Shown here piece by piece: positions 1 to 64,000 of a stretch of 64,000 bases of DNA. The stretch is from Candidatus Rifleibacteriota bacterium. GTDB taxonomy: Bacteria; Muiribacteriota; Ozemobacteria; Ozemobacterales; Ozemobacteraceae. The DNA is taken from NCBI GenBank assembly GCA_012517355.1, contig JAAYVD010000120.1:1-64000 (forward strand), read 5' to 3'. Each line of letters begins with the position of its first letter. The stretch's first letter is position 1. The notes beneath the pieces are model-generated. The model did no database searches. It was given only the letters and a program-made list of their open reading frames with translations, and was not told the origin of the DNA. The position numbers were made by a program, and so were the translations under genes.

Positions 1-53
1 GCATCCTCGAGTTCGGCCACGGCCGCTTCGTGGATGGTCAGCCGGGATTTCAC
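1..53 (-). CDS. ParE/RelE-family toxin, N-terminal fragment (cut by window edge)
   Basis: Only the first 17 codons lie in the window. They start at a GTG that overlaps the stop of the upstream antitoxin (GTGA). The peptide begins VKSRLTIHEAAVAELEDA, which resembles the first strand and helix of ParE/RelE toxins (short strand, then an acidic AELEDA helix). Order antitoxin then toxin with a 4-bp overlap is the usual design of this module. Such toxins poison gyrase or cleave mRNA on the ribosome; which applies here cannot be judged from the fragment. Confidence 0.6.
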   Translation of the reverse strand, partial: MKSRLTIHEAAVAELED

Positions 54-274
54 CGGCGCCTGTCCCTGACTTGCTTCAGCGTTTCCCTGGCAGGCAGGGC
101 TCGCGCCTTCCCACGGCCAAGGTCTTCATCCCGGCGGGTCGCTTCCTCGAGCCATAGCCGCTCGACCTCTGTCTCATCGAGACCCTCCAGACTGGCCAGG
201 AGCTCCCGGACCAGGTATGCCCGAACCTCCGGTCTGAGCTTGAGGGCTTCAGCCGTGATCTCATCGATACCCAT
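50..274 (-). CDS. Addiction-module antitoxin (TIGR02574-like)
   Basis: A 74-residue acidic, helical protein starting MGIDEITAEALKLRPEVRA and containing a VRELLASLEG segment followed by EVERLWLEEA. This is the pattern of the small 'putative addiction module component' antitoxins that pair with ParE-like toxins. I chose the ATG at 274 rather than one 14 codons upstream because GGAAAGGGGA lies just before it. It overlaps the downstream toxin fragment, so the two form an operon. Likely role: bind and neutralise the toxin and repress the shared promoter (family knowledge). Confidence 0.75.
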   Translation of the reverse strand: MGIDEITAEALKLRPEVRAYLVRELLASLEGLDETEVERLWLEEATRRDEDLGRGKARALPARETLKQVRDRRR

Positions 275-477
275 GGATGGTCCCCTTTCCAGATTCCGGT
301 GTTCTGATCTCTTCACCCAGTATGCCGGGCGGCGGGTTCTCTCGCCAGAACCCCTGAGGAAGTTCCGGGGACGCGGTTTCGAACCCCGGCTGGGTTCGGG
401 ACGGGAATCCGGAACGACGCAGCGCGCGACGGCACTTGGCCCTCCGTGGCCTTCGGCCGGCGGGAGGACGGCAAGGG

Positions 478-1104
478 TCAGGTGCGATAGACGGCGGGGT
501 ATTCGCGGACGACGGGGGGGCGGGGCGGAAAGACCTTGCCGAACTCGATGGACAGGCCCGGGAAGGCCCCCACCGGCAGGGTCAGCCCCTCGCCATCGAG
601 GATGGCGGCCTTGCCGAACGAGCTGCGGGACAGCCGATACACGGTCACCAGGCGGCTGTCGGGGTCGACCAGCCAGAATTCCCGCACCTTGTGGCGCTCG
701 TAGAGTCGCCGTTTCTTCACGTGGTCCCGGGACGCGGTGGAGGGGGAGATGATCTCGATGACGAAATCCGGGGCCCCGATGCCGCCTCGATCGTCGTATT
801 TGGAAGGATCGCAGACCACTGCCAGGTCAGGCTTCACCACGTCGGTGATCTCGGACTCCTTCTGGCCGGGCCTGGCGAGCCGGAACTCGTAGGGATCAGT
901 GAAAACCCGGCAAGGACCTTCCTTGAAAAAGGTGAGAAGCTGGTAGAACAGCCCGTTGAACACTTCCTGGTGGGCCGTTCCGGGGCCGGGGGTCATGGCG
1001 AAGGCCTCGCCGTCGAGCAATTCCCAGTGCTCGTCGGAGGGCCAGTTCTCGTAATCCGCGAACGTGAACCGCCCCTCTCCCGCTCTTCGTCGTGTTTTGC
1101 CCAT
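478..1104 (-). CDS. Uma2 family protein (DUF820, PD-(D/E)XK-like)
   Basis: A 208-residue Uma2/DUF820 protein. Diagnostic parts are TFADYENWP near the N-terminus, KPDLAVV in the middle, DFVIEIISPSTASRDH, then RLYERHKVREFWLVDP and a C-terminal PGLSIEFGKVFPP. The family has a restriction-endonuclease-like fold; its cellular function is unproven. The ATG at 1104 fits the usual family N-terminus and leaves a short leader after an extended -10 at 1137-1145. Two decayed copies of the same gene lie at 2948-3240 and 4435-4535, so this is the surviving member of a small local family. Confidence 0.85.
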   Translation of the reverse strand: MGKTRRRAGEGRFTFADYENWPSDEHWELLDGEAFAMTPGPGTAHQEVFNGLFYQLLTFFKEGPCRVFTDPYEFRLARPGQKESEITDVVKPDLAVVCDPSKYDDRGGIGAPDFVIEIISPSTASRDHVKKRRLYERHKVREFWLVDPDSRLVTVYRLSRSSFGKAAILDGEGLTLPVGAFPGLSIEFGKVFPPRPPVVREYPAVYRT

Positions 1105-1136
1105 GGTCTCCAGCCCTCCAGATCGAACTCCGACCC

Positions 1137-1145
1137 AGTATAGCA
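1137..1145 (-). promoter_or_regulatory. Extended -10 promoter of the Uma2 gene
   Basis: On the minus strand the bases read TGCTATACT, an extended -10 element (TGn plus TATACT). It is positioned to start transcription about 25 bases before the Uma2 ATG. No convincing -35 is visible, which is common with extended -10 promoters. Confidence 0.45.
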
Positions 1146-1202
1146 TCCCGGCGGTGGCCATGCCCCCCGGCATGTCATGGCGAAAAGGCCTCACTTTTGG
1201 TA

Positions 1203-1229
1203 AGATAATCTCGAAAAAGAGGATTATCT
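1203..1229. promoter_or_regulatory. Inverted repeat, probable AbiEi operator/promoter
   Basis: AGATAATC and GATTATCT form an inverted repeat around an A-rich centre, ending nine bases before the abiEi-like ATG. The stretch is AT-rich in otherwise very GC-rich DNA and contains GATAAT and GATTAT, either of which could be a -10. AbiEi-type antitoxins bind inverted repeats upstream of their own operon (family knowledge), so this is a good candidate autoregulatory site. Confidence 0.5.
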
Positions 1230-1237
1230 GACAAAAA

Positions 1238-1924
1238 ATGCAAACCCTGACCGAAGCATTGTGGACCCTTCAGCCCCCAGGCGGCCTGTTCGACGAGACG
1301 GTGATCACCGCGTGTTTTCCCGCGGCCACGGCTGCCGCCCGCCGGAACCTCCTCTATCGGGCCGCCCGGGCGGGGGAAGTGACCATTCTCCGCCGCGGCC
1401 TGTATGTTCTGGCCCCACCGGTATGCCGGGCTCCCATCGATCCGCTGGCTCTCCCGCCATTGATGTATGGGCCGAGTTACGTCAGCTTCGAAACCGCCCT
1501 CCGGTTTCACGGGCTCATTCCCGATCTGGTCCGGACCATCGCCGCGGCGACCAGCCGCCGATCACGAACCTTCGACACCTCCCTGGGGAGGTTCGAATTC
1601 CTCAGGGTTCCGGTCAGAAGGCTGATGGCGGGGGTCCGCCTGGAAACCTTCGACCTCGAAGGGCAACGGGTTTCCGGCCCGATCGCCTCCCCCATCCGGG
1701 CCTTGGCCGACCTGGTCTACATCCGGAAGGAGGTGCCGGCAAAACCGGACATCCAGCAGCTTTTGCAGGATTCATGGCGGATCGACCTCGATGAATTGGC
1801 TGCCGCCATCACCCCTCAGGAGTTCGGGGAAACTCTTGCCACCTATCGCCATGCGCGCGTCCGCCGATTCCTCGAAGAGGTGCGCTGCCTGCTTGCACCG
1901 AAGGAGAAGGTCCGATGCACCTGA
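1238..1924 (+). CDS. AbiEi-type antitoxin / transcriptional regulator
   Basis: A 228-residue protein with the layout of type IV (AbiE) antitoxins. The N-terminal winged-helix part includes LLYRAARAGEVTILRRGLYVL, followed by YVSFETALRFHGL, the conserved step leading to the C-terminal domain (PIRALADLVY). It overlaps the following nucleotidyltransferase gene by 10 bp, typical of AbiE operons. Expected role: antagonise the toxin without direct binding and repress the operon through the inverted repeat just upstream. No frameshift or missing segment is visible. Confidence 0.8.
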   Translation: MQTLTEALWTLQPPGGLFDETVITACFPAATAAARRNLLYRAARAGEVTILRRGLYVLAPPVCRAPIDPLALPPLMYGPSYVSFETALRFHGLIPDLVRTIAAATSRRSRTFDTSLGRFEFLRVPVRRLMAGVRLETFDLEGQRVSGPIASPIRALADLVYIRKEVPAKPDIQQLLQDSWRIDLDELAAAITPQEFGETLATYRHARVRRFLEEVRCLLAPKEKVRCT

Positions 1925-2793
1925 TCGAACAGAAGCTCCGTGACTACCATCCCAACTCCGCCCTCGAGCAGGACATCGCCCTGACCGAGATCGTGCAGCA
2001 GTTCATCCTGTTCGGCCTTGCCCGATCAGGTTTCTTTGCCGATGCCGCCTTTCATGGTGGAACCTGCCTGCGAATCCTGTTCGGGCTGCCCCGGTTTTCG
2101 GAAGATCTCGATTTCGTTCTGAAAACTCCAGACCGAACCTTCGGCTGGGGAAAGCACCTGCGGGTGATCTGCGCCGAATGCGCGGCTTACGGGGTCGACC
2201 TGGAGGTCAAGGACCGGGCTCGGGGAACGGGTGCGGTCCGGGCGGCATTCCTCAAAACCGATTCGCTCGGCATGGTTGCCCGAGCCTCGCTTCCCTTTGG
2301 CCGCCACCCCCGCCGGAAGGTGGTGGTCAAGCTGGAAATCGATACCGATCCGCCAGCGGGCTGTGTTTTCCAGCCCGGCTTCCTGACGTTTCCAGGCCCC
2401 GCCGCCGTCACGGTGCTCGATGGCCCTTCCGGGTTCGCGGGAAAACTGCATGCGCTGCTGTGTCGGGCCTATGTGAAAGGGCGGGACTGGTATGACCTGC
2501 TCTGGTATGCCGAACGGGGCATGATGCCCAATCTGTCATTGCTGGCCAATGCCCTGCACCAGGCCGGGCCATGGGTGGGCCAGGAGAAGGCGATCGATCT
2601 CGACTGGGTTCTCGAGGAATTGACCCGAAAGATCCGTTCCATCGATTGGGCCGCCACCCGAGGCGATGTCGCCCGGTTCGTTCCGGCCCGTGAGCAGAAG
2701 AGTCTGGAACTCTGGGGCGAAGCTCTTTTCCTGAACGTGGTTGAGCGCATGCGTCGGAATTGGCTGCAAGGGGGTCCGGCCTTTCGGGGATAG
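1915..2793 (+). CDS. AbiEii-type nucleotidyltransferase toxin
   Basis: A 292-residue protein with the AbiEii/AbiGii signature. HGGTCLRILFGLPRFSEDLDF contains the GG...R.S.D.D nucleotidyltransferase motif near residues 48-67, followed by a metal/substrate-side strand (KVVVKLEIDT) and GFAGKLHALLCRAYVKGRDWYDL, the conserved K...R...RDWYDL helix. The family inhibits growth by nucleotide transfer onto cellular RNA targets and gives abortive phage resistance in known cases. It appears intact and translationally coupled to the antitoxin gene. Confidence 0.85.
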   Translation: MHLIEQKLRDYHPNSALEQDIALTEIVQQFILFGLARSGFFADAAFHGGTCLRILFGLPRFSEDLDFVLKTPDRTFGWGKHLRVICAECAAYGVDLEVKDRARGTGAVRAAFLKTDSLGMVARASLPFGRHPRRKVVVKLEIDTDPPAGCVFQPGFLTFPGPAAVTVLDGPSGFAGKLHALLCRAYVKGRDWYDLLWYAERGMMPNLSLLANALHQAGPWVGQEKAIDLDWVLEELTRKIRSIDWAATRGDVARFVPAREQKSLELWGEALFLNVVERMRRNWLQGGPAFRG

Positions 2794-2947
2794 GGCGGTC
2801 TTCATCGGCAAAGCCTGTCTCCCGAACCATGGGAGCAAACCCCGCCTCCGGTCTCGAGCCGGGGTGTTCCGGGCGCTTGACCGGCGCCAAGGAGGCGAAC
2901 GCGTGTCGCGGCGCCGGCACTTGGCCCTGCGTGACCTTCGGTCGGTG

Positions 2948-3240
2948 GCCTTGATCCGGTAGGGTGGGGCTTTCGCGGACGACCCGAAGGACGGGGGGAA
3001 CACCCTCGCCAGTTCCACGGTCAGGCCGGGCAGGACGGCCACCTCGATCCGGTCATCCTCCCCGAGGATCACCGCCGGGCCGAAACGGCGGTCGGGACCG
3101 AGTCTGTAGAGAGTCACCAGACGGTCGACGGGGTGGATCAGCCAGTATTTCCTGACCCCGTGCCGTTCGAAAAGGCTCTTTTCCGGATATGATCGACCGA
3201 GGCGGTGCCCGGGGAGACGGTCACCTCGGCCCGATCCGCC
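2948..3240 (-). pseudogene. Decayed Uma2 gene (C-terminal part, frameshifted)
   Basis: Minus-strand reading gives AEVTVSPGTASVDHIRK, then after a frameshift near 3178 LFERHGVRKYWLIHPVDRL, then PGLTVELARVFPP. These segments match, in order, the SPSTASRDH, LYERHKVREFWLVDP and PGLSIEFGKVFPP parts of the intact Uma2 gene at 478-1104. The N-terminal half is gone. The piece joins directly to a HigA-like remnant at about 3240. Flanking bases downstream of its tail also resemble those after the intact copy. Confidence 0.75.
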
Positions 3241-3511
3241 GGGAAGGGTTCCTGGTCGCGCGCCGAGAGGCCGTTCTGGTCCATCCAGAACAGGATGGCG
3301 GTCACGGGGTCCGATTCCGGGATGGGTCTCCCCGAAACACTCCCCCCCGGCCCCGGAAGGGGAGGGAGATCACTCGTGCCTCATAGGCCTCGATCAGAAT
3401 AAAGGGCCAGTCCAGAGTCTCGGCCTCGGGTGAACCGGGAGGGGCTTCCAGGAGGAGGACCATGGCGGCGAGAGCCCGGCGGTAATCCCGCTCCGACTTG
3501 ATGGGTGGTAT
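3241..3511 (-). pseudogene. Decayed HigA-like antitoxin gene
   Basis: The minus strand reads IKSERDYRRALAAMVLLLEA, then PPGSPEAETLDWPFILIEAYEA. After a GC-rich tract with a frameshift it reads DPVTAILFWMDQNGLSARDQEP. This follows the N-terminal plan of HigA/XRE antitoxins (I.tE.DY..AL..ie.Lm.a.pGtpE.deL..l..LieaYE, then DPveAI.frMeq.GL...DleP). The helix-turn-helix domain that should follow is missing and is replaced by Uma2 sequence. No clear start codon remains. I infer deletion or recombination between neighbouring modules. Confidence 0.65.
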
Positions 3512-3538
3512 CGTCTGGCCGCCAACCCCTGGTATGGT

Positions 3539-4147
3539 TCAGGGCACAGTTCGACACCCCCACCGGATGGGCAGGGAGGAAAGACTCTGGAACAGATCCT
3601 GCAGACGGGGAAGGATGGCGGGATCCCCCTTGAGTTCTGCCAGGGGGCCAAGGCGCTCCTCCACGGCGGAACGGTCGATGGCCGGACCGGACCGGGTCAG
3701 GATTCCCTCGATATCGGCCCAGTCCTGGGTCCGGGAGGCGAAGGCCTTCAGGACGATCAGATCCTCCACACTGCAGGTGCGCAACACCAGCCCGGGCAGG
3801 AACTCGAATCCGCTCGCCCGGTCGATGATCTCCTCCTCGAGGGGAAAACCCGCCAGGGCGATGTCGATCCCGATCCCGCCCGGGGCCTTCAGCAACAGGA
3901 TCCGATGCCGCAAGGCAAAGGCGGCGACGTCCGACCGCCGGCCCTCCTAGCTGGCCAGGAGTTCGTCGATGGCCCGCCCTTCCCCGCCGCGCCCGGTGAA
4001 CAGGGACAGATCGAGATCCCGCGTCAGGCGTGGAATGCCCCAGCGCTGCAAGGCGATCCCGCCGATGAAACAGAACTTCCATCGCCGTCCTTCGAGAAAG
4101 GCCTGGAGGACCTGCCCAGTCTCGAACAGGCTTCTCATGGGTTCCAC
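3539..4147 (-). pseudogene. Nucleotidyltransferase (AbiEii/DUF1814-like) broken by an in-frame stop
   Basis: Two stretches in the same reading frame are separated by one TAG at 3947-3949. The N-terminal 66 residues hold FIGGIALQRWGIPRLTRDLDL, the GG...R.T.D.D nucleotidyltransferase motif. After the stop comes a segment with ALRHRILLLKAPGGIGIDIA, EFLPGLVLRTCSVEDLIVLKAFA and QDWADIEGIL, all continuous with the family. The simplest reading is one nonsense mutation in an otherwise intact gene of about 200 codons. Readthrough or assembly error cannot be excluded. Confidence 0.75.
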
Positions 4148-4359
4148 CGGGAAAACACCCGCTGTTGCTCCACCAACCCCGAGTCAAGGCCGGGAGGACA
4201 CTGCGACACGGCGGCGGCAAACGCGTCATTGAACCCATCGATGGTCTCGTGCAGATCAAAGATGGCAAGCTGCTGGCGACGCAGGAGCGCGAGCTCGGGG
4301 CCCACCGCCCGCCACTGTGCCACCCAGGCTTCCAGATCCGCGCGTGATGCCTTTTCCAT
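4135..4359 (-). CDS. Small partner protein of a nucleotidyltransferase toxin
   Basis: A 74-residue helical protein: RADLEAWVAQWRAVGPELALL, then RRQQLAIFDLHETIDGFNDAF, ending GLVEQQRVFSRWNP. Proteins of this size and pattern (a WV..W...GP.L..LRR helix and a C-terminal GLVEQQ..F) are commonly encoded just upstream of the same nucleotidyltransferase family, and here the gene overlaps the start of one by 13 bp. It is therefore a likely antitoxin or chaperone. Its partner gene carries a stop codon, so the module may be decaying. Start chosen at the ATG at 4359. Confidence 0.6.
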   Translation of the reverse strand: MEKASRADLEAWVAQWRAVGPELALLRRQQLAIFDLHETIDGFNDAFAAAVSQCPPGLDSGLVEQQRVFSRWNP

Positions 4360-4434
4360 CCCTTCCAGCCTACCATGGCAGCGTTGTCCGTGACACCAGT
4401 TTTTCGGGTCGAGCCGGCACTGCGCCATCCGTGG

Positions 4435-4535
4435 GGGGCGGCGTAGGCGCGAGGGGATTCCCGGACGATGCGGGGTGGCTGGAAGGGAAAGCCCCCGCCG
4501 TGCCACGATCGACAGCCCGGGGAGGGTCTTGACGG
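4435..4535 (-). pseudogene. Fragment of a third Uma2 gene (C-terminal tail)
   Basis: The minus strand encodes LPGLSI, then in a shifted frame AFPSSHPASSGNPLAPTP. This lines up with the PGLSIEFGKVFPP and FPPSFGSSAKAPP tails of the other two Uma2 copies. The bases that follow (CGGCACTGCGCCATCCGTGG region, plus strand 4422-4441) resemble the CGGCACTTGGCCCTCCGTGG that borders the copy at 478. Only the tail survives. Confidence 0.5.
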
Positions 4536-4607
4536 GGAGGTTTTTTCAAAACGCCCGGAATGACCATTAATAGGCCGTCTACGGAAAAGCCCCTGTTGAA
4601 TGTGCGA

Positions 4608-5528
4608 TCAGGAAAGGGAAGGGGCCGCGATCTTCCCCGCCGCCCGGGCGAACTGAAGGCACGCTGTCCAGAGGGAGCCAGGGCGGGGGCGTCGCAGGAT
4701 GAGGCTCTTGACGAAGTCGAGGCCGATGCCCTGCAGCATGGTGACCAGGTAGGCCAGTTCGCGGCGGCGGGAGCGGGGGAGGGTGGGGAAGAGCAGCCGG
4801 CGGACGAGCTGGTCGCCCTCCCAGCGGTAGGCCAGATCGTAGAAATAGCGCTTGGCGCCGTTCCCGTCGTGATACCTGACCCCGTAGAGCGGGGCCGGGT
4901 GGTAGACCACCCGTGGCGATCGGAGGGCGCACCAGTAGAGCATGAAGAAATCGACGTCGTGGCCCGTCGCGCCGAGGCGTTCCTCGACCTGGCGGTACTG
5001 CGGGGTGGCGATCATCGCCTTCGCTTCGGCGGTTGAGAGCGTGTAGGCGTTCGGGTTGGACGCCGGCAGGATCTGGAACCGCCGCGCCATGTCCCGCAGT
5101 TCCTGCACCGCGAAGAACCGCGGCTCTGCCTCGACCTGGGCGGGGCGCGGGATCGCCCCCTTGAAGTTCACCCCCGCCGCGACCACCACCCGGCAGTCGG
5201 GGAACCGCTCCAGCAGACCCCTGATCGTCGGCAGCGCCCAGGGGAACAGCACATCGTCGGACATCAGGAACTTGAACCAACTCCCTCGCGCCTCCTCGAC
5301 GCAGCGGCGCCAGTTGGGAACCATGCCGACGTTGGTGTCGTTGCGGAAGACCCGCACCCGCGGGTCGGTCAGCCCCTGCAGGTATTCCCAGGTGCCGTCG
5401 GTGCTGGCGTTGTCGACCACCACCAGTTCGAAGTCACGGTCGGTCTGCGCCAGCACGCTCTCGACCGCGTCGCGCACCGCCTGCGCCCGGTTGTAGACCG
5501 GGATGCCCACCGTGAAGAACGGGCTCAT
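4608..5528 (-). CDS. Family 2 glycosyltransferase
   Basis: A 306-residue GT-A enzyme starting MSPFFTVGIPVYNRAQAVRDA. FELVVVDNASTDGTWEYL is the nucleotide-binding region (residues ~31-48) and FKFLMSDDVL near residue 85 is the metal-binding DxD-like site. It transfers a sugar from a nucleotide donor to a lipid-linked glycan at the cytoplasmic face; donor and acceptor are unknown. The ATG at 5528 overlaps the stop of the upstream reductase (ATGA). It is the last gene of the leftward polysaccharide run. The C-terminus is basic and may sit on the membrane. Confidence 0.85.
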   Translation of the reverse strand: MSPFFTVGIPVYNRAQAVRDAVESVLAQTDRDFELVVVDNASTDGTWEYLQGLTDPRVRVFRNDTNVGMVPNWRRCVEEARGSWFKFLMSDDVLFPWALPTIRGLLERFPDCRVVVAAGVNFKGAIPRPAQVEAEPRFFAVQELRDMARRFQILPASNPNAYTLSTAEAKAMIATPQYRQVEERLGATGHDVDFFMLYWCALRSPRVVYHPAPLYGVRYHDGNGAKRYFYDLAYRWEGDQLVRRLLFPTLPRSRRRELAYLVTMLQGIGLDFVKSLILRRPRPGSLWTACLQFARAAGKIAAPSLS

Positions 5529-6613
5529 TCCCCCTCCCGCCAAGGTTCCCGCTGGAAGATCCGCCGGATGCCCTCCTCCAGGCCGATCTGGGGGGCCCAT
5601 CCGGGCAAGGGCGTGAACCGCGTCCAGGGCACCATCACCTCGCGCTTCCGGTAGGGGCGCGCGCCCCACTCGACCGGCACAGGCTTTCCCGACACCGCGC
5701 CGAACGTCTCGACCAGGTCCCGCAGCCGGAGCCGCCGCCCCGCCGACACCCCAAACTCAGGCCCGGTCGCAGACTGCCCGACCGGAAGGGCGGGCGGGTG
5801 GGGCCCCTCGCCGGCGATCGCGTCCCCGGTGCCCTGGGGCCCCGTGGCCGTGCCGGCCACCAGGTCGATGGCCCGCGCGAAGGCGGCCACCACGTCGTCG
5901 ATGTAGACCAGGTCGATCAGCTGCTCGCCGGCCGACATCCGCAGCGTCTCACCCCTCGCCGCCGCCTGCCGCAGCGCCTTGAACAGCTTCGGCCGCCGGT
6001 CGCCCGGGCCGTAGGTGTCGAACAGTTTCAACGTCACCCGCCGCATCCCGTGCGCCTGCGCGTAGAACTCGGCGATGTCGTCGAACGCCTTCTTCGTCGC
6101 CGCGTACAGGCAGACCGGGTTGTATGCCGCGTCGTGGAAATGCTCCCAGCTCGTGCCGGTGTTGACCAGCCGCCGCACCCCGGCCAGCGCCATCGCCTCG
6201 AGCAGCACCGTTCCGAACTGCACGTTGGTGGTGATCAGCGGCCCGATCTCCTCCGGCTTGTGCTCGGCGATGAACAGCGAGGCCAGGTGCACCACCACAT
6301 CGGGCCTGGCCGCCGCCATGAACGCGAACAGCTCGTCGGGCCGGTCGCGGAAGGAAAACACCTCGACCCCTCCCCGGCGGGAGCCCGCGGGGAGTGCTTC
6401 GGGAGCCCGGCCACCAGGGCCGGCCTCGTGAACCGCGGGCGCCATGGATGGCGCTTCTCCGCGGGCCCGGCCCAGCAGATCGGCAATCGCCGCCCCATTG
6501 GCCCCCGCCCTCTCCACGATCGAGACCCGCTTCCCGGCCCCGACCAGGTGCCGGGCCAGATGCGACCCGACGAACCCGAACGCCCCGGTCAGCAGAACGT
6601 GATTGGGGGTCAT
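5525..6613 (-). CDS. NAD(P)-dependent reductase, CDP-abequose/paratose synthase-like
   Basis: An extended SDR with GAFGFVGSHLA at the N-terminus (cofactor loop, residues 10-20) and LYAATKKAFDD (YxxxK) after LVNTGTSWEHFHDAAYNPV. That NTGTSW...YNPV.LYAATK block, followed by LKLFDTYGPGD, is the pattern I know from CDP-abequose/paratose synthases, which reduce the C4 ketone of CDP-3,6-dideoxy-4-ketohexose. The upstream CDP-3,6-dideoxyhexose genes support this. Two Pro/Gly-rich insertions (about residues 53-82 and 237-265) lengthen it to 362 residues. Which epimer it makes cannot be told. Confidence 0.7.
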   Translation of the reverse strand: MTPNHVLLTGAFGFVGSHLARHLVGAGKRVSIVERAGANGAAIADLLGRARGEAPSMAPAVHEAGPGGRAPEALPAGSRRGGVEVFSFRDRPDELFAFMAAARPDVVVHLASLFIAEHKPEEIGPLITTNVQFGTVLLEAMALAGVRRLVNTGTSWEHFHDAAYNPVCLYAATKKAFDDIAEFYAQAHGMRRVTLKLFDTYGPGDRRPKLFKALRQAAARGETLRMSAGEQLIDLVYIDDVVAAFARAIDLVAGTATGPQGTGDAIAGEGPHPPALPVGQSATGPEFGVSAGRRLRLRDLVETFGAVSGKPVPVEWGARPYRKREVMVPWTRFTPLPGWAPQIGLEEGIRRIFQREPWREGE

Positions 6614-6730
6614 GGGCGGCTCTCCGGGCGGGCCTGGCCCGGGAAACGGGGCAGGGTCGGTGGCATGATGGCTGGGATAGGATGCGGCATGGCGAGCGGT
6701 TCAGGGGCCTTTCCGTCCATGATACCTCAT

Positions 6731-6925
6731 TCAGGGGTTGACCAGCCGGATGACCTGGGCGATGAGCTTGGGGTGAAGGGTCTCCCCGGCATGGAACGGG
6801 ACCACGATCCGGTGATCCCCGCGGCGATAGATCCGCTGGCTCCCTTTTGTCCGCTCCAGAACGAACCCGGCTGCGAGAGGCATCCCTTCAGTCTCCTTGG
6901 CCGTGATTCGTGGGAGTCTAGGCAA
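6731..6925 (-). CDS. hicA: HicA-family toxin, catalytic His replaced
   Basis: A 64-residue protein starting MPRLPRITAKETEG, with a GFVLERTKGSQRIYR core and HRIVVPFHAGETLHPKLIAQVIR. This is the HicA double-stranded-RNA-binding-like fold. HicA mRNA interferases normally carry GSH at the position that here reads GSQ, so the catalytic histidine appears to be lost and the toxin may be inactive. It overlaps the preceding hicB by 8 bp; the order hicB then hicA is the less common one. Confidence 0.8.
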   Translation of the reverse strand: MPRLPRITAKETEGMPLAAGFVLERTKGSQRIYRRGDHRIVVPFHAGETLHPKLIAQVIRLVNP

Positions 6926-7199
6926 CCTTGACCTCCACCGCCGTGGTCAGGACATCGCGACTCAGGCGATCCCTGATCTCCTCCGGAGTCAGGGTTTCCA
7001 GATACAGATCGATGGCCTCCCGGATGCGGGAAAGGGCCTCCTCGACATTCTTCCCCTGGGATTGGCAACCCTCGAGCTGGGGGCAGTAGGCGTAACACCC
7101 GTTCTCGTCCTGTTCGATGATCACGTTGACCTTTTTGGCCTTCCCCCTTCCCGTTGTGTCCGTCCTGAGCTCTCGCCCAGTCCTCTGGGGGAACAGCAC
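6918..7199 (-). CDS. hicB: HicB-family antitoxin
   Basis: A HicB-type protein with KVNVIIEQDENGCYAYCPQL, EGCQSQGKNVEEALSRIREAIDLYLETL and a short C-terminal tail. The fold is a degenerate RNase H that binds and blocks HicA. The listed ATG gives 93 residues; the first ~24 are unlike the family and the true start may be an internal GTG at NVII, preceded by GGGAAGGGGGAAGG. A likely extended -10 (TGGTATCCT, minus strand, about 7197-7205) precedes the gene. It sits inside the polysaccharide operon. Confidence 0.8.
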   Translation of the reverse strand: MLFPQRTGRELRTDTTGRGKAKKVNVIIEQDENGCYAYCPQLEGCQSQGKNVEEALSRIREAIDLYLETLTPEEIRDRLSRDVLTTAVEVKVA

Positions 7200-7256
7200 C
7201 AGGATACCACGCGGCGTCCGTCCGTTTCAGCCACGAATGGCGGGTGGCCCACCCCT

Positions 7257-7832
7257 TCAAGGGGATCGCCGGCCTGTCCCTTCCCCCCCCTCGTAGGTGA
7301 ACGGCGAGGCGAACCCGGCCAGGGTGGGGAACGCCGCGTCGCGCTTCGACAGGATCGGCGCCTGCACCGGCCACTCGATGCCCGCCGAATCCCAGCGGAT
7401 GCCCTTGTCGCAATCCGCCGCATGGACGGCCGTCATCCGGTACAGCATCACCGCCCCGTCCGACAAGGCGCAGAACCCGTGCGCGATGCCGGCCGGCAGG
7501 TAGACCAGGGTGCCGGCCGCCCCGTCCAGGGTCAGCGTCAGGTGCTGCCCGTACGTCGGGGAACCCCGCCGCAGGTCGAGCAGCACGTCGAAGATGCGCC
7601 CCTCGATGCAGGTGACCAGCTTGTTCCCGTGCGCCGGCGGCACCTGGAAATGCAGCCCGCGCACCACCCCCCGCCGCGACATCGAGTAGAAATCCTCGAC
7701 GAACACGTCGTCGATGCCCATCTCCCGGAACGACGGCGCGTGGTAGGTCTTGACGAACCGCCCCCGCTCGTCGTCGAAGACGAACGGCGTGATGACCCGG
7801 CAGCCGGGAAGGGAAAGATCGGCGATCTTCAT
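7257..7832 (-). CDS. dTDP-4-dehydrorhamnose 3,5-epimerase family protein (second copy)
   Basis: A 191-residue cupin of the RmlC/RfbC family: DERGRFVKTYHAPSF, RRGVVRGLHFQVPP (the catalytic-base His is in RGLH, near residue 61), GIAHGFCALSD, and a YRM segment with the general-acid Tyr near 131. It ends in the normal IEWPVQAPILSKRDAAFP tail. It differs clearly from the RfbC at 26038-26613 and sits next to the CDP-sugar and aldolase/TPP genes. It may epimerise a CDP-linked or branched 4-ketosugar rather than the rhamnose precursor (inference). Confidence 0.8.
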   Translation of the reverse strand: MKIADLSLPGCRVITPFVFDDERGRFVKTYHAPSFREMGIDDVFVEDFYSMSRRGVVRGLHFQVPPAHGNKLVTCIEGRIFDVLLDLRRGSPTYGQHLTLTLDGAAGTLVYLPAGIAHGFCALSDGAVMLYRMTAVHAADCDKGIRWDSAGIEWPVQAPILSKRDAAFPTLAGFASPFTYEGGEGTGRRSP

Positions 7833-7843
7833 GCCGCCACGGC

Positions 7844-8899
7844 TCAGGCCTGCGCCTGGTTCCAGGCGATCGTCCGCCGGATCGCGGCCAGCAGGGGGAA
7901 CCGTCGTTGCAGCCCGAGCGTGCTCTCGGCCAGCGTCACATCGGGCACGAAGCGGGTGGCCTGGAACCGCGAGGCGGTCGCCAGGTTGCGCTCGATCTTC
8001 GGCCGCCGCGACAACTGGTCGGCGATCAGGTCGGCCAGGTCCTTCAGCGTGACCGGCTCCGGACTGCCCACGTTGTAGGCGTGGCCGATCTGCCCCTCGA
8101 GCAGCATGGCATACAGCCAGCAGGCCAGGTCGGCCCCGTACAGGTAGCTGCGCACCGTCTCGCCGTCGCCCTGGATGCGGATCGGCCCGCCCAGCAGCGC
8201 GTCGCGCACGAAGTTGTTGATCGCCCACGGCCGGTCGAGCAACTGGTACGGCCCGATGAAGGCGAACGGCCGCGCCACCACGATCGGCAGCCGGTGCTGG
8301 CTGCGGAAGCCCGCGCAGACGGTCTCGGCCATCCGCTTCGACTCGGTGTAACAGGAGGCCACCGACCCGAACTCCGCCCGCCCGGCGAAACTCTCCGGCA
8401 TCCGCGGCAGGTCGAGCGGCTGCCCGCCGCAGACCAGACCGGAACTCAGGTGCAGCACCCGCTTCAGCGCCGGCAGCCGGGCCGCCGCGTTCAGCACCGA
8501 CCGGCAGCCGCGCACGAAGATGTCCATCGTCGACAGCGGGTCGGTGGCGTGGAACCGGTTGTCCGGCGTCCCGGCGGCGTGGACCAGGAGCGTCACCTCG
8601 GGCGGGAACTCCTGCACGTTGCGCACGTCCATCTTCAACAGCCGGATGTCCTTCCGGCCGGCCAGGTGCGGGGCTTTCCCGGCAAAGTCCGACTCCTGGC
8701 GCGACAGCAGGATCATGTGCAACCCGAACCCGTGCTCGTCGTTGAGCCAGGCGCCCAGCTCGGCCAGCCAGGTGCCGACGAAGCCCGTGCCGCCGGTCAC
8801 CAGCAACGTCTCGCCGCGCAATCCGGCCAGGGCCGCCGGGCCGTTGGGGAACAGGGTCGCGCAGTCCTCGCGGGTGATCTCCTGCTTACGGATGTCCAC
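7844..8899 (-). CDS. NAD-dependent epimerase/dehydratase family protein
   Basis: A 351-residue extended SDR with LLVTGGTGFVGTWLAELG near residue 35, LHLSSGLVCGG, CYTESKRMAE (YxxxK) and VRSYLYGADLACWLYAML. It is clearly paralogous to the protein at 15987-17318 (shared RSYLY.ADLA.WL and AYNVGS..PV). The exact substrate is unknown. In this operon it could reduce or epimerise the branched sugar, a job done by YerF in yersiniose synthesis (family analogy only). Its 3' end lies 11 bp before the epimerase gene and it overlaps the aldolase gene by 14 bp. Confidence 0.75.
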   Translation of the reverse strand: MDIRKQEITREDCATLFPNGPAALAGLRGETLLVTGGTGFVGTWLAELGAWLNDEHGFGLHMILLSRQESDFAGKAPHLAGRKDIRLLKMDVRNVQEFPPEVTLLVHAAGTPDNRFHATDPLSTMDIFVRGCRSVLNAAARLPALKRVLHLSSGLVCGGQPLDLPRMPESFAGRAEFGSVASCYTESKRMAETVCAGFRSQHRLPIVVARPFAFIGPYQLLDRPWAINNFVRDALLGGPIRIQGDGETVRSYLYGADLACWLYAMLLEGQIGHAYNVGSPEPVTLKDLADLIADQLSRRPKIERNLATASRFQATRFVPDVTLAESTLGLQRRFPLLAAIRRTIAWNQAQA

Positions 8900-9923
8900 G
8901 GTTCTTCCCCCCCTTGTCGGCCAGCTCGATGGCCACGTCGATGATCAGGTCCTCCTGGCCGGCCACCGCCCGGCGCCGGCCCAACTCGAAGAACACGTCC
9001 CGCGGGTCGACCGCGTATTCCTTCGCCACCCGCTCCACGTGCTTGGCGAACCCCGAGAACACCCCGGCCAGCCCGCTCACCAGGCTGATTCCGCGGATCG
9101 ACGGCACCGTCGTGATGACCTCCCGTTCGGCCACCGCCACCGCGTCCAGGATCCCGTAGAGGTCGACCCCGGTCGCGAACCCCGCCTTCTGCAACACCCC
9201 GACCATCACCTCGATCGGCGCGTTGCCGGCCCCGGCCCCGAACCCGCGGGCCGTGCCGTCCAGGATCGTCGCCCCGTGGCGGGCGGCCTCCAGCGCGTTG
9301 GCCACCGCCATCCCCAGGTTGTTGTGGGAATGGAACCCGACCGGGATCGACAGGTGCTCGACCAGGAACCGCACCTTCTCCGCCACGTCCTCGGGCAGGT
9401 AGGCGCCGGCCGAATCCATCAGGATGACGCCCTCGGCCCCGTATGACTGCATCTTCCGGCTCTCCTCGAGCAGGGTCTCCTTCGGGGCCATGTGGCTCAT
9501 CATCAGCACCCCGAACGTCTCCTTGCCGCTCTCGCGCGCGAAGCCGATCAGGCGCTGGGTGGTGTCCGCCTCGGTGCAGTGGCTGGCCACCTTCACCACG
9601 TCGGCGCCATCCTGGATCGCCGGCTTCAGGTCGTGGTTGATCGTCGCGAACCCGGGGATCACGAAGACTCCCAGCCGCGTCCGGCTCAGGCACGGCCGGA
9701 CGGCCCGCAGCAGGGTGCGGTCGTCCGTGGCGGCCAGTCCGACCTGCAACGAGCTGGCCCCCAGGCCGTTGCCGTGGCCGATCTCGAGGATGCCGATCCC
9801 CGCCTTCTCGGCGGCCCGGGCATAGACTTCCATCTGGGCCGCGGTCAGCTGGTGGGCCACGGCGTGACTGCCGTCACGCAGGGTCACGTCGCAGATCAGG
9901 ATCGGTTTCGTCGTCGGGTTCAT
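8886..9923 (-). CDS. 4-hydroxy-2-oxovalerate aldolase-like enzyme
   Basis: A 345-residue TIM-barrel aldolase of the MhpE/DmpG/BphI group. The N-terminus CDVTLRDGSHAV carries the Arg-Asp pair and His of the active site (residues 16-20), and GFHSHNNLGMAVAN holds the metal-binding HxH. The C-terminus has the communication-like helical domain (VFFELGRRRAVAGQEDLIID). The family reversibly splits 4-hydroxy-2-oxovalerate into pyruvate and acetaldehyde and works as a complex with the acylating acetaldehyde dehydrogenase, which is encoded immediately upstream with a 4-bp overlap. Its place among sugar genes is unusual. Confidence 0.88.
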   Translation of the reverse strand: MNPTTKPILICDVTLRDGSHAVAHQLTAAQMEVYARAAEKAGIGILEIGHGNGLGASSLQVGLAATDDRTLLRAVRPCLSRTRLGVFVIPGFATINHDLKPAIQDGADVVKVASHCTEADTTQRLIGFARESGKETFGVLMMSHMAPKETLLEESRKMQSYGAEGVILMDSAGAYLPEDVAEKVRFLVEHLSIPVGFHSHNNLGMAVANALEAARHGATILDGTARGFGAGAGNAPIEVMVGVLQKAGFATGVDLYGILDAVAVAEREVITTVPSIRGISLVSGLAGVFSGFAKHVERVAKEYAVDPRDVFFELGRRRAVAGQEDLIIDVAIELADKGGKNRGHP

Positions 9924-10831
9924 GCCGCTCCCTCCCGGTCGCGGGGCGCCGGCGCCCCCAGCAGTTTCCTGGCGAACTCCTCGGCCATGGCCATCGCCGC
10001 GCAGTTGATGATGTCGAGGTTCCCCGCATACTTGGGCAGGTAGTCACCCATGCCCTGCACCCGCACCATCACCATGATCCGGCCGTTCTCGTAGATCGGC
10101 GGGATCACCAGTTGGTAGCCGGGAACGTAGGCCTGGAGCTTTGCGACCATCGCCCGCACCGCGGCATCGAGCCGCGGCAGGTCGGGGTTGGCCACCTTGG
10201 CGAACACCGTGGTCTGCATGTCGATGCAGGGCTGCGCCGGGTTCAGCACCAGGATCGCCTTGGCCCGGCCGCAGCCGGTGAACTTCTCCAGCGCTTCCTG
10301 GGTCGTCTCGATGTATTCGTCGATGTTGATGCGCGTGCCGGGCCCCGCGCTGCGCGAGGCGATGCTCGACACCACCTCGATGTACTCGACCTTCCCCAGC
10401 GTCTGGCTGATCGCGTAGGCGAGCGGCGTGGAACACTGGCCTCCGCAGGTGACCATGTTGACGTTCTGCGCCTGCAAGCCTTCCTGCAGGTTGACGGCCG
10501 GCACGCACATGGTGCCGACCTTGGCCGGGGTCAGGTCGATCACGATCTTGCCCTGCTTCTGCAGGATCGGCCAGTGCACCAGGTGGTCGCGCGCCGAGGT
10601 GCAGTCGAAGACCAGCTTGCAGCAGTCGGGGTTGCGCACGAAGGCGTCGATGCTCTGGTCGGAGATGCGCACCCCCAGGCTGCTCGCCTTGGCCATGCCG
10701 GTCGACTGCAGGTTGCGGCCGACGAACAGGGCGCATTCGAGAACCTCCGAGCGCAGCACCTTGACCAGCAGGTCGGTGCCGATGTTGCCGGTCCCCAGGA
10801 TGGCGACCGGAAGCTTGCGGGAAACATCCAT
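9920..10831 (-). CDS. Acetaldehyde dehydrogenase (acylating)
   Basis: A 303-residue protein of the MhpF/DmpF/BphJ family. VAILGTGNIGTDLLVKVLRS is the NAD-binding site, MVTCGGQCSTPLAYAI has the catalytic Cys (about residue 129), and ARINID-like GTRINIDEYIETTQEAL and PPIYENGRIMVMVRVQG are the usual later blocks. The reaction is acetaldehyde + CoA + NAD to acetyl-CoA + NADH, reversible. Directly coupled to the aldolase gene, it probably channels acetaldehyde. In this context the reverse direction, making acetaldehyde from acetyl-CoA for an aldol step, is an inference. Confidence 0.9.
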   Translation of the reverse strand: MDVSRKLPVAILGTGNIGTDLLVKVLRSEVLECALFVGRNLQSTGMAKASSLGVRISDQSIDAFVRNPDCCKLVFDCTSARDHLVHWPILQKQGKIVIDLTPAKVGTMCVPAVNLQEGLQAQNVNMVTCGGQCSTPLAYAISQTLGKVEYIEVVSSIASRSAGPGTRINIDEYIETTQEALEKFTGCGRAKAILVLNPAQPCIDMQTTVFAKVANPDLPRLDAAVRAMVAKLQAYVPGYQLVIPPIYENGRIMVMVRVQGMGDYLPKYAGNLDIINCAAMAMAEEFARKLLGAPAPRDREGAA

Positions 10832-10891
10832 TTCAGTTCACTCCTGGGTTGCAAGGGCTCCGGATCCGGCCTCGGCGAGGCCTGCCCAACT

Positions 10892-12694
10892 CTAGCAGCC
10901 TTTCAGCGGCTTGACAATCATGTTCTGCCGGAACTCCTCGCGGTCGAGAAAGGGGAACATGTCCTCGAGTGGCTTGGAAACCATGCTTCCGTCCTCGAGC
11001 TTCACCGACGAAACGGTGGGGACGATCGCCTGGTCAGGCGATCCGAACACCTCGCAGACGACCGGGCCGGGGGTGGCCAGCACCTTCCGGATCGTCCGGT
11101 CGAGGTCGCGGTGGCGGCGGACCGCGCAGTAGTCGAGGCCGTAGGCCCTGGCCAGGCGCCCCAGGTGGGGAAGCGAGACCCCGGAGGCGGCCCCCTCGCC
11201 CAGCCGCCGGCCGGCGAAGAAGCGGTCCTGGGTGAACCGGATCGACAGGTAGCCCTGGTTGCTGATGACGAACAGTTTGACCGGCAGCCGGTGGTGGACG
11301 ACGGTCTGCAGTTCCTGGACGTTCATCTGCAGTGACCCGTCGCCGGTGATGGCGACCACCCGTCCGTTCCGGGCCTCGGCGGCCCCGATGGCGGCCGGCA
11401 GGGAATACCCCATCGTGGCGATGCCCCCGGACGTGAGGAGGATCCCCTGCCGGAGCCCCTGGGCCACCGCGTAATAGACCGACCCGGCGTCGCTGACCAC
11501 GACGTCGTCCGGTCGGATGCAGGCCGACAGCCGGTCGATGAACTGGTAGAGGTTGATGCCGTTGCGGTCTTCCTGCGCGTAGTCGGGAAGGCAGACCGGA
11601 TACTGCCTCAACCATCGCCGGCAGGTGCGCAGCCAGCCTGATGGCCGGGCCTTCGTCACAGCCCCCGCGTTCGCCTGACGCAGGAACTCACGGGCATCGG
11701 CATTGATATACAGGTCGATGGCGATGGTCTTCTTGCGATGGGCGGTCCGGTCGATGTCCACCACGACCTTGACGGCCTCGCGGGCGAACTGGCCGTATTC
11801 GTAGCCGATGGTGCCCACGTGCAGGCTGGTGCCGATGGCGATGACCAGATCGGCGTTTTGCACCGCGAGATTGCCCGCCCGGGAGCCCTTGATCCCGACC
11901 GGGCCGATCCGACAGCGGTGGCGGTGGCCGATGGCGTTCGCCCCGAGGAAGGAATGGACGACGGGAATCCCGTGGGCATCGGCGAACCGCTCGAGATCCG
12001 GGCCGGCGCGGGCGATGGCCACCCCCTGGCCGGCCAGGATGACCGGTCGTTCGGCCTGCCGCAGCAGATCCTGGAACTTCCGCATCTCGGCCGCGACCGG
12101 CCTGGTCTTGAGCGCGGGCCGCTCCACGGCCGGGAAGCCGCGCAACCGGCGGGGGTCGACCAGGGCTCCCTGGACATCGAGCGGGACGTCGATCCAGACC
12201 GGCCCCGGCCGGCCGGTGGTCGCCAGGTGGAAGGCCTTTTCCAGTTCGTACCGCACCTCGGCCGGGTCGTCGAGCATCACCGCATACTTGGTGAGGGATT
12301 GCACGACCGGCAGGATGTCGACCTCCTGGACCCCGAACTGCCGAAGCCCGGGGATGCCGGCCAGGCGGACGGTCTCCCGGCGCTTGGCCTGCCCTGAGAC
12401 GAACAGGCAGGGAACCGAGTCCAGCCAGGCCCCGACCAGCCCCGTGATGGCGTTGGTGGCCCCGGGGCCGGTGGTGAAGAACCCCGCCCCGACCCCCCCC
12501 GTGGTGCGCGCGTAGGCCTCCAGGGCCATGGCCGCCGACTGTTCGTGGTGCGTGCAGACCGCCTTCACCTCGGGGCACTGGGCCAGGGCGTCGGTCAGGA
12601 ACATGATGCCCCCGCCCGACACCAGGAACACGTGTCGCACCCGGGCGGTGTCCCGCAGAAACCGGACGATGAAGTCGGCGACCCGGATCTTCAT
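10892..12694 (-). CDS. Thiamine-diphosphate enzyme, acetolactate-synthase-like (polysaccharide type)
   Basis: A 600-residue three-domain TPP enzyme. The Pyr domain has the catalytic Glu in CTHHEQSAAMALEAYAR (about residue 51). The middle domain has DLVIAIGTSLHVG. The PP domain has GDGSLQMNVQELQTVV (GDG...N, from residue 451). The tail GSMVSKPLEDMFPFLDREEF is typical of the subgroup found in LPS/O-antigen clusters. The nearest characterised role is YerE, a TPP flavoenzyme that attaches a two-carbon unit from pyruvate to CDP-3,6-dideoxy-4-ketohexose (family knowledge). Embedded among CDP-3,6-dideoxyhexose genes, a branching ketol-transferase is my best guess. Confidence 0.82.
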   Translation of the reverse strand: MKIRVADFIVRFLRDTARVRHVFLVSGGGIMFLTDALAQCPEVKAVCTHHEQSAAMALEAYARTTGGVGAGFFTTGPGATNAITGLVGAWLDSVPCLFVSGQAKRRETVRLAGIPGLRQFGVQEVDILPVVQSLTKYAVMLDDPAEVRYELEKAFHLATTGRPGPVWIDVPLDVQGALVDPRRLRGFPAVERPALKTRPVAAEMRKFQDLLRQAERPVILAGQGVAIARAGPDLERFADAHGIPVVHSFLGANAIGHRHRCRIGPVGIKGSRAGNLAVQNADLVIAIGTSLHVGTIGYEYGQFAREAVKVVVDIDRTAHRKKTIAIDLYINADAREFLRQANAGAVTKARPSGWLRTCRRWLRQYPVCLPDYAQEDRNGINLYQFIDRLSACIRPDDVVVSDAGSVYYAVAQGLRQGILLTSGGIATMGYSLPAAIGAAEARNGRVVAITGDGSLQMNVQELQTVVHHRLPVKLFVISNQGYLSIRFTQDRFFAGRRLGEGAASGVSLPHLGRLARAYGLDYCAVRRHRDLDRTIRKVLATPGPVVCEVFGSPDQAIVPTVSSVKLEDGSMVSKPLEDMFPFLDREEFRQNMIVKPLKGC

Positions 12695-13482
12695 GGCTTC
12701 CCCCCTCGCGGCCGCGCTTCCAGGAACTCCTGCCGGACGGTGGCGCAGGCCCGGGTCAGCAGCTCGCAGTCGACGGAATAGGTCAGATACTTCATGCCCA
12801 TCTCCAGGAAGAACCGCATCCGGTCGCGATTCAGAACGATCGTGCCGGGATACTTCCGGGCCCGGATGATCTTCTCCGTCATCGACCGGACCAACTCCAG
12901 CAGGTGGGGATCATCGACCTGGCCCGGGATGCCGAGGGACTTCGAGATGTCGAACAGTCCCAGAAAGACGATCTCGATCTCGGGCCGCAACAGGATCTCG
13001 TCGAGGCGGTCGATGGCCTCGCGACCCTCGATGTGGATGGCCAGCAGCACCTGCTCGTTGGCCGTGCGGGTCAATTCCCCGGCCTGGGCAGCCGAGTAGC
13101 CCCCGGCCCGGGTGAACGGGGAGAACCCCCGGTTGCCGGTGGGGGGATACTTGGCGAACCGGATCAGCCGGTCGACGTCGTCCAGGCTCGAGACATTGGG
13201 CACCTGCAGGCAGTGGACCCCGATGTCCAGGGCGCGGAGGATCTCGGCCTCGATGATCCCGCCCACGCGCATGACGGGCGAGGTTCCGCGCGACTCGCAC
13301 GCCATGGTCATGCCCAGGGCCGTTTCGTAGTGGATGGGGCCGTGCTCGGCGTCGATGATCAGGAAATCCATCCCCGCGGCGGCGATCACGTCGGCCACGA
13401 CCGGCGAAGGGATGATCGACCAGGTGCCGACGACCGGCGCCCCGGCCTGGAGCTTTTCCCTCAGGAAATTCTTTCGCAGCAT
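12691..13482 (-). CDS. HpcH/HpaI-family class II aldolase
   Basis: A 263-residue protein starting MLRKNFLREKLQAGAPVVGTW. DFLIIDAEHGPIHYETA has the Asp/Glu and His region, SPVMRVGG the substrate Arg, GVHCLQVPNVSSLDDV the mid-barrel, and LLAIHIEGREAIDRLDEIL a metal-site Glu. HpaI enzymes condense pyruvate with aldehydes to 4-hydroxy-2-oxoacids or do the reverse. It overlaps the TPP enzyme gene by 4 bp. The longer reading frame up to 13602 runs into a dispersed repeat, so I start at 13482. Confidence 0.85.
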   Translation of the reverse strand: MLRKNFLREKLQAGAPVVGTWSIIPSPVVADVIAAAGMDFLIIDAEHGPIHYETALGMTMACESRGTSPVMRVGGIIEAEILRALDIGVHCLQVPNVSSLDDVDRLIRFAKYPPTGNRGFSPFTRAGGYSAAQAGELTRTANEQVLLAIHIEGREAIDRLDEILLRPEIEIVFLGLFDISKSLGIPGQVDDPHLLELVRSMTEKIIRARKYPGTIVLNRDRMRFFLEMGMKYLTYSVDCELLTRACATVRQEFLEARPRGGKP

Positions 13483-13525
13483 TCTGGGTTGCCTCCCTGT
13501 CGGTAGGTTGGTGGCGGTTCTGGTC

Positions 13526-13612
13526 CCGACCGATACGAGGTCGGCCACACCCCTGGGCCGCCACGGACGGCGGCGCGAAACCCCCGTTTCGCGCCTCGCC
13601 AAGGGGCCGTCA
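13526..13612 (+). repeat. Dispersed ~85-bp repeat, family 2, copy 1
   Basis: It contains the hallmarks of the family: CGACCGATACGAGGTCGG (small hairpin), CCGCCACGGACGGCGG (hairpin), CGCGAAACCCCCGTTTCGCG (hairpin) and CCAAGGGGCCGTC at the end. It lies in the gap between the flippase and aldolase genes. Related copies are at 33187-33271, 33272-33360, 36157-36242, 47098-47162, 52858-52920 (reverse) and 58768-58855. Confidence 0.8.
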
Positions 13613-13630
13613 CCCCAGGGAACAGGACGG

Positions 13631-15175
13631 TCACCTGGCGGGGCCCCCCCGGACGCGGCGGACGAGAGCCCGGAACGTGTCCTTCTCCGCGGGGTCCAGG
13701 GCGCCCAACACCCAGCAGGCCAGAAAGAACACGGCTGCGATCAGGACCATCGTTCCCACCACCATCGGCAGACCGGCCAGCCGGGGCGTGACGAACCACC
13801 ATGCCGGCAGCCCGACCGCCAGGCCGATGATGACCAGCCGGCCGGCCTGCAAGCCGAGCCGCGCCAGCGAAAACGGGGCCTTCCAGTGGCAGAGGGCCAG
13901 GTAGAAGGCCACCGTCAGCACCACGCTGAGCGCCTTCCCCGCCGCCGCCCCCTCGATGCCGTAGGGTCCGATCAGCAGGACATACGCCACCAGCCCGCTC
14001 ACCCCCGCCACCATCCCCCCGAACGTCAGGCCCTGGGGATAGTTCAGCCCGCCCAGCACGTAGGAAGGCAGCGCGGTCAGCCCGGAAAGGCCGAACGAGA
14101 CGGTCAGCAGCAGCAGCACGGTCGTCGACCGCTCGGCCATCTCGGCCGACACCCAGGATGACAGCAGCGGGCGCGCGACCACGGCCAAGGGCACCGCCCC
14201 GGACAGGGCGATGAACAGGCTGAGGTTGAAGCCGCGCAACACCAGGGTTTCCAATTGCCGGGCGTCTCCTTTGCGGGCAAGTTCGCTGGCCATCGGGAAG
14301 ACGAACTCCATCATCTTCCCGTTGACCTGCTGGATCACGCTCGCGATCTGCTGCGGAACGAGGTAGAACGTGAGGGCGGACGTCCCAATGTACGTGCCGA
14401 TCAGCATGCTGTCAAGCTGGGTGAACAGCAGGGCGAACATCCGGAAGCCCACCATGTAGACCCCGAAGGCGACCGTGCGCCGGAACATCCCCGCGTCGAA
14501 GCCGGGACGCAGGGAAACGCCGGGCAGCAGCCGCCGGCAGCCCAGGCCGTAGAGCCCGAGCGCCAGGAAGGTGGCCAGCAGGTTGGCCCAGACCACGCCG
14601 GTCAGCCCCTTCCCCCACCAGACCGCCGCCACCGCGCCCAGCGTGGTGACCGTGCCGTAGACCACGCCGATGCCGTTCACCACGTCGAACCGCTGCAAGC
14701 CCGTCGGGATCGCCGACCCCCACCACATCAGCATGCTGAGCAGGAAGCCCAGCCCCGTCAGCCGGAACACCCAGGTGGCCTCGGGCAGGATGGCGTCGGG
14801 AATGGTGAACAGCGACCCGGCCAGCCAGGGCGCCAGGAGCCAGATGGCCACCCCGCCGGTCAGTCCCATGCCCAGGTAGGTCGTCAGCGTGGTGCCCAGC
14901 AGGCGGGACATGCGGTCGGTTTCGGCCCCCGCGTGGTATTCGGCCACGAACTTGGCCACCGCCCCGTTCAGGCCGAGGTCGAGCAGGGCGAAATACCCCG
15001 AGATGGTCAGCATCAGGCCGCGGATGCCGTAGGCGTCGTTCCCCAGGACCCGGATCAGGTAGGGGGTGGTGGCGAAGGCGAGCAGGACCGGCCAGCCCCA
15101 TGCCACCGCGCTGGAGAGCAGGTTGATGAGAGTCCGCTCGCGGCGGCCCTCGGCTACCGGGGCGGCTGTAGGCAC
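13631..15175 (-). CDS. Polysaccharide flippase, Wzx/MATE-like
   Basis: A roughly 514-residue multi-pass membrane protein. It begins with LINLLSSAVAWGWPVLLAFATTPYLIRVLGNDAYGI, the typical Wzx opening (PYLIR.LG...YG), and has about 12-14 hydrophobic segments, including the pair SVVLTVAFYLALC and VVGTMVLIAAVFFLACWVLG near the end. Wzx proteins move undecaprenyl-linked oligosaccharide units across the inner membrane. An ATG at 15247 would overlap the glycosyltransferase gene by 94 bp; I prefer the GTG at 15175, which follows AGAAGG. It fits an O-antigen or capsule assembled by the Wzx/Wzy route. Confidence 0.82.
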   Translation of the reverse strand: MPTAAPVAEGRRERTLINLLSSAVAWGWPVLLAFATTPYLIRVLGNDAYGIRGLMLTISGYFALLDLGLNGAVAKFVAEYHAGAETDRMSRLLGTTLTTYLGMGLTGGVAIWLLAPWLAGSLFTIPDAILPEATWVFRLTGLGFLLSMLMWWGSAIPTGLQRFDVVNGIGVVYGTVTTLGAVAAVWWGKGLTGVVWANLLATFLALGLYGLGCRRLLPGVSLRPGFDAGMFRRTVAFGVYMVGFRMFALLFTQLDSMLIGTYIGTSALTFYLVPQQIASVIQQVNGKMMEFVFPMASELARKGDARQLETLVLRGFNLSLFIALSGAVPLAVVARPLLSSWVSAEMAERSTTVLLLLTVSFGLSGLTALPSYVLGGLNYPQGLTFGGMVAGVSGLVAYVLLIGPYGIEGAAAGKALSVVLTVAFYLALCHWKAPFSLARLGLQAGRLVIIGLAVGLPAWWFVTPRLAGLPMVVGTMVLIAAVFFLACWVLGALDPAEKDTFRALVRRVRGGPAR

Positions 15176-15990
15176 GATGCCTTCTGCCACAGGTCGAACA
15201 TCTCCTGCCGCTTCCGTCGGTAGTCCTCGGGTGCGCGGGAGAAGCATTTTTCCCAGATGAAGGCGAACCGCATCAGGTAATACGACAGGAACAGACTGGC
15301 CAGGGCCACCCCGCGCCAGCCGGCCAGCCAGGTGCGGCGCAGCAGGAGCCGGCCGGCGGCCGAGACGGCGTCGAGGAAGGCCGGCTTGACCGGCCGGTCC
15401 TTCGGCCAGAGCCGGGCATCCGCGCGCCAGTAGCGGAAATGCCGCTCGCAGAGGCTCTCCATGGTTTCATGGGTCAGGTGGTGGATCCCCTGGTCGGGAG
15501 GCAGGTCCACCGCTCCCTTGCGCAGCCCGGACAGGTCGAGCGCCTTGTGGGCGTCGTCGTCGCGGATGCGGATGGCCGACTTGCGGACGAAGGCGGAATG
15601 GAAGGTGGAATACCAGGGAGACCATGGTTCGCTGATGCCCAGCACATACCGCTGGTAGGGGACGTTGAAAAAGTCGGCGGGTTCGTCGGCCCCGCGGGCG
15701 TCGATCTCGCGCAGGGCCTTCGCCAGTGCCGGATGCAGCACGTCGCTGGCGGTGATGATCAGGATCCAGTCTCCGCTCGCCTGTTGCATGTATTTCAGCT
15801 CGCCCGGGTCGTACTCGGTGTCGGTGATGCCGATGACCCGTGTCTTGGGAAACGACCGGATGATCTCGAGCGACCGGTCGGTGCTGCCCTTGTCGAGCAC
15901 CAGGATCTCGTCGACCCAGCCCAGGCAGGCCAGGGTGGAGGGCAGCCGCCGCTCCTCGTTGTAGTTCGGGATGAACGCGGTGATGCTCAT
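15154..15990 (-). CDS. Family 2 glycosyltransferase (WaaE/KdtX-like)
   Basis: A 278-residue protein: MSITAFIPNYNEERRLPSTLACL, then WVDEILVLDKGSTDRSLEII, then GDWILIITASDVLHPA. The start and layout fit the WaaE/KdtX-like GT2 group, but the usual acidic metal site (DADE) reads TASD, so catalysis or metal use may differ. The C-terminal third has two hydrophobic helices (GVALASLFLSYYLMRFAFIWE) for membrane association. The ATG overlaps the stop of the preceding SDR gene by 4 bp. Confidence 0.78.
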   Translation of the reverse strand: MSITAFIPNYNEERRLPSTLACLGWVDEILVLDKGSTDRSLEIIRSFPKTRVIGITDTEYDPGELKYMQQASGDWILIITASDVLHPALAKALREIDARGADEPADFFNVPYQRYVLGISEPWSPWYSTFHSAFVRKSAIRIRDDDAHKALDLSGLRKGAVDLPPDQGIHHLTHETMESLCERHFRYWRADARLWPKDRPVKPAFLDAVSAAGRLLLRRTWLAGWRGVALASLFLSYYLMRFAFIWEKCFSRAPEDYRRKRQEMFDLWQKASCLQPPR

Positions 15991-17318
15991 GCGGATCCTC
16001 CAGGGGTGGCCCGGACGGGGGCGGTTTCGCGGGGGGTGGGGTCGCGGGGATTGGGTGCGCGGGGGTCGGCTCCGCCCGCCTGGTGCCAGGCGACCGTGCG
16101 GCGGATGCCGTCGTCGAGGGGGATGCCGACGTCGAGGCCGAGTTGCCGCCGGGCCTTGTCGATCGACGGCACGTAGCGGGGCGCCGGGCCGGGGCCTGGC
16201 GGTTGGCATACCTCGATGGCGGGAGACGGGGAAAAGGCCGCCGCGACCCGGTCGGCCAGTTCGCGGATGGACACCGGCTGGTCGGAACCCACGTTGTAGG
16301 CCTCGCCGGGGGCGCCCCGCAGCAGGATCGTCCAGAGCCAGACGGCGAGGTCGGCGGCGTAGAGATAGGACCGCACCGGCCGGCCGTCGCCGGCCACCAC
16401 GATCGGCCCGCCCGCCCGCCCGGCCCGGATGAACTGGGCGGCGGCGAAATGCTGGTCGAGGGGAAGGTGCGGGCCGACGAACGCGTAGCACCGGGCGGCG
16501 GTGAACGCCCGGCCCGGTTCCCGGCCCCAGACCGCGCCCAGAAACTCGGCCGCCCGCTTGCCCAGCCCGTAGGCGGCGGCGGGGTCGAACGGGTCGGGAG
16601 CCCCGGGGTGGGTCTCGGCGACCAGCGGCAGGTCGGGCGGCTGCGGCCCGTAGACCGCGCCGGAGCTAACGAACAGGAACCGCCGCGTGCCGGCACCGGC
16701 CGCGAGGTCGAGCACCCGCCGCGTGCCGGCGGTGATGGTGTCGAACATCACCAAAGGGGCTTCCAGGTTCAACTTCACGCTGGCCTCGGTCGCGCCGTGG
16801 ATGACGAAAGGGAAGCGGCCGGCGGGCGGGGTGAAGGCGGTGATCTCCCCCTGGTGCCAGCGGACGGCCGGATGGTCACCCAGGTGCGGGAACCGGGCGC
16901 GGAACCGCGCCGGATCGCGCGACAGCACGGTGACCCGCGCCCGCAGGTCCAGCCGGTCGTTGGCCGCCAGAAACGATTCCAGCAGCCAGCGGCCGAAGAA
17001 CCCGGTGCCGCCACTCAGGAACAGGTCCTGGCCGGCCAGGTCGGCCCACAACGGGGCCGTGCGCTCGAGGATCCAGTCGAGATCGGCCCCCGGCACGGGG
17101 CGGCCGGGGGCGTCCGGCGGACAAGGCGCGGCGGCCGGTGAACCCTCCGATGCTTTGGCTGGGACCGCGGCCGGCCGAGGATCCCCCGATGCCGTGCCCC
17201 GGCCTGCCGTCACCGGCGCCTCCCCCGGCTCCGTGGCCCGGGGCGCCGGTCCGGCCGGCGTGGGGGGCTGGACCCGTCCCGGGGCCCTGGGGGCTGAAGA
17301 ACGCGGATGGCGGCTCAT
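15987..17318 (-). CDS. NAD-dependent epimerase/dehydratase with a disordered N-terminus
   Basis: The enzyme part starts around residue 78: LFLSGGTGFFGRWLLESF, FLFVSSGAVYG, AAYGLGKRAAEFL (YxxxK) and VRSYLYAADLAVWLWTIL. It is paralogous to the SDR at 7844-8899. The first ~75 residues and last ~25 are Pro/Ala/Arg-rich and look disordered. The ATG at 17318 overlaps the reductase stop by 4 bp, which supports the long start despite the odd leader. The substrate is probably a CDP-linked dideoxysugar, given the neighbours; a YerF-like reduction is possible but unproven. Confidence 0.75.
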   Translation of the reverse strand: MSRHPRSSAPRAPGRVQPPTPAGPAPRATEPGEAPVTAGRGTASGDPRPAAVPAKASEGSPAAAPCPPDAPGRPVPGADLDWILERTAPLWADLAGQDLFLSGGTGFFGRWLLESFLAANDRLDLRARVTVLSRDPARFRARFPHLGDHPAVRWHQGEITAFTPPAGRFPFVIHGATEASVKLNLEAPLVMFDTITAGTRRVLDLAAGAGTRRFLFVSSGAVYGPQPPDLPLVAETHPGAPDPFDPAAAYGLGKRAAEFLGAVWGREPGRAFTAARCYAFVGPHLPLDQHFAAAQFIRAGRAGGPIVVAGDGRPVRSYLYAADLAVWLWTILLRGAPGEAYNVGSDQPVSIRELADRVAAAFSPSPAIEVCQPPGPGPAPRYVPSIDKARRQLGLDVGIPLDDGIRRTVAWHQAGGADPRAPNPRDPTPRETAPVRATPGGSA

Positions 17319-18145
17319 TCCCAGGCGTCGAGCCGGACCTGGTCGGCGGGCAGGCCCCGGGCTTTCAGTTGGTCGGAGAGGGCGGTCAGCATGACCGGCG
17401 GCCCCGACAGGTAGAACACGCTGGCGGCGGGGTTCGGCAGCAGGGGCCAGACGGCCTCGAGGTCGATGCGGCCGGAGAGGGCGATCGGCTGACGACCGGC
17501 CGCAGGTGCGGCGGTGCGGGGGGCGGCCGGTGCGGCGGCCGGCGTCGCGCCCGTCGCGCCCGCCGGCCCGTCGCTCGAAGCGGTTGCCGGCGATGCGCCC
17601 GGCTCCCCGGCACTGTCGCGCTCGGCGAAGAAGCAGGCCTGGAACGCCGGCACCGCCGCCAGCCGGTCGAGAATTTCGGCGCGGAACAGGTGCAGGGCCG
17701 GGGTGCGCGCCCCGTAGACCAGGAACACCGACCGCGCCTGCGCCGGGGTCAGCGCGCCCAGGAAGGCGGTGAAGGCGCTGATGCCGGTGCCGCCCGCGAT
17801 CAGCACCACGTCACGGTCGGGGGCGATGACGAACTCGCCGTAGGGCAGTTTCGCCCAGACCTCGAGGCCCGGCGCGAGCACGCTTTCCATGCGGGTCGTG
17901 TATTTTCCCTTCACCGAGTAGCAGACCTGGAGCCTCTTGCGGTCGGACGGGGAACTGGCGATCGAGAAGACCCGCGACTCTGGCCAGAACCCGGCCGGGT
18001 CGAACGGGTCGACGGTCAGGTGCAAAAACTGCCCTGGCTTGAAGGCCGGCACCGGCGACTGCGGCTGCAAAAAAACGGAATAGACCCGCTCGCCGTGGTC
18101 GACGACCGACTCGACCGTGCACCTGATCTTGCGCGGCATGCTCAT
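17315..18145 (-). CDS. Flavin-dependent NAD(P)H reductase, DdhD/AscD-like without ferredoxin domain
   Basis: A 276-residue ferredoxin-reductase-type protein. [11 protein letters not shown] and [13 protein letters not shown] (flavin site, residues 56-67) are followed by [10 protein letters not shown], then [13 protein letters not shown] (NAD site, 114-125) and [12 protein letters not shown]. It sits directly after the DdhC-type dehydrase gene with a 4-bp overlap, so it should be the E3-type electron donor for C3 deoxygenation. Known E3 proteins carry an N-terminal [2Fe-2S] domain; here translation starts at the flavin domain. A Pro/Ala-rich insert covers residues ~178-220. Confidence 0.78.
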
Positions 18146-19461
18146 CGGCCGGCCTTCCCCGTGACGAACCCGCGGATCGTCGCCAGCACGTGCTCGCGCA
18201 TCGGCGCGGTCAGGCCGGGATACACGCCGATGAAGAAGGTGTTCGAGGTGATCAGGTCGGTGTTCGTGAGCGTGCCGACCACGCGGTGCTCGATCGTCTC
18301 GTAGGCCGGGTGCCGCAGCAGGTTGCCGCAGAACAGGTTGCGCGTCTCGATCTTCCCCGCCTCGATGGCCCCGACCAGGTCGGCGCGGCTGAACGGGGCG
18401 TCGGGGCGGACCGTCACCACGAACCCGAACCAGGACGGGTCGGCCTTCGCCGGCGCCACGGGCAGGATCAGGTAGGGGGCGAGATCGGCCAGGCCGGCCG
18501 ACAGGGCGGCGTGGTTGGCCTGGCGGGCCGCGATGAAGTCGGGCACCTTCTGCAGCTGGGCCACGCCGATGGCCGCCTGCATGTCGGTGACCTTCAGGTT
18601 GTAGCCGATGTGGCTGTAGACATACTTGTGGTCGTAGCCGGCGGGGAGAGTGCCGAACTGCTGGGTGAACCGCTTGCCGCAGGTGTTGTTCTCGCCGCCC
18701 GAGCAGTAGCAGTCGCGGCCCCAGTCGCGGAAGCTGTGGGCGATGCGGCCCAGGTCCTCGTCGTCGGTGGCCACCGCCCCGCCTTCGCCCATCGTGATGT
18801 GGTGCGCCGGGTAGAAGCTGAAGGTCGACAGGTGGCCGAAGGTGCCGCACAGCTTTCCCTCATACCGGCTGCCCAGGGCGTCGCAGTTGTCCTCGATCAG
18901 CCACAGCCCGCGCCGGTCGCACAATTCGCGCACTTCCTTGACGGGGAAGGGAACGCCCATCGTGTGGGCGATCATGACCGCGCGGGTGCGCGGCGACAGG
19001 GCCGCCTCGATCTTCTCGAGCGTCGGCACGTAGGTGCCCAGCTCGACGTCGACGAACACGGGAATCGCCCGGTTCTGGATGATCGGGTTGACCGTGGTGG
19101 GGAAGCCGGCGGCCACGGTGATGACCTCGTCGCCCGGCCGGATCGCCCGGTCCTTCAGCTTGGGCGAGGTCAAGCTCGAGAAAGCCACCAGGTTGGCCGA
19201 CGAGCCGGAGTTGACCAGCAGCACCTGCTGCAGGCCGAGGAAATCGGCCAGGCCGGCCTCGAACTCCTCGGAGAAGCGGCCGGCGGTCAGCCAGAAGTCG
19301 AGCGAGGCGTCGACCAGGTGGACCAGCTCCTCGTCGTCGAAATGGCGGCCGGCGTAGCGGACCGGGTCTTCCCCGGGCCGGAAGGGCTGGGTCGGCGTGG
19401 CCCGGTGGAACTCGCGGACCAGCTCGAGGATCTGCGTGCGGATCTGTTTCTTGTCAGGCAT
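18142..19461 (-). CDS. rfbH: CDP-6-deoxy-4-hexulose-3-dehydrase (E1, RfbH/DdhC-type)
   Basis: A 439-residue fold-type I PMP enzyme. The lysine normally found in aminotransferases is replaced by histidine in [16 protein letters not shown] (H220/H221), the hallmark of this dehydrase. Cysteines at 193, 251, 253 and 261 ([21 protein letters not shown]) reproduce the C-X57-C-X1-C-X7-C iron-sulfur motif of the family. It removes the C3 hydroxyl of CDP-4-keto-6-deoxyglucose together with the downstream reductase. This is the committed step to 3,6-dideoxyhexoses and fixes the pathway assignment for the operon. Confidence 0.93.
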
Positions 19462-19549
19462 GGGTGTCAGGCTCCTGGGCGGGTGGCCGGCCTTCTGGCG
19501 GCGGCTCCCGCCGTGGGTCGGAAGATGCGTGGTCGGGCGGTGGACTGGC

Positions 19550-20866
19550 TCACGGGTGGCCGGTGGTGCTGGTTGCGGCAGGTGTCGCCCAGGCGAGGCC
19601 CTGGGAACGTGCCGCCGCCACGTAGGTATCGAGCTGACCGGCGGTCAATTCGCGCAAAGCTTCGGGCCGGTTGTCACGGTTGGCTCCGGCATACCAGGCG
19701 ACGGTCTCGCGGATGGTGACGGCGAAGTCGTAGACGGGGTGCCATCCCAGGGCGACCTGGGCCTTGTCGATCGACAGATGGAGCAGGCCGGCCTCGTGGA
19801 CGGCGCGCGGGTCGGTACGGTCCTCCCAGGAACCCGGCCAGTGGCGCAGGATTTCGGTGACCAGGGCCTCGACCGGGCGGTTCGACTCCCGCAGCGGGCC
19901 GAAGTTGAAGGCGCCATCGAGGCCCTCACCGTCAGTGGCCGGAGACGGGGCAGGGGAGGGGAAGCGAGAAGCGGTCGGGCCCACAGCCCCGGACGGGCCG
20001 GGGGCGGTTCCCGGGCCTGCGGTCGCTCCCGGACGGGCCGGCCCCGCCCCCTTCGGTGAAACCGACTGGGCGGCCGTGCCCGGGCCTGCCGTTTCGGCAT
20101 CCGGTGCGACCGTGGTCGGGGAATGGCTGCCCAGGCGGGCGGCCAGCCACAGGTACCCGCCCAGGGGCTCGAGCACGTGCTGCCACGGCCGGGTCGACCG
20201 CCGGTTGCGCACGACGATCGGTTGCTTCCGCTGCAGGGCGCGGATGCAGTCGGGGACGATGCGGTCCTTCGCCCAGTCGCCGCCGCCGATCACGTTGCCG
20301 GCGCGCACGCTGGCGATCTTCACGGGATGCCCGCGGAAGAAGGACCGGCGCCAGGCCGAGATGGCGATTTCGGCGCCTGCCTTGCTCGAACTGTAGGGGT
20401 CGTGCCCGCCCAGCGGGTCGCATTCGCGGTATCCGTAGACCCACTCGCGGTTCTCGTAGCACTTGTCGGTGGTGATGAACACCGCCGGGCAGGGCTTCGT
20501 CAGCCTGCGCAGCGACTCCAGGACGTGGATGGTGCCCATCACGTTGGTGTCCCAGGTGGCGACCGGAACTTCGTAGGAATCCCGCACGAGGGGCTGCGCG
20601 GCGAGGTGGAAGACGGCGTCGGGGTTGGCGGCCGCGACGACCTTTTCCAGGTGCCCGGGGTCGCGGATGTCGCCGTGGTGGTGCTCGACGAGAGTCTCCA
20701 ATTGCAGGCCGGCGAACAGGGAAGGGGTGGTCGGCGGGTCGAGCGCGTAGCCGACGACCCGCGCCCCGAGCCGGTGCAGCCAGAACGCCAGCCACGAGCC
20801 CTTGAAGCCGGTGTGGCCGGTGACCAGGACGGTCTTCCCGCGAAAGAAATCCAGAAACCCGCTCAT
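19550..20866 (-). CDS. rfbG: CDP-glucose 4,6-dehydratase with a large disordered insert
   Basis: An extended [23 protein letters not shown] at the N-terminus, [20 protein letters not shown] (catalytic Thr/Asp/Lys near 132-135) and [10 protein letters not shown] (YxxxK, Y158/K162). It converts CDP-glucose to CDP-4-keto-6-deoxyglucose. The family is normally about 360 residues; this one is 438 because a Pro/Ala/Gly-rich block (about residues 247-316) is inserted between the WLAARLG helix and AFNFGP. A ribosome site AGGAAGG precedes the ATG, just after the cytidylyltransferase stop. Confidence 0.92.
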
Positions 20867-20873
20867 GGCCTTC

Positions 20874-21644
20874 CTACCAGACCTTCCAGGGGGCCTGGCC
20901 CGCGGTCCAGAGTTCGTCGAGCTTGATCTTGTCGCGGAGGGTGTCCATCGGCAGCCAGAAACCGTCGTGCTTGAAAGCCTTCAGGTCGCCGTCGGCCGCC
21001 AGCCGCTCGAGAGGGGTGCGCTCCCAGATGGTGCGGTCGTCCTTGACCAGATCGAGAACGGCGGGCTCGAGCACGAAGAAACCCCCGTTGACGTAGGCGC
21101 CGTCGCCGCTCGGCTTTTCCATGAAGGAACGGACGGTCTGGGGGTCGGCCATCTCGAGGGCCCCGAACCGGCCGGGGGGCTGCACCGCGGTCAGGGTGGC
21201 CTTCCTGCCGTGACTCTTGTGGAAGGAAACCAGTTGCTCGATGTTGACGTCGGACACGCCGTCGCCGTAGGTCATCAGAAACGGCTCGCGGCCGAGATGA
21301 TGGGCCACCCGCCTGAGGCGGCCCCCGGTCATCGTCTCGTCGCCGGTGTCGACCAGGGTGACCTTCCAGGGCTCGGCGTGGCTCTGGTGGGTGATCATCT
21401 TGTTCTGCTTGAGGTCGAAGGTGACGTCGGACGTGTGCAGGAAGTAGTTCGCGAAGAACTCCTTGATCATGTAGCCCTTGTACCCGCAGCAGATGACGAA
21501 ATCGTGGTAGCCGTACGACGAGTAGATCTTCATGATGTGCCACAGGATCGGCCGGCCACCGATCTCGACCATGGGCTTGGGCCGGACGCCGGTCTCTTCG
21601 CTGAGCCTGGTGCCGAGACCCCCGGCAAGGATGACGACTTTCAT
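20874..21644 (-). CDS. rfbF: Glucose-1-phosphate cytidylyltransferase
   Basis: A 256-residue nucleotidyltransferase. MKVVILAGGLGTRLSEETG and RPKPMVEIGGRPILWHIMKIYS form the nucleotide site, FVICCGYKGYMIKEFF follows, and the middle has the usual TGDETMTGGRLRR segment of CTP-specific enzymes. It makes CDP-glucose, the first step of the CDP-3,6-dideoxyhexose route, and stands directly upstream of the dehydratase gene (7-bp gap). I start at the ATG at 21644 that begins the signature, not at 21701. Confidence 0.93.
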   Translation of the reverse strand: MKVVILAGGLGTRLSEETGVRPKPMVEIGGRPILWHIMKIYSSYGYHDFVICCGYKGYMIKEFFANYFLHTSDVTFDLKQNKMITHQSHAEPWKVTLVDTGDETMTGGRLRRVAHHLGREPFLMTYGDGVSDVNIEQLVSFHKSHGRKATLTAVQPPGRFGALEMADPQTVRSFMEKPSGDGAYVNGGFFVLEPAVLDLVKDDRTIWERTPLERLAADGDLKAFKHDGFWLPMDTLRDKIKLDELWTAGQAPWKVW

Positions 21645-21697
21645 GGAACCATCTCCCTCAGCGGTGCCCGGCCTGCCTGGAAGAGGCCGGCCACCGG

Positions 21698-22789
21698 TCA
21701 TTCGAACGATTCATACACCTGGTGCCCGGCCTGGCGAAGGATGGCCACCTTGCCGGTTTCGGCGAGATCGGACCGGACCATTTCGCTGACCAGGGCCTGG
21801 AGGTCGGTCTGGGGTTTCCAGCCGAGCTTCGCTCTCGCCTTCGTGGAGTCGCCCAGGAGGAGGTCGACCTCGGTGGGCCGGAAATACCGCGGATCGACCT
21901 CGACGACCACCTTCCCGGTGGCCCGGTCGAGACCGCGCTCCTGCGCGCCCTTCCCCTGCCAATCGATGGATACGCCGAGTTCCCGGAAGACCAGGGTCAC
22001 GAACTCGCGCACGCTGGTGGTGACGCCGGTGGCGATGACGAAATCGTCGGGTTCGGGTTGCTGCAGGATCAGGTACATCGCCTCGACGTAGTCGCGCGCA
22101 TGCCCCCAGTCGCGCTTCGCATCGAGGTTGCCGAGGAAGAGCTTCTCCTGCATGCCGGCCTTGATGCGGCAGGCGGCCCGCGTGATCTTGCGGGTGACGA
22201 ACGTCTCGCCGCGCAGCGGGCTCTCGTGGTTGAACAGGATGCCGTTGCAGCCGTAGATGCCGTAGGCCTCGCGGTAGTTCACCACGATCCAGTAGGCGTA
22301 CAACTTGGCGGCGGCGTAGGGGCTGCGCGGGTAGAACGGCGTCGTTTCGCGTTGCGGGGTTTCCTGTACTTTCCCGTAGAGTTCGCTGGTGGAGGCCTGG
22401 TAGAACCGCGTCTTCTTTTCCAGTTTGAGAATGCGGATCGCCTCGAGGAGCCGCAGGACCCCGAGCCCGTCGGCGTTGGCCGTGTATTCGGGAGTCTCGA
22501 AGCTGACCTTGACGTGGCTCTGGGCGGCCAGGTTGTAGATCTCGTCGGGCTGGACCTCCTGGATGATGCGGATCAGGTTGGTCGAGTCGGTCATGTCGCC
22601 GTAGTGCAGGAAGAAACGGCGGTTCTTCTCGTGGGGGTCCTGGTACAGGTGTTCGATCCGGTTGGTGTTGAAGAGCGAAGCCCGCCGCTTGATGCCGTGG
22701 ACCTCGTAGCCTTTTTCCAGGAGAAGTTCCGCCAGGTAGGCGCCGTCCTGGCCGGTGATGCCGGTGACGAGGGCGATCTTCTTGCTCAT
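21698..22789 (-). CDS. gmd: GDP-mannose 4,6-dehydratase
   Basis: A 363-residue SDR starting [66 protein letters not shown] and [12 protein letters not shown] (YxxxK) are all classic Gmd blocks, and [19 protein letters not shown] is the GDP-specific motif. It makes GDP-4-keto-6-deoxymannose, which the next gene (Fcl) turns into GDP-L-fucose. Length is normal and no insertion is present. Confidence 0.96.
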
Positions 22790-22817
22790 GCCGTGTTCTC
22801 CCAATTCCCCTTCCCGG

Positions 22818-23819
22818 TCAGGTCCGGGCGGTGATGGGGCCGGTCCCCGCTGACGCCGGAGCGGAGGCAGCGGGAAGCGCCCGGGTCTTGAAGTCCTCGT
22901 AGGCCAGGCGGATCCCGTCCTCGAGGGGGATGCGGGGTTTCCAGCCGAGGGCGAACAGTTTCGCGCTGTCGAGGAGCTTGCGGGGAGTGCCGTCGGGCTT
23001 GGACGGGTCGAACCGGATCTCCCCGCCGTACCCGATCACCCGGGCCACGGTGCGGGCCAGCTCGGCGATCGTCAGGTCGGTTCCCGTGCCTACGTTGAAC
23101 AGGGCGGCCGGGTCACGCAGCACCGTCGCGGCGGGCTGGTCGAGCAGAAACAGCCCGGCTTCGGCGAGATCGTCGCTGCACATGAACTCCCGGTAGGGAC
23201 GGCCCGTTCCCCACACGGTGACGAACGGGTGCGCGCCGGCCTTCGCCTCGTGGAACCGCCTGATGAAGGCGGGGAACACATGCGAGTGCTCGGGATGGTA
23301 GTTGTCGTTCACCCCGTACTGGTTGGTTGGCATGACCGACAAAAACTCGGTGCCATACTGCCGGTTGTAGCTTTCGCACATCTTCAGCCCGGCGATCTTG
23401 GCCACCGCGTAGGGTTCGTTGGTTTTCTCGAGAGGGCCAGTCAGGAGATGCTCTTCCTTGATTGGCTGAGGACAATCCCGCGGATACACACACGACGAAC
23501 CGAGGAACAACAGCCGCCTGACCCCGTGCCGCCAGCACTGGTGGATGACGTTCGTCTGGATGGCCAGGTTGTCGTGGATGAACTCGGCGCGCAGGGTGTC
23601 GTTGGCATGGATGCCCCCGACCTTGGCGGCGGCCAGGATCACATAATCCGGCTTTTCGTTGGCGAAGAACCGCTCGACCGCGGCCCCCTCGCGCAGATCG
23701 AGCTCCTCGAGCGTCCGGACCACCACCCGGTGGAACCCGTGCCGCTCCAGCGCCCGGGCAAAGGCACTTCCCACCAGTCCGGTATGCCCGGCCAGGTAGA
23801 CCTTCGCCTGTGTGTCCAC
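22818..23819 (-). CDS. fcl: GDP-L-fucose synthase
   Basis: An extended SDR of about 333 residues: [75 protein letters not shown] (YxxxK) and [19 protein letters not shown]. It epimerises and reduces the Gmd product to GDP-L-fucose. I choose the GTG at 23819 ([11 protein letters not shown]), preceded by GGGAG. The upstream ATG at 23912 overlaps the promoter sequence at 23885-23912 and is unlikely. A Pro/Ala-rich tail of ~15 residues follows the normal end. Confidence 0.94.
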
Positions 23820-23884
23820 TTCCTGACTCCCTGCGACAAGAGGAATTCTCCCAGGAGGGTTCTCCCCCGCTTCTGGGAAGAGGA

Positions 23885-23912
23885 ATGATACCACAAATGA
23901 AGGTGCCACCAA
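23885..23912 (-). promoter_or_regulatory. Sigma-70-type promoter of fcl-gmd and downstream genes
   Basis: On the minus strand TTGGTG, 16 bases, then TGGTATCAT (TATCAT as -10 with a TG extension). Transcription would start near 23878, about 60 bases before the fcl GTG. The surrounding 60 bases are the most AT-rich in this part of the cluster. It suggests that the fcl-to-4608 genes can be expressed separately from manC and the dTDP genes. Confidence 0.55.
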
Positions 23913-23923
23913 ACTAAATCAAT

Positions 23924-23990
23924 GATCCGCATAAAGGCTTGCCGAAGGGGCTTTGCCCCTTCACCCCACCAGGGCCGATGGCCCTGGACC
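23924..23990 (+). repeat. Double-hairpin repeat, family 1, copy A
   Basis: It contains GAAGGGGCTTTGCCCCTTC and CCAGGGCCGATGGCCCTGG, two perfect hairpins a few bases apart, preceded by GCATAAAGGCTTGCC. A nearly identical copy lies in reverse at 44994-45058 and a diverged one at 32418-32460. It stands between the end of manC and the fcl promoter, where it could act as a terminator for leftward transcripts as well as being a mobile REP-like element. Confidence 0.8.
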
Positions 23991-24052
23991 GGACGGTAGA
24001 ACTAAAACTCCCGGCAAACCCGGGAAGGTCTTGGGACAGGCCCCAGGAATGG

Positions 24053-25459
24053 TCAGGCCCGGTGGTAGATGTCCTCGTAGCGCTCGATGTCGTCTTCGCC
24101 GACGTAGGCGCCGACCTGGACCTCGATGATCTCGAGCGGCACCTTGCCGGGGTTTTCGAGGCGGTGCTTCGTGGTCTTGGGCACGAAGATGCTTTCGTTC
24201 TCGTGGAAGAAATGCTCCTTCTCGCCCACCACGACCCGGCCGGTGCCCCGCACCACGACCCAGTGCTCGCTGCGGTGGTAGTGCATCTGCAGGCTGAGCT
24301 TGGCGCCCGGGTTGACCACGATGCGCTTCAGCTTGTAGCGCGGCCCGACCTCGAGCACGGTGTAACTGCCCCAGGGTCGGTAGACCGTTGCATGCACGGC
24401 GGTCAGCTGCTCGTACGCCGGGTCGGCCTTCAGCCGCTGCACCACGTCCTTCACCTTCTGGCTTTCGTCGCGGGCGGCCACCAGCAGCGCGTCGCCGGTC
24501 TCGACGACCATCACGTCCTTCAGCCCGATCGTCGCCACCAGCCGGTCGTGGCCCATGATCAGGCAGTCGGTGGTGTCGAGGGCCAGCACCTTGCCCAGCG
24601 TGACGTTCTGCTGCCCGTCCTTGGGCAGGTTGTCGTAGACGCTGTCCCAGGACCCGACGTCGGACCAGGTCAGGTCGAGGGGAACCACCGCCACCCGGTC
24701 GGACTTCTCCATCACGGCGTAGTCGATCGAGATGGACGGCTGGTTCGCGAAGGCCGCCAGCATCTCGGCGTAGGTCAGGCGCAGGGCCTCGCCGATGGCC
24801 GGGGCGTGGCGGGCCATCTGCTCCTTGATCGTGCGCAGGGTGAAGGCGAACATGCCGGAATTGAACAGGTAATCCCCCGCGGCCAGGTACTCCTGGGCCT
24901 TGGCCAGGTCGGGCTTCTCGACGAACCGGTCGACCTTCCAGCCGTTCTTCCCCTCGGCGCCGGGCAGCTTCTTCCCTTTCTTCAGGTAGCCGAACCCGGT
25001 TTCGGGCCGATTGGGAACGATCCCGAAGGTGACCAGCCAGCCGGCCTTCGCGATCGCCTCGGCCTGTCGGGCCAGTTCGGCGAACCGCTCTTCGGGCGCG
25101 ATCAGGTGGTCGGACGGCCCGATGAACAGCACCTCGTCCTCGCCGCAGCCGAGCACCTCCTCGGCATACTTGACCCCCAGCGCGATGGCCGGCGCCGTGT
25201 TGCGCGCCACCGGCTCGAGCAGGACGTGCTGGTCGAGGCCGGGCTGCAACTCACGCACCTGGCTCTGCACGTGGAACTGGTACTCCTTGTTCGTGACCAG
25301 CAGGATCTCTCCCGCCGAGGCCAGGCGCAGGCAGCGCTGCACCGTCTTCTGCAGGAACGACCGGTCGTCGCCGATCTTCATGAACTGCTTGGGGAACGAC
25401 TGCCGCGACAACGGCCACAACCGCGTGCCGCCGCCGCCCGCCAGGATGATCGCTTTCAT
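24053..25459 (-). CDS. manC: Mannose-1-phosphate guanylyltransferase / mannose-6-phosphate isomerase
   Basis: A 468-residue bifunctional enzyme. The N-terminal part carries MKAIILAGGGGTRLWPLSR and SFPKQFMKIG (nucleotide loop) with FIGPSDHLI in the middle. The C-terminal cupin has RPWGSYTVLEVGPRYKLKRI, LQMHYHRSEHWVVVRGTGRV and ENESIFVPKTTKHRLENPG (isomerase metal site). It makes GDP-mannose for Gmd/Fcl and possibly for mannose transfer. It lies between a hicAB module and the fcl promoter on the same strand. Confidence 0.95.
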   Translation of the reverse strand: MKAIILAGGGGTRLWPLSRQSFPKQFMKIGDDRSFLQKTVQRCLRLASAGEILLVTNKEYQFHVQSQVRELQPGLDQHVLLEPVARNTAPAIALGVKYAEEVLGCGEDEVLFIGPSDHLIAPEERFAELARQAEAIAKAGWLVTFGIVPNRPETGFGYLKKGKKLPGAEGKNGWKVDRFVEKPDLAKAQEYLAAGDYLFNSGMFAFTLRTIKEQMARHAPAIGEALRLTYAEMLAAFANQPSISIDYAVMEKSDRVAVVPLDLTWSDVGSWDSVYDNLPKDGQQNVTLGKVLALDTTDCLIMGHDRLVATIGLKDVMVVETGDALLVAARDESQKVKDVVQRLKADPAYEQLTAVHATVYRPWGSYTVLEVGPRYKLKRIVVNPGAKLSLQMHYHRSEHWVVVRGTGRVVVGEKEHFFHENESIFVPKTTKHRLENPGKVPLEIIEVQVGAYVGEDDIERYEDIYHRA

Positions 25460-25495
25460 GCTCGTTCTCCGAAAGGAATGGATTTTGACCGGGGG

Positions 25496-25708
25496 TCAGG
25501 CACACATCAGCCGCCGGCCCTTGGGTTCGGGGACGGGGTCTCCGAACTCCCGGGCGGTATCGATCCACAGGCGGATCGCCTCGTGGCAGTTTTTCAAGGC
25601 GGACGAAGGGGACCTGCCGTGAGCCATGCAGCCCGGCAATTCCGGTGCTTCCGCAACGAACACCCCGTCGTCTTTGCTCCAATACAGGATGATCTCATAC
25701 TTGAGCAT
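25496..25708 (-). CDS. hicB: HicB-family antitoxin
   Basis: A 70-residue protein: MLKYEIILYWSKDDGVFVAE, then APELPGCMAHGRSPSSALKN, then ALKNCHEAIRLWIDTAREFG. This is the short HicB form with the partial RNase H-like fold (EIILYWS...FVAEAPELPGC is diagnostic). It overlaps the end of the upstream hicA by 14 bp. It has no obvious C-terminal DNA-binding domain, so repression of the operon may need another factor. Confidence 0.85.
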   Translation of the reverse strand: MLKYEIILYWSKDDGVFVAEAPELPGCMAHGRSPSSALKNCHEAIRLWIDTAREFGDPVPEPKGRRLMCA

Positions 25709-25961
25709 CCGGGCCACCTCCCAGTCTGTTGTCAAGGATGACACGCCGTACCTGCCGGACCTGGTAAGGCTTTGCCTTGCTCCCGTCGCGTTGGAGATTG
25801 ATCCGTTCTTCGATGCCGGCTTTCCGGAAAATGTGGTGAGAGCCGCGTACCCTGGTCTCGAAACCGAGGGCCAAGAGGACGTACCGAAGATCCTCGAATG
25901 CCACGCTGGCATCCGACATTCCCGAAAGGATCACCTGAAGCAGCTTTTGGAGCTTCTTCAT
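25695..25961 (-). CDS. hicA: HicA-family mRNA interferase toxin
   Basis: An 88-residue protein with the HicA core FEDLRYVLLALGFETRVRG, then SHHIFRKAGIEERINLQRDG and KPYQVRQVRRVIL. Unlike the other HicA in this window, the catalytic histidine of GSHHIF is present, so this toxin is probably active and held in check by the HicB encoded next. The module sits between manC and rfbC in operon orientation. A likely -10 (TAAGAT) is about 10 bases upstream of the ATG. Confidence 0.85.
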   Translation of the reverse strand: MKKLQKLLQVILSGMSDASVAFEDLRYVLLALGFETRVRGSHHIFRKAGIEERINLQRDGSKAKPYQVRQVRRVILDNRLGGGPDAQV

Positions 25962-26037
25962 GGTGGTATCTTAACACCCGGGCCATACCTCGGCAACCAA
26001 CGGAAGGATCGGACGAGGTGCCGCTTGGGAAGCCGGC

Positions 26038-26613
26038 TCAGCCCCCCGATCGGCCCGCCTTTTCATCCCACCCGGCAAAAGGATTATCCAAGTCCCGGAG
26101 GCGGGGAAGGAGCTGGTCCTTCGTTGACAGGAGGGGGGCGGCGGCGGGCCAGGCCACCGCGACGTCGGGATCGTTCCAGGCGATGCCCAGCTGGCCCTTC
26201 GGTTCGTAGAGGGAGTTGACCGCATACTCGACGTCGGCGGTGTCGCTCAGCACCAGGTATCCGTGGGCGAACCCCTCGGGAATGAACAACTCCAGACCGT
26301 TGTCGGCCGACAGTTCGAGGCCGAACCAGCGGCCGTAGGTGGCGGCGCCGCGTCGCAGGTCGACCGTCACGTCGAACACCCGGCCGGTCAGGCAGCGCAC
26401 CAGCTTGGCCTGCGGATTGGGGAACTGGAAATGCAGCCCCCGCAGGGTGTGTTGCACCGACCGGGCGTGGTTGAACTGCACGAACCGAGGGGTCAGCCCG
26501 GCGGCGGCGAACTTGCCGGCGTGGTAGGTCTCCATGAAAAAACCGCGCGCATCGTCGAACCGGCGCGGGGCGATGACCATGACTCCGGGCAGCGGCGTGG
26601 GCCGGAAATCCAT
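26038..26613 (-). CDS. rfbC: dTDP-4-dehydrorhamnose 3,5-epimerase
   Basis: A 191-residue RmlC-type cupin: RFDDARGFFMETYHAGKFA, TLRGLHFQFPNPQAKLVRCL (His in RGLH), GRVFDVTVDLR, FIPEGFAHGYLVLSD and a VEYAVNSLYEPKGQLGIAW segment with the Tyr residues. Placed 4 bp after rfbA and close to rfbD, it is the rhamnose-pathway copy. The last ~15 residues are a normal family tail. Confidence 0.93.
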   Translation of the reverse strand: MDFRPTPLPGVMVIAPRRFDDARGFFMETYHAGKFAAAGLTPRFVQFNHARSVQHTLRGLHFQFPNPQAKLVRCLTGRVFDVTVDLRRGAATYGRWFGLELSADNGLELFIPEGFAHGYLVLSDTADVEYAVNSLYEPKGQLGIAWNDPDVAVAWPAAAPLLSTKDQLLPRLRDLDNPFAGWDEKAGRSGG

Positions 26614-26617
26614 GCGT

Positions 26618-27490
26618 TCAGTTCCCCGTCTCGAACAGGGAGCGCAGATACGCCCCGTACTCGCCGCGGCCCAGCCGGTCGGCGAGGCAGGCCAGCTGCG
26701 GCCGGTCGATGAAGCCCATGCGGAACGCGACCTCCTCGGGGCAGCCGACCTTCAGGCCTTGTCGTTCCTCGATCGTCTGGATGTAGTTGCCGGCCTGCAG
26801 CAGCGAGGCGGGGGTGCCGGTGTCGAGCCAGGCGATGCCGCGCGCCAGGCGCCGCACCTGCAGTTTCCCCTCGTCCAGGTAGAGGCGGTTCAGGTCGGTG
26901 ATCTCCAGCTCGCCGCGCGCCGACGGCCGCAGGGCCGCCGCCCGGTCGCAGACCGTGTGGTCGTAGAAATAGAGGCCCGGAACCGCCAGGTCGGAAGGCG
27001 GATGTTTCGGCTTCTCGATGATGCCAACCACCTTGCCCGCCGCGTCGAACTCGAGGACGCCGTACCGCTCGGGGTCGCGCACCCGGTAGCCGAAGACCAG
27101 CGCCCCCTCGGTGAGGGTCGCCGCCTCGTGCAGCAGCCCGCCCAGGCCGGCCCCGTGCAGCAGGTTGTCGCCCAGGATCAGGCAGGCGGGGCTCCCGGCC
27201 AGGAATTCGCGGCCGATCAGGAACGCCTGCGCCAGCCCCTCGGGCTTCGGCTGCACCGCGTAGGACAATTCGATGCCCCAGTCCCGCCCGTCGCCGAGCA
27301 GCCGCTGGAACACCGGCGTGTCCTGCGGCGTCGAGATGATCAGGATCTCGCGCAGCCCCGCCAGCATCAGCGTGGTCAGCGGGTAGTAGATCATCGGCTT
27401 GTCGTAGACCGGCAGCAACTGCTTGCTGCAGACCAGCGTCACCGGGTGCAGCCGCGTCCCCGCGCCTCCCGCGAGAATGATCCCTTTCAT
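26618..27490 (-). CDS. rfbA: Glucose-1-phosphate thymidylyltransferase
   Basis: A 290-residue protein starting [75 protein letters not shown] and [20 protein letters not shown] are all diagnostic of RmlA. It makes dTDP-glucose. I start at 27490; the longer frame translates part of the dispersed repeat upstream. The next enzyme of the pathway, RfbB (dTDP-glucose 4,6-dehydratase), is not encoded in the window. Confidence 0.95.
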
Positions 27491-27492
27491 CC

Positions 27493-27525
27493 GACAATTT
27501 CGGGGACACATGACCAAATTCCCCC
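27493..27525 (+). repeat. Short GGGGACA repeat, family 3, copy 1
   Basis: It reads AATTTCGGGGACACATGACC followed by AAATTCCCCC. An inverted partner lies at 27660-27708, so the two could form a long stem around 130 bases. The style (CGGGGACA...ATNAC...AATTCC) resembles repeats that flank REP-associated tyrosine transposases in other genomes (established pattern, from memory). No transposase gene is present here. Confidence 0.6.
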
Positions 27526-27659
27526 TCGGCCTGGCGCTTCAGCATTTTGAGAGATGGAATTCCGCACATTAACGGTCCGGTGGTTTCCGACCCCTCTTCC
27601 TTGGCTTGCATTCATCTGTGGTTCGACCTGTCTTTTTGCCCTCAACTCCCTGTCCCCTC

Positions 27660-27708
27660 CAATTCAGTCATGTGTCCCCGAAATTGCCCTCCCCGAAATT
27701 GCCCTCCC
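27660..27708 (-). repeat. Short GGGGACA repeat, family 3, copy 2 (inverted)
   Basis: On the minus strand GGGCAATTTCGGGG occurs twice, the second running on into ACACATGACTGAATT. It mirrors the copy at 27493-27525. The pair fills most of the rfbA-rfbD gap of 235 bases, and no gene is seen there. Confidence 0.6.
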
Positions 27709-27725
27709 GATGTTCCGGCCGGCTT

Positions 27726-28733
27726 TCACATGGGGAAGCCGGCGGCCTTCCATTCGGCGAAGAAGGCGGCGAGGTGGTCGCGCCAGGGGGCGACGGTGAA
27801 GCCCAGGCCGTCGCGCACCTTGTCGTGGGCGAAGCGGGAATTGGCCGGGCGCGGCGCGGGAAGCGGGTAAGCGGCGGTGGGGATCGCCTCGATGGGCACG
27901 GAGCGCTCGATGGCCCCGGCCGCCAGGGCCTCCTCGCGGATGCCCACGGCGAACTCGTGCCACGAGATGTGCCCGGCGTCGGAATAGTGGTAGATGCCGA
28001 AGGGGGGTGGGGGCTGCCGGCTGGGGACGTCCCCCGGGCCCGGGCGCCCTTCCCCCGTGGCGGGGTCTGGACTGTGCCCCCCCTTGGCGGTGGCAGGATT
28101 CTCCCCTCCGTCGCGACCACCCGCCCGCGCCACCAGGGCGGCCACGTTGCGGGCCAGTCCCCGCGTCCAGGTCGGGCCGCCGACCTGGTCGGCGATCATG
28201 CGCAGTTCCGGCTTCTCGCGCAGCAAGCGCACCACCGTCTTGACGAAGTTCTTCCCCCGCACCCCATAGAGCCAGCTGATCCGGAGCAGGAAGAACCGGT
28301 CGGTGGCGGCGGCCAGCCGCCGCTCGCCCTCGAGCTTGGACTTCCCGTAGACCGACAGGGGGCCGGTCGGGTCGGTCTCGGCCCAGGGCCGCGTGCCGCT
28401 CCCGTCGAACACGTAGTCGGTGGAGAAATGCACCACGGTCGCGCCCGTCTCGGCGGCCACCGTGCCGAGGTTCCCGGGCCCGTCGCCGTTGATGGCGAAG
28501 GCCGCCGCGCTCTCCTTCTCGGCCTGGTCGACCGCCGTGTAGGCGGCGGCGTTGACGATCCAGGCGGGACGGTTCTCGCGGGCGAAGGCCCGCACCGCCG
28601 CCACCGAGGTGATGTCGACCTCGCGGTCGCTGGTCACGCACGGCAGGCCGCGCGCGCGCACCTCCTCGACCAGTTCCCCGCCCAGCATCCCGCCCGCGCC
28701 GACGATCCAGACCGGCCCCTGCCCTTGGCTCAT
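27726..28733 (-). CDS. rfbD: dTDP-4-dehydrorhamnose reductase with a disordered insert
   Basis: An SDR with VWIVGAGGMLGGELVEEV, WIVNAAAYTAVDQAEKESA, VVHFSTDYVFDGSGTRPW and SVYGKSKLEGERRL (YxxxK), then LRISWLYGVRGKNFVKTV. It completes dTDP-L-rhamnose synthesis. A Gly/Pro-rich block of ~40 residues (about 206-247, including DPATGEGRPGPGDVPS) interrupts the region before IYHYSDAGHISWHEFA, giving 335 residues against the usual ~290. Confidence 0.93.
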   Translation of the reverse strand: MSQGQGPVWIVGAGGMLGGELVEEVRARGLPCVTSDREVDITSVAAVRAFARENRPAWIVNAAAYTAVDQAEKESAAAFAINGDGPGNLGTVAAETGATVVHFSTDYVFDGSGTRPWAETDPTGPLSVYGKSKLEGERRLAAATDRFFLLRISWLYGVRGKNFVKTVVRLLREKPELRMIADQVGGPTWTRGLARNVAALVARAGGRDGGENPATAKGGHSPDPATGEGRPGPGDVPSRQPPPPFGIYHYSDAGHISWHEFAVGIREEALAAGAIERSVPIEAIPTAAYPLPAPRPANSRFAHDKVRDGLGFTVAPWRDHLAAFFAEWKAAGFPM

Positions 28734-28743
28734 GGCATCCCCC

Positions 28744-30069
28744 TCACAGCCGCCAGTAGCGGAAGCCGGCCCGGCGGGCCGCCTCCGGATCGAACAGCCA
28801 CTTGACGTCGATCAGCACGGGCGGCTGCCGCGGCCCGCGCCGGCAGCGGCGGGCCAGCCGCGCCGGGGTCAGGGCGCGGAAGGCGGCGTGCGGCACGGCC
28901 AGCACCACGGCATCGACGGGCGGGATGCCCGTCAGCGTGGAATGCAGTTCCAGGCCGTATTCCTCGACTGCCTCGCGCGGGTCGGCGACCGGGTCGTGCA
29001 CCCAGACCCCGATCCCGTATTCCCGCAGCTCGGCGATGATGTCGATGACGCGGGTGTTGCGCAGGTCGGGGACGTTCTCCTTGAAGGTCAGGCCCAGCAC
29101 CAACACCTGCGCCCCCTTGATCGTCTTGCCCGAGCGGATCATCTCCTTGACCGTGTTCTCGGCGACGAACTTGCCCATCTGGTCGTTGATGCGCCGCCCG
29201 GCCAGGATCACCTCGGGATGGTAGCCGACCTCCTCGGCCTTGAAGGTCAGGTAGTAGGGGTCGACCCCGATGCAGTGGCCGCCGACCAGACCCGGCACGA
29301 AGGGCAGGAAGTTCCACTTGGTGCCGGCCGCGGCCAGCACCTCGCGCGTGTCGATGCCCATCCGGTGGAAGATGATCGACAGCTCGTTCATCAGCGCGAT
29401 GTTCAGGTCGCGCTGGGTGTTCTCGATCACCTTGGCCGCCTCGGCCACCTTGATGCTGGAAGCCGGATGCACCCCGGCCGTGATGATGCTGCCGTAGACC
29501 CGGGCCAGCAGGTCGCGGGTGGCGGGGTCGGAACCCGCCACGACCTTGACGATGCCCGCCAGCCGGTGGTGTGGATCGCCCGGGTTGATGCGTTCGGGGC
29601 TGTAACCCACCGTGAAATCGCGGCCGCACCGGAGGCCCGAGGCCCGCTCGAGCACCGGCACGCATTCGTCCTCGGTGACGCCCGGGTAGACGGTCGATTC
29701 GTAGACCACCACCGCCCCCCGCCGCAGGTGCCGGCCCACCGTCTCGGAGGCCTTCACCAGCGGGGTCAGGTCGGGCCGCTTGTTCCGGTCGACGGGCGTC
29801 GGCACCGCCACCACGATGAACAGCGCTTCCCCCAGCCGCGCCGGGTCGGCGGTGAAACCGATTTCCACGTCGTGCAGCCCCCCCTCCGGCACCTCTCCCG
29901 TCGGGTCGATGCCCTTGGCGAGCAGCGCGACCTTGCGGGGGTTGGCGTCGAAGCCGATCACCGGGAACCGGTGGGCGAACGCGTGTGCCAGCGGCAGGCC
30001 GACGTAGCCGAGGCCGACCACGCCGATCGCCGTGCGCCGCGCCTGCAGCGCTTTCCAGACAGGATGCAT
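28744..30069 (-). CDS. UDP-sugar 6-dehydrogenase (TviB/WbpO-type)
   Basis: A 441-residue nucleotide-sugar dehydrogenase: AIGVVGLGYVGLPLAHAFA (NAD site), VVVYESTVYPGVTEDECVPVLE, GYSPERINPGD, KVIENTQRDLNIALMNELSI (catalytic Lys region) and GLVGGHCIGVDPYYLTFKAEE (catalytic Cys). The NPGD and GHCIGVDPYYLT forms fit the TviB/WbpO group that oxidises UDP-N-acetyl-hexosamines to uronic acids. It begins the leftward cluster and is followed after 10 bp by rfbD. A precise substrate cannot be assigned. Confidence 0.88.
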   Translation of the reverse strand: MHPVWKALQARRTAIGVVGLGYVGLPLAHAFAHRFPVIGFDANPRKVALLAKGIDPTGEVPEGGLHDVEIGFTADPARLGEALFIVVAVPTPVDRNKRPDLTPLVKASETVGRHLRRGAVVVYESTVYPGVTEDECVPVLERASGLRCGRDFTVGYSPERINPGDPHHRLAGIVKVVAGSDPATRDLLARVYGSIITAGVHPASSIKVAEAAKVIENTQRDLNIALMNELSIIFHRMGIDTREVLAAAGTKWNFLPFVPGLVGGHCIGVDPYYLTFKAEEVGYHPEVILAGRRINDQMGKFVAENTVKEMIRSGKTIKGAQVLVLGLTFKENVPDLRNTRVIDIIAELREYGIGVWVHDPVADPREAVEEYGLELHSTLTGIPPVDAVVLAVPHAAFRALTPARLARRCRRGPRQPPVLIDVKWLFDPEAARRAGFRYWRL

Positions 30070-30505
30070 GGGGACGGCTTCCTTCCTTGGGGCGGGAGTG
30101 GACAGAATCTACCTTCCCTTGCGGAAAAAGTCAAAGCGACAGGGAAGGCCTCGCCCGGCAGGAGCGGCTGCGTCGGCGGGCAACGGGGAAAGGAGAAATC
30201 GAGCAAGAACAACAAGGAAGGAAGGGGGGCAATCAGAGGACCGAACAAGGGAGGCTTCAGCATTTCCACAGAAACCCCGAGGGCAGCAGGGAAAAGGAAG
30301 AAAGCGGCGAAATGGCGAAGGGAGTCGCCAGCACGATCTGCGCCATCAGCATCGCTGGGTGGATGAAGAACGTGGATTGATGCGTCAGTCGAAATGCTGG
30401 AGTGCCGAAAAAGGAAAATCCACCACCGAGAAGAATCAGGAAGGAGGCGGCGGGAGGCGAAGAGTGGGGAACCGGCATGAGGATCGGGCGTGCTATCATG
30501 AGTCG
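30070..30505. other. Intergenic region between divergent transcription units
   Basis: These 436 bases separate the leftward polysaccharide cluster from the rightward VTT-protein gene. The part 30170-30470 is purine-rich (many GGAAGG, GAAAG and AAGAA runs) and less GC-rich than its surroundings. Reading frames here lack family features. It should hold the promoters for both directions; I recognise only the extended -10 at 30491-30499. Confidence 0.5.
30491..30499 (+). promoter_or_regulatory. Extended -10 promoter upstream of the VTT-domain gene
   Basis: TGCTATCAT forms an extended -10 (TGC plus TATCAT). The expected transcription start, about seven bases on, falls at or next to the ATG at 30506, so the message may have almost no leader. 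There is no strong ribosome-binding site before that ATG. Confidence 0.45.
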
Positions 30506-31132
30506 ATGTCCATGGAACCGAATCGGCCCCCCGGGCCGGAAGAGAGGTCGGACCGGCCCGAACATCCCGCCCCGGCGGGGTCTGCTTCCTTCTCCGTCTC
30601 CCTCGTGCGCCTGGGCAAGTCGCTCGGCTGGGCCGCCCTGCTCGCGCTGGTCGCCGCCATACTGGTCTACCACGACGAGATGAAGATCTGGGCCCACGAG
30701 GAGGCCCAGGAGATGGGCTTTTTGGGCCTGTTCGTCGCCGTCTTCCTGGCCGACGGCGTCATCCAGCCGATTCCGCCCGACATCTTCGCCTTCGGAGCCG
30801 GGTTCGGCGACCTGCCTGTCTGGCAGACCGGCCTGGTGGCGGGCGCCGCCTCCACCGCCGGCGGCATGGCCGGCTACCTGGCCGGCCGGATCATCGGCGC
30901 CTGGCGCTTCCGCCGCCTGTTCGGCCGCACCATCTTCAAAATGGCCCGCGCCGCCTACCGCCACTACGGCGCCCTGACCATCTTCATCGGTTCCGTCACC
31001 CCGGTCCCCTTCAGCGCCATCTGCTGGGTCGGCGGCATCTACCGGATCTCCCCGTGGGTGGTCCTGGTCACCAGTTTCCTGTCGCGCACCGCCCGCTTCC
31101 TGGTCATGGGGTGGCTGGGCGCGGCGGTCTGA
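30506..31132 (+). CDS. VTT-domain (SNARE-associated/DedA-like) inner-membrane protein
   Basis: A 208-residue protein with four to five hydrophobic segments: WAALLALVAAILVYH, MGFLGLFVAVFLADGVIQPIPPDIFAFGAGF, TGLVAGAASTAGGMAGYLAGRIIG and ALTIFIGSVTPVPFSAICWVGGIYRI. The G.....P.P...... re-entrant loop motifs are those of VTT/DedA proteins, implicated in lipid-carrier transport (family knowledge), possibly relevant to polyprenyl-phosphate recycling for the polysaccharide. Start at 30506 or 30512; the much longer upstream frame has no family features. Confidence 0.78.
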   Translation: MSMEPNRPPGPEERSDRPEHPAPAGSASFSVSLVRLGKSLGWAALLALVAAILVYHDEMKIWAHEEAQEMGFLGLFVAVFLADGVIQPIPPDIFAFGAGFGDLPVWQTGLVAGAASTAGGMAGYLAGRIIGAWRFRRLFGRTIFKMARAAYRHYGALTIFIGSVTPVPFSAICWVGGIYRISPWVVLVTSFLSRTARFLVMGWLGAAV

Positions 31133-31161
31133 AGAAAGCGTTTCCCGAGAGGACAGAAGGT

Positions 31162-32391
31162 ATGAAGATCGGCCTGGTTTCCCTGTGTTCCCCGCTCCAT
31201 TCCCCCGAAGTCCACCTGGCGCAGGCCCAGCCCTTCCTCGCCTCCCTGCGCGGGGTGGGGGAACTCCTCGAGATCGGCCCCGACCGCCTGGACGAGGCCG
31301 ACCTGCCCGTGGCCTTCCTCCACACCGGCGGCACCGAGCAGGAGTTCGCCCGGCTCTGGCCCGCCTGGCAGGCCACCGGCAAGCCCGTCACCCTGATCGC
31401 CACCGGCGCCAACAACTCCCTGCCCGCCGCCCTGGAGATCCTCGCCTGGCTGCAGGGGCAGGGGGCGCGGGGAACCGCCCTCCTGCACGGCGACCCCGCC
31501 GCCCTCGCCGCCGCCGTGGCCCGGCGCGGACAGGTCGTGACCGCCCTCGAAACCGTGCGCCACTCCCGGCTCGGCGTGATCGGCGACCCGTCGCCGTGGC
31601 TCATCGCCAGCCAGGTCGGGGCCTCGTCCCTGGCCGCCCGCTGGGGCACCACCCTGGTGCCCATCCCGCTCGCCGCCGTCTATGACTCGATGCAACGCGT
31701 CATGCCCGCCGCCGCCCGCGAAGCCGCCGCCGCCTGGCGCGGCCTGCCCGCCCGCGACGGGGTGGGCGAGGAAGCCCTGGCCGGGGCCATGCGCGTCTTC
31801 CTCGGCCTGGCCGACCTGGTCGCCTGCCACGACCTGCAGGCCCTCACCCTGCGCTGCTTCGACCTGCTGGCCGACCAGGGCCAGACCGGCTGCCTGGCCC
31901 TCGCCCGCCTCAACGACGAAGGGGTCACCGCCGGCTGCGAGGGCGACGTTCCCGCCACCTTCACCATGCTGGTCCTGCACCGCCTGACCGGCCGGCCGGC
32001 CTTCATGGCCAACCCCTCCCGCCTGGACGGCGACGACGCGGTCTTCGCCCATTGCAGCATCCCCGCCACGCTCGGGGCCTCGCCCGAGGTCCGCACCCAT
32101 TTCGAGTCGGGGAAGGGGGCCGCCCTCGCGGCCGCCTGGCCGGCCGAGAACGCCACCCTCGCCCGCTTCGGCGGCCCCGCCCTCGAGACCTGCTGGCTCG
32201 ACGAGGGAACCCGCCTCCCCCACAAGCCCGAGGAGTCGCTCTGCCGCACCCAGGTCCGGCTTCGCCTCGACCACGGCACGCAGTACTTCCGCGCCCGCCC
32301 CCTCGGCAACCACCACGTGCTCGTCCCCGGCCGCCACCGCGACCTGGTCACCGGGTTCCTGGCCGCCGCCGGCCTCGTGCCGATGGCCTGA
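31162..32391 (+). CDS. L-fucose/L-arabinose isomerase-like protein
   Basis: A 409-residue protein starting MKIGLVSLCSPLHSPEVH, preceded by GAGAGGACAGAAGG. The first half has a Rossmann-like pattern (VAFLHTGGTEQEF, LIATGANNSLPAALE). The second has EGDVPATFTMLVLHRLTGRP and DDAVFAHCSIPATLG, resembling the metal-binding Glu and His of the fucose-isomerase C-terminal domain. Such isomerase-like proteins interconvert aldoses and ketoses, but many members are uncharacterised. It follows the VTT gene by 29 bp and may be co-transcribed. Substrate unknown. Confidence 0.6.
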   Translation: MKIGLVSLCSPLHSPEVHLAQAQPFLASLRGVGELLEIGPDRLDEADLPVAFLHTGGTEQEFARLWPAWQATGKPVTLIATGANNSLPAALEILAWLQGQGARGTALLHGDPAALAAAVARRGQVVTALETVRHSRLGVIGDPSPWLIASQVGASSLAARWGTTLVPIPLAAVYDSMQRVMPAAAREAAAAWRGLPARDGVGEEALAGAMRVFLGLADLVACHDLQALTLRCFDLLADQGQTGCLALARLNDEGVTAGCEGDVPATFTMLVLHRLTGRPAFMANPSRLDGDDAVFAHCSIPATLGASPEVRTHFESGKGAALAAAWPAENATLARFGGPALETCWLDEGTRLPHKPEESLCRTQVRLRLDHGTQYFRARPLGNHHVLVPGRHRDLVTGFLAAAGLVPMA

Positions 32392-32417
32392 CCCCGCCCT
32401 GCTCTTTTCCGCTGATT

Positions 32418-32460
32418 CGCCTGAAGGCTTGCCGAAGGGTCTTTGCCCTCCGCCCCGCCC
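32418..32460 (+). repeat. Double-hairpin repeat, family 1, diverged copy C
   Basis: GAAGGCTTGCCGAAGGGTCTTTGCCCTCCGCCCCGCC corresponds to the first half of the family 1 element at 23924-23990 with several changes; the first hairpin is imperfect and the second is lost. It lies just after the isomerase-like gene and could be an old insertion or a terminator. Confidence 0.6.
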
Positions 32461-32486
32461 GCGCCGTGGCAGGATGGTGGGAGTTC

Positions 32487-32495
32487 TGCTACCAT
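32487..32495 (+). promoter_or_regulatory. Extended -10 promoter of the prepilin-like gene row
   Basis: TGCTACCAT, an extended -10, lies 46 bases before the ATG of the first prepilin-like gene. The identical nonamer occurs at 45996-46004 before the alcohol dehydrogenase gene. Confidence 0.4.
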
Positions 32496-32540
32496 GGGAG
32501 GAGCGCACCCCCAGATCCTCGGCCGAAATTTCTCCGAAGG

Positions 32541-33185
32541 ATGGCTGCATCGGTGAGAGATCAAACCGTCTCCAGGGAAACCCGCCGCAGGCCGTCGTTC
32601 CCCTCCGGGGACACCTCCCGGGCGGCGGGGGCCGGCGGGGGGCCGCTTCCCCGGCAACCCCGGCGGGCGGGGTTCACATTGATCGAGATGATGGTCGCCT
32701 TCTTCGTCCTGGGAATGCTGATGGGCGGATGCTTCCAGCTGTTCTCCTTCTTCACCGGCAAGCAGGTCGCCAACATCTCCGCCCGCTTCCAGCTCCAGAT
32801 GGAGGTCCGCCGAGCCCTGGTCAACCTCTACGGTGAAGCCCAGGAGGGGATCGAGGTTCTCAAGCCCGATCCCGGCTCGACCCTGCCCTACCTGGTGCTG
32901 CGCGACCTGGTCAACGACCTGCACCTGATCTTCCTGCGCAAGGACGACAAGCTGACCGAAAAGAACGGCTCCGACACCTTCCGGCTCTGGTCGGTCGTCT
33001 ACAATATCGAGAAGGGCACCTGCCGCGAGCCCCACGAGATCCTGTCGGGCATCCGGACGATGAACTTCACCGCCCACGGGTTCGGCAGCGTCGTCGTCTC
33101 GGGCACCCTCCAGGAGGGCCAGGCCCGCTACTCCTTCCTCAACATGATCCGCCTCAAGAACGTCTTCTCGGAGGAAGGGAAATGA
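32541..33185 (+). CDS. Type IV prepilin-like protein
   Basis: A 214-residue protein with the class I prepilin signature RRAGFTLIEMMVAFFVLGMLMGG. Cleavage is expected after Gly44 and Glu5 of the mature protein is present. The 44-residue leader is unusually long and rich in Arg, Pro and Gly. The rest (RFQLQMEVRRALVNLYGEAQ and VSGTLQEGQARYSFLNMIRLKNV) looks like a GspJ/PilW-type minor pseudopilin. It overlaps the next gene by 4 bp (ATGA). It likely belongs to a pilus or secretion-tip complex with the two following genes. Confidence 0.78.
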   Translation: MAASVRDQTVSRETRRRPSFPSGDTSRAAGAGGGPLPRQPRRAGFTLIEMMVAFFVLGMLMGGCFQLFSFFTGKQVANISARFQLQMEVRRALVNLYGEAQEGIEVLKPDPGSTLPYLVLRDLVNDLHLIFLRKDDKLTEKNGSDTFRLWSVVYNIEKGTCREPHEILSGIRTMNFTAHGFGSVVVSGTLQEGQARYSFLNMIRLKNVFSEEGK

Positions 33186-34423
33186 CCCGACCGCCACGAG
33201 GTCGGAAGGGTTTCCCCCTTGCCGCCACCGATGGCGCCTCGAAACGCGGGTTTCACGCATCGCCAGGGGGCCGACCGCCACGAGGCCGGCCATTCCCCCC
33301 TGCCGCCACGGAAGGCGGCGCGAAGCGCCCGGTTCGCGCCTTGACTGGGAAGGGGCGCCGTGGCATCGCCATGGGGCTCGTGGTGGTCATCATCACCGTG
33401 CTGTTCGTCGCCGTGTTCGCCATCCTGAACCTGATGCGCGGGGCCGGAGCCCAGGTCAGCTATTCCGACGCCCATGTGCGGTCCCTCGCCATCGCCGAAT
33501 CGGGCGTCAACCTGCTCGTGTCCCGCCTGATGGACGCCACCTGGGAGGACCGCTGGTTCCGCGACCGGCCCGACTTTCACGGCAGCCCCGTCGCCTGCGA
33601 GGGCGGCAACTTCATCTACGCCATCCAGGACACCCCCGGCGCCTCATTCACCGTCGACATCTGGGTGCGCGGGGAATACCGCTCGACCCGCCGCCTGCTC
33701 TTCTACCGCGTGAAATACGAGGACCTGTTGTTCAAGGGCCTGACCAGCCCAGGGTTCTCCTTCACCGCCGACCTGCCCGAGACCGCCGCGGCCGGCAGCC
33801 TGGCCGCCCCCGCCGTCGACAGCCTGACCGCGAAGATGAACGACCTCGTCGACCGCAAGGCCCAGACCCGCGGCGCCGCTGCCGACCGCTGGGAGGAGAT
33901 CGCCGACCAGGTCAACCCGACCGCCATCCTGACCACCCTCGGCGCCAACGTGCCCACCGCGGGTATCCCCGCCAGGAGCCAGGCTCCGGCCGGGGTGTCC
34001 ACCGCCGTCGCCCCCCGCCCCAAGGAGCCGGTCCCCGCCGGCGGCCGGTCCAACCTCCCGAACTATGACAAGGGCAAGCTCTGGGACTGGATCGGCAGGC
34101 AGGGCTTCGACTCCGAATACGCCGCCTACCTGCATGGCGTCGCCATCCGCAATTTCACCGAGATCGACGTCAAGAGCGCCCTCGAAAAGTATTCCCAGGC
34201 CGAGAGGCAGTTCAAGGCCTTCCTGCGGTTCCTCTTCCGCCACGCCCTGCGGGTGCAGGCCCTCCGGACCCAGGCCCGCCTCCGCTACGAGGCGGCCTGC
34301 GACGAACTCGACGCCCAGGCCGCCAGCCTGACCCCCGAAGAATACCAGGCCCGCAAAGCCGCCCTCCTTTCCGCCTACCGCCAGGAACTCGCGAGCATCG
34401 TCAATGCCAACCCAGCTCCCTGA
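33182..34423 (+). CDS. PilX/GspK-like membrane protein with repeat-derived N-terminus
   Basis: A 413-residue protein. A strong ribosome site (GGAGGAAGGG) precedes the ATG that overlaps the previous stop. Residues 1-55 are translated from two tandem copies of dispersed repeat family 2. Then GKGRRGIAMGLVVVIITVLFVAVFAILNLM gives a prepilin-like cleavage/TM segment (Gly61 before IAMGLV, no Glu5) followed by SLAIAESGVNLLVSRLM, the AE.G motif of PilX/GspK-type proteins. The C-terminal half is helical. An alternative TTG start at 33341 lies just after the repeats. Confidence 0.65.
   Translation: MTRPPRGRKGFPLAATDGASKRGFHASPGGRPPRGRPFPPAATEGGAKRPVRALTGKGRRGIAMGLVVVIITVLFVAVFAILNLMRGAGAQVSYSDAHVRSLAIAESGVNLLVSRLMDATWEDRWFRDRPDFHGSPVACEGGNFIYAIQDTPGASFTVDIWVRGEYRSTRRLLFYRVKYEDLLFKGLTSPGFSFTADLPETAAAGSLAAPAVDSLTAKMNDLVDRKAQTRGAAADRWEEIADQVNPTAILTTLGANVPTAGIPARSQAPAGVSTAVAPRPKEPVPAGGRSNLPNYDKGKLWDWIGRQGFDSEYAAYLHGVAIRNFTEIDVKSALEKYSQAERQFKAFLRFLFRHALRVQALRTQARLRYEAACDELDAQAASLTPEEYQARKAALLSAYRQELASIVNANPAP
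33187..33360 (+). repeat. Two tandem copies of repeat family 2 inside a coding region
   Basis: Copy 2 runs about 33187-33271 and copy 3 about 33272-33360. Both contain CGACCGCCACGAGG(T/C)CGG, TGCCGCCAC(C)G(A)TGGCG-like hairpin halves and CGAAACGC..GTTTC/CGAAGCGC..GTTCGCG. They sit between the ribosome site/start codon and the transmembrane segment of the PilX-like gene without breaking the frame. Confidence 0.75.
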
Positions 34424-36143
34424 CCGCCGCCGCCGGCCGGCCGCCGCCTTTCCCCCCGGGCTTTCCGTGGGGGGAGGGTTCCGGGGGTTCCGGGGACACG
34501 ATACGGAATTCCCCGGCGGTGGGTTCCGGGGACATGATACGGAATTCCCCCGCCGCGAGGTTCGAACCGGCCAGCCCGCCCGCTCTCGGGACTCCCGGCG
34601 CGGAGGGTTCCGTAGAGGGTTCCGGGGACACGATACGGAATTCCCCCACGGCGAGGTCCGAACCACCCCACCCGCCCGCTCTCGGGACTCCCGGTCCGGG
34701 CTCACCCTGCTCGAGGTCATGCTCGCCTTCGCCCTGCTGGTCTTCTCGTTCGTCGTCCTGATCACCGCCTTCCAGGGGGCTGGTCGCGAGACCCCGTTCA
34801 CCTCGGAACACTTCACCGCCATGTTCCTCGCCCAGAAGGTCATGGAGGACATCGCCCAGCGCACCGCCGAGAACCCCCATTTCTTCACCGAACTCGTCCG
34901 CGACGCCGAGGGGGAGGCGGTCCCCGTCGTCGACGGCCACAGCAAGTATTTCCGGCTGCTCGAGAACACCCGCAACTTCAACCAGTTGCTTCCCGAAGAG
35001 GACGACCCCATCACCGGGGGTGACCTCTACGAGCAGTTGAAGCCGTTCCAGGTGAAGGTGTCGACCCGCCTCCAGGAAGACCCGGTCACGGGTGGGGTGC
35101 GCCGCAACCTCGTCCTCGTCGAGATCCATCTGACCTGGACCTCGAAGGAAGGTCTGGCGCGCGACTACCGCCTCGCCCAGTTCATCCAGGGGAACAGCGA
35201 CGACCTCCTCGCCGAGGACCCCCAGACCACCCTGTCACCGGCCGCCCAGGCCCGCCTCGACCAACTGGCCGTGGCCGCCCTGGCGAAGATGATGGCCGCC
35301 GACGTTCCCGCCCTCGCCGGGGCCGTGCCCGGCCAGTTCACCGTCGAGGACCTGGCCGGCCACTCCCCCGGGGCCCAACCCGCCGCCCTCCTGGAGGTGG
35401 GTCGCATGCTCACCCTCGTCGACGGCACCCTGGCCGAGGACGACCGCCTGTCGACCCGCATCGCCGCCCTCGAGGTCGAGCGTGACGCGGTTCGCGCCGT
35501 GTTGCAGAAGTCCGACAAGAGCGCCGCCGACCAGGAGACCTGCCTGCGCTTCCTCGACCTGCAGAAGCGGATCGCCGCCCTCTGCGAACAGAAGGGCGTG
35601 GCCGACGTCGGCCACCTGCTCCTGCTCGAGCGCTCCCTGCCCGCCCTCGCCCCCATCTTCGCCGACCCCCAGGTGCTCGGCACCCTGGTGTCGCGCTATA
35701 CCCCCATGCTGATGGCCATCCTGAGCGATGCCGAGGAGATCGCCCACCTCACCATCCTCGCCTTCAGCAGCGCCGAGAAATGCTACCTGTCGATGGTCAG
35801 CCCGCCGGTCATCTCGGTGCTGCCCCGGCGCAAGGAGCCCGCCTACCTGCGCAAGGCCCTCGACATCCAGAAGGTCGGCATCCTCATGGAATCGCGGGAC
35901 GGCGAGGCCCGCCAGCGCCTCGCCGACTTCACCCACAACCTCGACCTGTTCCAGCGCAAATACCGCGGCCAGCACCCCAACTTCACCGACTTCCTCACCG
36001 CCGAGCAAAAACTGGCCGCCTCGCTGGCCAGCCTGCGCGCCGCCTACGCCGGCATCGTCAAGGCGTTTCGCACCATCGGGACCCAGTCCGACCGGATCCA
36101 ACAGATCGTGCGGTCCGTCCCCGGACAGTACAGTGGCCGCTGA
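34404..36143 (+). CDS. Type IV prepilin-like protein with repeat-derived leader
   Basis: A 579-residue protein. The prepilin signature RDSRSGLTLLEVMLAFALLVFSF starts at about residue 94 (cleavage after Gly99, Glu at +5). The ~99-residue leader contains three copies of GFRGHDTEFP, translated from the GGGGACA repeats of family 3, and two of VRT..PARSRDSR. No start codon exists between the repeats and the signature in this frame, so the long leader or an unusual start must be used. The C-terminal ~350 residues are helical with no recognised domain. It overlaps the previous gene by 20 bp. Confidence 0.65.
   Translation: MPTQLPDRRRRPAAAFPPGLSVGGGFRGFRGHDTEFPGGGFRGHDTEFPRREVRTGQPARSRDSRRGGFRRGFRGHDTEFPHGEVRTTPPARSRDSRSGLTLLEVMLAFALLVFSFVVLITAFQGAGRETPFTSEHFTAMFLAQKVMEDIAQRTAENPHFFTELVRDAEGEAVPVVDGHSKYFRLLENTRNFNQLLPEEDDPITGGDLYEQLKPFQVKVSTRLQEDPVTGGVRRNLVLVEIHLTWTSKEGLARDYRLAQFIQGNSDDLLAEDPQTTLSPAAQARLDQLAVAALAKMMAADVPALAGAVPGQFTVEDLAGHSPGAQPAALLEVGRMLTLVDGTLAEDDRLSTRIAALEVERDAVRAVLQKSDKSAADQETCLRFLDLQKRIAALCEQKGVADVGHLLLLERSLPALAPIFADPQVLGTLVSRYTPMLMAILSDAEEIAHLTILAFSSAEKCYLSMVSPPVISVLPRRKEPAYLRKALDIQKVGILMESRDGEARQRLADFTHNLDLFQRKYRGQHPNFTDFLTAEQKLAASLASLRAAYAGIVKAFRTIGTQSDRIQQIVRSVPGQYSGR
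34488..34646 (+). repeat. Three GGGGACA repeats, family 3, inside a prepilin gene
   Basis: Units at about 34488-34513, 34524-34551 and 34619-34646 read TTCCGGGGACACGATACGG or ...CATGATACGG, each ending AATTCCCC. The segment from 34540 to 34600 is also duplicated at 34635-34690 (shared CGCCCGCTCTCGGGACTCCC). In the prepilin frame each unit translates as GFRGHDTEFP. Confidence 0.8.
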
Positions 36144-36156
36144 GCCTCCTGCTGAG

Positions 36157-36242
36157 CCGACCGGCACGAGGTCGGAAGGCCCCCTTTGCCGCCATGGATG
36201 GCGGCGCGAGACGGCAGTTCCGCGCATCGCGAAGGGGCCGTC
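36157..36242 (+). repeat. Dispersed repeat, family 2, copy 4
   Basis: GACCGGCACGAGGTCGG, TTTGCCGCCATGGATGGCGG and CGCATCGCGAAGGGGCCGTC match the family consensus. It begins 14 bases after the prepilin-like gene. The rest of the 421-base gap up to 36564 is Pro-codon-rich, GC-rich DNA with no gene I can support. Confidence 0.75.
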
Positions 36243-36564
36243 CGGGGGGGCGACCGCCGGGACCGGGGAACGGGAGGCCGCCGCGACGCCCGCTCCTCGC
36301 GCGCCCGCCGAACCGTCGCCCGCGGTCGTCGGCCCGGACGCCCCCACCCGCGCGCCACCGCCACCCCCAGGCCCCCGATCGGAACCGGGTGGTGGCCCGC
36401 CTCGACTGACAGATGCCTTGGCGTCGCTTTGCCAGAGCAAATTTCGGACGATTCATCAGTTACGGGACAGCCACTGCCCGGAACCGGGTCCGCCATCATC
36501 CCCCCTGCCCGTTACGGATGCCGACGGGCCACCCCCGAAGCGCGTCCGGCCAGAGGGTTTCCCG

Positions 36565-36930
36565 TTGTCCGGCTTCCATGGGGTGGCGGCCGCCGGCGTC
36601 GTCACCCTGCTCGCCGTCCTGGCGGGGTTCTTCGTCTGGCGCCGCGGAACCCCCTATCAGGGGCCGGAGTCCAGCCCGAATGGTTTGTACTATGTGCAGA
36701 AGTTCGCCACCTGGTCGCCGCGGGGCTTCCTCCCCGCCGGCCCGGGCCAGGGGTCGGACGGGGTCGGCGGCTACCTGCGCCTGTTCACCCGCGACGGCAG
36801 GCTCCTGGCCGAACGCTGGGCCCCCTTCCTCCGCGACATTCGCCCCGTCTGGGCGGGCGACCGCGTCTTCCTCCTGGGCATCCCCGAGATGGACGACGAC
36901 CCCTGGATCCTGCCCGGCCCCGCCGACTGA
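36565..36930 (+). CDS. Small membrane-anchored protein of unknown function
   Basis: About 121 residues: a membrane anchor (GVAAAGVVTLLAVLAGFFVW) followed by a periplasmic part, SPNGLYYVQKFATWSPRGFL, GGYLRLFTRDGRLLAERWAP and VWAGDRVFLLGIPEMDD. The G.Y..Q.......P.....D..G..R.....G.LL.E pattern suggests a small beta-rich domain. The start is uncertain: a TTG at 36565 follows AGAGGG; a GTG at 36583 is possible. The frame stays open far upstream, but that part is Pro-rich and includes repeat family 2. Function not recognised. Confidence 0.5.
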   Translation: MSGFHGVAAAGVVTLLAVLAGFFVWRRGTPYQGPESSPNGLYYVQKFATWSPRGFLPAGPGQGSDGVGGYLRLFTRDGRLLAERWAPFLRDIRPVWAGDRVFLLGIPEMDDDPWILPGPAD

Positions 36931-36989
36931 ATCCCCTCGCGGGCCGGTCTGCCGTGGCCGATCCGGGGCGGACTACCGCCCCCCGCCGG

Positions 36990-37667
36990 TCAGCCCCCGC
37001 GGGGCGGCCAGGTGGTCACCAGGCGGCGTTGCGCCTCGGTTTCCGGGGAAGGCCGGTCGGCGTCGGGAAGACCCGCCCGCAACTCCGCCAGCCGCCGCAG
37101 CACCGCCTCCCCTGTCACCTGCCCCTGCTGCGCCAGCCAGGCCCCCACCACGGTGCCCGTGCGGCCGATCCCGCCCCAACAGTGCAGATACAAAGGGCGC
37201 CCCCGGGCCAGGCACCCGTCGATCGCGGCCAGGATCTCCCGCAGCCGGTCCGCGGTCGGCACCCCGAAATCCGGAATGGGGAAATGCACAACCTCCGTCG
37301 GCCCGCCATCCGCCGACCCGGACGTCCCGCCGCCGACCCGGCCCAGCGCGAGCCAGGCCTCTTCGTAGGGCCGGACGGCCCCGTCGCGGTGCGCGAAATG
37401 GGCGTTCCGCGCCGCCGGCAGCAAAGGGGGAGCGCCGGCATCGTGTCGGTCGGCCCCGCCGCCGTCGCCCAGTTCGGTGCTTTCCAACAGGCTGATGATG
37501 ACACGGATGCCAGATGTGTACAAAGCATGCATCCTGGACCCGATACCTTCCCGTGTTGGCGCGGATGGCAGGCCCCCGGCCAGGAAGGCCCCCGGCACGA
37601 CCCAATAGGAGGTGGGGAAGGGGACCGCCGGCCTTCCCCCGGGCCCCCCGCCCGGAGTCCCGGTCAC
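36990..37667 (-). CDS. Dual-specificity/tyrosine phosphatase-like protein
   Basis: A 225-residue protein with the PTP signature HCWGGIGRTGTVVGAWL (Cys and Arg of HCxxGxxRTG near residues 162-169) and a preceding FPIPDFGVP, the usual general-acid Asp loop. The N-terminal YWVVPGAFLAGGLPS is common in bacterial DSP-like proteins. A Gly/Pro-rich insertion lies around residues 68-120. It overlaps the O-antigen ligase-like gene by 4 bp, so the two are co-translated. It may control a tyrosine kinase or dephosphorylate a carbohydrate; this is undetermined. Confidence 0.8.
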   Translation of the reverse strand: MTGTPGGGPGGRPAVPFPTSYWVVPGAFLAGGLPSAPTREGIGSRMHALYTSGIRVIISLLESTELGDGGGADRHDAGAPPLLPAARNAHFAHRDGAVRPYEEAWLALGRVGGGTSGSADGGPTEVVHFPIPDFGVPTADRLREILAAIDGCLARGRPLYLHCWGGIGRTGTVVGAWLAQQGQVTGEAVLRRLAELRAGLPDADRPSPETEAQRRLVTTWPPRGG

Positions 37668-40348
37668 GGTCGCCCCGCCGCCGCGGAGCCCGTGGCCGTC
37701 GCCTTCCGGGCCGGCGCGGGCAGCCCGGTCGGCCGGGCCGGGGATGTGGCGGCGGGGCGAACCTGCGGATGGGCTGGCCCCCCGACCGGAATCTCCGGCT
37801 GGCCCGCCGCCGGCCCGCCCCCCCTGGGCGAGGCCGGCCCCTTCTTTCCGGTCCCCCTCGTTGGCACGGAGCCGAGGGGCCGAACCCCTTTCTCCGCGTT
37901 GGGGGTCCGGCCGGACGGGACGGTCGGGCTGCCCGTTCGGGCCGGCGGGCCGGCGGTTCCCGCCGGTTTGCCGGGGCTCAGGATCCCTTCGTCGGGGATG
38001 CCCATCCTGGAATCTTCTCCGGCGGGAAGGCTCCCCGTTCCCTCCGTTGCCGCCTCTTCATGGGACGGGCGGAGGGGCGGGTTCCGGTCGGTCCCCGCGC
38101 CATTGCCTGGACTCGGGGCGGACCCGGGAGCGGTGGTGGAGGCTGGTTGGGGGGAGGGAGGGGCCTCCGCGGTGTCCGGGCGGCCGGAGCCTGTGGCAAC
38201 GCCGGCCGGTGGTCCGGAAGCGGCCCCCGTCGCCGCCGGCTGCCCGAGCAGGAACGCCCGGTAGGCCTTGACCTCCCGGTAGGTGGTGTAGACGTCGTCG
38301 AACCCCGGCGAGGTCCGCAGGGCCTCGTCGAGCTGCGCCACCGCCTCGAGGGTCCGGCCGGCCGCGGCCAGCAGCCGCGCCGCCTGCAGGCGGAACCGCT
38401 CCGACGCCGGATCCAGGGCGATCGCCTTCAGCAGCAGGGCGATGGGATCCCCCTGGCGGGTGCGGTCGGCCAGGCGGCTCAGCTCGGCCCAGAACAAAGC
38501 TTCGGCCGGGTTGAGGCGGGTGGCCAGCTCGAGGCGGTTCCGGGCCCCCTCGAGGTCTCCCATCTGCTCGTCGAGGCCGGCCAGCATCGCCTGTACCACC
38601 GGCAGGCGCGGGTCGAACCGGTCCAGCGCCTCCAGGCTCTGCCTGGCCTCGGCCGGGTTGCCGGCGCGCAGGGCCACTCCGGCCCGCTCCAGCACCAGCT
38701 GCACGTGCAGGTACTTGAAGGTCAGCAGCAGGAAGACCACCAGCCCGAACCCGGCCAGCCCTCGCGCCATCGGCGTGCCGAACGGCGATTCCGGCCCCCG
38801 CCCCGGGCGGCCCCGGGTGGCCATCCGCAGCACCAGCCCGGTGGCGACCGCCAGCACCACCGCCGTCGGGAAAATGCGGTCCGAGAACCCGCCCAGGTTC
38901 TGCAGGAACAGGGCGGCCCAGGCCGCCGCCCCCGCCGCCCGCAGGCCGGTGGGACCGGGCGCCGGCCGCCGCCATTCCCGCCACACCTGGAGCACGAGCA
39001 GCAGGCACAGGGCGCCGAGCAGGCCGGTGGCCAGCGGCCCCGCCTCGACCAGGGTGTGCAAAAACTCGTTGTGCGCGTTGAACGGGTAATCGCCTCCGAC
39101 GATGCGGAACTGCGGGTAGACGGTGTTGAACGTGTGCAGCCCGTAGCCGAAGAACGGGATCCGGTCGACCGCCCGCATGATGCCGCGGTTGATCAGCGTC
39201 CGCTGCGAGGTGGTCATGTCGGACGGGTTGGCGATGCTCAGCAGCCGGTGCCGGAAGGGCCCCAGCACGAACACCCCCAACAGCAGCAGGCAGGCCACCA
39301 CGAACACCTTCATGCCCATCGACAGGCGCCGCTCCGGGCGGTGCAGCGCCAGGAACACCGCCACCGCCAGCAGACCGGCCAGGTAGCCGGTGCGGCTGAA
39401 GGTGGTCAGCAGCGCAACCCCCGCCCCGAAGAAGCCGGCCCCGAACAGGTAGGGACGCACCGGGTGATCGGGGTCGGTGAAGATGCCCCCCAGCGTGAAG
39501 GGAAGCAGCGCCGCCAGGTAGGCCCCGAACACGTTGGGGTCGGAAAAGAGGCCCGCGCACCGCGTCGGGATCAGCCCCCGCATCTCGGGATCGACCCACG
39601 AGGGCGGGATTGGCGCGGCCTCGAGGTATTCCCCCCGCGCCAGCCATCCGTGGACGACCCCGGCCAGCGCGGCGGCCGCGAACAGGGCGGGGCCGACCTT
39701 GGTGTCGGGACCGGCGTAGCGCACCGTGGCTGCGATCGCCACCAGCCCCAGCAGCTTGAGGAAGACCGGCGCCGAGACCGACGGATCGACCGACCGCACC
39801 GCCGACAGGCCCATCACCAGGAGCCACCCGAGGCAGAGGCGGAAGAACCACCCCGACAGCTGGTTGCCCGGCCGGTAGGCCCGGCCCCCGGCCAGCAAAA
39901 ACAGCAGCGGCACCGCCACCGCCTGGTGCAGCGCCACCGTGAACGGCTCGTTCAGGAAATACAGAAAGGGAACCGCGAACACCAGCCAGGCGGGCCAGAG
40001 CGGGGCCGCCCAACCGACCAGTTCGCCGAGCACGGGGGGCACTCCATGGTGGCCGTCCCCGTTCCCTTCAGGCCCGGGAAAGTCACCCAACCGGTCGTCC
40101 GCGTTCGGTCCCCGTGAGGCGGCCGGGACGGCCGTCTCGCGGTCCGTGGCCGGCGCCGGCTCTCCAGGGGTGGCGGAAGCGGACTCCGGACGTCCCGGGC
40201 CCGCCGCCCTCCCGGAGCCACCCGCGCGGGTTTCTCCCGGAGAGGAGCTTCCCGGCTCCTGCGGCCCGCCCGGCCCGCCCGCCCCGGGAGGGGGGGGCGG
40301 GGCCGCCCCCTCGTTCCCGGCCGGTGCGGGCCGCTCGCCTTCGCTCAC
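37664..40348 (-). CDS. O-antigen ligase/polymerase-like protein with TPR domain and disordered ends
   Basis: A large inner-membrane protein. After a ~105-residue Pro/Gly-rich leader come about 10-12 hydrophobic segments (WPAWLVFAVPFLYFL, VPLLFLLAGG, LGWLLVMGLSAV and others) and the Wzy_C/ligase region: CAGLFSDPNVFGAYLAALLPF, TTFSRTGYLAGLL, FGYGLHTFNTVYPQF and NAHNEFLHTLVEAG. TPR-like helices follow (AGNPAEARQSLEALDRFDPRLPVVQAML), then a ~200-residue Pro/Gly-rich tail. It polymerises or ligates undecaprenyl-linked glycan (family knowledge). The GTG at 40348 just after the upstream stop is my start; it could be 40513. Confidence 0.75.
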   Translation of the reverse strand: MSEGERPAPAGNEGAAPPPPPGAGGPGGPQEPGSSSPGETRAGGSGRAAGPGRPESASATPGEPAPATDRETAVPAASRGPNADDRLGDFPGPEGNGDGHHGVPPVLGELVGWAAPLWPAWLVFAVPFLYFLNEPFTVALHQAVAVPLLFLLAGGRAYRPGNQLSGWFFRLCLGWLLVMGLSAVRSVDPSVSAPVFLKLLGLVAIAATVRYAGPDTKVGPALFAAAALAGVVHGWLARGEYLEAAPIPPSWVDPEMRGLIPTRCAGLFSDPNVFGAYLAALLPFTLGGIFTDPDHPVRPYLFGAGFFGAGVALLTTFSRTGYLAGLLAVAVFLALHRPERRLSMGMKVFVVACLLLLGVFVLGPFRHRLLSIANPSDMTTSQRTLINRGIMRAVDRIPFFGYGLHTFNTVYPQFRIVGGDYPFNAHNEFLHTLVEAGPLATGLLGALCLLLVLQVWREWRRPAPGPTGLRAAGAAAWAALFLQNLGGFSDRIFPTAVVLAVATGLVLRMATRGRPGRGPESPFGTPMARGLAGFGLVVFLLLTFKYLHVQLVLERAGVALRAGNPAEARQSLEALDRFDPRLPVVQAMLAGLDEQMGDLEGARNRLELATRLNPAEALFWAELSRLADRTRQGDPIALLLKAIALDPASERFRLQAARLLAAAGRTLEAVAQLDEALRTSPGFDDVYTTYREVKAYRAFLLGQPAATGAASGPPAGVATGSGRPDTAEAPPSPQPASTTAPGSAPSPGNGAGTDRNPPLRPSHEEAATEGTGSLPAGEDSRMGIPDEGILSPGKPAGTAGPPARTGSPTVPSGRTPNAEKGVRPLGSVPTRGTGKKGPASPRGGGPAAGQPEIPVGGPAHPQVRPAATSPARPTGLPAPARKATATGSAAAGRP

Positions 40349-40352
40349 AGGG

Positions 40353-42668
40353 TCATTCGCCGGTGCCGGTGCCCCCGGCACTGTCGCCGCTTCCCGACTG
40401 GCCGGCCGCCGCCCCGTCGGCCGGCGCACCGGCAGCCGGCGCTCCGGCAGCGGGCGCATCCGCGGCCGGCGTGTCCGGACCGGTCGGGGGCGCCGTTGGC
40501 CCGGAACCGGCATCAGGATCGTGAGCGGGAGCGGGAGCGGGTTGCCGGGCCGTCGCCGGCTCCCGCTCCAGGATGATCCACTGCTTGGTCAGGTTCGACA
40601 TCTCCTGCAGGCAATGGCGGAAATGCTGGTAGGTCTCGTCGGGCGGAAAAACCTTGCGATGGACGGCATACCGGTCGGCGAACTGCAGGGTCGTGCCGTT
40701 CTGCGACAGCGACGAGTGGTAGGACAGGCAGCCGCAGTCCCAGGCGTAGTCGCGGCTCCAGGGCACCCACCGGAACCCCGTGGGCACCTCGACCAGCACC
40801 GTGTTGACGTTCTCCTCGGTCGCCCAGTATTCCATCGGCCAGGTGCGGCTGGCCAGGCTGGCCGAGCTGGCGTCGTAGTTCACCCACAGGTTCTTGAACG
40901 CCAGCAGGTGATCGGCCGCCCGGATCGCGGCGTCGGGGATCCGGTAGCGCAGCGTCAGCACCGCCGGCGCCTGCATGTCGTCCAGGTCGGACAGCGAGAA
41001 CCCCAGCATCTCGGCCTTCGGATGCACCCGCTTGACCGTCTTCTGCGCGAAGTTCACCTTCTCCTGTGCCTTGGCTGCCCGCAGCGTCCGCAGCGAGGAC
41101 TCCGCCGGCCCGCGCGGCCGCCGGATCTCGGTCACCTCGAGGCTGCCGTCCTCGCCCAGCCGGGCGAAGATTGACCGCCAGACCTGGTTGTTCGCCGGCC
41201 CGCCCTCCGGCAGCGTCTCGCCGGTGAACGTCCCGTCGCGCAGGAAGATCGCCCGCGACCCCTGGAAGCCGGTCGGCAGATGGCCGAACGGCAGGTAGTC
41301 GGAGTCGAGGGTCGTGTAGAACGGCCTCCCGTCGAGTTCGACGCGCAGCACCCCGTAGGCCGCCTGGCCCAGGTTGGGGCTTTCGATGCGGATCTCGTCG
41401 GCCCCCCAGTAGCTCACGAAGCCGATCTGCGACGGCACCCCCAGCTTCGCCAGCGCGCAGTGCATCAGGTGCACCCGCGCCAGGTTGCTGCCGTACCGCT
41501 TCTGCAACGCGATGTCCACCGGCAGCGGCTCCACGCCGCCCATGTCGAAGACCGACAGTGGCAGCATCCGGATCTTCTTCAGGATCGCCTCGTAGACGAG
41601 CCGGGTCTTCTCCGCCGCCGTGCCGCCGGCCGCCGCCCCCGTCTCCTTGAGAAACCCGTCGAGCTTCGCCGGCGTGGGCGCCGCCTTGGCCAGGGCCGCC
41701 GCGAATTCCGCGCCGATCGCCTTCCAGTCGCTGCGCGGGTAGGTCCACACGCGCGGGAACACCCGGCTGGTCGAGGGCATGTTCTGCTCGGGAATGTACC
41801 CCTTGGGGTCGCGGAAGGTCCAGGTCAGCACCTTCCGCTTCGTCGCCGGATCCCGGCCTTCCCTCAACACGGGCAGGTTGGGCGTGTCCCAGTGCAGGTT
41901 CTCGACCACCATGTCCATCGTCTCGGGGAAGCTGACCACGCACTCCTCGTGCAGCACCGGCTCGCGTTCGCCGAACGCGGTGTCGACGAGGTAGGGGAAC
42001 AGGGCGGTCGGGGGTTTCGTGGTGATGCGCATGGCCACGTCGACCACCGACCCGATGTCGACCTTCTTCAGCGCGAACTTCACCTTCCGCTGCCGGTCGT
42101 ATTCCGGCGTCGAGGAGTAGATCGCCTCCTCCGAGAGGGCGTCGTCGGTCAGGTGGTAGACATGCCCGTCGGGGGCGTAGGTGTGCGCGAACACCAGTTC
42201 GAACGCCTCGCGGTCGGCCTGGAAATACCGCTCCATGTTGGCCACCTCGAGGCCCGGCTCCTTGAAGATGCGCAGGATGACGCGCCGGTCGTAGACCACC
42301 GACCCGTCGGGCTGCCAGGCGAAGGTGCGGTTGCGGTAGAGCGTCACGAAGTCGGAGTCGGGGAACTGCTCGGCCTCCGGCAGTCTCTTCATGACCGCCA
42401 CGGCGATGGGGTCGGTGAGGTCGGCGACGCGCGCGTGCTCGTCGCCTGGACGCACCTTCGAGATCAACAGGTGAGAGACCTCCGAGGCGGGGTGCGACAG
42501 TTCCCTGCCGCCGATCTCCGTGAACCCGATGCGGCCGTTCTCGATGCTCTTCAGCGTGCCGACGTGCTCCTCGCCGGCGTTCAGATACAGGATGTCGGCG
42601 CCCGCGGGGACCGACGCGGCGACCAGGAGGGAAAGGCAGACCAGCAGCGTGGTGAGGGTCCGGTTCAT
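40353..42668 (-). CDS. DUF3857 / transglutaminase-like exported protein, catalytic residues lost
   Basis: A 771-residue exported protein (signal peptide TLTTLLVCLSLLVAASVPAGA). The N-terminal part is DUF3857-like (QPDGSVVYDRRVILRIF; APDGHVYHLTDDAL). The central part aligns with the transglutaminase region of the neighbour at 42665. Where the neighbour has KYGDCTDKG it has RYGSNLARV, and where the neighbour has FDANHCITQV it has LGQAAYGVLRV, so catalytic Cys and His are missing. The last ~60 residues are a Pro/Ala-rich tail. Probably a structural or regulatory paralogue. Confidence 0.75.
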   Translation of the reverse strand: MNRTLTTLLVCLSLLVAASVPAGADILYLNAGEEHVGTLKSIENGRIGFTEIGGRELSHPASEVSHLLISKVRPGDEHARVADLTDPIAVAVMKRLPEAEQFPDSDFVTLYRNRTFAWQPDGSVVYDRRVILRIFKEPGLEVANMERYFQADREAFELVFAHTYAPDGHVYHLTDDALSEEAIYSSTPEYDRQRKVKFALKKVDIGSVVDVAMRITTKPPTALFPYLVDTAFGEREPVLHEECVVSFPETMDMVVENLHWDTPNLPVLREGRDPATKRKVLTWTFRDPKGYIPEQNMPSTSRVFPRVWTYPRSDWKAIGAEFAAALAKAAPTPAKLDGFLKETGAAAGGTAAEKTRLVYEAILKKIRMLPLSVFDMGGVEPLPVDIALQKRYGSNLARVHLMHCALAKLGVPSQIGFVSYWGADEIRIESPNLGQAAYGVLRVELDGRPFYTTLDSDYLPFGHLPTGFQGSRAIFLRDGTFTGETLPEGGPANNQVWRSIFARLGEDGSLEVTEIRRPRGPAESSLRTLRAAKAQEKVNFAQKTVKRVHPKAEMLGFSLSDLDDMQAPAVLTLRYRIPDAAIRAADHLLAFKNLWVNYDASSASLASRTWPMEYWATEENVNTVLVEVPTGFRWVPWSRDYAWDCGCLSYHSSLSQNGTTLQFADRYAVHRKVFPPDETYQHFRHCLQEMSNLTKQWIILEREPATARQPAPAPAHDPDAGSGPTAPPTGPDTPAADAPAAGAPAAGAPADGAAAGQSGSGDSAGGTGTGE

Positions 42669-44839
42669 CGGGAGGCCTCCTTTCCCTCGACCTGTTCGAG
42701 GAAGATGCGTTCCTCGGTCGAGCGGGCGATGCGTTCGAGCGCTTCCTTGTACAACCCGTAATCCTTGACCGGGATCACCCGCTGCGGGAAGGCCAGGGTG
42801 CGGTGGATCTCGATCTGGTCGGCCTTCTGGTCGTAGGTGACCTCGAACTCGACGTAGGCGTTCTTCACCCGCAGCGGCTGCGGCAGGTATTTCACTGCGA
42901 ACCCCTTGGGCAGGTTGATGACGATCGTCTCGACCCGCTTCTTGCTGGTGGTGTAGACGATGTCGTAGGTGCGCTTCGCCAGGCTGACCTCGCCGAACCG
43001 CATCCGGAAGAAGGGGATCTCGAACACGAGGTAGGAGCCGGACCGCGGCGTGAAGCGGTTCAGCGTGTAGGCCGAGTGGATGGTGAACGGCCCCGAGAAG
43101 TCGAGCGGGTCGGAATGGGAGGCGATCTCCAGTTGGTAGTCGGGGGTCAGGCCGGCCACCGATTCCCGCACCTCGCGGAGGTATTCCTCGGGCTTCAGGT
43201 TGCGGATCGAGTAACGGGAGTTGGCCTCGTTGGTTCCATTCTGCTTCGAGACGTAGTCGACCTTCACGGTGCCGTCGGCGCTCAGCGTCAGCGTGCGGGT
43301 CATTTCGGTCAGGTTGTCCTCGGGCGGCGGGAGCGGGATCGAGGCGATCTCCTCGCGCAACGGGTTGTCGATCGTCGTGTCGTGGTCGTCGTCGCGGAAG
43401 TAGGGGTAGCGGTAGTCGGTCGCCGTCGAGTCGAGGTAGAAGACCCGCCCGTCGAGCCGCACCTGGGTGATGCAGTGGTTGGCGTCGAAGATCGGCAGGT
43501 CACGGATCGCCCGCCCCGCGTTGTTCGTGCGGATGCCCACCGGGTAGGCCTCGACCCCGATGTGCTTGAGCATCGTCGCCAGGAGCATGCCTTTGTCGGT
43601 GCAGTCGCCGTACTTGTTCTTCAGCGTCTCCTCGGCGGGATGTCCCACCTGGTTGCTGGCCAGGTTCCCCTTGATCGAGATGTAGCGGATCTCCTTCTGG
43701 CAGAACAGGTACAGCCGCGCGATCTTCTCGTGCACGTCGCGCGCGCCCTCGATCAGCTGGTCGACCTTCGCCTTCACGGCGTCGGTCAGCGTGAACCGCT
43801 TTTCGAACATGGGCTTCATGCGGTCGAAGAAATACTTCCAGTCCTTCTGCAGGCAGAACACCACCGCCGGCAGCACGTCGCGCATCGGGGGCATGTACGG
43901 CTCCTCGATGATCGGCGGCATGTCGGTGAAGGTCCAGGTGTAGACCGTCTGGCCGTCCTCCTGCGTGATGACCGGCTTCGCCTTGTCGGGCGGGCAGTTG
44001 GGGGCCAGGTGGTACAGCGGCTTGTCGGACGGCATGCGCACGCGCAGGATCGAGTCGCCCACCGGTTCCCCGCCCTGGAAGAAGAAGTAGCTCTGGAAGA
44101 AGTTGCGGTCGAACGGGTTGTAGGTCTCGGTCTCGTAGCTGTAGTCGATGACCGCCCCCACCGTCACGCCGGGGATCGTGAACGACAGTTCCTGGTTCTG
44201 GTCGAAGAACACCCCGCCCGACTCACCCTTGGAGACCTGGATCTGGTCGGGTTGGAGCGTGTGCAGCACCCCGTCGGGGTCGAGGCATCGCGCGTGCAGC
44301 ACCCGCACCCGTTCGCGGTTGGGGTCGAGCCCGATCGTCAGGTCGCCCTGCCCGAGCGCTTCGTCCTTGGCGATGTAGACCACGCCGCGGTACTTCGACA
44401 CGTTGGTGCCGTCCGCCCGGTAGGTGTACTCGCCCTCGTCGAGCAGCAGGATCGAGTTGCAGTCGGGGAACCGCTCGAGCATCCGCTCGGCCCGTTCCTT
44501 CCAGGCCTGCATGTCGGCTGCCCCCGTGGCCATGGCGGCCTGCCCCGCCTGCCGGGCGGTGAAGCTGATGTCGCGCAGCTCCCCACGCCCGATCTGCCGG
44601 GTCGTCGTGCCCACCCGCACCGTGCCGGTCGCGCCCGCGAACGAGAAGTCGTCGACGTTCACCACCGTGCCGTCGGTCAACGTCAGCCGCGCGGCCTGCC
44701 CCGCCGCCCCCGCCGTCGTGCCCACGGCCGGTGCCGGAGCCGTTTCCGCCGCCGTTTCCGCGGCCGGGATCACCATCGCGCCCAGGACCGCCAAGACCAC
44801 CGCAGCCCTGCTCCACCATCCAGTCCATCGATCCAACAA
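42665..44839 (-). CDS. DUF3857 and transglutaminase-like exported protein
   Basis: About 724 residues. I use the TTG at 44839: it follows GGGAGG by five bases and lies downstream of a TATAAT box, whereas the ATG at 44974 is upstream of that box. Residues ~9-30 form a signal peptide/anchor (AAVVLAVLGAMVIPAAETA). DUF3857 follows (LDPDGVLHTLQPDQIQVSKG; IDYSYETETYNPFDRNFF), then the transglutaminase core LKNKYGDCTDKGMLLATML (Cys), FDANHCITQVRL (His) and VFYLDSTATDY (Asp). It acts in the periplasm or outer surface; substrate unknown. It overlaps the next gene by 4 bp. Confidence 0.8.
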   Translation of the reverse strand: MLDRWTGWWSRAAVVLAVLGAMVIPAAETAAETAPAPAVGTTAGAAGQAARLTLTDGTVVNVDDFSFAGATGTVRVGTTTRQIGRGELRDISFTARQAGQAAMATGAADMQAWKERAERMLERFPDCNSILLLDEGEYTYRADGTNVSKYRGVVYIAKDEALGQGDLTIGLDPNRERVRVLHARCLDPDGVLHTLQPDQIQVSKGESGGVFFDQNQELSFTIPGVTVGAVIDYSYETETYNPFDRNFFQSYFFFQGGEPVGDSILRVRMPSDKPLYHLAPNCPPDKAKPVITQEDGQTVYTWTFTDMPPIIEEPYMPPMRDVLPAVVFCLQKDWKYFFDRMKPMFEKRFTLTDAVKAKVDQLIEGARDVHEKIARLYLFCQKEIRYISIKGNLASNQVGHPAEETLKNKYGDCTDKGMLLATMLKHIGVEAYPVGIRTNNAGRAIRDLPIFDANHCITQVRLDGRVFYLDSTATDYRYPYFRDDDHDTTIDNPLREEIASIPLPPPEDNLTEMTRTLTLSADGTVKVDYVSKQNGTNEANSRYSIRNLKPEEYLREVRESVAGLTPDYQLEIASHSDPLDFSGPFTIHSAYTLNRFTPRSGSYLVFEIPFFRMRFGEVSLAKRTYDIVYTTSKKRVETIVINLPKGFAVKYLPQPLRVKNAYVEFEVTYDQKADQIEIHRTLAFPQRVIPVKDYGLYKEALERIARSTEERIFLEQVEGKEASR

Positions 44840-44869
44840 GGGAACCTCCCAGGGTGTAGGGATGGTCAG

Positions 44870-44875
44870 ATTATA
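44870..44875 (-). promoter_or_regulatory. Perfect TATAAT -10 box of the DUF3857 gene pair
   Basis: The minus strand reads TTTTCTTTATAATCTGACC, a consensus -10 in AT-rich surroundings. The -35 region is weak (TATGGC at 17-bp spacing). Transcription would start near 44863, leaving a ~24-base leader with GGGAGG before the TTG at 44839. Confidence 0.6.
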
Positions 44876-44940
44876 AAGAAAATCGCGGCGCTGCCATAGC
44901 CCTAATTTTCGACCGTCCGGTCCTGGGCTGACGGACCGCG

Positions 44941-45058
44941 AAGCGGAGCTTCCGCGAGGTGAACGCGTCAGCATTCACCTCGCCAGCAGAAAGGGTCCAG
45001 GGCCATCGGCCCTGGTGGGGTGAAGGGCAAAGCCCCTTCGGCAAGCCTTTATGCGGAG
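44941..45058 (-). repeat. Double-hairpin repeat, family 1, copy B, with adjoining hairpins
   Basis: 44994-45058 is the reverse of copy A at 23924-23990 with one base missing from the first hairpin (GAAGGGGCTTTGCCC-TTC); CCAGGGCCGATGGCCCTGG is perfect. Next to it GAGGTGAA...TTCACCTC (44957-44982) and GCGGAGCTTCCGC (44944-44956) form further hairpins. The block fills the gap between the DUF3857 promoter and the end of the gene at 45126. Confidence 0.8.
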
Positions 45059-45125
45059 CATTGCCCATTTTTCCGATGGCGTGGCCGGGGTCCGCCTGCC
45101 GGGTGTCGTCCAGGGGTGAGCCGGG

Positions 45126-45899
45126 CTACTGCCCCTCGGCCGGTTTGATGTTGTAGCCGAGCAGGACGCCGCGGAGGCCGATGAACTGGAACTTGGTCAT
45201 CCCTTCGGCCGGGCCATGGTCGGTGTCGAGGCGGAAGAAGATCCGCAGGTCCTGCGTGTCCTCGGTCTCCTCGAACTTTTCGGTCTGGAAGGTCATGGCC
45301 TTGCAGGTCCCGAAATTGGTCGTGATCTCCTCGACCTGCTTGTTGAAGTCGACCTGGGAAACCTTGTCCTGGAGCTGGCTGCCGAGCATGCCCCAGGCGG
45401 CGTCGGCTTCCTTGCGGAAGAAACGCGCCCAGAACTCCTTCGCCTTCTCCCGGTAGAATTCGGTGCCGTCCGGGCCGGTGAACCAGGCCTTCGGCATCTG
45501 GGGCGATTCCACCGTGAACTTGACGATCTGGTCGTCCACGTAGTTGAGCTCGACCTGGGCGGTGCCCTTCTCGAACTCCGCCTCGCCCTTGCTCTCGTAG
45601 AGCTTCATGCCGTTCTCGACCTTGCTGCTGGTCGAGAACCCGTTCAACTTCAAGCCCTTGAAGGCCCCCAGGTTCTTGTTGAACGCCTTCTGCCACGCCC
45701 GCAGGATGGGCGGGTCGATCACCTTCCGCAGCTCCGGGTGCATGAGGGCCATGACCGGCGCGGGATCGTCGGTGGCAAAAGCCTGGAAGAACTTCTCCTG
45801 GGTTGCCGAGCCCGACGAGAACCCGATGTACACCCCCACGGCGATCAGCACCGCGAAGATCACCGCCACCACGCATCCGATCTTGACCAGCTTGCCCAT
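45126..45899 (-). CDS. Membrane-anchored protein with two NTF2-like/DUF3887-like repeats, unknown
   Basis: A 257-residue protein. MGKLVKIGCVVAVIFAVLIAVGVYIGF is an N-terminal anchor. The rest appears to be two copies of one domain: ATQEKFFQAFATDDPAPVMALMHPEL...VKFTVESP and REKAKEFWARFFRKEADAAWGMLGSQL...FIGLRGVLLGYN. Each has a helix with an (F/W)..F......A..M pattern followed by strands, as in NTF2-like proteins. A TTGCAC-18-TGATAC promoter lies upstream at about 45946-45975. Function not recognised; probably periplasmic. Confidence 0.6.
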   Translation of the reverse strand: MGKLVKIGCVVAVIFAVLIAVGVYIGFSSGSATQEKFFQAFATDDPAPVMALMHPELRKVIDPPILRAWQKAFNKNLGAFKGLKLNGFSTSSKVENGMKLYESKGEAEFEKGTAQVELNYVDDQIVKFTVESPQMPKAWFTGPDGTEFYREKAKEFWARFFRKEADAAWGMLGSQLQDKVSQVDFNKQVEEITTNFGTCKAMTFQTEKFEETEDTQDLRIFFRLDTDHGPAEGMTKFQFIGLRGVLLGYNIKPAEGQ

Positions 45900-45945
45900 G
45901 AATCCTCCCTGGCGGGATGCCCCCGCCGGCCGGCATTTTCCCGGT

Positions 45946-45975
45946 ATCACTGTATCACACCCGCCAGGCGGCCAC
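45946..45975 (-). promoter_or_regulatory. Sigma-70-like promoter of the membrane-anchored protein gene
   Basis: On the minus strand TTGCAC, 18 bases, then TGATAC (preceded by TG), about 45 bases before the ATG at 45899. The divergent alcohol dehydrogenase promoter begins a few tens of bases away, so the two genes may share a control region. Confidence 0.45.
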
Positions 45976-45995
45976 GTGCAACCGCCGGCAGGGTC

Positions 45996-46004
45996 TGCTA
46001 CCAT
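45996..46004 (+). promoter_or_regulatory. Extended -10 promoter of the alcohol dehydrogenase gene
   Basis: TGCTACCAT, identical to the element at 32487-32495. It lies 46 bases upstream of the GTG start of the dehydrogenase. Confidence 0.4.
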
Positions 46005-46050
46005 ACCGGTGAGGACAGGTTCCCGAAGCGAAACCAGGGGAGGAAATGCC

Positions 46051-46998
46051 GTGCGCGCCCTCGTGTTCACCGACCGGTTGCGGTTCGACCCGGCCGCCGC
46101 CGCCCCGCCCTGTCCCCCGGGCGAGGCGCTGCTTCGGGTGCGGATGGCCGGCATCTGCCGCACGGACCAGGAGATCACCCGCGGCTACATGGGCTTCCGG
46201 GGCATCCCGGGCCACGAATTCGTCGGGACCGTGGAAGCCTGCCCCGACCATGCATGGGTCGGCAAGCGCGTCACCGCCGAGATCAACGCGGCCTGCGGCG
46301 TCTGCGACCTGTGCCGGCGCGGCCTGGGGCGTCACTGCCCGGCCCGCACCACCCTGGGCATCCTCGGCCGCCAGGGCGCCTTCGCCGAGCAGTGCTGCAT
46401 GCCGGTGGCCTGCCTGCACGAGGTGCCGCCCGACCTGACCGACGAAGAGGCGGTGTTCATCGAGCCGGTGGCGGCCGCCCACGAGATCCTCGAGCAGGTG
46501 GCCATTCCCGAAGGGGCGGCCTGTGCGGTACTCGGCGACGGCAAGCTCGGCATCCTGTGCGCCTGGACCCTGAGCCGGGTGGCGGGGAACGTCCTCCTGG
46601 TCGGCCGCCACCCCGCCAAGCTGCAGAAGGCGCGCTGGGAAGGGGTGGCCACGGCCCTCGAGCCCCCCGCCAACGACTCCATGGACCTGGTGGTCGAGGC
46701 CACCGGCACGGGAACCGGCCTGATGCAGGCGATCGCCCTCACCCGGCCGCGCGGCACGCTCGTGCTGAAATCGACCGTCGTGTCGCAGGGGGAGCTGAAC
46801 CTGTCCGCCGCCGTGGTCAAGGAACTGACGATCGTCGGCTCGCGCTGCGGGCCCTTCGGCCGCGCCATCAAGGCCATGCGGGCCTACCGGTTCCCGGTCG
46901 CCCGGCTGATCGATGCCGTCTTCCCCCTCGAACAGGGCGAGGAGGCCTTCGCCCGCGCCGGGGCCCGCGGCGCCCTCAAGATCCTGCTGCGGATGTAA
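46051..46998 (+). CDS. Zinc-dependent alcohol dehydrogenase (MDR family)
   Basis: A 315-residue medium-chain dehydrogenase. MAGICRTDQEITRGYMGFRG gives the catalytic-zinc Cys, IPGHEFVGTV the His-Glu pair, and ACGVCDLCRRGLGRHC the four structural-zinc Cys. The cofactor domain AVLGDGKLGILCAWTLS and VVEATGTGTGLMQAI follow. The family oxidises secondary alcohols or threonine/sorbitol-type substrates; this one's substrate is unknown. It is slightly short for the family. The GTG start follows AGGGGAGG by seven bases. It stands alone on the plus strand. Confidence 0.88.
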   Translation: MRALVFTDRLRFDPAAAAPPCPPGEALLRVRMAGICRTDQEITRGYMGFRGIPGHEFVGTVEACPDHAWVGKRVTAEINAACGVCDLCRRGLGRHCPARTTLGILGRQGAFAEQCCMPVACLHEVPPDLTDEEAVFIEPVAAAHEILEQVAIPEGAACAVLGDGKLGILCAWTLSRVAGNVLLVGRHPAKLQKARWEGVATALEPPANDSMDLVVEATGTGTGLMQAIALTRPRGTLVLKSTVVSQGELNLSAAVVKELTIVGSRCGPFGRAIKAMRAYRFPVARLIDAVFPLEQGEEAFARAGARGALKILLRM

Positions 46999-47097
46999 CC
47001 CGGCCGGGGCGCAACCGCCCCTCTGACGTCGCCCCGCTCCCGGACTCGGGTCGCCGGATCGGGTTCGCTGCCGTCGTCGCCGCCTGCGCCCCGTTGG

Positions 47098-47162
47098 CGG
47101 CCATTTCCCTTTGCCGCCACGGATGGCGGACGAAATGCCCGGGTCACGTGGTCCCAGGGGCG
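47098..47162 (+). repeat. Dispersed repeat, family 2, copy 5 (partial)
   Basis: TTTGCCGCCACGGATGGCGG and the CGAAATGCCCGGGTCACG stretch match the middle of the family 2 element; the left hairpin is absent or diverged. It lies between the converging dehydrogenase and metalloprotease genes. Confidence 0.6.
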
Positions 47163-47202
47163 GCCCCGGCCCGGGGCGGGGCAGGTTGCCTGGCGGTGAG
47201 GG

Positions 47203-49164
47203 TCAGCGGGGTGGGGTGGGGGGGGAGCCCGTGGAACGGCCTCTGCCGGCCGGCGGTTCCGTCGTGCCGAACCGCTCCTGATATCGCCGGAAGACCTCCC
47301 CCGCGATCGCCACGACCTGGGCGTCGCCGAGACCGGCGTCGACATCCCCGATCTCGACCACCACCGGGCCGCGCGCAATGCGCCAGAACCGGACCCGCCG
47401 GGAGGGTCCCCCTGCCGGCCCGACCGCGAAGGACACCAGTCGGGCCCGGTCGGCCGCGATGCCGGCAACGTCGGTGGCCGTGAAGCCGGTCACCTCCACG
47501 TCGGGGCTCTCGTCGAGCCGGGCGAGGTTGCGGCGGGCCATCTCCTCCTGGGCGGCGAGCAGCGGCGCGGCCGCGGCGGGGCGGTCGAGGACGAACAGCG
47601 TCACCCCGTTCCCTTCCGCCGCTCCGGGAGTCTGGACGATGAGCCCCTGGATGTGCCGGATGGAGGCCAGCACCGACTCCCGCTGGGCCGGGTCCATGCC
47701 GGCATAGGTGGCCTGTGCCTGCATGAGCCCGATCTCGACGTTCTGCACCTGCCACTCGCGGTTGCCGAACCGCCGCTCGAGCCCGTCCAGGACAGGGCCG
47801 TAATCCGGGCGCGGGGCCGCTTCCGGGGACCAGGTCTCGGGCCGCGCGATCATCGACGTGCGGGTGGGCGGCTTCTCGAGCACTTCCCACAGCCGCTCCC
47901 GGCCCAGCCGCCGGAACTGGAACTCGATGAACCGCCGCCCACCCTGGTAGATCTGCTGATACTGGGTTTCGCGGATGCGTCGCACCAGGTCCTGGCCGGG
48001 ATCCCGCCCCTCGACCACCCCCGCCGACAGCAGCCGGGCGAACTCCACGGCCTCGCGGCCGAGGCCCAGCGCCGCCGCCACCGCGTCGGTGACGAAGGTG
48101 GCATGCCCCTCGATGGTGGCGCTGAACGCGGTCAAAGGCTCCTGCTGCCGCATGGTCCCGATGGTTTTCTGCAGGCCGAGATACTGGTCATGCAGGGCGT
48201 GCGTCAGCTCGTGGGCGATCAGGAGCTTGACCACCGCCGGAGTCATCGCTTCGGGGATGCCGGCCGCCTGCATCATGGGTTTCACGTTGCGCGGCAGCAG
48301 ATAGAGGGTCCGGTCGGCGAACCCGAACTTGCCCAACAGAAACGGCGCCGCCCCGATCGCCTCGGCCGCGACGAGCCGGCTGATCTCGGCCGGCGACGCC
48401 TGCGGCATCAGGTTCCGGTACTGGGGCAGCAGGTCCCGCTCGAGGGCGGCCGCCACCTCGGCCCGCCCCACGCACCGGACGGCGGGGGGCCGCCGGAACC
48501 GCCGCCAGGCCGCCCGCTCGACCAGGGGAACCAGTTCCTTGACCACCGCTGCCGCCTCCTCGTCGGTGAAGGCCGGCTCGCCTTCGGGGAACAGGTGGGC
48601 GAACAGCTGGGAGGTCCAGACCGGGGTCTTGGCCGCCAGTTCCTGCGCCAGGACGCGCGCCTTCTGCAGGTCGTCCGGGCCGAGCCGGGAACCCAGGCGG
48701 TCCCGCTCGGCGAAGAGCGCCTGGCTGCGCGCCAGGTCGTTGCCTTCCATGCGGTCGCCCGCCAGGTCGAGGAAGGCCACCGCCTGCACCGGGTCGGAGT
48801 TCACCAACTGCAGGGCGAGCACCTCGAGGGCCACCGGGTGTCCACGGGAAGCGGCCTTCCCCAGCAACACCATCGCCCGGGCGGTGTCGGTGGCCATGCC
48901 GTGGCCCCCCTGCAGACAATACCCCAGCAGGAACTCGCCGTCGGCATCGCCCTGGTCGCTGGCCCGGCCAAACCACTTCCCCGCCTCGACCGGATCCTGG
49001 GCGATCCGCCCCCAGCCGTTCTGGTAGAGCAGCCCTAGCCGCACCTGCGCGGTGGCCACCCCGCCTTCGGCCTGTCGGCGCAGGAGGTCGAGGTCCTCGG
49101 CCCCGGCCAGCCCCGGCAGGAAGGCGAGAAGGAGCATCAGGACCAGGGTGTCGGTGGTGCGCAT
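47203..49164 (-). CDS. Exported Sel1-repeat protein with HExxH metalloprotease domain
   Basis: A 653-residue protein. Signal peptide: TLVLMLLLAFLPGLAGAEDL. Residues ~25-120 hold Sel1 repeats (AQVRLGLLYQNGWGRIAQDPVEAGKWF; GEFLLGYCLQGGHGMATDTA). The protease domain has LLIAHELTHALHDQYLGL (HExxH) and ATIEGHATFVTDAVA (third-ligand Glu), the gluzincin arrangement. The C-terminal ~150 residues are a mixed alpha/beta domain. It probably acts in the periplasm on envelope proteins. Downstream 47150-47200 has no gene. Confidence 0.75.
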   Translation of the reverse strand: MRTTDTLVLMLLLAFLPGLAGAEDLDLLRRQAEGGVATAQVRLGLLYQNGWGRIAQDPVEAGKWFGRASDQGDADGEFLLGYCLQGGHGMATDTARAMVLLGKAASRGHPVALEVLALQLVNSDPVQAVAFLDLAGDRMEGNDLARSQALFAERDRLGSRLGPDDLQKARVLAQELAAKTPVWTSQLFAHLFPEGEPAFTDEEAAAVVKELVPLVERAAWRRFRRPPAVRCVGRAEVAAALERDLLPQYRNLMPQASPAEISRLVAAEAIGAAPFLLGKFGFADRTLYLLPRNVKPMMQAAGIPEAMTPAVVKLLIAHELTHALHDQYLGLQKTIGTMRQQEPLTAFSATIEGHATFVTDAVAAALGLGREAVEFARLLSAGVVEGRDPGQDLVRRIRETQYQQIYQGGRRFIEFQFRRLGRERLWEVLEKPPTRTSMIARPETWSPEAAPRPDYGPVLDGLERRFGNREWQVQNVEIGLMQAQATYAGMDPAQRESVLASIRHIQGLIVQTPGAAEGNGVTLFVLDRPAAAAPLLAAQEEMARRNLARLDESPDVEVTGFTATDVAGIAADRARLVSFAVGPAGGPSRRVRFWRIARGPVVVEIGDVDAGLGDAQVVAIAGEVFRRYQERFGTTEPPAGRGRSTGSPPTPPR

Positions 49165-49385
49165 GTCGTTCGCCTCTGGCCGGGGACAGAACTTGTGGCC
49201 GTTCTCCCGGGCCGACCCAAGTATACCCCAGCCACGCGGAAGGACCAACGCCCCCTCGGACCAGGTCCCTTCCCCAGTCTCTCCCGTTCTCCTTCTTGCG
49301 TCCCTCTTTCTTCCTTCTCCTACGCCAGCTTCACCCGACCGCTCTCCCCTTCCCCTCTCAGAGCGGGTTCGAGGCCAGGGAAGCT

Positions 49386-50243
49386 TCACGGCCCTCCGGG
49401 CCGGAACCTGAGGAGCCAGGCGAGGGCGAGGGCGGCGAGGGCGACCAGCAGCAGCCAGGGGCGGCTCGCCTCCCGGATGCGCGCCTTCACCGAAGCCCGA
49501 TCGCCGATCCGCAGGGGAGGCGGGAGCAGCTCCAGGCTGTGGCGCTCCCCGAGCCGCGCGAACCGGTAGGGGAAGCCCGGATCCGACTTCCCCGGCTTGG
49601 GGGAATACTCGTCGAGCGCCTGGAAGATGAACCCCTCGGGCAGGGCGATCACGAGCGAGAACGAGGCGATCGCGTGCCCGGACGTGTTGACGAAGGTATG
49701 GGCGAGGCTGATATCCCCGAAGGGAAGCGGCTTTTCCTTCCCCCCCGCGGCGATCTCCTCCCGCGTCTTGAACAGGTGCGGGGCATCGAACCGCACGGTG
49801 ATGCTGCCGGCGCCGGCATCGATCGGGTTGGTGGCGGGAGCCTGTGCGGCAGCATCGGTCGGGGCGGTAGCCGGCGCTGGTGCGGCAGCATCGGTCGGGG
49901 TGGTGGCAGGGGTCTGGGTGGCGGCCGGGGCCAGATCCAGGAAGGCCACCCCGCCGTCCTCGGTCCGGGAGGCCGTCCACCCCGTGGCCCCTTCGAGCAG
50001 GAACGGCCCGGTCTGGGCGAAGGGAAGCGGCAGCCGCAGACCCGTCGGGGCGCCGGCTGCCGGCGGAACGGCCACCTGCAGGTGGTAGGCCACGCGGGCC
50101 GAGCCGTCGGGGGCCAGCTCGATCACCTCGTGCAGCGCGGGAATCTCCCCTCGCGCGGCGGGGCCCGTCAGGACCAAGGCCAGGACAACCACCATGAGCA
50201 GGGCGCACCCAGCCGACCGTTCGCATCCCACGGCCCGACCCAC
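49386..50243 (-). CDS. Exported, C-terminally anchored protein of unknown function
   Basis: About 285 residues: a signal peptide (LLMVVVLALVLTGPAARG), then a beta-rich region beginning HEVIELAPDGSARVAYHLQV, interrupted by a Thr/Pro/Ala repeat tract (PATTPTDAAAPAPATAPTDA). SLAHTFVNTSGHAIASFSLVIALPEGFIF follows, and a C-terminal TM helix WLLLVALAALALAWLLRF. The N-out, C-terminal-anchor plan suggests a periplasmic domain tethered to the inner membrane. It lies 32 bp after the transporter gene and is probably co-transcribed. Start taken as the GTG at 50243; 50231 and 50195 are alternatives. Confidence 0.6.
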   Translation of the reverse strand: MGRAVGCERSAGCALLMVVVLALVLTGPAARGEIPALHEVIELAPDGSARVAYHLQVAVPPAAGAPTGLRLPLPFAQTGPFLLEGATGWTASRTEDGGVAFLDLAPAATQTPATTPTDAAAPAPATAPTDAAAQAPATNPIDAGAGSITVRFDAPHLFKTREEIAAGGKEKPLPFGDISLAHTFVNTSGHAIASFSLVIALPEGFIFQALDEYSPKPGKSDPGFPYRFARLGERHSLELLPPPLRIGDRASVKARIREASRPWLLLVALAALALAWLLRFRPGGP

Positions 50244-50275
50244 GCCCTGGCCCGTTCCCCGGCACCCGCCCCGGC

Positions 50276-51859
50276 TCACGGGATGATCCCCAGGAAACGG
50301 AACCAGGTGGCGCCGGCCAGGAGCAGGACCAGGTAGCCGACGGTGCAGACGAGCACCCCGAACTTGAGATTGTCGACCACCGAGTACTGGCCGGTCGTGT
50401 AGAGGATGACGTTCGGCTTGGCGCTGATCGGCAGCCCGACCACCCAGTCGATGGTGAAGGCGGCCGGCAGGGCCAGGGAGCTGGCCTTGTAGCCGAGGGT
50501 CTTGGCGGTCAGGATGACGAAGGGGATGATGATCATCGTGCGCATGGTCTTGCTGGTGAAAAACAGGTGGGAATAGATCATCAGCGCCATCGCCCCGGCA
50601 TACAGCGCCCAGAAGGGGGTCTCGCGCGTGATGTGGAAGAAGCCGAGCACACCCTCGATCGCCCAGCGGGCGGCGCCGCTCTGGTCGAGGGCCATGCCGC
50701 CGGCGTAGGCGCCGGCCGAGAAGATCATCAGGTGCCAGGGGATGTCGGCTTCGTTCCATTGCAGCAGCCCCACCCCCGGCAGGAAGGTGATGATCGCCCC
50801 GAGCAGCGCGGCGATCACCGCCTCGATCTCGAACCCGAACAGCGACAGGTGGAACTGGTCGGTGGTCCAGAGTATCAGCACGAACCCGAACAGCACGGCC
50901 GCCTTCTTCTCGGCGAACGACATCGGCCCCATGCGGTCGCGCTGTCGCCGCAGGGCGTCGATGCCGCCCTGGATGTGCGGGGTCCGGTCCTTCTCGGCGA
51001 GCGGAAACAGCCAGCCCGGGCCGAGCCACCAGGCCGCGAGCATCGTGATGAGGGCCACCGGCAGACCGCCCAGCAGCCACGTCGTGTAGTAGATCTTCTC
51101 ACCGCCCATCGACTCCATGAAGGTGACCGCGTTGAGATTGGCGGCGCTCCCCGTCATGAAGGCCGAGGAGAAGATGTTGATGCCCAGCAGGTTGAGCAAA
51201 AACAGGTTGCGGCCGAAGTTGGTGGGCTGACCGGCGGTCGAGCCGTAGATGGCGGCCGCCACCATCATCAGCGGCAGGGTCATGACCGCCCGGGCGGCGG
51301 TGGCCGGGATGAATGCTGCCAGGACCAGCTGCACGCCGAGGAAGGCGCCGAAGGTCTGCACTGCGCTGCCGCCGAAGGCCACGAACATGGTCAGCGCCAG
51401 CCGACGCGCCAGGTTCGTCTTGACCAGGATGGAGCTGAGGATGAAGGCGGTGATGTTCAGCCAGATCACGTCGAGGCCCAGCACCGCCAGGACCTTGTCC
51501 TGTTCCCAGGCGTTCATCAGCACCAGGCCCGCGATCAGGATCAGCGAGGTGACGTGCGTGGCGATCGGCTCGGTCACCCACCAGACCAGGCACATCGAGA
51601 ACAGGGCCAGCACCGCCTGCCCCGCCCCCGTCAACCCGGTCGGGGTCGGCACCGACACCAGCAGGGCGAAGATCAGCAGCCCGCCGGGCAGGCCGAAATA
51701 CTTCATCCAGCGCTCGCCCGGGGTCGGTTCCTTCTTCGGGATGACCGACAGCTTGTGCCGGTCGAGGTCCAGGAGTTCGTCGAGTTCCTCGGCTGCCGTC
51801 GGTTCCCCGGCCAGGGGCCGCGGGGCGTGCGGGGAAGGGGCCAGCGTGACGTGGCTCAC
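50276..51859 (-). CDS. SLC13/DASS-family anion transporter
   Basis: A 527-residue protein with 11-13 hydrophobic segments. A cytoplasmic N-terminal ~50 residues are followed by YFGLPGGLLIFALLVSVPTP, LALFSMCLVWWVTEPIATHVTSLI and others. TGSAANLNAVTF and LPISAKPNVILYTTG occupy the positions of the two substrate-loop motifs (SNT in classical members) of the divalent anion:Na+ symporters. Dicarboxylates, sulfate or phosphate are possible cargos. It overlaps the upstream CYTH-like gene by 4 bp, which ties it functionally to that set. Confidence 0.88.
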   Translation of the reverse strand: MSHVTLAPSPHAPRPLAGEPTAAEELDELLDLDRHKLSVIPKKEPTPGERWMKYFGLPGGLLIFALLVSVPTPTGLTGAGQAVLALFSMCLVWWVTEPIATHVTSLILIAGLVLMNAWEQDKVLAVLGLDVIWLNITAFILSSILVKTNLARRLALTMFVAFGGSAVQTFGAFLGVQLVLAAFIPATAARAVMTLPLMMVAAAIYGSTAGQPTNFGRNLFLLNLLGINIFSSAFMTGSAANLNAVTFMESMGGEKIYYTTWLLGGLPVALITMLAAWWLGPGWLFPLAEKDRTPHIQGGIDALRRQRDRMGPMSFAEKKAAVLFGFVLILWTTDQFHLSLFGFEIEAVIAALLGAIITFLPGVGLLQWNEADIPWHLMIFSAGAYAGGMALDQSGAARWAIEGVLGFFHITRETPFWALYAGAMALMIYSHLFFTSKTMRTMIIIPFVILTAKTLGYKASSLALPAAFTIDWVVGLPISAKPNVILYTTGQYSVVDNLKFGVLVCTVGYLVLLLAGATWFRFLGIIP

Positions 51860-52803
51860 TCGGGATCCTCGACCTCCACCTGGTAGATCATGGCCGTCTT
51901 GGTCTTGCCGGTGCTGATCCAGCCGGTCCCCGCCTGCTGGAGGGCCCGCAGCAGCCGGTCGGCGGCCTCGCCAGCCCGGTAGACGTTCTGGTTGAGCTTG
52001 CCGGGCCGCCTCACGTCATACTTGAAGGAGAACTCGACGACGAAGGGACGGGACTCGGTCGTGCGGCTCCAGACCGAGAAGGTGGCCTCGGCCCCGGTGG
52101 CCCCGTCGAGGTCGATCCGGCCAGGGTAGGCCAGGTCCTCGCGCACGAAGACGTCGCGCACCGGGGTGATGGGCGCCTCCTTCGGCAGGCCCAGGCGGGC
52201 CAGCCCGGGATACACGGGCAGGTAATCACGGAGCTGCGCCCCGGGGTGCTTCTTCAGGGCGACCTTGCTGGAAAGGGAAAAGACCTTCCGGATGGTCGCC
52301 GGCCCGGCCACCACGTCCTCTTCGACCTTGGTCTCGCCGTCACAGGAACCCGCCGCTTCGATCACGGCCAGTTGATCGAGCTGCAGGTCGCGGCTGCGGA
52401 ACTTCAGGGTCAGGTCGAACTTCCCACGCCCCGGCTGGGGGTGGCGGGGCGGAACCACGTCGGGCAGGGAACCGGCCCGCCGCCGCAGCATGTAGCCGCG
52501 CCGGTAGAAGTCGAATCCGGGCGTGTCGTAAAAGGCCACGAAGCGGGTCTTGACCAGGGCGGTGGGATGGGCGGCGGGCGTGATCGCCATTCCCTCGCCC
52601 CGGGCCACCGTCTCGACCAGCGACCAGAACGACCGCAGGCCGGCCGCCAGGTCGGCGAACCGGTCGATCCGCAGCAGGATCTTGCACTCCCGGCTGCCGA
52701 CCGACCGTCCCGGCCGGGCGGCGCCGGCGGGCAGGGAAACTCCCAGCACGAGACCCAGGATCAGCCCGGGAACGATCAGCTGCCACCACGATGTTCGAAT
52801 CAT
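51856..52803 (-). CDS. Exported CYTH-like protein
   Basis: A 315-residue protein with a signal peptide (LIVPGLILGLVLGVSLPAGA). The body resembles a CYTH/triphosphate-tunnel fold in outline: RECKILLRIDRF, then ALVKTRFVAFYDTPGFDFYRRGYMLRRR, then KFDLTLKFRSRD, and a later ATFSVWSRTTESRPFVVEFSFKYD. The classical ExExK opening is reduced to ECK, so this is a tentative, divergent member; export of a CYTH-like domain would be unusual. It lies between the canonical CYTH gene and the transporter gene. Confidence 0.5.
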   Translation of the reverse strand: MIRTSWWQLIVPGLILGLVLGVSLPAGAARPGRSVGSRECKILLRIDRFADLAAGLRSFWSLVETVARGEGMAITPAAHPTALVKTRFVAFYDTPGFDFYRRGYMLRRRAGSLPDVVPPRHPQPGRGKFDLTLKFRSRDLQLDQLAVIEAAGSCDGETKVEEDVVAGPATIRKVFSLSSKVALKKHPGAQLRDYLPVYPGLARLGLPKEAPITPVRDVFVREDLAYPGRIDLDGATGAEATFSVWSRTTESRPFVVEFSFKYDVRRPGKLNQNVYRAGEAADRLLRALQQAGTGWISTGKTKTAMIYQVEVEDPE

Positions 52804-52857
52804 GTCATTCTCCTGTCTTCCTCGACCGGGCTCGCCAGGCCGACCAGCCGGCTGTGG

Positions 52858-52920
52858 GTCTCCTTGCCCTCCGCGAAACGGGCGTTCGCGCCGTCATCCG
52901 TGGCGGCAGGGGGGACGTCG
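52858..52920 (-). repeat. Dispersed repeat, family 2, copy 6 (reverse)
   Basis: On the minus strand TGCCGCCACGGATGACGGCG is followed by CGAACGCCCGTTTCGCGG, matching the central hairpins of family 2. It occupies part of the 205-base gap between the two CYTH-like genes; no gene is seen in the remainder. Confidence 0.75.
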
Positions 52921-53008
52921 GGTGCTTCCCCCGCCGCAGGCTTTGACGGGCGGGGAGACCACCATTCCGGTCAGGATGGCCGGAGCCTTGGGGGAGGAGC
53001 GGCACCGC

Positions 53009-53479
53009 CTACTTCTTCCAGCTCTTGAAGGGCTTCTTGGTCAGGTTGGAATTGAAATACTCGGGCTTGCCGGTGACCTCCTGGCCGATCCAGTCGGGCA
53101 GCTCGACCTTCTGGTCCTCGCTCTGCAGCTCGACCTCGGCCACGATCAGGCCCTCGTTGTCCCCCAGGAACTCGTCGACCTCCCAGGTCACCGGGCCGGC
53201 CTTGATCTTGTAGCGGTTCTTCTCGACGAGGGGCTTCTCGCAGAGATTGGTCAGCATCTCGTTCGCGTCCGCGGCGGGAACCTTGTACTCATACTCGGAA
53301 CGTGTCGCCCCGACCGAGATGCCCTTGATGGTGAGGAACCCCTCGTCGCCGATGGTGCGCACGCGCACCGTGCGCTCCTTGACGGTCGACAGGTACCCCT
53401 GCCGGTACTGGACGCCCTTGGCCAGTTTCCGCCAGGCGTCACCCTTCACCAGGAATTTCCGTTCGATCTCCTTGGCCAT
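53009..53479 (-). CDS. CYTH-domain protein (triphosphatase / class IV adenylyl cyclase fold)
   Basis: A 156-residue protein with the textbook CYTH opening MAKEIERKFLV (ExExK). Alternating charged strands of the triphosphate tunnel follow: QGYLSTVKERTVRVRTIG, GFLTIKGISVGATRSEYEYKVP, VEKNRYKI, WEVDEFLGDNEGLIVAEVEL. Bacterial stand-alone CYTH proteins of this length are usually inorganic triphosphatases; cyclase activity is less likely. Cytoplasmic. It has a good ribosome site (AAGGAGAG) and leads the set CYTH, exported CYTH-like, transporter. Confidence 0.9.
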   Translation of the reverse strand: MAKEIERKFLVKGDAWRKLAKGVQYRQGYLSTVKERTVRVRTIGDEGFLTIKGISVGATRSEYEYKVPAADANEMLTNLCEKPLVEKNRYKIKAGPVTWEVDEFLGDNEGLIVAEVELQSEDQKVELPDWIGQEVTGKPEYFNSNLTKKPFKSWKK

Positions 53480-53516
53480 GATTCTCTCCTTCGCGGCCGA
53501 CGGCCCCGATCCGGGG

Positions 53517-54131
53517 TCAGCGGGTCCAGGTCTTGGGGGCGGGCAGCATGCCGATGATGCGCTTGATCGCCACCAGGTAGTTGACGTTCTCGTAGTCGCC
53601 CAGACCGAGCATCTCCTTCGCCTTCAGGATCGCCTCGACGTCGGTCGACTCGACCGCCACGGTCTTGATCGCCGCGCCGTTGATCAGCAGCTCGGCCACC
53701 TCGGTGATGCAGTCGTTGACCGTGAACCCGAACCGCCGCTTGAACACGCTCACCGCGGTCAGGTCGGGGTGGGCGCGGATCACTTCGTCGATGAACTGCG
53801 TCAGGGTGTAGGTGTCGCGCGTGAACTCCGGCATCTTCACGCCGAACGCCGGGAACACCTCGCTCCTGATCGTCCCGACCGGCATGGGGAACTCGCCCTT
53901 CATGCGGGGGTTCCACTGTTCGAGCCCCTTCTGGGCCTGGACGAACACCTTGATGTCCATCAGGGCATCGCGGATCTTCGTGTTGTTCTCGTTGTTCGCG
54001 CGTGACACGATGTAGATTTCCGAACTCTCCCGGATCTTGTCGACCGGGCACAGGCTCCGCATCCTGGTTTCCACCAGGCCGAACTCCTGGGCGAAGGTGC
54101 GGAACTCGAAGCGGGGTTTGACGTCTGCCAT
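53517..54131 (-). CDS. CYTH-like conserved protein of unknown function
   Basis: A 204-residue protein beginning MADVKPRFEFRTFAQEFGLVE. ESSEIYIVSRANNENNTKIRDALMDIKVF and GLEQWNPRMKGEFPM form a CYTH-like strand set with charged residues (EFR, KIRD, DIK). The C-terminal half (VAELLINGAAIKTVAVESTD; NVNYLVAIKRIIGM) is a separate alpha/beta unit. I recognise it as a conserved family that travels with CYTH and transporter genes but know no assigned function. First gene of the leftward unit; start at the ATG at 54131. Confidence 0.6.
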   Translation of the reverse strand: MADVKPRFEFRTFAQEFGLVETRMRSLCPVDKIRESSEIYIVSRANNENNTKIRDALMDIKVFVQAQKGLEQWNPRMKGEFPMPVGTIRSEVFPAFGVKMPEFTRDTYTLTQFIDEVIRAHPDLTAVSVFKRRFGFTVNDCITEVAELLINGAAIKTVAVESTDVEAILKAKEMLGLGDYENVNYLVAIKRIIGMLPAPKTWTR

Positions 54132-54644
54132 ACTGGGCCTCCTGGATGACCGGTCATGCCGGCGTTTGCGGGAACTGCCCGGAGTGTACCCCGTCGGGCG
54201 ACCCCGGCGCAACTGCCCCTTTGCGCCTGTGCCCCTGGTGCCTCCCTGAAAAGATGAGGAGCATTTTCGGCCGCATCAGAATGTGCCGGGGCTCCAATAT
54301 CAGGGGTTGGCAGTCCCATGCAAAACGGTGGCTTTCCTTTGCCCCGCCTGGCCCGGCAAACAGTGTCGAGCATGAACCCAAGGAGATGCCAGGCCTTTGC
54401 ACGGCTGGAACCGGCAACGGCCCCGGGGTGTCCGCCGGTCCATCTTTCCTCAGTCGACGGCATCTGGGGTTGGGGGTCATGCCACCCCCCATCCGCGCTC
54501 CTCCCCCCTCCCTCACTCTCGCCAAACAGCGACCAGAGCAGATCGGAACGTGCCCCGGAGGCGCCGCGCCCCGACCGTTCCGTTGCATCTCCGGAAGGGG
54601 AAAGGTATGATCGGGGACGGAAGACGGTCCCCCAGGAGGAAGGC
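54132..54644. other. Intergenic region between divergent CYTH and kinase genes
   Basis: A 513-base gap. It should contain the promoter for the CYTH-like operon (leftward) and does contain a clear promoter for the kinase (54583-54611). Reading frames through it lack recognisable features. I see no RNA gene or repeat in it. Confidence 0.5.
54583..54611 (+). promoter_or_regulatory. Sigma-70 promoter of the kinase-TPR gene
   Basis: TTGCAT, exactly 17 bases, then TATGAT: a good match to the consensus in both boxes and spacing, about 27 bases before the kinase ATG, with GGAGGAAGG as the ribosome site in between. Confidence 0.65.
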
Positions 54645-57600
54645 ATGGCACCCGCCAACATCGCCCCCGGCATGGTCATCGGCGGCTTCCGGGTGCTGGA
54701 GCCCATCGGCGAGGGCGGAATGGGGGCGGTCTTCAAGGCGCGCGACGAGCAGCTCGACCGCCTCGTGGCACTCAAGATCATGCACCCGGCCCGCGACCCG
54801 GAAGGGGCCCGGGCCCGCTTCCAGCGAGAGGCGGCGGCCCTGGCCCGGCTCGACCACCCGGCCATCGTCGGCATCTATTCCTTCGGCGAGTATGACGGAC
54901 GACCGTTTTTCGCCATGGAGTTCATCGATGGCGGCGCCCTCAAGAGTTTTCTGGGGAAGGCCCGCATCGTCGCCGGGGGAACCTACGACCTCGGCGAACT
55001 GCGCGCCACCGGCTATCTCGCCCCGCCCGACCCCGAGCTTCCCTACTTTCTGCGCGATCCCGACGGCAACCCCCTGGCCGACGACGGATACCTGCCCCGC
55101 GTCGCCGCCCTGGGCGCGGAGCTGGCCGACGCCCTGGCCGCGGCCCACGCCCGGAACCTGATCCATCGCGACATCAAGCCCTCCAACATCCTGATCGGCC
55201 GCGACGGCCGCGCCCGCCTGGTCGACTTCGGCCTGGCGCGTCCCGAGGGCGAGGCCGACCTGACCGCCAGCCACCAGTTCCTCGGAACCCTCTCCTACGC
55301 CGCACCCGAACAGTTCATGGGCCGGCGCGCCCGCATCACCCACGCGGCCGACCTCTACAGCCTCGGCGTGGTGCTGTTCGAACTGGCCACCCTGACCCAC
55401 CCCGTGACCGGGGACGATCCCGCCGCCATCATCGCCGCCATCACCCAGGGCGAGGTGCCCGACCCGCGCGGGATCAACCCCGCCATCCCCGGCGGCCTCG
55501 CCGAGGTCATCCGCACCTGCCTGGAAAAGGATCCCGCCCGCCGGTTCAAGACCGGCCAGGAGCTGCGCGAGGCCCTCACCCAGACCGAAAGCCGCGCCAC
55601 CTCCTGGACCAGCGGCCTGCGCGGGTTCTTCTGGCGCCTGTTCCGCCCCGAACCCGCCTCGCCCGCGCCGGCCGCTCCCCCCGGGCCTGCCAACCACGAA
55701 GAGCCGGCGGGCAACCCGCCCGCGCCTGCCTTTCCCTCGGCCGTCGGGCCTTCGTCCTTCGGCGACCGCCAAGGACAACCGGCGGCGCCTGACTCGTCCC
55801 CGCCGCCCGCCGTAGGTGCCGCCGCCGGCCGGCCCGCTCCCCCGCCGGCCCCGGCCTCATCCCCTCACGTCATTTCCGCTGCCACCGGAAATGGGAACGG
55901 TCCCGCGCGGGCCCCGGCGTCCTCCCTTCCCGCCGCCCCCGCCTGGCCATCACCCCAGCCGCCCCCGCCCCATCTGCCGCCCGGGGAGCCGCGCCTGGCC
56001 GAGGCCCACCGCACCGCCGAGGGCCTGGTGGCCGAGGCCCGCGACCTCTTCCTGCGCCAGTTCGCCTTCTTTCCCGCCATCGACAAGCTCCATCAGGCGC
56101 TCGATCTCGACCCCGGCAGCGCCGACGCCCTGTTCCTGCTGCGCCTGGCCATGAACTCGGTGGGCGACCACTCCCCCCTGGCCGCCCGCACCGAAGCCGC
56201 CGCCCGCCTCGCTCCCGACCGGCCCGACCGCGAGCGGCGCAAGTTCGATCTCACCCGCACCATCTGGGAACAGCGCGACTACCGCGCGGGCGCCCAGGCC
56301 GCCTTCACCTACGGACAACTGTTTCCCGACGACCCCGACGTGCTGCTGGCCGAGGGGTTCTGCACCATGATGCTCGGCGACCTCGACCGGGCCCGCCAAC
56401 TGGCCACCGCCATGACCGGCGCCGCCCCCGAGAACAACCTCGCCGCCATCTTCCTCAGCGAGTGCCACGAGACCGCTCTCGACTTCGCCACCGCCCTCGA
56501 CATCCTCGCCGCCCGCATCCGCCTGTTTCCCGGCGTCACCAACCTCCACCTGAAATATGTGCTGGTCCTGTTCATCACCGGCCGCCTGACCGAGGCCGAG
56601 GAACAGATCCGCCTCGTGCTGCAGCAGGACCCCACCCACGCGTTCATGGTCTTCGCCCGCGCCCGCCTCCACGTCCACCGCGACCGCTGGGCCCTTGCCG
56701 CCGAGGATTTCCGGAAGGTGGCCGGCATGGCGGGGAACGACCGCCTCCGCGCCTTCTCCTACTACTTCCTCGCCCGCCTCCAGGCCGCCCGCGGCCAGCC
56801 CGCCGCCGCCGCGAAATATCTCGCCCTGGCCCAGGCCGGGGTCCAGGGCAGCTCCCTGTTCTCGCTGGAAGAGGCCCGCACCCGCATCGAGGGCCTCGAC
56901 CTGGGCGGGCTGCTGGCCGAACTGCCCCCGCGCGCCTGGCACCCGCACGCCCTGCGCTACGCCCGCGAAGTCTGCTTCGAAACCCTGAACCCCCGCAGCT
57001 ACACCGTGGGCAACTTCGGCCGCACCACGATCTTCGAAATGGGCCCCGATGCCGCCGTCACCCCCAGTTTCCTGTTCGGGAACTTCCTGTTCGATTCCGC
57101 CCAGGAGCGCCTGACCCAGATCTGGTTGCCCGCCGTGCCCGCCTCGCCCCTCGTCGATGCCGCCGGCAACATCCTCCCCGTCGAGTTCAAGCCCCTCTCC
57201 GGAACCTGCCCGCAGATCGGCCCGGCACCCTCTGTCCCGACCGACCCGCGGCCGTCCGTTCTCCCCCACCAGCACGGCGGGCCGCGTGCCACCGGCGGTT
57301 CACCGGACCCCAGGGCGCCGACCGCCCCCGGCCACGCCCCGGACGCCCGGCGGGGTGGGGTGGGGGGCTTTCTGGCCACCGTCACCTTCGCCGAGCCCTG
57401 GCAGGGCGGCACCGCCCAGTTCATCCATGCCTCCGGCGAACCCGCCCCGGGGGACGCCGCCTTCACGCCCGCCGGCCTCGCCCTGCCCGGATGGCCCCTG
57501 GCCGCCGCCCGGCACCAGGCCATCCTGGTGGTCGTGCCTCGCTCTCTCGGCCCGGCCCGCTTCGACGAACCCCCCGACGAGCAGATCGACCTGCCCGACC

Positions 57601-57683
57601 AGACCGTCTGGGTCTGGTTCCGCTTCCTGTTCGCCGGCCAGACCCTCCCCCTCCGCCTGTTCCTGACCACCCGAAATCCGTGA
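54645..57683 (+). CDS. Serine/threonine protein kinase with TPR repeats
   Basis: A 1012-residue cytoplasmic protein. The N-terminal Hanks-type kinase has IGEGGMGAVFKARD (P-loop, 21-34), VALKIM (Lys44), LIHRDIKPSNILI (catalytic Asp176), DFGLA (194-198) and SYAAPEQF. A ~45-residue insertion (about 105-150) lies before the catalytic loop. A Pro/Ala-rich linker (~345-445) leads to TPR-like helices (~450-770: EARDLFLRQFAFFPAIDKLHQAL; GRLTEAEEQIRLVLQQDPTH). The C-terminal domain (TVGNFGRTTIFEMGPDAAVTPSF; GGFLATVTFAEPWQGGTAQF) is beta-rich and unknown, with a Pro-rich insert at ~855-905. Confidence 0.85.
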   Translation: MAPANIAPGMVIGGFRVLEPIGEGGMGAVFKARDEQLDRLVALKIMHPARDPEGARARFQREAAALARLDHPAIVGIYSFGEYDGRPFFAMEFIDGGALKSFLGKARIVAGGTYDLGELRATGYLAPPDPELPYFLRDPDGNPLADDGYLPRVAALGAELADALAAAHARNLIHRDIKPSNILIGRDGRARLVDFGLARPEGEADLTASHQFLGTLSYAAPEQFMGRRARITHAADLYSLGVVLFELATLTHPVTGDDPAAIIAAITQGEVPDPRGINPAIPGGLAEVIRTCLEKDPARRFKTGQELREALTQTESRATSWTSGLRGFFWRLFRPEPASPAPAAPPGPANHEEPAGNPPAPAFPSAVGPSSFGDRQGQPAAPDSSPPPAVGAAAGRPAPPPAPASSPHVISAATGNGNGPARAPASSLPAAPAWPSPQPPPPHLPPGEPRLAEAHRTAEGLVAEARDLFLRQFAFFPAIDKLHQALDLDPGSADALFLLRLAMNSVGDHSPLAARTEAAARLAPDRPDRERRKFDLTRTIWEQRDYRAGAQAAFTYGQLFPDDPDVLLAEGFCTMMLGDLDRARQLATAMTGAAPENNLAAIFLSECHETALDFATALDILAARIRLFPGVTNLHLKYVLVLFITGRLTEAEEQIRLVLQQDPTHAFMVFARARLHVHRDRWALAAEDFRKVAGMAGNDRLRAFSYYFLARLQAARGQPAAAAKYLALAQAGVQGSSLFSLEEARTRIEGLDLGGLLAELPPRAWHPHALRYAREVCFETLNPRSYTVGNFGRTTIFEMGPDAAVTPSFLFGNFLFDSAQERLTQIWLPAVPASPLVDAAGNILPVEFKPLSGTCPQIGPAPSVPTDPRPSVLPHQHGGPRATGGSPDPRAPTAPGHAPDARRGGVGGFLATVTFAEPWQGGTAQFIHASGEPAPGDAAFTPAGLALPGWPLAAARHQAILVVVPRSLGPARFDEPPDEQIDLPDQTVWVWFRFLFAGQTLPLRLFLTTRNP

Positions 57684-57715
57684 TCCCCGAAAACGGGTAT
57701 ACCCGAAATCCGTGA
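57669..57715 (+). repeat. Direct repeat pair overlapping the kinase stop codon
   Basis: ACCCGAAATCCGTGA occurs at 57669-57683 and 57701-57715, with CCCCGAAAACGGG and GTATAC between them. The kinase stop codon (57681-57683) is the TGA of the first unit. On the minus strand GGATTTCGGG and TTTTCGGGGATCACGG recall repeat family 3. Confidence 0.6.
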
Positions 57716-57886
57716 CACCATACGACACGCCAGCCTCTCGACGGACGCCTCCATTCCACTGCCATCATCCACCCATCGATTCCGACTTTCCCGGTCAGGC
57801 TGGCGACTCCCTTCGCCACTTATCCCCCGTCTCCCTTTCTCCAGTCGGCTTCAGGGTTCCCGTCGGGCAGGACTCAATGGAATAGT

Positions 57887-60800
57887 ATGGTGGAACCGAT
57901 TCCGGCACCGATCCCCCGTCGGTCGCGCTTCGCCGGCCTGCTGCCCGCGCTGCTGACCCTGATCCCCCTGCTCATTCTCGGAGCGCACATCGGGGAACAG
58001 CGGGAAAAGGCCGGGGAACGCCAGCGCCGGAACTGGCTGCGCCTCACCGACGGCCCCGCCCGCCGACTGGCCCAGGCCTCCCGCCTGGAATTCTGGCTCG
58101 AGCGCCAGTCAGGGCGGTTCCGCCGCGAGGCCGAACGCCGCCTCGCCGCCGGAGAACCCATGGAAGCCGCCTGCCAGGCCGCCGGGAACCTGGCGGGCCT
58201 GCCGGGCTTGCCCACTCCCGTCCGGTGGGTCGTCTGGTTCCCCGACCCCGCCCTGGAGATGCCGCCCCGGCCCGTGGCCGGACCCACCGTTCCCTGGCTG
58301 TCCCGCCGCCTGGCGGGGGAATTGCTGCACGAGGCCGCCCGCTTCCTGACCGGGCGGCCGGGACGGTTGTCCCCCTCCACCCTCGAGGCACGGCTGAATC
58401 GCGTGTTTGGGTTCGGGGCGACCGAAGGCCTGCTCCGCCCCGACCAGCGCGGTCTGGCCTTCTGGGCGATGGCAGGCGGGATCAGCCGCCTGGCGGTCTG
58501 GGACTGCCTCACCGTCGGTGGCCGGCCACGCGGTGCCGTTCTGACGCTGATCGACCCTGGCGACCACCCCGGGCCGCTCGCCCTGCGCCTGGCCATACGC
58601 CATTGGCGCACCCTGTCCGGCCGGCCGCGCCCGGGAACCTCGATCACCCCCCGCCGGCAGGAAGTCGCTCCCGCCCCCGGCCCGGCCGCCCCAGCCTCGC
58701 CGCCCCCCGCCTGCACCCGGGCCGGTTCCACCTCCTCCAGCCCGCTGGCGGGCTCGTCCCTGCCGCCCGACCGCCCCGATGTCGGAAGGGCTTCCCCTCT
58801 GCCACCCCGGATGGCGGCGCAAAATGGGGGTTTCACGCCCCGCAAAGCGGTCCTCCGGGCTCCGCTGCCGCGGTTCCTGCCCGCCTTCCTCCCCTGGCCT
58901 TCGCCGCCAGACCTCCCCCGGGAGCCCGTGCTGGCGGGCCGGTCCTGCCCGCCCGCCCTGCGGGCCGTCCTGACCATCCAGGCCCGCCGGATGCAGGTGA
59001 CCCCGGGCCGCGCCCCCCCCAGGTATGGGCCTTTCCCCGCCCCGGCCTTTCCCCCGGCCTCCTGGAACGCCTATCCCCGCTCGGGAAAAATCCGCCTGGA
59101 GGGACTCCGGTTCGGCGAGGTCCTCGACCTCGGCCAGGACGCGGTCTGGTGGGGCCGTTTCGTCCTCCTCGACGCCAACACCGGCCATGTCGGGATGGTG
59201 GTCGGCCGTCGCCCCGCCCTCCCCGCCACCCCCGACCGGCTGGCGCTTTTCATCCTGGCCAGCCTGTGGCTGTTCGCCTGGGCCCCCGCCCTTGGCCGCC
59301 CCGGCTCGGCCTCCAACGCCACCGGTGGCGGAATCCGCCGCGAACTGGTCGGATGGTTCCTTGGCCTGGCGGCCATCCCCCTCGCCCTGGGAACGACCTC
59401 CGCCTTCCGGTTCCTCGACGACCTGCGGGACAACCTCCTGGCCGGGGCCCGGCAGTCCCTCGAGGAGCGGGTGACCACCCTCGAGAACCAGGCGGCCGAA
59501 CTGGCCGCCCGCCCTGCCGCCACCCTGATCCACCTCAGTCGCCAGGCCTGGGTGGGCCCGGTCCTCCAGGCCTGGCAACTGGCTTCGGGCCCGGCTTCGA
59601 CGGGGAGCACCCCGCTCGACCGCCTGTGGTCGGAGGCCACCGCGGCGGGCGTCCCCCTCACCTCCCTGCAAATCGTCGGCCATGGCGGGTTTTCCCGGTT
59701 CCGGGCGGTGTCCGCCCTCTCCCGCGCCGAGCAGACCATCCAATCCCGCCTCGGGGCGGCCATGGGCGGGGTCATGCTGAAACAGATGGCCCCCGACCTG
59801 GCGGCCCGGTTCCCCGCCCAGTCGCGGGATCCCCTGACCGCCTCCTTGCAGGACTCGATCCGCGTGGATGCGTTAAATCAGTATCAAAACGATATCAGCG
59901 GAAATTTCTTTGGCGCCGGCCGCAAAAAAGTTCGCGAGGACCACGTGGTCGTCCGCATCGACGGCCTGGCCTGGTTCGTCCTGGTCTACTGCTGGGATCC
60001 CCGCCAGGAAAGCCGCCGGGCCCTGCGGGAATCGCTCCTGGCCAGGGCCGGCGCGGAAGGGCCGGAACAGGCGTTCGACGCCGACTCCGACGGGGGGCTG
60101 GTCGCCGTGGAGGTTTCCCGCGGCGGGGGTTGGGGCGGGGAAGGGGAGGACGCTCTGGCCGCAGTGGCCCGGATGGCCCGCGCGGGGCCGTTCGCCTGGA
60201 TCCGGGAAGGCGGGCGGGCCGCTCCTTCCCCCGCTCCGGTCACCAGCCCCCACGTTCCTGCGGCCTCCGCTTCTTCCTCCAGCCTTCTCGTCCTGGCCCG
60301 GCCGGCGGTGCGATTGCGGGGTTTCGTGCTGGCCGCCGCCATGCGCCTGGCCCCCCTCGAGGCCCGCCTGGCCCGCGAGCGGACGTTGATCTGGGGCACC
60401 CTGCTGGGGATGGTCCTGCTGGTGACGGTCGGCGGCGCCCTGCTGTCGGGATGGCTGGCCTCGCCGCTGGTGCAGATCACCGCCGCCCTGCGGGAGGTCA
60501 AGGAGGGGCGTCGCCGGTTCGAGGTGGCGGGGGAACGCCACGACCAGCTGGGAGAGGCGGTGGGCACCCTGCAGCGCATGGTGGGCTGGCTGCGGGAGCG
60601 GGAGACCATCGGCCGCTTCGTTTCCAGTCACGTTCTCGAGATCGTCAGCCAGGGTGACGAGACGGGGGCCGCCCAGGGGCGCACCCGCGAGGTGGTCCTG
60701 CTGGTGTCCGACATCCGTTCGTTCACCACGCTGTCGGAGCGCCACCCCCCAAAGGACATCTTCCAGTTGCTGAACGACCATCTCGGGGCGATGACCCCCG

Positions 60801-63800
60801 CCATCCAGGCCCACGGCGGGACCATCGACCGGTTCATCGGCGACGCCATCCAGGCCGCCTTTTTCCCTGCCGACGGAGACCACGCCGCCACGCGCGCCGC
60901 CCGGGCCGCCTGCGCCATGATGCGCGAGCACCGCCGGCTGAACGCCGGGCGCCTCGCCCGCGGCACCTTCCCCTACGCCATCGGGATCGGCCTGGCCCGG
61001 GGCGAAGCGATCACCGGCGTCCTCGGCGACCCGGACGTGCGACTCGACTTCACCGTCCTGGGCGAACCCTTGCGGGAGGCCCACGAACGCGAGGCGGCAT
61101 CCAAAGACGCCACCACCACCTTCATCATCGCCGGGCCCGAACTGCTGCCCTTCCTCGACGGCGACATGGAAACCCTGCCCGTTCCGGGGCATCCGGGATT
61201 GGTCGAGATCCTCCACCCCTCCCTTCCGCCTCTGCCAACGCCGGCCTCCGACCCCCAGGCTCCCCCTTCCCCTGACGGTGCCCCTTCCGGGCCAGGGCAG
61301 CCGTTCCCCTCCCACCATCCAGCGGTCACATCGGGAAGAGACCCGTCACCCCCCGCCTCCGGAACCCGGATACCGGACGCCCACCCCGCGGCTGTCGCCC
61401 CCCCAGTGGCAACCGCGTCCTCTGCCTCCCCTCCTGCTTCCCCCGCTGCCTCTGCCTCCCATCCCGCTTTCCCCGCTGCCGTGGCCGACGCTTCCGCGGT
61501 CCCCGCCACTTCTTCCACCACCCCTCTCACCGGCCCCGCCCTCGCGGCTGCCGCCCCCCCAGTGGCAACCGCGTCCTCTGCCTCCCCTCCTGCTTCCCCC
61601 GCTGCATCTGGCGCTGTCCCTCCGCCGTTGCCCGGGGGCGCCCCGATCCGGATCGGCGGCTGGCTTCCTGTTCTGGCCACGGTCCTCCTGTGGATTTTCG
61701 CCCTGGCCCTGCTGTGGTGGCAGGTCGGCCTTTTGGCGGGCCGGTCGGCCGAAAATGAGCAGGCCCTCCTCGAGCGGCGGCTTCGCGAGGAGGCCGGCCA
61801 GTTGGCCGAGATCTATACCCCCGAACGCGCCTCGACCATGGTCGCCGAGGCTGAACTGGACCGCCTGGCCGAGGAGGTGGCGGCCGTCCCCGCCGCCGCC
61901 CGCCCCGCCTTCCTGTCCGGGCCGGTGGCGGAACGGTTGGAGGGCTTGGCCGGCCGGCTGGGGGCCTCCGCCTGGTTCCTGATGGAAAACGTCCGCCCCG
62001 ATCTTCCCCCCACCTCCGACCGGCCATTTTCCACCGCGATCCTGGCCGAGGGCGGGCCGGCGGTCGCCGCCCGTCGCCGGTTCGCCCAGGTGTTGTTCGC
62101 CTCTTTCCGGGACGTCATGGGTGGGTTGCCGTCTGCCCCCCTTCTCGAAAAAGTCCGCGAGGGTTTGTTCCAGCCGGAAATCCAGCCGGGACAATGTCTG
62201 GAGGACCTCTTCTGCGAGGGCCTCGGGGCCTGGCTGGTCATCGGCAATCCCCCCGCCAGGCGGTTCCTCTGGCAACCCCTCATCTGCCTGGCTTCGCACT
62301 CCCGCATTTTCCCCGGCCACTTGTACTGGGACGAATTCCCCGCTGCCATCCTCCTTTTTCGCGAAGGAACCGCGGTCACCCCCGAAGAAGGCCTCTCGGC
62401 GCTGGAACAGGCCTTCGCCGCCCGCGGGTTGAGCATCGGCTTCGAACCGCCCGCCGCGAAGGCGGAAGGCCCCCTTGGCCCCCAAGGATGGCCCGGCGGT
62501 CCGCTCGTTCCGCCCCGGACCGGGCCGCCCTCCTATACCCCGGCCGAAAACGACCCCGGCGGCGCCTTTCCCGGTGCCTCGACCGTGAACAGCCGTGGCG
62601 GCGATTCCCCCAGGGCCTCGCCGGTGAACCGCCCTGATGACCCTTCTCTCCATCTCGCCGCGCGGCTTCCCGATGGCCCGGAGGATCGCCTCAATGGCCA
62701 TCCTGCCCATCCCCTCCAACTTCCCAACGACGGCCTGGTCGTCCGGACCGGCCGCCTTCCCGACGGGACGGGGTTTCGGCTCGCCGGGAAGGTGCCCCTC
62801 CCAGCCGATCGGGTCGGGTACGCCTTTCTGGCTACCCTGACTGGTTTGGCCCGAGGCTGGGGGTGGTTGGGGGCCGCCCTCCTGACCCTTGCCCTGCTCT
62901 TCCCCCGCACCCGGGTCGGACTCACCCCCCGGCTGGTGGTCGCCTTCCTGGCCATTCTTGCCCCCGCCCTCCTCGTCGGCGCTGCCCTGCTGGAGCGGGC
63001 CGCCATCGAAAAGCACTTCCGCCTCGAACGGGGCTTCCCAACCCTCCTCGCGGCCCGGGTCTCCCATCTGGAAGACAGCCTCCGCGCCCTGGTCGGCGCC
63101 CAGATCCACCTGTTCCGGCGCCGACTGGCCAGCACGGACACCTGGCTCGCCCGCCCCCCCGGCCAAGCCGGCGGTCCCACCTTCGGGGACGGCCTGCAAT
63201 GGCTCTACGAACAGGGAATGGCCGACGGCAGTTCCTTCGTCGTGGTGACCGGCCTGGAACGCGGTGGGGTCCCTGAGGAACGTCCCCTGAACCCTGACCA
63301 GGAAGCCCCCGACGGGGGCCGGAGGTTCTTTGGTGACATGTTCCGCGACGTCCTCGAGCGCCTTCCCGCCGCGGCTGGGCCCGCCGCTGCCCCGGCGGGG
63401 GCCGATCCGGGGGCCGATCCGGGGGCCGTCCTGTCCGGGGCCAAGGCCGAGGAGATCCGTGACGTCCTGCTGGTGCTGATGGATGCCGGCGAACTGGCCG
63501 GTTTCGTCGGGGCGCCGGTCGTGGCCGCCCGCCAGCGCACGGGGAACTTTTCCCAGCACTCCTATCGGGCCTTCCTGGGCCCCCCGCATGATCGCCGGGG
63601 CGTGATTCTGACCCATTGGATCGCCAAGGCCGCCGTCTGGCAATTGTTCAACCACCTGTGCGAGCAGGGCGTGGCCGATGTCCGCCTCGCCCGGCGCGAC
63701 CATCCCTCGATGGTCCTCGAACCCCCCTTCTTCTTCCCCTACGGGCCCCGCGATGACCTGCGGACGGTCTGGGCCGAACATCAGAGGATCGGGAACTCCC

Positions 63801-64000
63801 CCGAGCGTTGGGCCTCCTGGCTGTCTACCCGCGGCGAAGGGAAGGTCCTGGCCCGAACCGGCGCGGGGGCTTCCGCTACCCTCCTGCTGGCTTACACCGG
63901 CGAAGAAGCCACCGACCTCGTCTTGCTGGCGGAAGAACCGGTGGGCCGCCACCTCGCCGCCCACTGGCTCGCCATCCGCGGCCACCGGTGGTTGCTGGCC
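57887..64000 (+). CDS. Giant multi-pass sensor protein with class III nucleotide cyclase domain (continues past window end)
   Basis: A single frame is open from the ATG at 57887 to the last base (2038 codons). Module 1: TM (AGLLPALLTLIPLLILGAHI), sensor region, a TM pair around 470-520 (LALFILASLWLFAWAP; LVGWFLGLAAIPLALG), a second sensor region, TM plus HAMP (LIWGTLLGMVLLVTVGGALL; PLVQITAALREVKEGRRRFE), then the cyclase (~935-1110: LVSDIRSFTTLS and RFIGDAIQAAF with both metal Asp). A ~130-residue Pro/Ser/Ala linker leads to module 2 with the same plan: TM at ~1258-1280, TM pair at ~1655-1700, second sensor. A second catalytic domain probably follows beyond the window. Confidence 0.8.
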   Translation, partial: MVEPIPAPIPRRSRFAGLLPALLTLIPLLILGAHIGEQREKAGERQRRNWLRLTDGPARRLAQASRLEFWLERQSGRFRREAERRLAAGEPMEAACQAAGNLAGLPGLPTPVRWVVWFPDPALEMPPRPVAGPTVPWLSRRLAGELLHEAARFLTGRPGRLSPSTLEARLNRVFGFGATEGLLRPDQRGLAFWAMAGGISRLAVWDCLTVGGRPRGAVLTLIDPGDHPGPLALRLAIRHWRTLSGRPRPGTSITPRRQEVAPAPGPAAPASPPPACTRAGSTSSSPLAGSSLPPDRPDVGRASPLPPRMAAQNGGFTPRKAVLRAPLPRFLPAFLPWPSPPDLPREPVLAGRSCPPALRAVLTIQARRMQVTPGRAPPRYGPFPAPAFPPASWNAYPRSGKIRLEGLRFGEVLDLGQDAVWWGRFVLLDANTGHVGMVVGRRPALPATPDRLALFILASLWLFAWAPALGRPGSASNATGGGIRRELVGWFLGLAAIPLALGTTSAFRFLDDLRDNLLAGARQSLEERVTTLENQAAELAARPAATLIHLSRQAWVGPVLQAWQLASGPASTGSTPLDRLWSEATAAGVPLTSLQIVGHGGFSRFRAVSALSRAEQTIQSRLGAAMGGVMLKQMAPDLAARFPAQSRDPLTASLQDSIRVDALNQYQNDISGNFFGAGRKKVREDHVVVRIDGLAWFVLVYCWDPRQESRRALRESLLARAGAEGPEQAFDADSDGGLVAVEVSRGGGWGGEGEDALAAVARMARAGPFAWIREGGRAAPSPAPVTSPHVPAASASSSSLLVLARPAVRLRGFVLAAAMRLAPLEARLARERTLIWGTLLGMVLLVTVGGALLSGWLASPLVQITAALREVKEGRRRFEVAGERHDQLGEAVGTLQRMVGWLRERETIGRFVSSHVLEIVSQGDETGAAQGRTREVVLLVSDIRSFTTLSERHPPKDIFQLLNDHLGAMTPAIQAHGGTIDRFIGDAIQAAFFPADGDHAATRAARAACAMMREHRRLNAGRLARGTFPYAIGIGLARGEAITGVLGDPDVRLDFTVLGEPLREAHEREAASKDATTTFIIAGPELLPFLDGDMETLPVPGHPGLVEILHPSLPPLPTPASDPQAPPSPDGAPSGPGQPFPSHHPAVTSGRDPSPPASGTRIPDAHPAAVAPPVATASSASPPASPAASASHPAFPAAVADASAVPATSSTTPLTGPALAAAAPPVATASSASPPASPAASGAVPPPLPGGAPIRIGGWLPVLATVLLWIFALALLWWQVGLLAGRSAENEQALLERRLREEAGQLAEIYTPERASTMVAEAELDRLAEEVAAVPAAARPAFLSGPVAERLEGLAGRLGASAWFLMENVRPDLPPTSDRPFSTAILAEGGPAVAARRRFAQVLFASFRDVMGGLPSAPLLEKVREGLFQPEIQPGQCLEDLFCEGLGAWLVIGNPPARRFLWQPLICLASHSRIFPGHLYWDEFPAAILLFREGTAVTPEEGLSALEQAFAARGLSIGFEPPAAKAEGPLGPQGWPGGPLVPPRTGPPSYTPAENDPGGAFPGASTVNSRGGDSPRASPVNRPDDPSLHLAARLPDGPEDRLNGHPAHPLQLPNDGLVVRTGRLPDGTGFRLAGKVPLPADRVGYAFLATLTGLARGWGWLGAALLTLALLFPRTRVGLTPRLVVAFLAILAPALLVGAALLERAAIEKHFRLERGFPTLLAARVSHLEDSLRALVGAQIHLFRRRLASTDTWLARPPGQAGGPTFGDGLQWLYEQGMADGSSFVVVTGLERGGVPEERPLNPDQEAPDGGRRFFGDMFRDVLERLPAAAGPAAAPAGADPGADPGAVLSGAKAEEIRDVLLVLMDAGELAGFVGAPVVAARQRTGNFSQHSYRAFLGPPHDRRGVILTHWIAKAAVWQLFNHLCEQGVADVRLARRDHPSMVLEPPFFFPYGPRDDLRTVWAEHQRIGNSPERWASWLSTRGEGKVLARTGAGASATLLLAYTGEEATDLVLLAEEPVGRHLAAHWLAIRGHRWLLA
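58768..58855 (+). repeat. Dispersed repeat, family 2, copy 7, inside the cyclase gene
   Basis: CGACCGCCCCGATGTCGGAA, TGCCACCCCGGATGGCGGCG and GGGGGTTTCACGCC match the family with some changes. It is read in frame as part of the first sensor region (about residues 294-323), in a different frame from the copies inside the PilX-like gene. Confidence 0.65.

Follow-up and report, generated by a model that had tools for sequence, protein, structure and literature searches.

A candidate polysaccharide operon for a C4-branched, CDP-linked 3,6-dideoxyhexose

We analyzed a 64,000-nt stretch of DNA (the window) and found that the block at 4608–21644 probably belongs to an operon that makes a 3,6-dideoxyhexose, linked to CDP and branched at C4; the predicted product is an erwiniose-type sugar with ten carbons. 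Gene identity, gene order, recurrence, and residue patterns were observed directly, and we infer all reactions in this organism. The type of chemistry is known; the version in the window has one aldolase more and shows signs of an unusual stereochemical preference. As the preliminary description had stated, the genes for RfbF, RfbG, RfbH, the aldolases, the ThDP (TPP) enzyme, and the dehydrogenase lie in one co-directional run, and these proteins pass family cut-offs. The SDR and the RmlC-like epimerase belong to the same minus-strand run, and every named gene is an intact open reading frame on that strand:

20874..21701, minus strand: RfbF, glucose-1-phosphate cytidylyltransferase (NCBIfam TIGR02623 equivalog, 452 bits vs. 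cut-off 300)
19550..20866, minus strand: RfbG, CDP-glucose 4,6-dehydratase (NCBIfam TIGR02622 equivalog, 457 bits vs. cut-off 278)
18142..19461, minus strand: RfbH, CDP-4-keto-6-deoxyglucose 3-dehydrase, E1 (NCBIfam PRK15407, 687 bits vs. cut-off 423)
17315..18145, minus strand: E3-like NAD(P)H-flavin reductase, presumed electron donor of RfbH (flavin-reductase matches below cut-off; Pfam NAD_binding_1 only)
15987..17318, minus strand: SDR1, extended SDR and paralogue of SDR2 (Pfam PF01370; 38% identity to SDR2 over 325 columns)
15154..15990, minus strand: family 2 glycosyltransferase (Pfam PF00535)
13631..15247, minus strand: Wzx-like polysaccharide flippase (Pfam PF13440/PF01943)
12691..13482, minus strand: HpcH/HpaI-family aldolase (HpcH), opening the block (Pfam PF03328, 77 bits vs. 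cut-off 25)
10892..12694, minus strand: YerE-like ThDP enzyme, predicted branching enzyme (closest solved structure JanthE 8rph, 424 bits; PpYerE 5ahk, 248 bits)
9920..10831, minus strand: MhpF-like acylating acetaldehyde dehydrogenase, catalytic Cys present (TIGR03215, 393 bits vs. cut-off 282)
8886..9923, minus strand: MhpE-like 4-hydroxy-2-oxovalerate aldolase with DmpG communication domain (TIGR03217, 372 bits vs. cut-off 286; PF07836)
7844..8899, minus strand: SDR2, extended SDR, predicted branch-ketone reductase (homologue after MhpE in 20 of 27 other loci with MhpF and MhpE)
7257..7832, minus strand: RmlC-like epimerase, second copy in the window (TIGR01221, 175.6 bits vs. cut-off 155.75)
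5525..6613, minus strand: SDR3, NAD-dependent epimerase/dehydratase (Pfam PF01370)
4608..5528, minus strand: family 2 glycosyltransferase (Pfam PF00535)

From ManC to the last glycosyltransferase the run has 17 junctions, counted with some start codons chosen by us: at 7 the genes overlap by 4 bp and at 2 by more (14 and 94 bp), whereas 4 are spaced by up to 60 bp and the last 4 by 88–643 bp. The earlier wording that the genes are largely linked by 4-bp overlaps was thus somewhat overstated.

By family assignment, RfbF, RfbG, and RfbH with the E3-like reductase would produce CDP-3,6-dideoxy-4-keto-D-glucose. MhpF would convert acetyl-CoA to acetaldehyde, and MhpE would join acetaldehyde with pyruvate to give 4-hydroxy-2-oxopentanoate, probably in the (4R) or a mixed configuration, unlike the (4S) form of aromatic catabolism. 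The ThDP enzyme would decarboxylate this acid and transfer the resulting 3-hydroxybutanoyl group onto the ketone at C4, SDR2 would reduce the branch ketone to give the ten-carbon sugar, and the neighbouring glycosyltransferases and Wzx would build it into a surface polysaccharide. HpcH may act as a second pyruvate aldolase that partners the same ThDP enzyme and supplies or alters the donor. We favor this pathway because the ThDP enzyme is nearest to JanthE, which is described as accepting 4-hydroxy-2-oxovalerate with benzaldehyde (PMC12188165). The acceptor side is represented by RfbF, RfbG, and RfbH in the same run as the ThDP enzyme gene; with Gmd also lying in the run, a different 4-ketosugar could serve as acceptor. 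Candidate genes for an erwiniose-type donor, MhpF/MhpE together with HpcH, are present in the block, though the pocket-region residues of the ThDP enzyme differ from those of most MhpFE-linked enzymes.

The preliminary description had called the TPP enzyme acetolactate-synthase-like and drawn a parallel with YerE. Among solved structures, JanthE (8rph) scores 424 bits, YerE (5ahk) 248, and the best acetolactate synthase chain 233. All three TPP-enzyme domains exceed the Pfam cut-offs, the match to TIGR00118 (347 bits) falls below its cut-off of 538, and the ThDP-binding motif is present as GDG, with G at the position of the JanthE CDG. Judged by these matches, the enzyme is YerE-like, nearer to YerE and JanthE than to acetolactate synthase. 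In a tree of ThDP enzymes it falls inside a 34-row set (support 98) that holds 23 MhpFE-linked enzymes; its closest relatives, L221, L003 (a 6-kb contig), and L076, have no MhpFE, a point against the main scheme.

Of 136 other YerE-like loci, 27 have the pair MhpF and MhpE near the ThDP enzyme gene, a recurrence that we take to exceed chance. The block had been expected to recur next to rfbFGH rather than widely without these genes, and it did so: 25 of the 27 loci have at least two of RfbF/G/H, and the genes are absent from L009, whose contig starts 134 bases ahead of its ThDP enzyme gene, and from L019, which has 10-kb flanks on each side. Carriers of the cassette with strain names include Paenibacillus nuruki (L014), Paenibacillus anaericanus (L019), and Lachnotalea glycerini (L032). 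The order MhpF-MhpE-SDR2 is repeated in 20 of the 27, including L038, where it follows a ThDP enzyme 78% identical to JanthE. The earlier proposal of a larger branch, built from acetyl-CoA and pyruvate by aldolase and dehydrogenase and transferred by the TPP enzyme, is supported by this context; the principle of such ThDP branching is not new, as ErwE is published as preferring 4-hydroxy-2-oxoacids (PMC12247030).

A pyruvate donor with a two-carbon, yersiniose-type branch, the aldolase and dehydrogenase genes serving some other purpose, appears improbable. YerE itself is reported to take pyruvate (PMC12247030), and 30 of the 136 YerE-like loci, some of them on short contigs, have no searched module within 7 kb of the ThDP enzyme gene. 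The module genes that were found are nevertheless tied to that gene by strand (137 of 137, the MhpF/MhpE genes 55 of 55) and by proximity (105 of the 137 lie no more than 1.5 kb away), and the placement of the window among mostly MhpFE-linked enzymes argues the same way, as does position 121, which is F in PpYerE and V in the window.

Could the aldolases and dehydrogenase instead be a catabolic remnant of the aromatic meta-cleavage type, lying in or beside a polysaccharide operon? The MhpF and MhpE families are familiar chiefly from meta-cleavage pathways, and plasmid catabolic copies likewise place MhpF ahead of MhpE. Profile scans of the run's 18 genes, ManC through the last glycosyltransferase, found no hydratase, ring-cleavage dioxygenase, or muconate enzyme, however, and both the recurrence of the pair beside YerE-like genes and the Phe at position 290 of the window MhpE speak against such an origin, which we regard as very improbable. 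In the genome (96% complete), the single match to a hydroxyoxovalerate aldolase is the MhpE of the block, a point in favor of the main scheme.

The catalytic Cys of MhpF is conserved in all 23 aligned cassette copies, and the window MhpE retains R16, D17, and H20 and has Phe at BphI positions 87 and 290. The pair thus has the family scores, communication domain, and conserved catalytic residues of the DmpG/DmpF type and lacks its Tyr-290. Position 290 is Phe in 27 and Val in 1 of 28 cassettes including the window, and Tyr in 11 of 11 comparison plasmid copies, one of which (L099) has no clear catabolic neighbour. The comparison copies come from 14 plasmid stretches taken from 280 matching records; L091, L092, and L094, with F, C, and F at position 290, were left out, as the genes around them do not belong to meta-cleavage. 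In BphI, Tyr-290 is reported to enforce 4S stereochemistry, Y290F to abolish that control, and L87N/Y290F or L87W/Y290F to use 4R exclusively (PMC3962088). As Tyr-290 is absent from the cassette MhpEs, they are predicted to make products of 4R or relaxed configuration. Position 290 divides lineages as well as functions.

We surveyed the modules capable of forming a 2-oxoacid beside YerE-like genes and found several alternatives: MhpF/MhpE, NeuB-like, two HpcH/HpaI kinds, HMGL-like, and DAHP-synthase-like. The HPC2 and DAHPS references were picked after inspecting hold-out loci without a module, and their counts are therefore descriptive; transketolase-like halves near some ThDP enzyme genes and a weak MhpE relative in L072 were left out as modules. 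The HMGL-like proteins had been guessed from their length to be HAD-phosphatase fusions, which Pfam did not support. Only one pair of modules was found together, HpcH plus MhpFE; it occurs in the window and at L178, and L178 repeats the order HpcH-TPP-MhpF-MhpE-SDR2 with one additional SDR-like gene inserted.

The window HpcH passes the family model PF03328, while its score against the NCBIfam HpaI equivalog (4-hydroxy-2-oxoheptanedioate aldolase) is 138 bits against a cut-off of 369; its closest solved chain is 2v5j (127 bits). Searches at E 1e-3 found no match in the open reading frames of the first 83 loci. Relatives at 1e-30 occurred in 4 of 50 searched genomes (from 50 of 80 loci), and at 1e-40 none was found in 35 relatives, the window's own genome aside. 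At 1e-45, a single genome (G307) of 299 in the phylum of G077 had a match, adjoining a YerE-like gene. HpcH was accordingly rejected as a general cassette gene on account of its rarity, and the G307 copy led us to reject it as an oddity of the window alone. HpcH has no part in the minimal version of the main scheme, which counts against that scheme.

At three pocket-region positions the window ThDP enzyme has E123, K268, and T567, where 25 of 28 MhpFE-linked enzymes have G, Y, and R/K; L178 and L179 share the window residues, and so does L144, whose 3-kb contig bears no module. The window donor may therefore differ from the usual one. One alternative, possible though unlikely, is that HpcH produces, alone or jointly with MhpF/MhpE, a 4-hydroxy-2-oxoacid that is longer or charged and to which the ThDP enzyme is adapted through K268 and T567, so that the branch is not 3-hydroxybutanoyl. 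The two loci that combine HpcH and MhpFE, the window and L178, both carry the three residues, as does L179, while the other 25 MhpFE-linked enzymes do not; in JanthE, positions 268 and 567 were chosen by docking, and changes of K567 are reported to increase the yield of bulky products (PMC12188165). L179, however, lacks HpcH 5′ of its ThDP enzyme gene (the 3′ side ends after about 300 bp), and relatives lacking both MhpFE and HpcH can also have K or R at 268. The window HpcH is, moreover, no closer to that of L178, adjoining the ThDP enzyme gene (34% identity), than to that of L105 (33%), which lies on a different contig from its ThDP enzyme gene, and the three group weakly in an eight-row tree (73/72). 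When MhpFE- and NeuB-linked enzymes were contrasted over 572 columns, positions 268, 121, and 293 ranked 7, 15, and 20, and 297 and 567 ranked 286 and 415, two of the five JanthE pocket positions thus not separating the classes. As the tree holds only two independent contrasts, we make no statistical claim on these residues; L004 and L005 have identical ThDP enzymes, each counted.

RfbI-type E3 reductases carry a plant-type 2Fe-2S domain. A Pfam scan of the E3-like reductase in the window found no such Fer2 domain, and its L178 counterpart has Fer2, FAD, and NAD domains. The SDRs are candidate catalysts of the final reduction. The RmlC-like epimerase had been described as an extra copy, and this proved to be so, because farther along the window has another RmlC (26089–26601) and an RmlD; a role of the gene at 7257..7832 in rhamnose synthesis is disfavoured for the same reason.

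We tentatively propose, at somewhat less than even confidence, that YerE-like C4-branching enzymes form a modular system with interchangeable 2-oxoacid modules, so that the branch could be predicted from the gene next door. In this view the window and L178 are a double-aldolase variant that has an active-site type of its own, and the cassette MhpEs correspond in nature to the BphI variants of altered 4R/4S selectivity made in the laboratory. New here are the pattern of one of several alternative modules per YerE-like gene, the HpcH and MhpFE double variant, the missing Tyr-290, and the distinct ThDP pocket. More than 200 YerE-like enzymes have been predicted, and the sugar structure is described as not known for the vast majority (PMC12247030). 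Should the donor be identifiable from the module beside the gene, many such sugars would become predictable from DNA and JanthE would gain a specific candidate substrate; the natural Phe-290 MhpEs would be ready-made candidate catalysts for (4R)-4-hydroxy-2-oxoacids.

Literature titles and abstract openings gave no case of MhpF/MhpE tied to YerE-like genes, which does not exclude that one exists. Bradyrhizose of Bradyrhizobium is a ten-carbon O-antigen sugar (PMC9912281) assigned to an 11-gene cluster (PMC4743980); compared through these papers, a link to its pathway found no support, the terms aldolase and acetolactate being absent from the main text of PMC4743980. The window HpcH resembles HpaI, a class II pyruvate aldolase, in family and closest chain and differs in falling short of the equivalog cut-off. 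MhpE and MhpF share families, communication domain, and the conserved Arg/Asp/His with DmpG-DmpF and BphI-BphJ, and differ in having Phe for Tyr at 290 and Phe for Leu at 87, with a synthetic direction and altered stereochemistry predicted. YerE, in yersiniose A formation, likewise adds an acyl unit to CDP-3,6-dideoxy-4-ketoglucose (PMC12247030), but its donor is pyruvate and its branch has two carbons, and the PpYerE structure is the more distant match. JanthE of Janthinobacterium sp. HH01, the nearest solved relative, has CDG, Y268, and K567 where the window has GDG, K268, and T567; PMC12188165 describes its physiological substrates as unidentified, and its own genome cluster was not found among our loci. 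A close parallel in chemistry is ErwE of Pectobacterium atrosepticum, also a YerE-like ThDP enzyme, which is assigned to CDP-4-keto-3,6-dideoxyglucose and to the ten-carbon erwiniose (PMC12247030, PMC8657720) and, when assayed in vitro on an analogue of the ketone, favors 4-hydroxy-2-oxobutanoate, -pentanoate, or -hexanoate as donor and leaves pyruvate unused (PMC12247030). Compared with that pathway as published, the window adds HpcH and the RmlC-like gene.

The YerE-like ThDP enzyme, the predicted branching enzyme, is encoded in a run of minus-strand genes whose start and central block are as follows:

25459-21698, minus strand: ManC, a GDP-fucose-synthase-like protein and Gmd, the start of the run
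12691-13482, minus strand: HpcH/HpaI aldolase (HpcH)
10892-12694, minus strand: ThDP enzyme (TPP gene)
9920-10831, minus strand: MhpF-like protein
8886-9923, minus strand: MhpE-like aldolase
7844-8899, minus strand: SDR2

The GDP-fucose-synthase-like protein scored 445 bits, under its cut-off of 500. Gmd is followed by RfbF, RfbG, RfbH, an E3-like reductase, SDR1, a glycosyltransferase and a Wzx-like flippase, and then by HpcH, the ThDP enzyme, MhpF, MhpE, SDR2, an RmlC-like protein, SDR3 and a second glycosyltransferase. Genes overlap by 4 bp at 7 of the 17 junctions, HpcH–TPP and MhpF–MhpE included, and a 60-bp gap lies between TPP and MhpF. The window MhpE is the single match to the hydroxyoxovalerate aldolase family in its genome (7.1 Mb, 184 contigs, 96% complete). 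The gene for the RmlC-like protein is not the only one of its kind in the window, and the protein could, by prediction, act as an epimerase on a 4-keto intermediate; the other RmlC lies with RmlD at 26089-28733, which suggests rhamnose synthesis close to the operon. By eye, an ORF at 478-1194 resembles a Uma2-family (DUF820) protein.

Among solved structures, the ThDP enzyme matched JanthE best (8rph, 424 bits; PMC12188165), ahead of PpYerE (5ahk, 248 bits) and acetolactate synthases (up to 233 bits), and it missed the acetolactate synthase equivalog cut-off (347 vs. 538 bits). YerE-like enzymes are described in a 2025 review as joining decarboxylated 2-oxoacids to ketones (PMC12247030). Erwiniose has ten carbons (PMC8657720); by our arithmetic, this is a hexose plus four, which fits the addition of 4-hydroxy-2-oxopentanoate minus CO2. 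Locus L038, whose ThDP enzyme is 78% identical to JanthE, carries TPP-MhpF-MhpE-SDR2, and MhpF-MhpE is by way of this locus a candidate donor route for JanthE.

We surveyed YerE-like loci in a first set of 83, comprising the best 80 of 86 from a genome-contig scan with the ThDP enzyme and three from its own genome and relatives. Counting genes that share the strand of the TPP gene and lie no more than 4.5 kb from it, we found MhpF and MhpE (MhpFE) in 22 loci, a NeuB-family gene in 32 and an HMGL-like gene in nine (calls checked with Pfam on four NeuB-family and five HMGL-like proteins). None of the 83 contained any two of these modules, against expected overlaps of 8.5 for MhpFE/NeuB, 2.4 for MhpFE/HMGL and 3.5 for NeuB/HMGL (Fisher P = 2.3e-6, 0.053 and 0.0093, kinship ignored). 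A hold-out of 53 loci from other genome samples (57 hits minus four in genomes already used) gave NeuB in 17, MhpFE in five and HMGL in none, likewise with no locus combining two of the three. Thirty hold-out loci initially lacked a module, and several of the 17 inspected hold a divergent HpcH/HpaI protein (Pfam 29–35 bits vs. a cut-off of 25 in the four checked) or a DAHP-synthase-like protein.

After these two classes were added post hoc and the limit was set at 7 kb, the full set of 136 loci comprised 52 with NeuB, 27 with MhpFE, 16 with divergent HpcH/HpaI, nine with HMGL, two with DAHP synthase and 30 with none; some of these 30 are on short contigs. The TPP strand carries every one of the 137 module genes counted, and 105 are no more than 1.5 kb from the TPP gene; in contrast, 24 of 282 RfbF/G/H genes lie opposite to it. 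MhpE, HpaI, NeuB and DAHP synthase make 2-oxoacids by forming C–C bonds, and we infer that divergent members of these families do so as well.

A second YerE-like ThDP gene in the genome of the window (contig C106:70537-72315), 46% identical, adjoins a NeuB-family gene and is possibly a second branched-sugar locus; its 20-kb stretch contained no RfbF/G/H match. In three loci from the phylum of genome G067 (L198, L200 and L204), YerE-like ThDP genes stand in a run with SDRs and with dehydroquinate-synthase-like and divergent HpcH/HpaI proteins (Pfam-checked in L200 only), a possible route to a carbocyclic branched sugar.

Published work on the aldolase BphI describes exclusive use or production of (4S)-4-hydroxy-2-oxopentanoate, loss of 4S control in Y290F or Y290S, and cleavage of (4R) only in L87N/Y290F or L87W/Y290F (PMC3962088). 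Position 290 is Tyr in all 11 comparison plasmid copies of MhpE and Phe in all 23 first-set cassettes, the window included; among five hold-out cassettes, four have Phe and one Val. At position 87, all 11 comparison copies have Leu, as do two of the 28 cassettes; the other 26 have His, Phe or Tyr. Position 290 is one of three fixed differences among 330 ungapped columns between the 23 cassette and 11 comparison copies. The two sets may be separate lineages, in which case inheritance, and not selection, could account for the change; three further noncatabolic copies, excluded from the comparison set, have F, C and F at 290. From these residues, cassette MhpE is predicted to give (4R) or relaxed selectivity. 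The name erwiniose implies a matching configuration at the 4-hydroxy carbon. A Streptomyces linear plasmid (L091, 6060-9311) has MhpF-MhpE with Phe at 290 beside KAS III and an acyl carrier protein, and is another noncatabolic use of the pair; on a Paraburkholderia plasmid (L094, 4108-9321), MhpF-MhpE have a dehydrogenase and a thiamine-pyrophosphate-binding protein close by.

The window combines MhpFE with HpcH, as does locus L178 of genome G307, sampled from the phylum of Pseudomonas genome G077. There, downstream of RfbF/G/H, HpcH lies 10 bp ahead of the TPP gene, behind which come an SDR-like gene, MhpF, MhpE and SDR2. G307 alone among the 299 genomes of that sample had an HpcH match at 1e-45, and its TPP gene came from a separate search. 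The L178 E3-like reductase has a 2Fe-2S domain, and none was detected in the window counterpart (17315-18145), in which an Ala-rich stretch was seen by eye. The window HpcH is 34% identical to that of L178, no higher than to that of locus L105 (33%), and thus does not support shared descent of the pairing. The ThDP tree (139 rows) places the window and L178 in a 13-row set (support 98) nested in a 34-row set (support 98), to which the 20 MhpFE enzymes of the main group also belong. On this tree, the module labels require 25 changes vs. a shuffled mean of 74. Positions 123/268/567 are E, K and T in the window, L178 and L179, and G, Y and R/K in the remaining 25 MhpFE-linked enzymes; E123 is usual in other module classes, while K268 and T567 are unusual. 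Positions 268 and 567 are docking positions in JanthE (PMC12188165). The pocket residues suggest a different donor or different handling of it, and mainly for this reason we do not settle on 4-hydroxy-2-oxopentanoate.

Of the two paralogous reductases, SDR1 and SDR2 (38% identity), SDR2 is the likelier branch-ketone reductase, as its homologue comes after MhpE in 20 of the 27 other MhpFE loci. The preliminary description had proposed that a branch derived from acetyl-CoA and pyruvate is added to CDP-3,6-dideoxy-4-ketohexose, and this mechanism, strengthened by recurrence, strand, gene order and residues, is the best one on hand. Titles, abstract openings and passages surveyed in an open-access library link neither MhpF/MhpE nor HpcH to YerE-like genes, and we claim no priority. 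The mechanism is less novel than proposed, since ErwE and JanthE already establish longer donors; to these, our analysis adds the module pattern, a candidate route to the donor of JanthE, the prediction on MhpE stereochemistry and the double-aldolase variant with HpcH and MhpFE.

Follow-up and report, generated by a model that had tools for sequence, protein, structure and literature searches.

The mammalian transmembrane adenylyl cyclases (tmACs; ADCY1-9, class IIIa, with structures 1azs and 8sl4) each combine, within one chain, a pair of membrane modules with a pair of catalytic domains. The metals are held by the first catalytic domain, C1, the base-binding and transition-state residues are supplied by the second, C2, and the pair forms one active and one degenerate site. 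The scheme of seven catalytic residues, together with its division between the two domains of the membrane adenylyl cyclases, has been described previously (PMC6592433). The soluble adenylyl cyclase ADCY10 (4oya, 4clf) is likewise a tandem, in this case of class IIIb domains that lie next to each other in a cytosolic protein with neither HAMP nor TM segments. The guanylate cyclases of apicomplexans and ciliates, such as TgATPaseP-GC (PMC6592433), are also pseudoheterodimers, built from a pair of cyclase domains within a single very large membrane protein, but these eukaryotic enzymes are specific for GTP, have the roles of the two domains in inverted order and are fused to a P4-ATPase. The solitary class IIIb enzymes of bacteria (Pseudomonas aeruginosa CyaB, 3r5g; CyaC, 1wc1; Cya2, 2w01) are homodimers that have the full set of residues and two equivalent sites, and are neither fused nor complementary. 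Mycobacterium tuberculosis Rv1625c/Cya is a homodimeric, class IIIa membrane cyclase with one module of six TM helices, and is the kind of protein proposed as progenitor of a fused enzyme. According to a review from 2022, no fused dimeric class III adenylyl cyclase is known from bacteria, and what is gained by fusion is left there as an open question (PMC9552081). A search of the open-access literature yielded no bacterial counterexample, and the one paper it turned up that names Riflebacteria together with a cyclase is on magnetosomes.

The product of the gene described here is very probably an adenylyl cyclase receptor of class IIIb, a pseudoheterodimer in one chain whose complementary domains would pair to form one competent site, and its family would have arisen within the phylum independently of the eukaryotes. 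As in the tmACs, both catalytic domains and both membrane modules belong to one chain, the metal, base and transition-state residues are assigned in the same way, and one active and one degenerate site are predicted. Unlike the tmACs it is bacterial and, on the reading preferred here, of separate origin; it is about twice as long, carries the class IIIb Thr in place of Asp, and has four TM helices, two sensor regions and a HAMP domain in each module. Whereas the domains of ADCY10 are adjacent, those of the Riflebacteria protein are separated by some 1000 residues of membrane sensor. With CyaB, CyaC and Cya2, its nearest solved sequences, it shares the catalytic fold.

Layout of the fused gene

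The window, which is the whole stretch of DNA analysed (64,000 nucleotides), comprises positions 1-64000 of contig C16 in a genome of 7.1 Mb and 184 contigs. The genome most likely belongs to the Riflebacteria, and the closest match with a name came from Candidatus Ozemobacter sibiricus. A frame on its + strand that begins at 57887, a start based on the ORF caller and on an N-terminal TM helix, stays open to 64000 and is carried on by the same contig to a stop at 64856-64858. The product of the frame 57887-64858 is 2323 aa long, which bears out the claim of a preliminary description of this DNA that a single polypeptide exceeds 2000 residues. With Pfam the protein contains two HAMP and two Guanylate_cyc domains (E 3.5e-16 and 1e-20, respectively, both figures being for the whole protein), and thereby has the domains of a class III cyclase. 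No Pfam family was matched by its sensor regions.

Hydropathy gives an order of one TM helix, about 400 residues, a TM pair, about 330 residues and then TM-HAMP-cyclase, followed by a Pro/Ala-rich linker, after which the order is repeated. In module 1, TM1 (57929-57985) leads into a first sensor region that is predicted to be extracytoplasmic (57986-59239), a TM pair whose second helix is weak, with a score of 1.58 (59240-59407), a second sensor region (59408-60385) and the last TM helix with HAMP 1 (60386-60583, placed by hydropathy and Pfam). The C1-like cyclase domain 1 was positioned by alignment of the cyclase domains at 60680-61246, and a sequence rich in Pro, Ala and Ser (61274-61651) joins the modules. 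Module 2 starts with its own TM1 (61658-61714) and continues with a first sensor region (61715-62835), a TM pair whose start is approximate and whose strong helix lies at 62933-62989 (62836-62989) and a second sensor region (62990-63985), both sensor regions being delimited by hydropathy and profile comparison. Only the first bases of the last TM helix (63986-64000) fall within the window, the full helix occupying 63986-64042 of the contig (hydropathy and Pfam). Past the window end stand HAMP 2 (contig 64037-64189, from Pfam) and the C2-like cyclase domain 2 (contig 64280-64834, from Pfam and alignment). The complete first module, the linker and the second module of like order had all been recognised from the window alone, and the second TM-HAMP-catalytic part that was expected beyond 64000 is present once the contig is read further, as had been suggested, since the frame ends only after the second HAMP and cyclase domains. 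By hydropathy the paralogues have the same TM order as the window protein; in the latter, each TM pair includes one weak helix. With about four TM helices per module plus HAMP, the layout falls short of the six TM helices per module of a tmAC.

The two halves also correspond to each other in sequence. Profiles of the N-module and C-module, built from 19 fused proteins each, match with a probability of 99.9% and an E value of 2.4e-34 over 728 collinear columns, the collinear self-similarity that the earlier reading had proposed to look for, although pairwise BLASTP of module 1 against module 2 of the window protein gave nothing significant. By profile comparison, hence, the two halves of the fused protein are homologous along their whole length, and the duplication is old, because the two window modules no longer match significantly in a pairwise search. 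Chance can be set aside as the source of the fused architecture, since 11 more such proteins occur in the same genome and others in further genera of the family. It is true that GC-rich DNA, such as that of this genome, yields long spurious frames on both strands, but an artefact of assembly or frame that joins two genes has next to no probability when 43 fused frames from many independent assemblies conserve the domain order.

Upstream of the cyclase gene lies a gene for a Ser/Thr kinase (54318-57683), which was considered as a partner and dropped, as no equivalent was found in the stretches of limited length fetched around other cyclase genes.

Division of the catalytic residues

The catalytic positions were taken from alignments of all the cyclase domains. 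Cyclase 1 keeps both metal-binding aspartates, Asp942 (60710-60712) and Asp986 (60842-60844), whilst its base-binding Lys is replaced by Arg982, its transition-state Asn by Arg1063 and its transition-state Arg by Glu1067, and the KGK motif is lost. Cyclase 2 has Gly2141 in place of the first metal Asp and retains Lys2181, Asp2185, Thr2252, Asn2259 and Arg2263, together with a KGK motif (2306) near its C-terminal end, the lysine of which we take to be the counterpart of the phosphate-contacting lysine of mammalian C2. The metal aspartates are found on one domain and the Asn and Arg on its partner, with reciprocal loss of each, and neither domain alone is complete: the full set of two metal Asp, base pair, Asn and Arg is obtained only when domains 1 and 2 are combined. 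In this respect the window protein differs from a bacterial homodimeric HAMP receptor cyclase, which has one complete module rather than two incomplete ones. The base-binding Asp is replaced by Thr2252, placing the protein in class IIIb and not in class IIIa with the tmACs.

Going by these aligned positions, the division of residues is the C1/C2 split as in mammalian adenylyl cyclases. A likeness to the mammalian membrane enzymes had been noted in the preliminary description from the two-module chain, and it now extends to the complementary catalytic losses and to the N-to-C order of the roles. The likeness is one of working principle, not of descent, because the protein is of the class IIIb type (Thr for Asp), has four TM helices plus HAMP, and is most closely related to cyclases of the same phylum that are solitary or encoded by split genes.

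Fused, paired and solitary cyclases and their origin

The window genome has 87 cyclase domains, 12 fused proteins (that of the window and the 11 others) and 16 further loci with complementary neighbouring genes. A C1 profile run over 40 genomes of the phylum found fused frames of about 2000-2500 aa across the window's family, and 43 distinct fused frames were counted in loci fetched from at least 10 genera of that family. In their N-domains the first and the second metal Asp are each present in 43/43, and the C1 role is kept in 42/43, L194 being the sole domain with both Asn and Arg at the aligned positions. The C-domains have the Lys in 43/43, Asn and Arg in all 42 that are readable, and loss of a metal site in 43/43 (Me1 in 42, Me2 instead in L236). 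The second metal position of these C2 domains is D in 24, E in 16, G in 2 and N in 1, and the base position is Thr in 41 and Ser in 1, with 1 unread; the KGK motif is present in 41/42 fused C2 domains and absent from 38/42 fused C1 domains. The same C1/C2 split is seen in 33 adjacent gene pairs on the same strand, mostly with overlapping frames, of which 26 have the order C1-C2 and 7 the order C2-C1. Among the 31 solitary cyclases of the window genome, 27-28 keep Asp/Asp/Lys/Asn/Arg, and essentially all readable cyclases from other phyla among the top matches keep the complete set. No fused or C1/C2-type protein was present among the matches listed for 16 genomes of other families of the phylum. 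As read from its sequence, the genome carries dozens of receptors predicted to make cyclic AMP, in two complementary halves that are often within one chain.

Every single domain of this type lacks some essential residues, and several C2 domains lack the second metal Asp as well, so that the giant proteins might be thought of as sensors in which both cyclase domains are dead and serve to bind nucleotides or other cyclases. Decay would, however, strike random positions, whereas the complementary set is conserved almost absolutely across at least 10 genera (C1 Asp/Asp 43/43; C2 Lys 43/43 and Asn/Arg 42/42). Random decay does not produce such losses, which are complementary and are kept in both fused proteins and gene pairs, while the solitary cyclases are mostly complete. 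Moreover, the partners co-diverge: a Mantel test of 28 C1 domains against their C2 partners in one genome gave r 0.62 with 0/10000 permutations; the 16 separate-gene pairs taken by themselves also correlate (0/10000), the signal being weaker with the 12 fused proteins only (20/10000). Dead domains are, on this evidence, a very unlikely explanation, and complementary domains that form a working site are preferred.

The trees are quick maximum-likelihood trees with many open forks, from which the catalytic columns were removed. The C1 domains group in a single clade (SH-aLRT 95), with two odd long-branched domains that share only the residue label falling elsewhere, and the fused C1 domains are nested in a clade of C1-C2 gene-pair domains. 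The fused C2 domains form a clade with those of the ordinary pairs (support 99), and the C2 subgroups mirror those of C1 in the tree. Constraint to a single C2 clade is not rejected and gives a likelihood better by 22, with L049, an orphan, and both of the odd long-branched domains left out. A few members encoded by separate genes (L035, L037) group with the fused proteins and seem to have been split or frameshifted later. A solitary cyclase of the window genome (L046, on C48, 1011 aa) has the complete residue set and the four-TM layout and matches the N-module profile over 520 columns (E 1.7e-8); another, from a different genus (L213, 1043 aa), is likewise solitary and complete. Since both are complete and have a related module, the solitary, paired and fused forms can be arranged as a series within one family, from which we infer that the lineage went independently from solitary homodimer to two-gene heterodimer to one-chain pseudoheterodimer.

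The profile of the first domains, A1, matches the C1 half of soluble AC, of AC5 and 1azs_A, and that of the second domains, A2, the C2 half of soluble AC and AC5 and 1azs_B; for AC9, C1 is the best match of both. This same order of roles from N to C, and the tandem nature of the class IIIb soluble enzyme, would be expected if the family descended from a membrane or soluble adenylyl cyclase taken over from a eukaryote. Such an origin is disfavoured and appears extremely improbable, in that HAMP modules are present, both domains have their nearest solved relatives among the class IIIb enzymes of bacteria, and intermediate forms, split-gene as well as solitary, occur in the same phylum and in the same tree, albeit one whose rows lack eukaryotic sequences.

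It is likely that the whole path proposed for the animal adenylyl cyclases has been replayed here independently. On this reading every stage survives alongside the others within single genomes, and fused proteins have multiplied to a dozen receptors in one of them, where each would bring the inputs of several sensors to one site and leave a degenerate second site free for regulation. The C1/C2 principle itself is known from eukaryotes; what is new, as far as can be tested with a search of other phyla that was not exhaustive, is a bacterial, class IIIb, HAMP-coupled and independently evolved version with surviving intermediates. The family offers dozens of natural fused enzymes and, within the same genome, two-gene heterodimers and solitary relatives of the homodimer type. 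As the fused, paired and solitary forms share a genome, the advantage of fusion becomes testable by direct comparison, and the family also provides a bacterial system in which to study asymmetric cyclase receptors with two inputs and what the degenerate second site does.

Proposed working of the receptor

What the sequences show is the reading frame with its domains, the complementary residues, the homology of the modules, the spread of the family and its tree, and we infer activity, cAMP as the product, pairing within one chain and the sensing of ligands. The two homologous modules, each with the order TM, sensor, TM-TM, sensor, TM, HAMP and cyclase, stand in tandem. Cyclase 1 would take the C1 role by giving the two metal-binding aspartates, and cyclase 2 the C2 role by giving the Lys/Thr that select adenine, the Asn/Arg of the transition state and the lysine of the KGK motif. 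ATP is the predicted substrate because of the Lys/Thr pair at the base positions. The two domains would pair head-to-tail to generate one ATP-cyclising site and one degenerate site, and up to four extracytoplasmic sensor regions may signal through two HAMP domains to that single site. Solitary homodimeric cyclases, adjacent-gene heterodimers and gene fusion would have followed one another within the phylum, apart from the eukaryotic enzymes.

HAMP modules usually function as parallel dimers, which could place the active sites between two fused chains, with the C1 of one chain and the C2 of the other forming a domain-swapped dimer in which fusion only fixes a 1:1 stoichiometry. However, mammalian adenylyl cyclases of the same C1-C2 order pair in cis, and the two HAMP domains of one chain can equally dimerise in cis, making the swapped arrangement rather unlikely and pairing within one chain the favoured one. 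An AlphaFold model of residues 790-1986 of a fused relative (L071; 1197 aa, one chain) has a pLDDT of 53 and a pTM of 0.30, being poor outside the cyclase domains and uninformative on the placement of C1 against C2, whilst the cyclase domains themselves have cyclase folds at fair confidence. Its top fold match is human AC5, with both halves in order over 1232 columns, a match in which the global superposition is meaningless.

In the cell, the resulting cAMP would act on proteins that bind cNMPs. The window genome encodes 24 cNMP-binding domains, which could act as its readers.

Gene clusters and unpaired cyclases

The window's own genome (7.1 Mb) carries 87 class III cyclase domains together with 24 cNMP-binding domains, a very large cyclic nucleotide system. 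Three of its cyclase genes lie side by side (L025, G000:C20:8646-18525) in the order C1-type (the type without the transition-state Asn/Arg), C1-type and C2-type (the type without the first metal Asp), which suggests that one C2 is shared between two C1 subunits. A lone C2-type cyclase (L049, G000:C112:23829-26255) has its first metal Asp replaced by Gly and its catalytic domain placed mid-protein. No C1 partner was found in the 9 kb stretch that covers the gene, and L049 may pair with a C1 that is encoded far away.

Fused genes and departures from the residue rule

In another genome of the phylum, three fused cyclase genes form a direct tandem (L181/L182, G003:C152:13376-32863) and are recent duplicates. 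Two members of the fused clade in the window's genome, L037 (G000:C41:177-6481) and L035 (G000:C87), are each now split over two frames, which in L037 are separated by a 2.4 kb gap, likely through frameshift or decay. The residue rule, by which the first domain loses Asn/Arg and the second the first metal Asp, has exceptions in L194 (8380-14541), whose first domain retains Asn/Arg, and in L236 (694-5235), whose second domain retains the first metal Asp and has Asn at the second metal position. Adjacent cyclase genes also occur in a different family of the phylum (L220, G037:C127; L229, G039:C154). In these pairs one cyclase is complete and its partner is without the second metal residue only (D to G); they group separately, outside the C1 and C2 clades, and perhaps represent an independent start of the division of labour.

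Associated kinases

A serine/threonine kinase with TPR repeats (54318-57683) is encoded immediately upstream of the window's fused cyclase gene, on the same strand; no similar kinase was found near other cyclase genes in the stretches of limited length around them. L044 (G000:C89:4900-8979), a single frame of 1360 aa, combines a complete cyclase domain with a region that resembles serine/threonine kinases.
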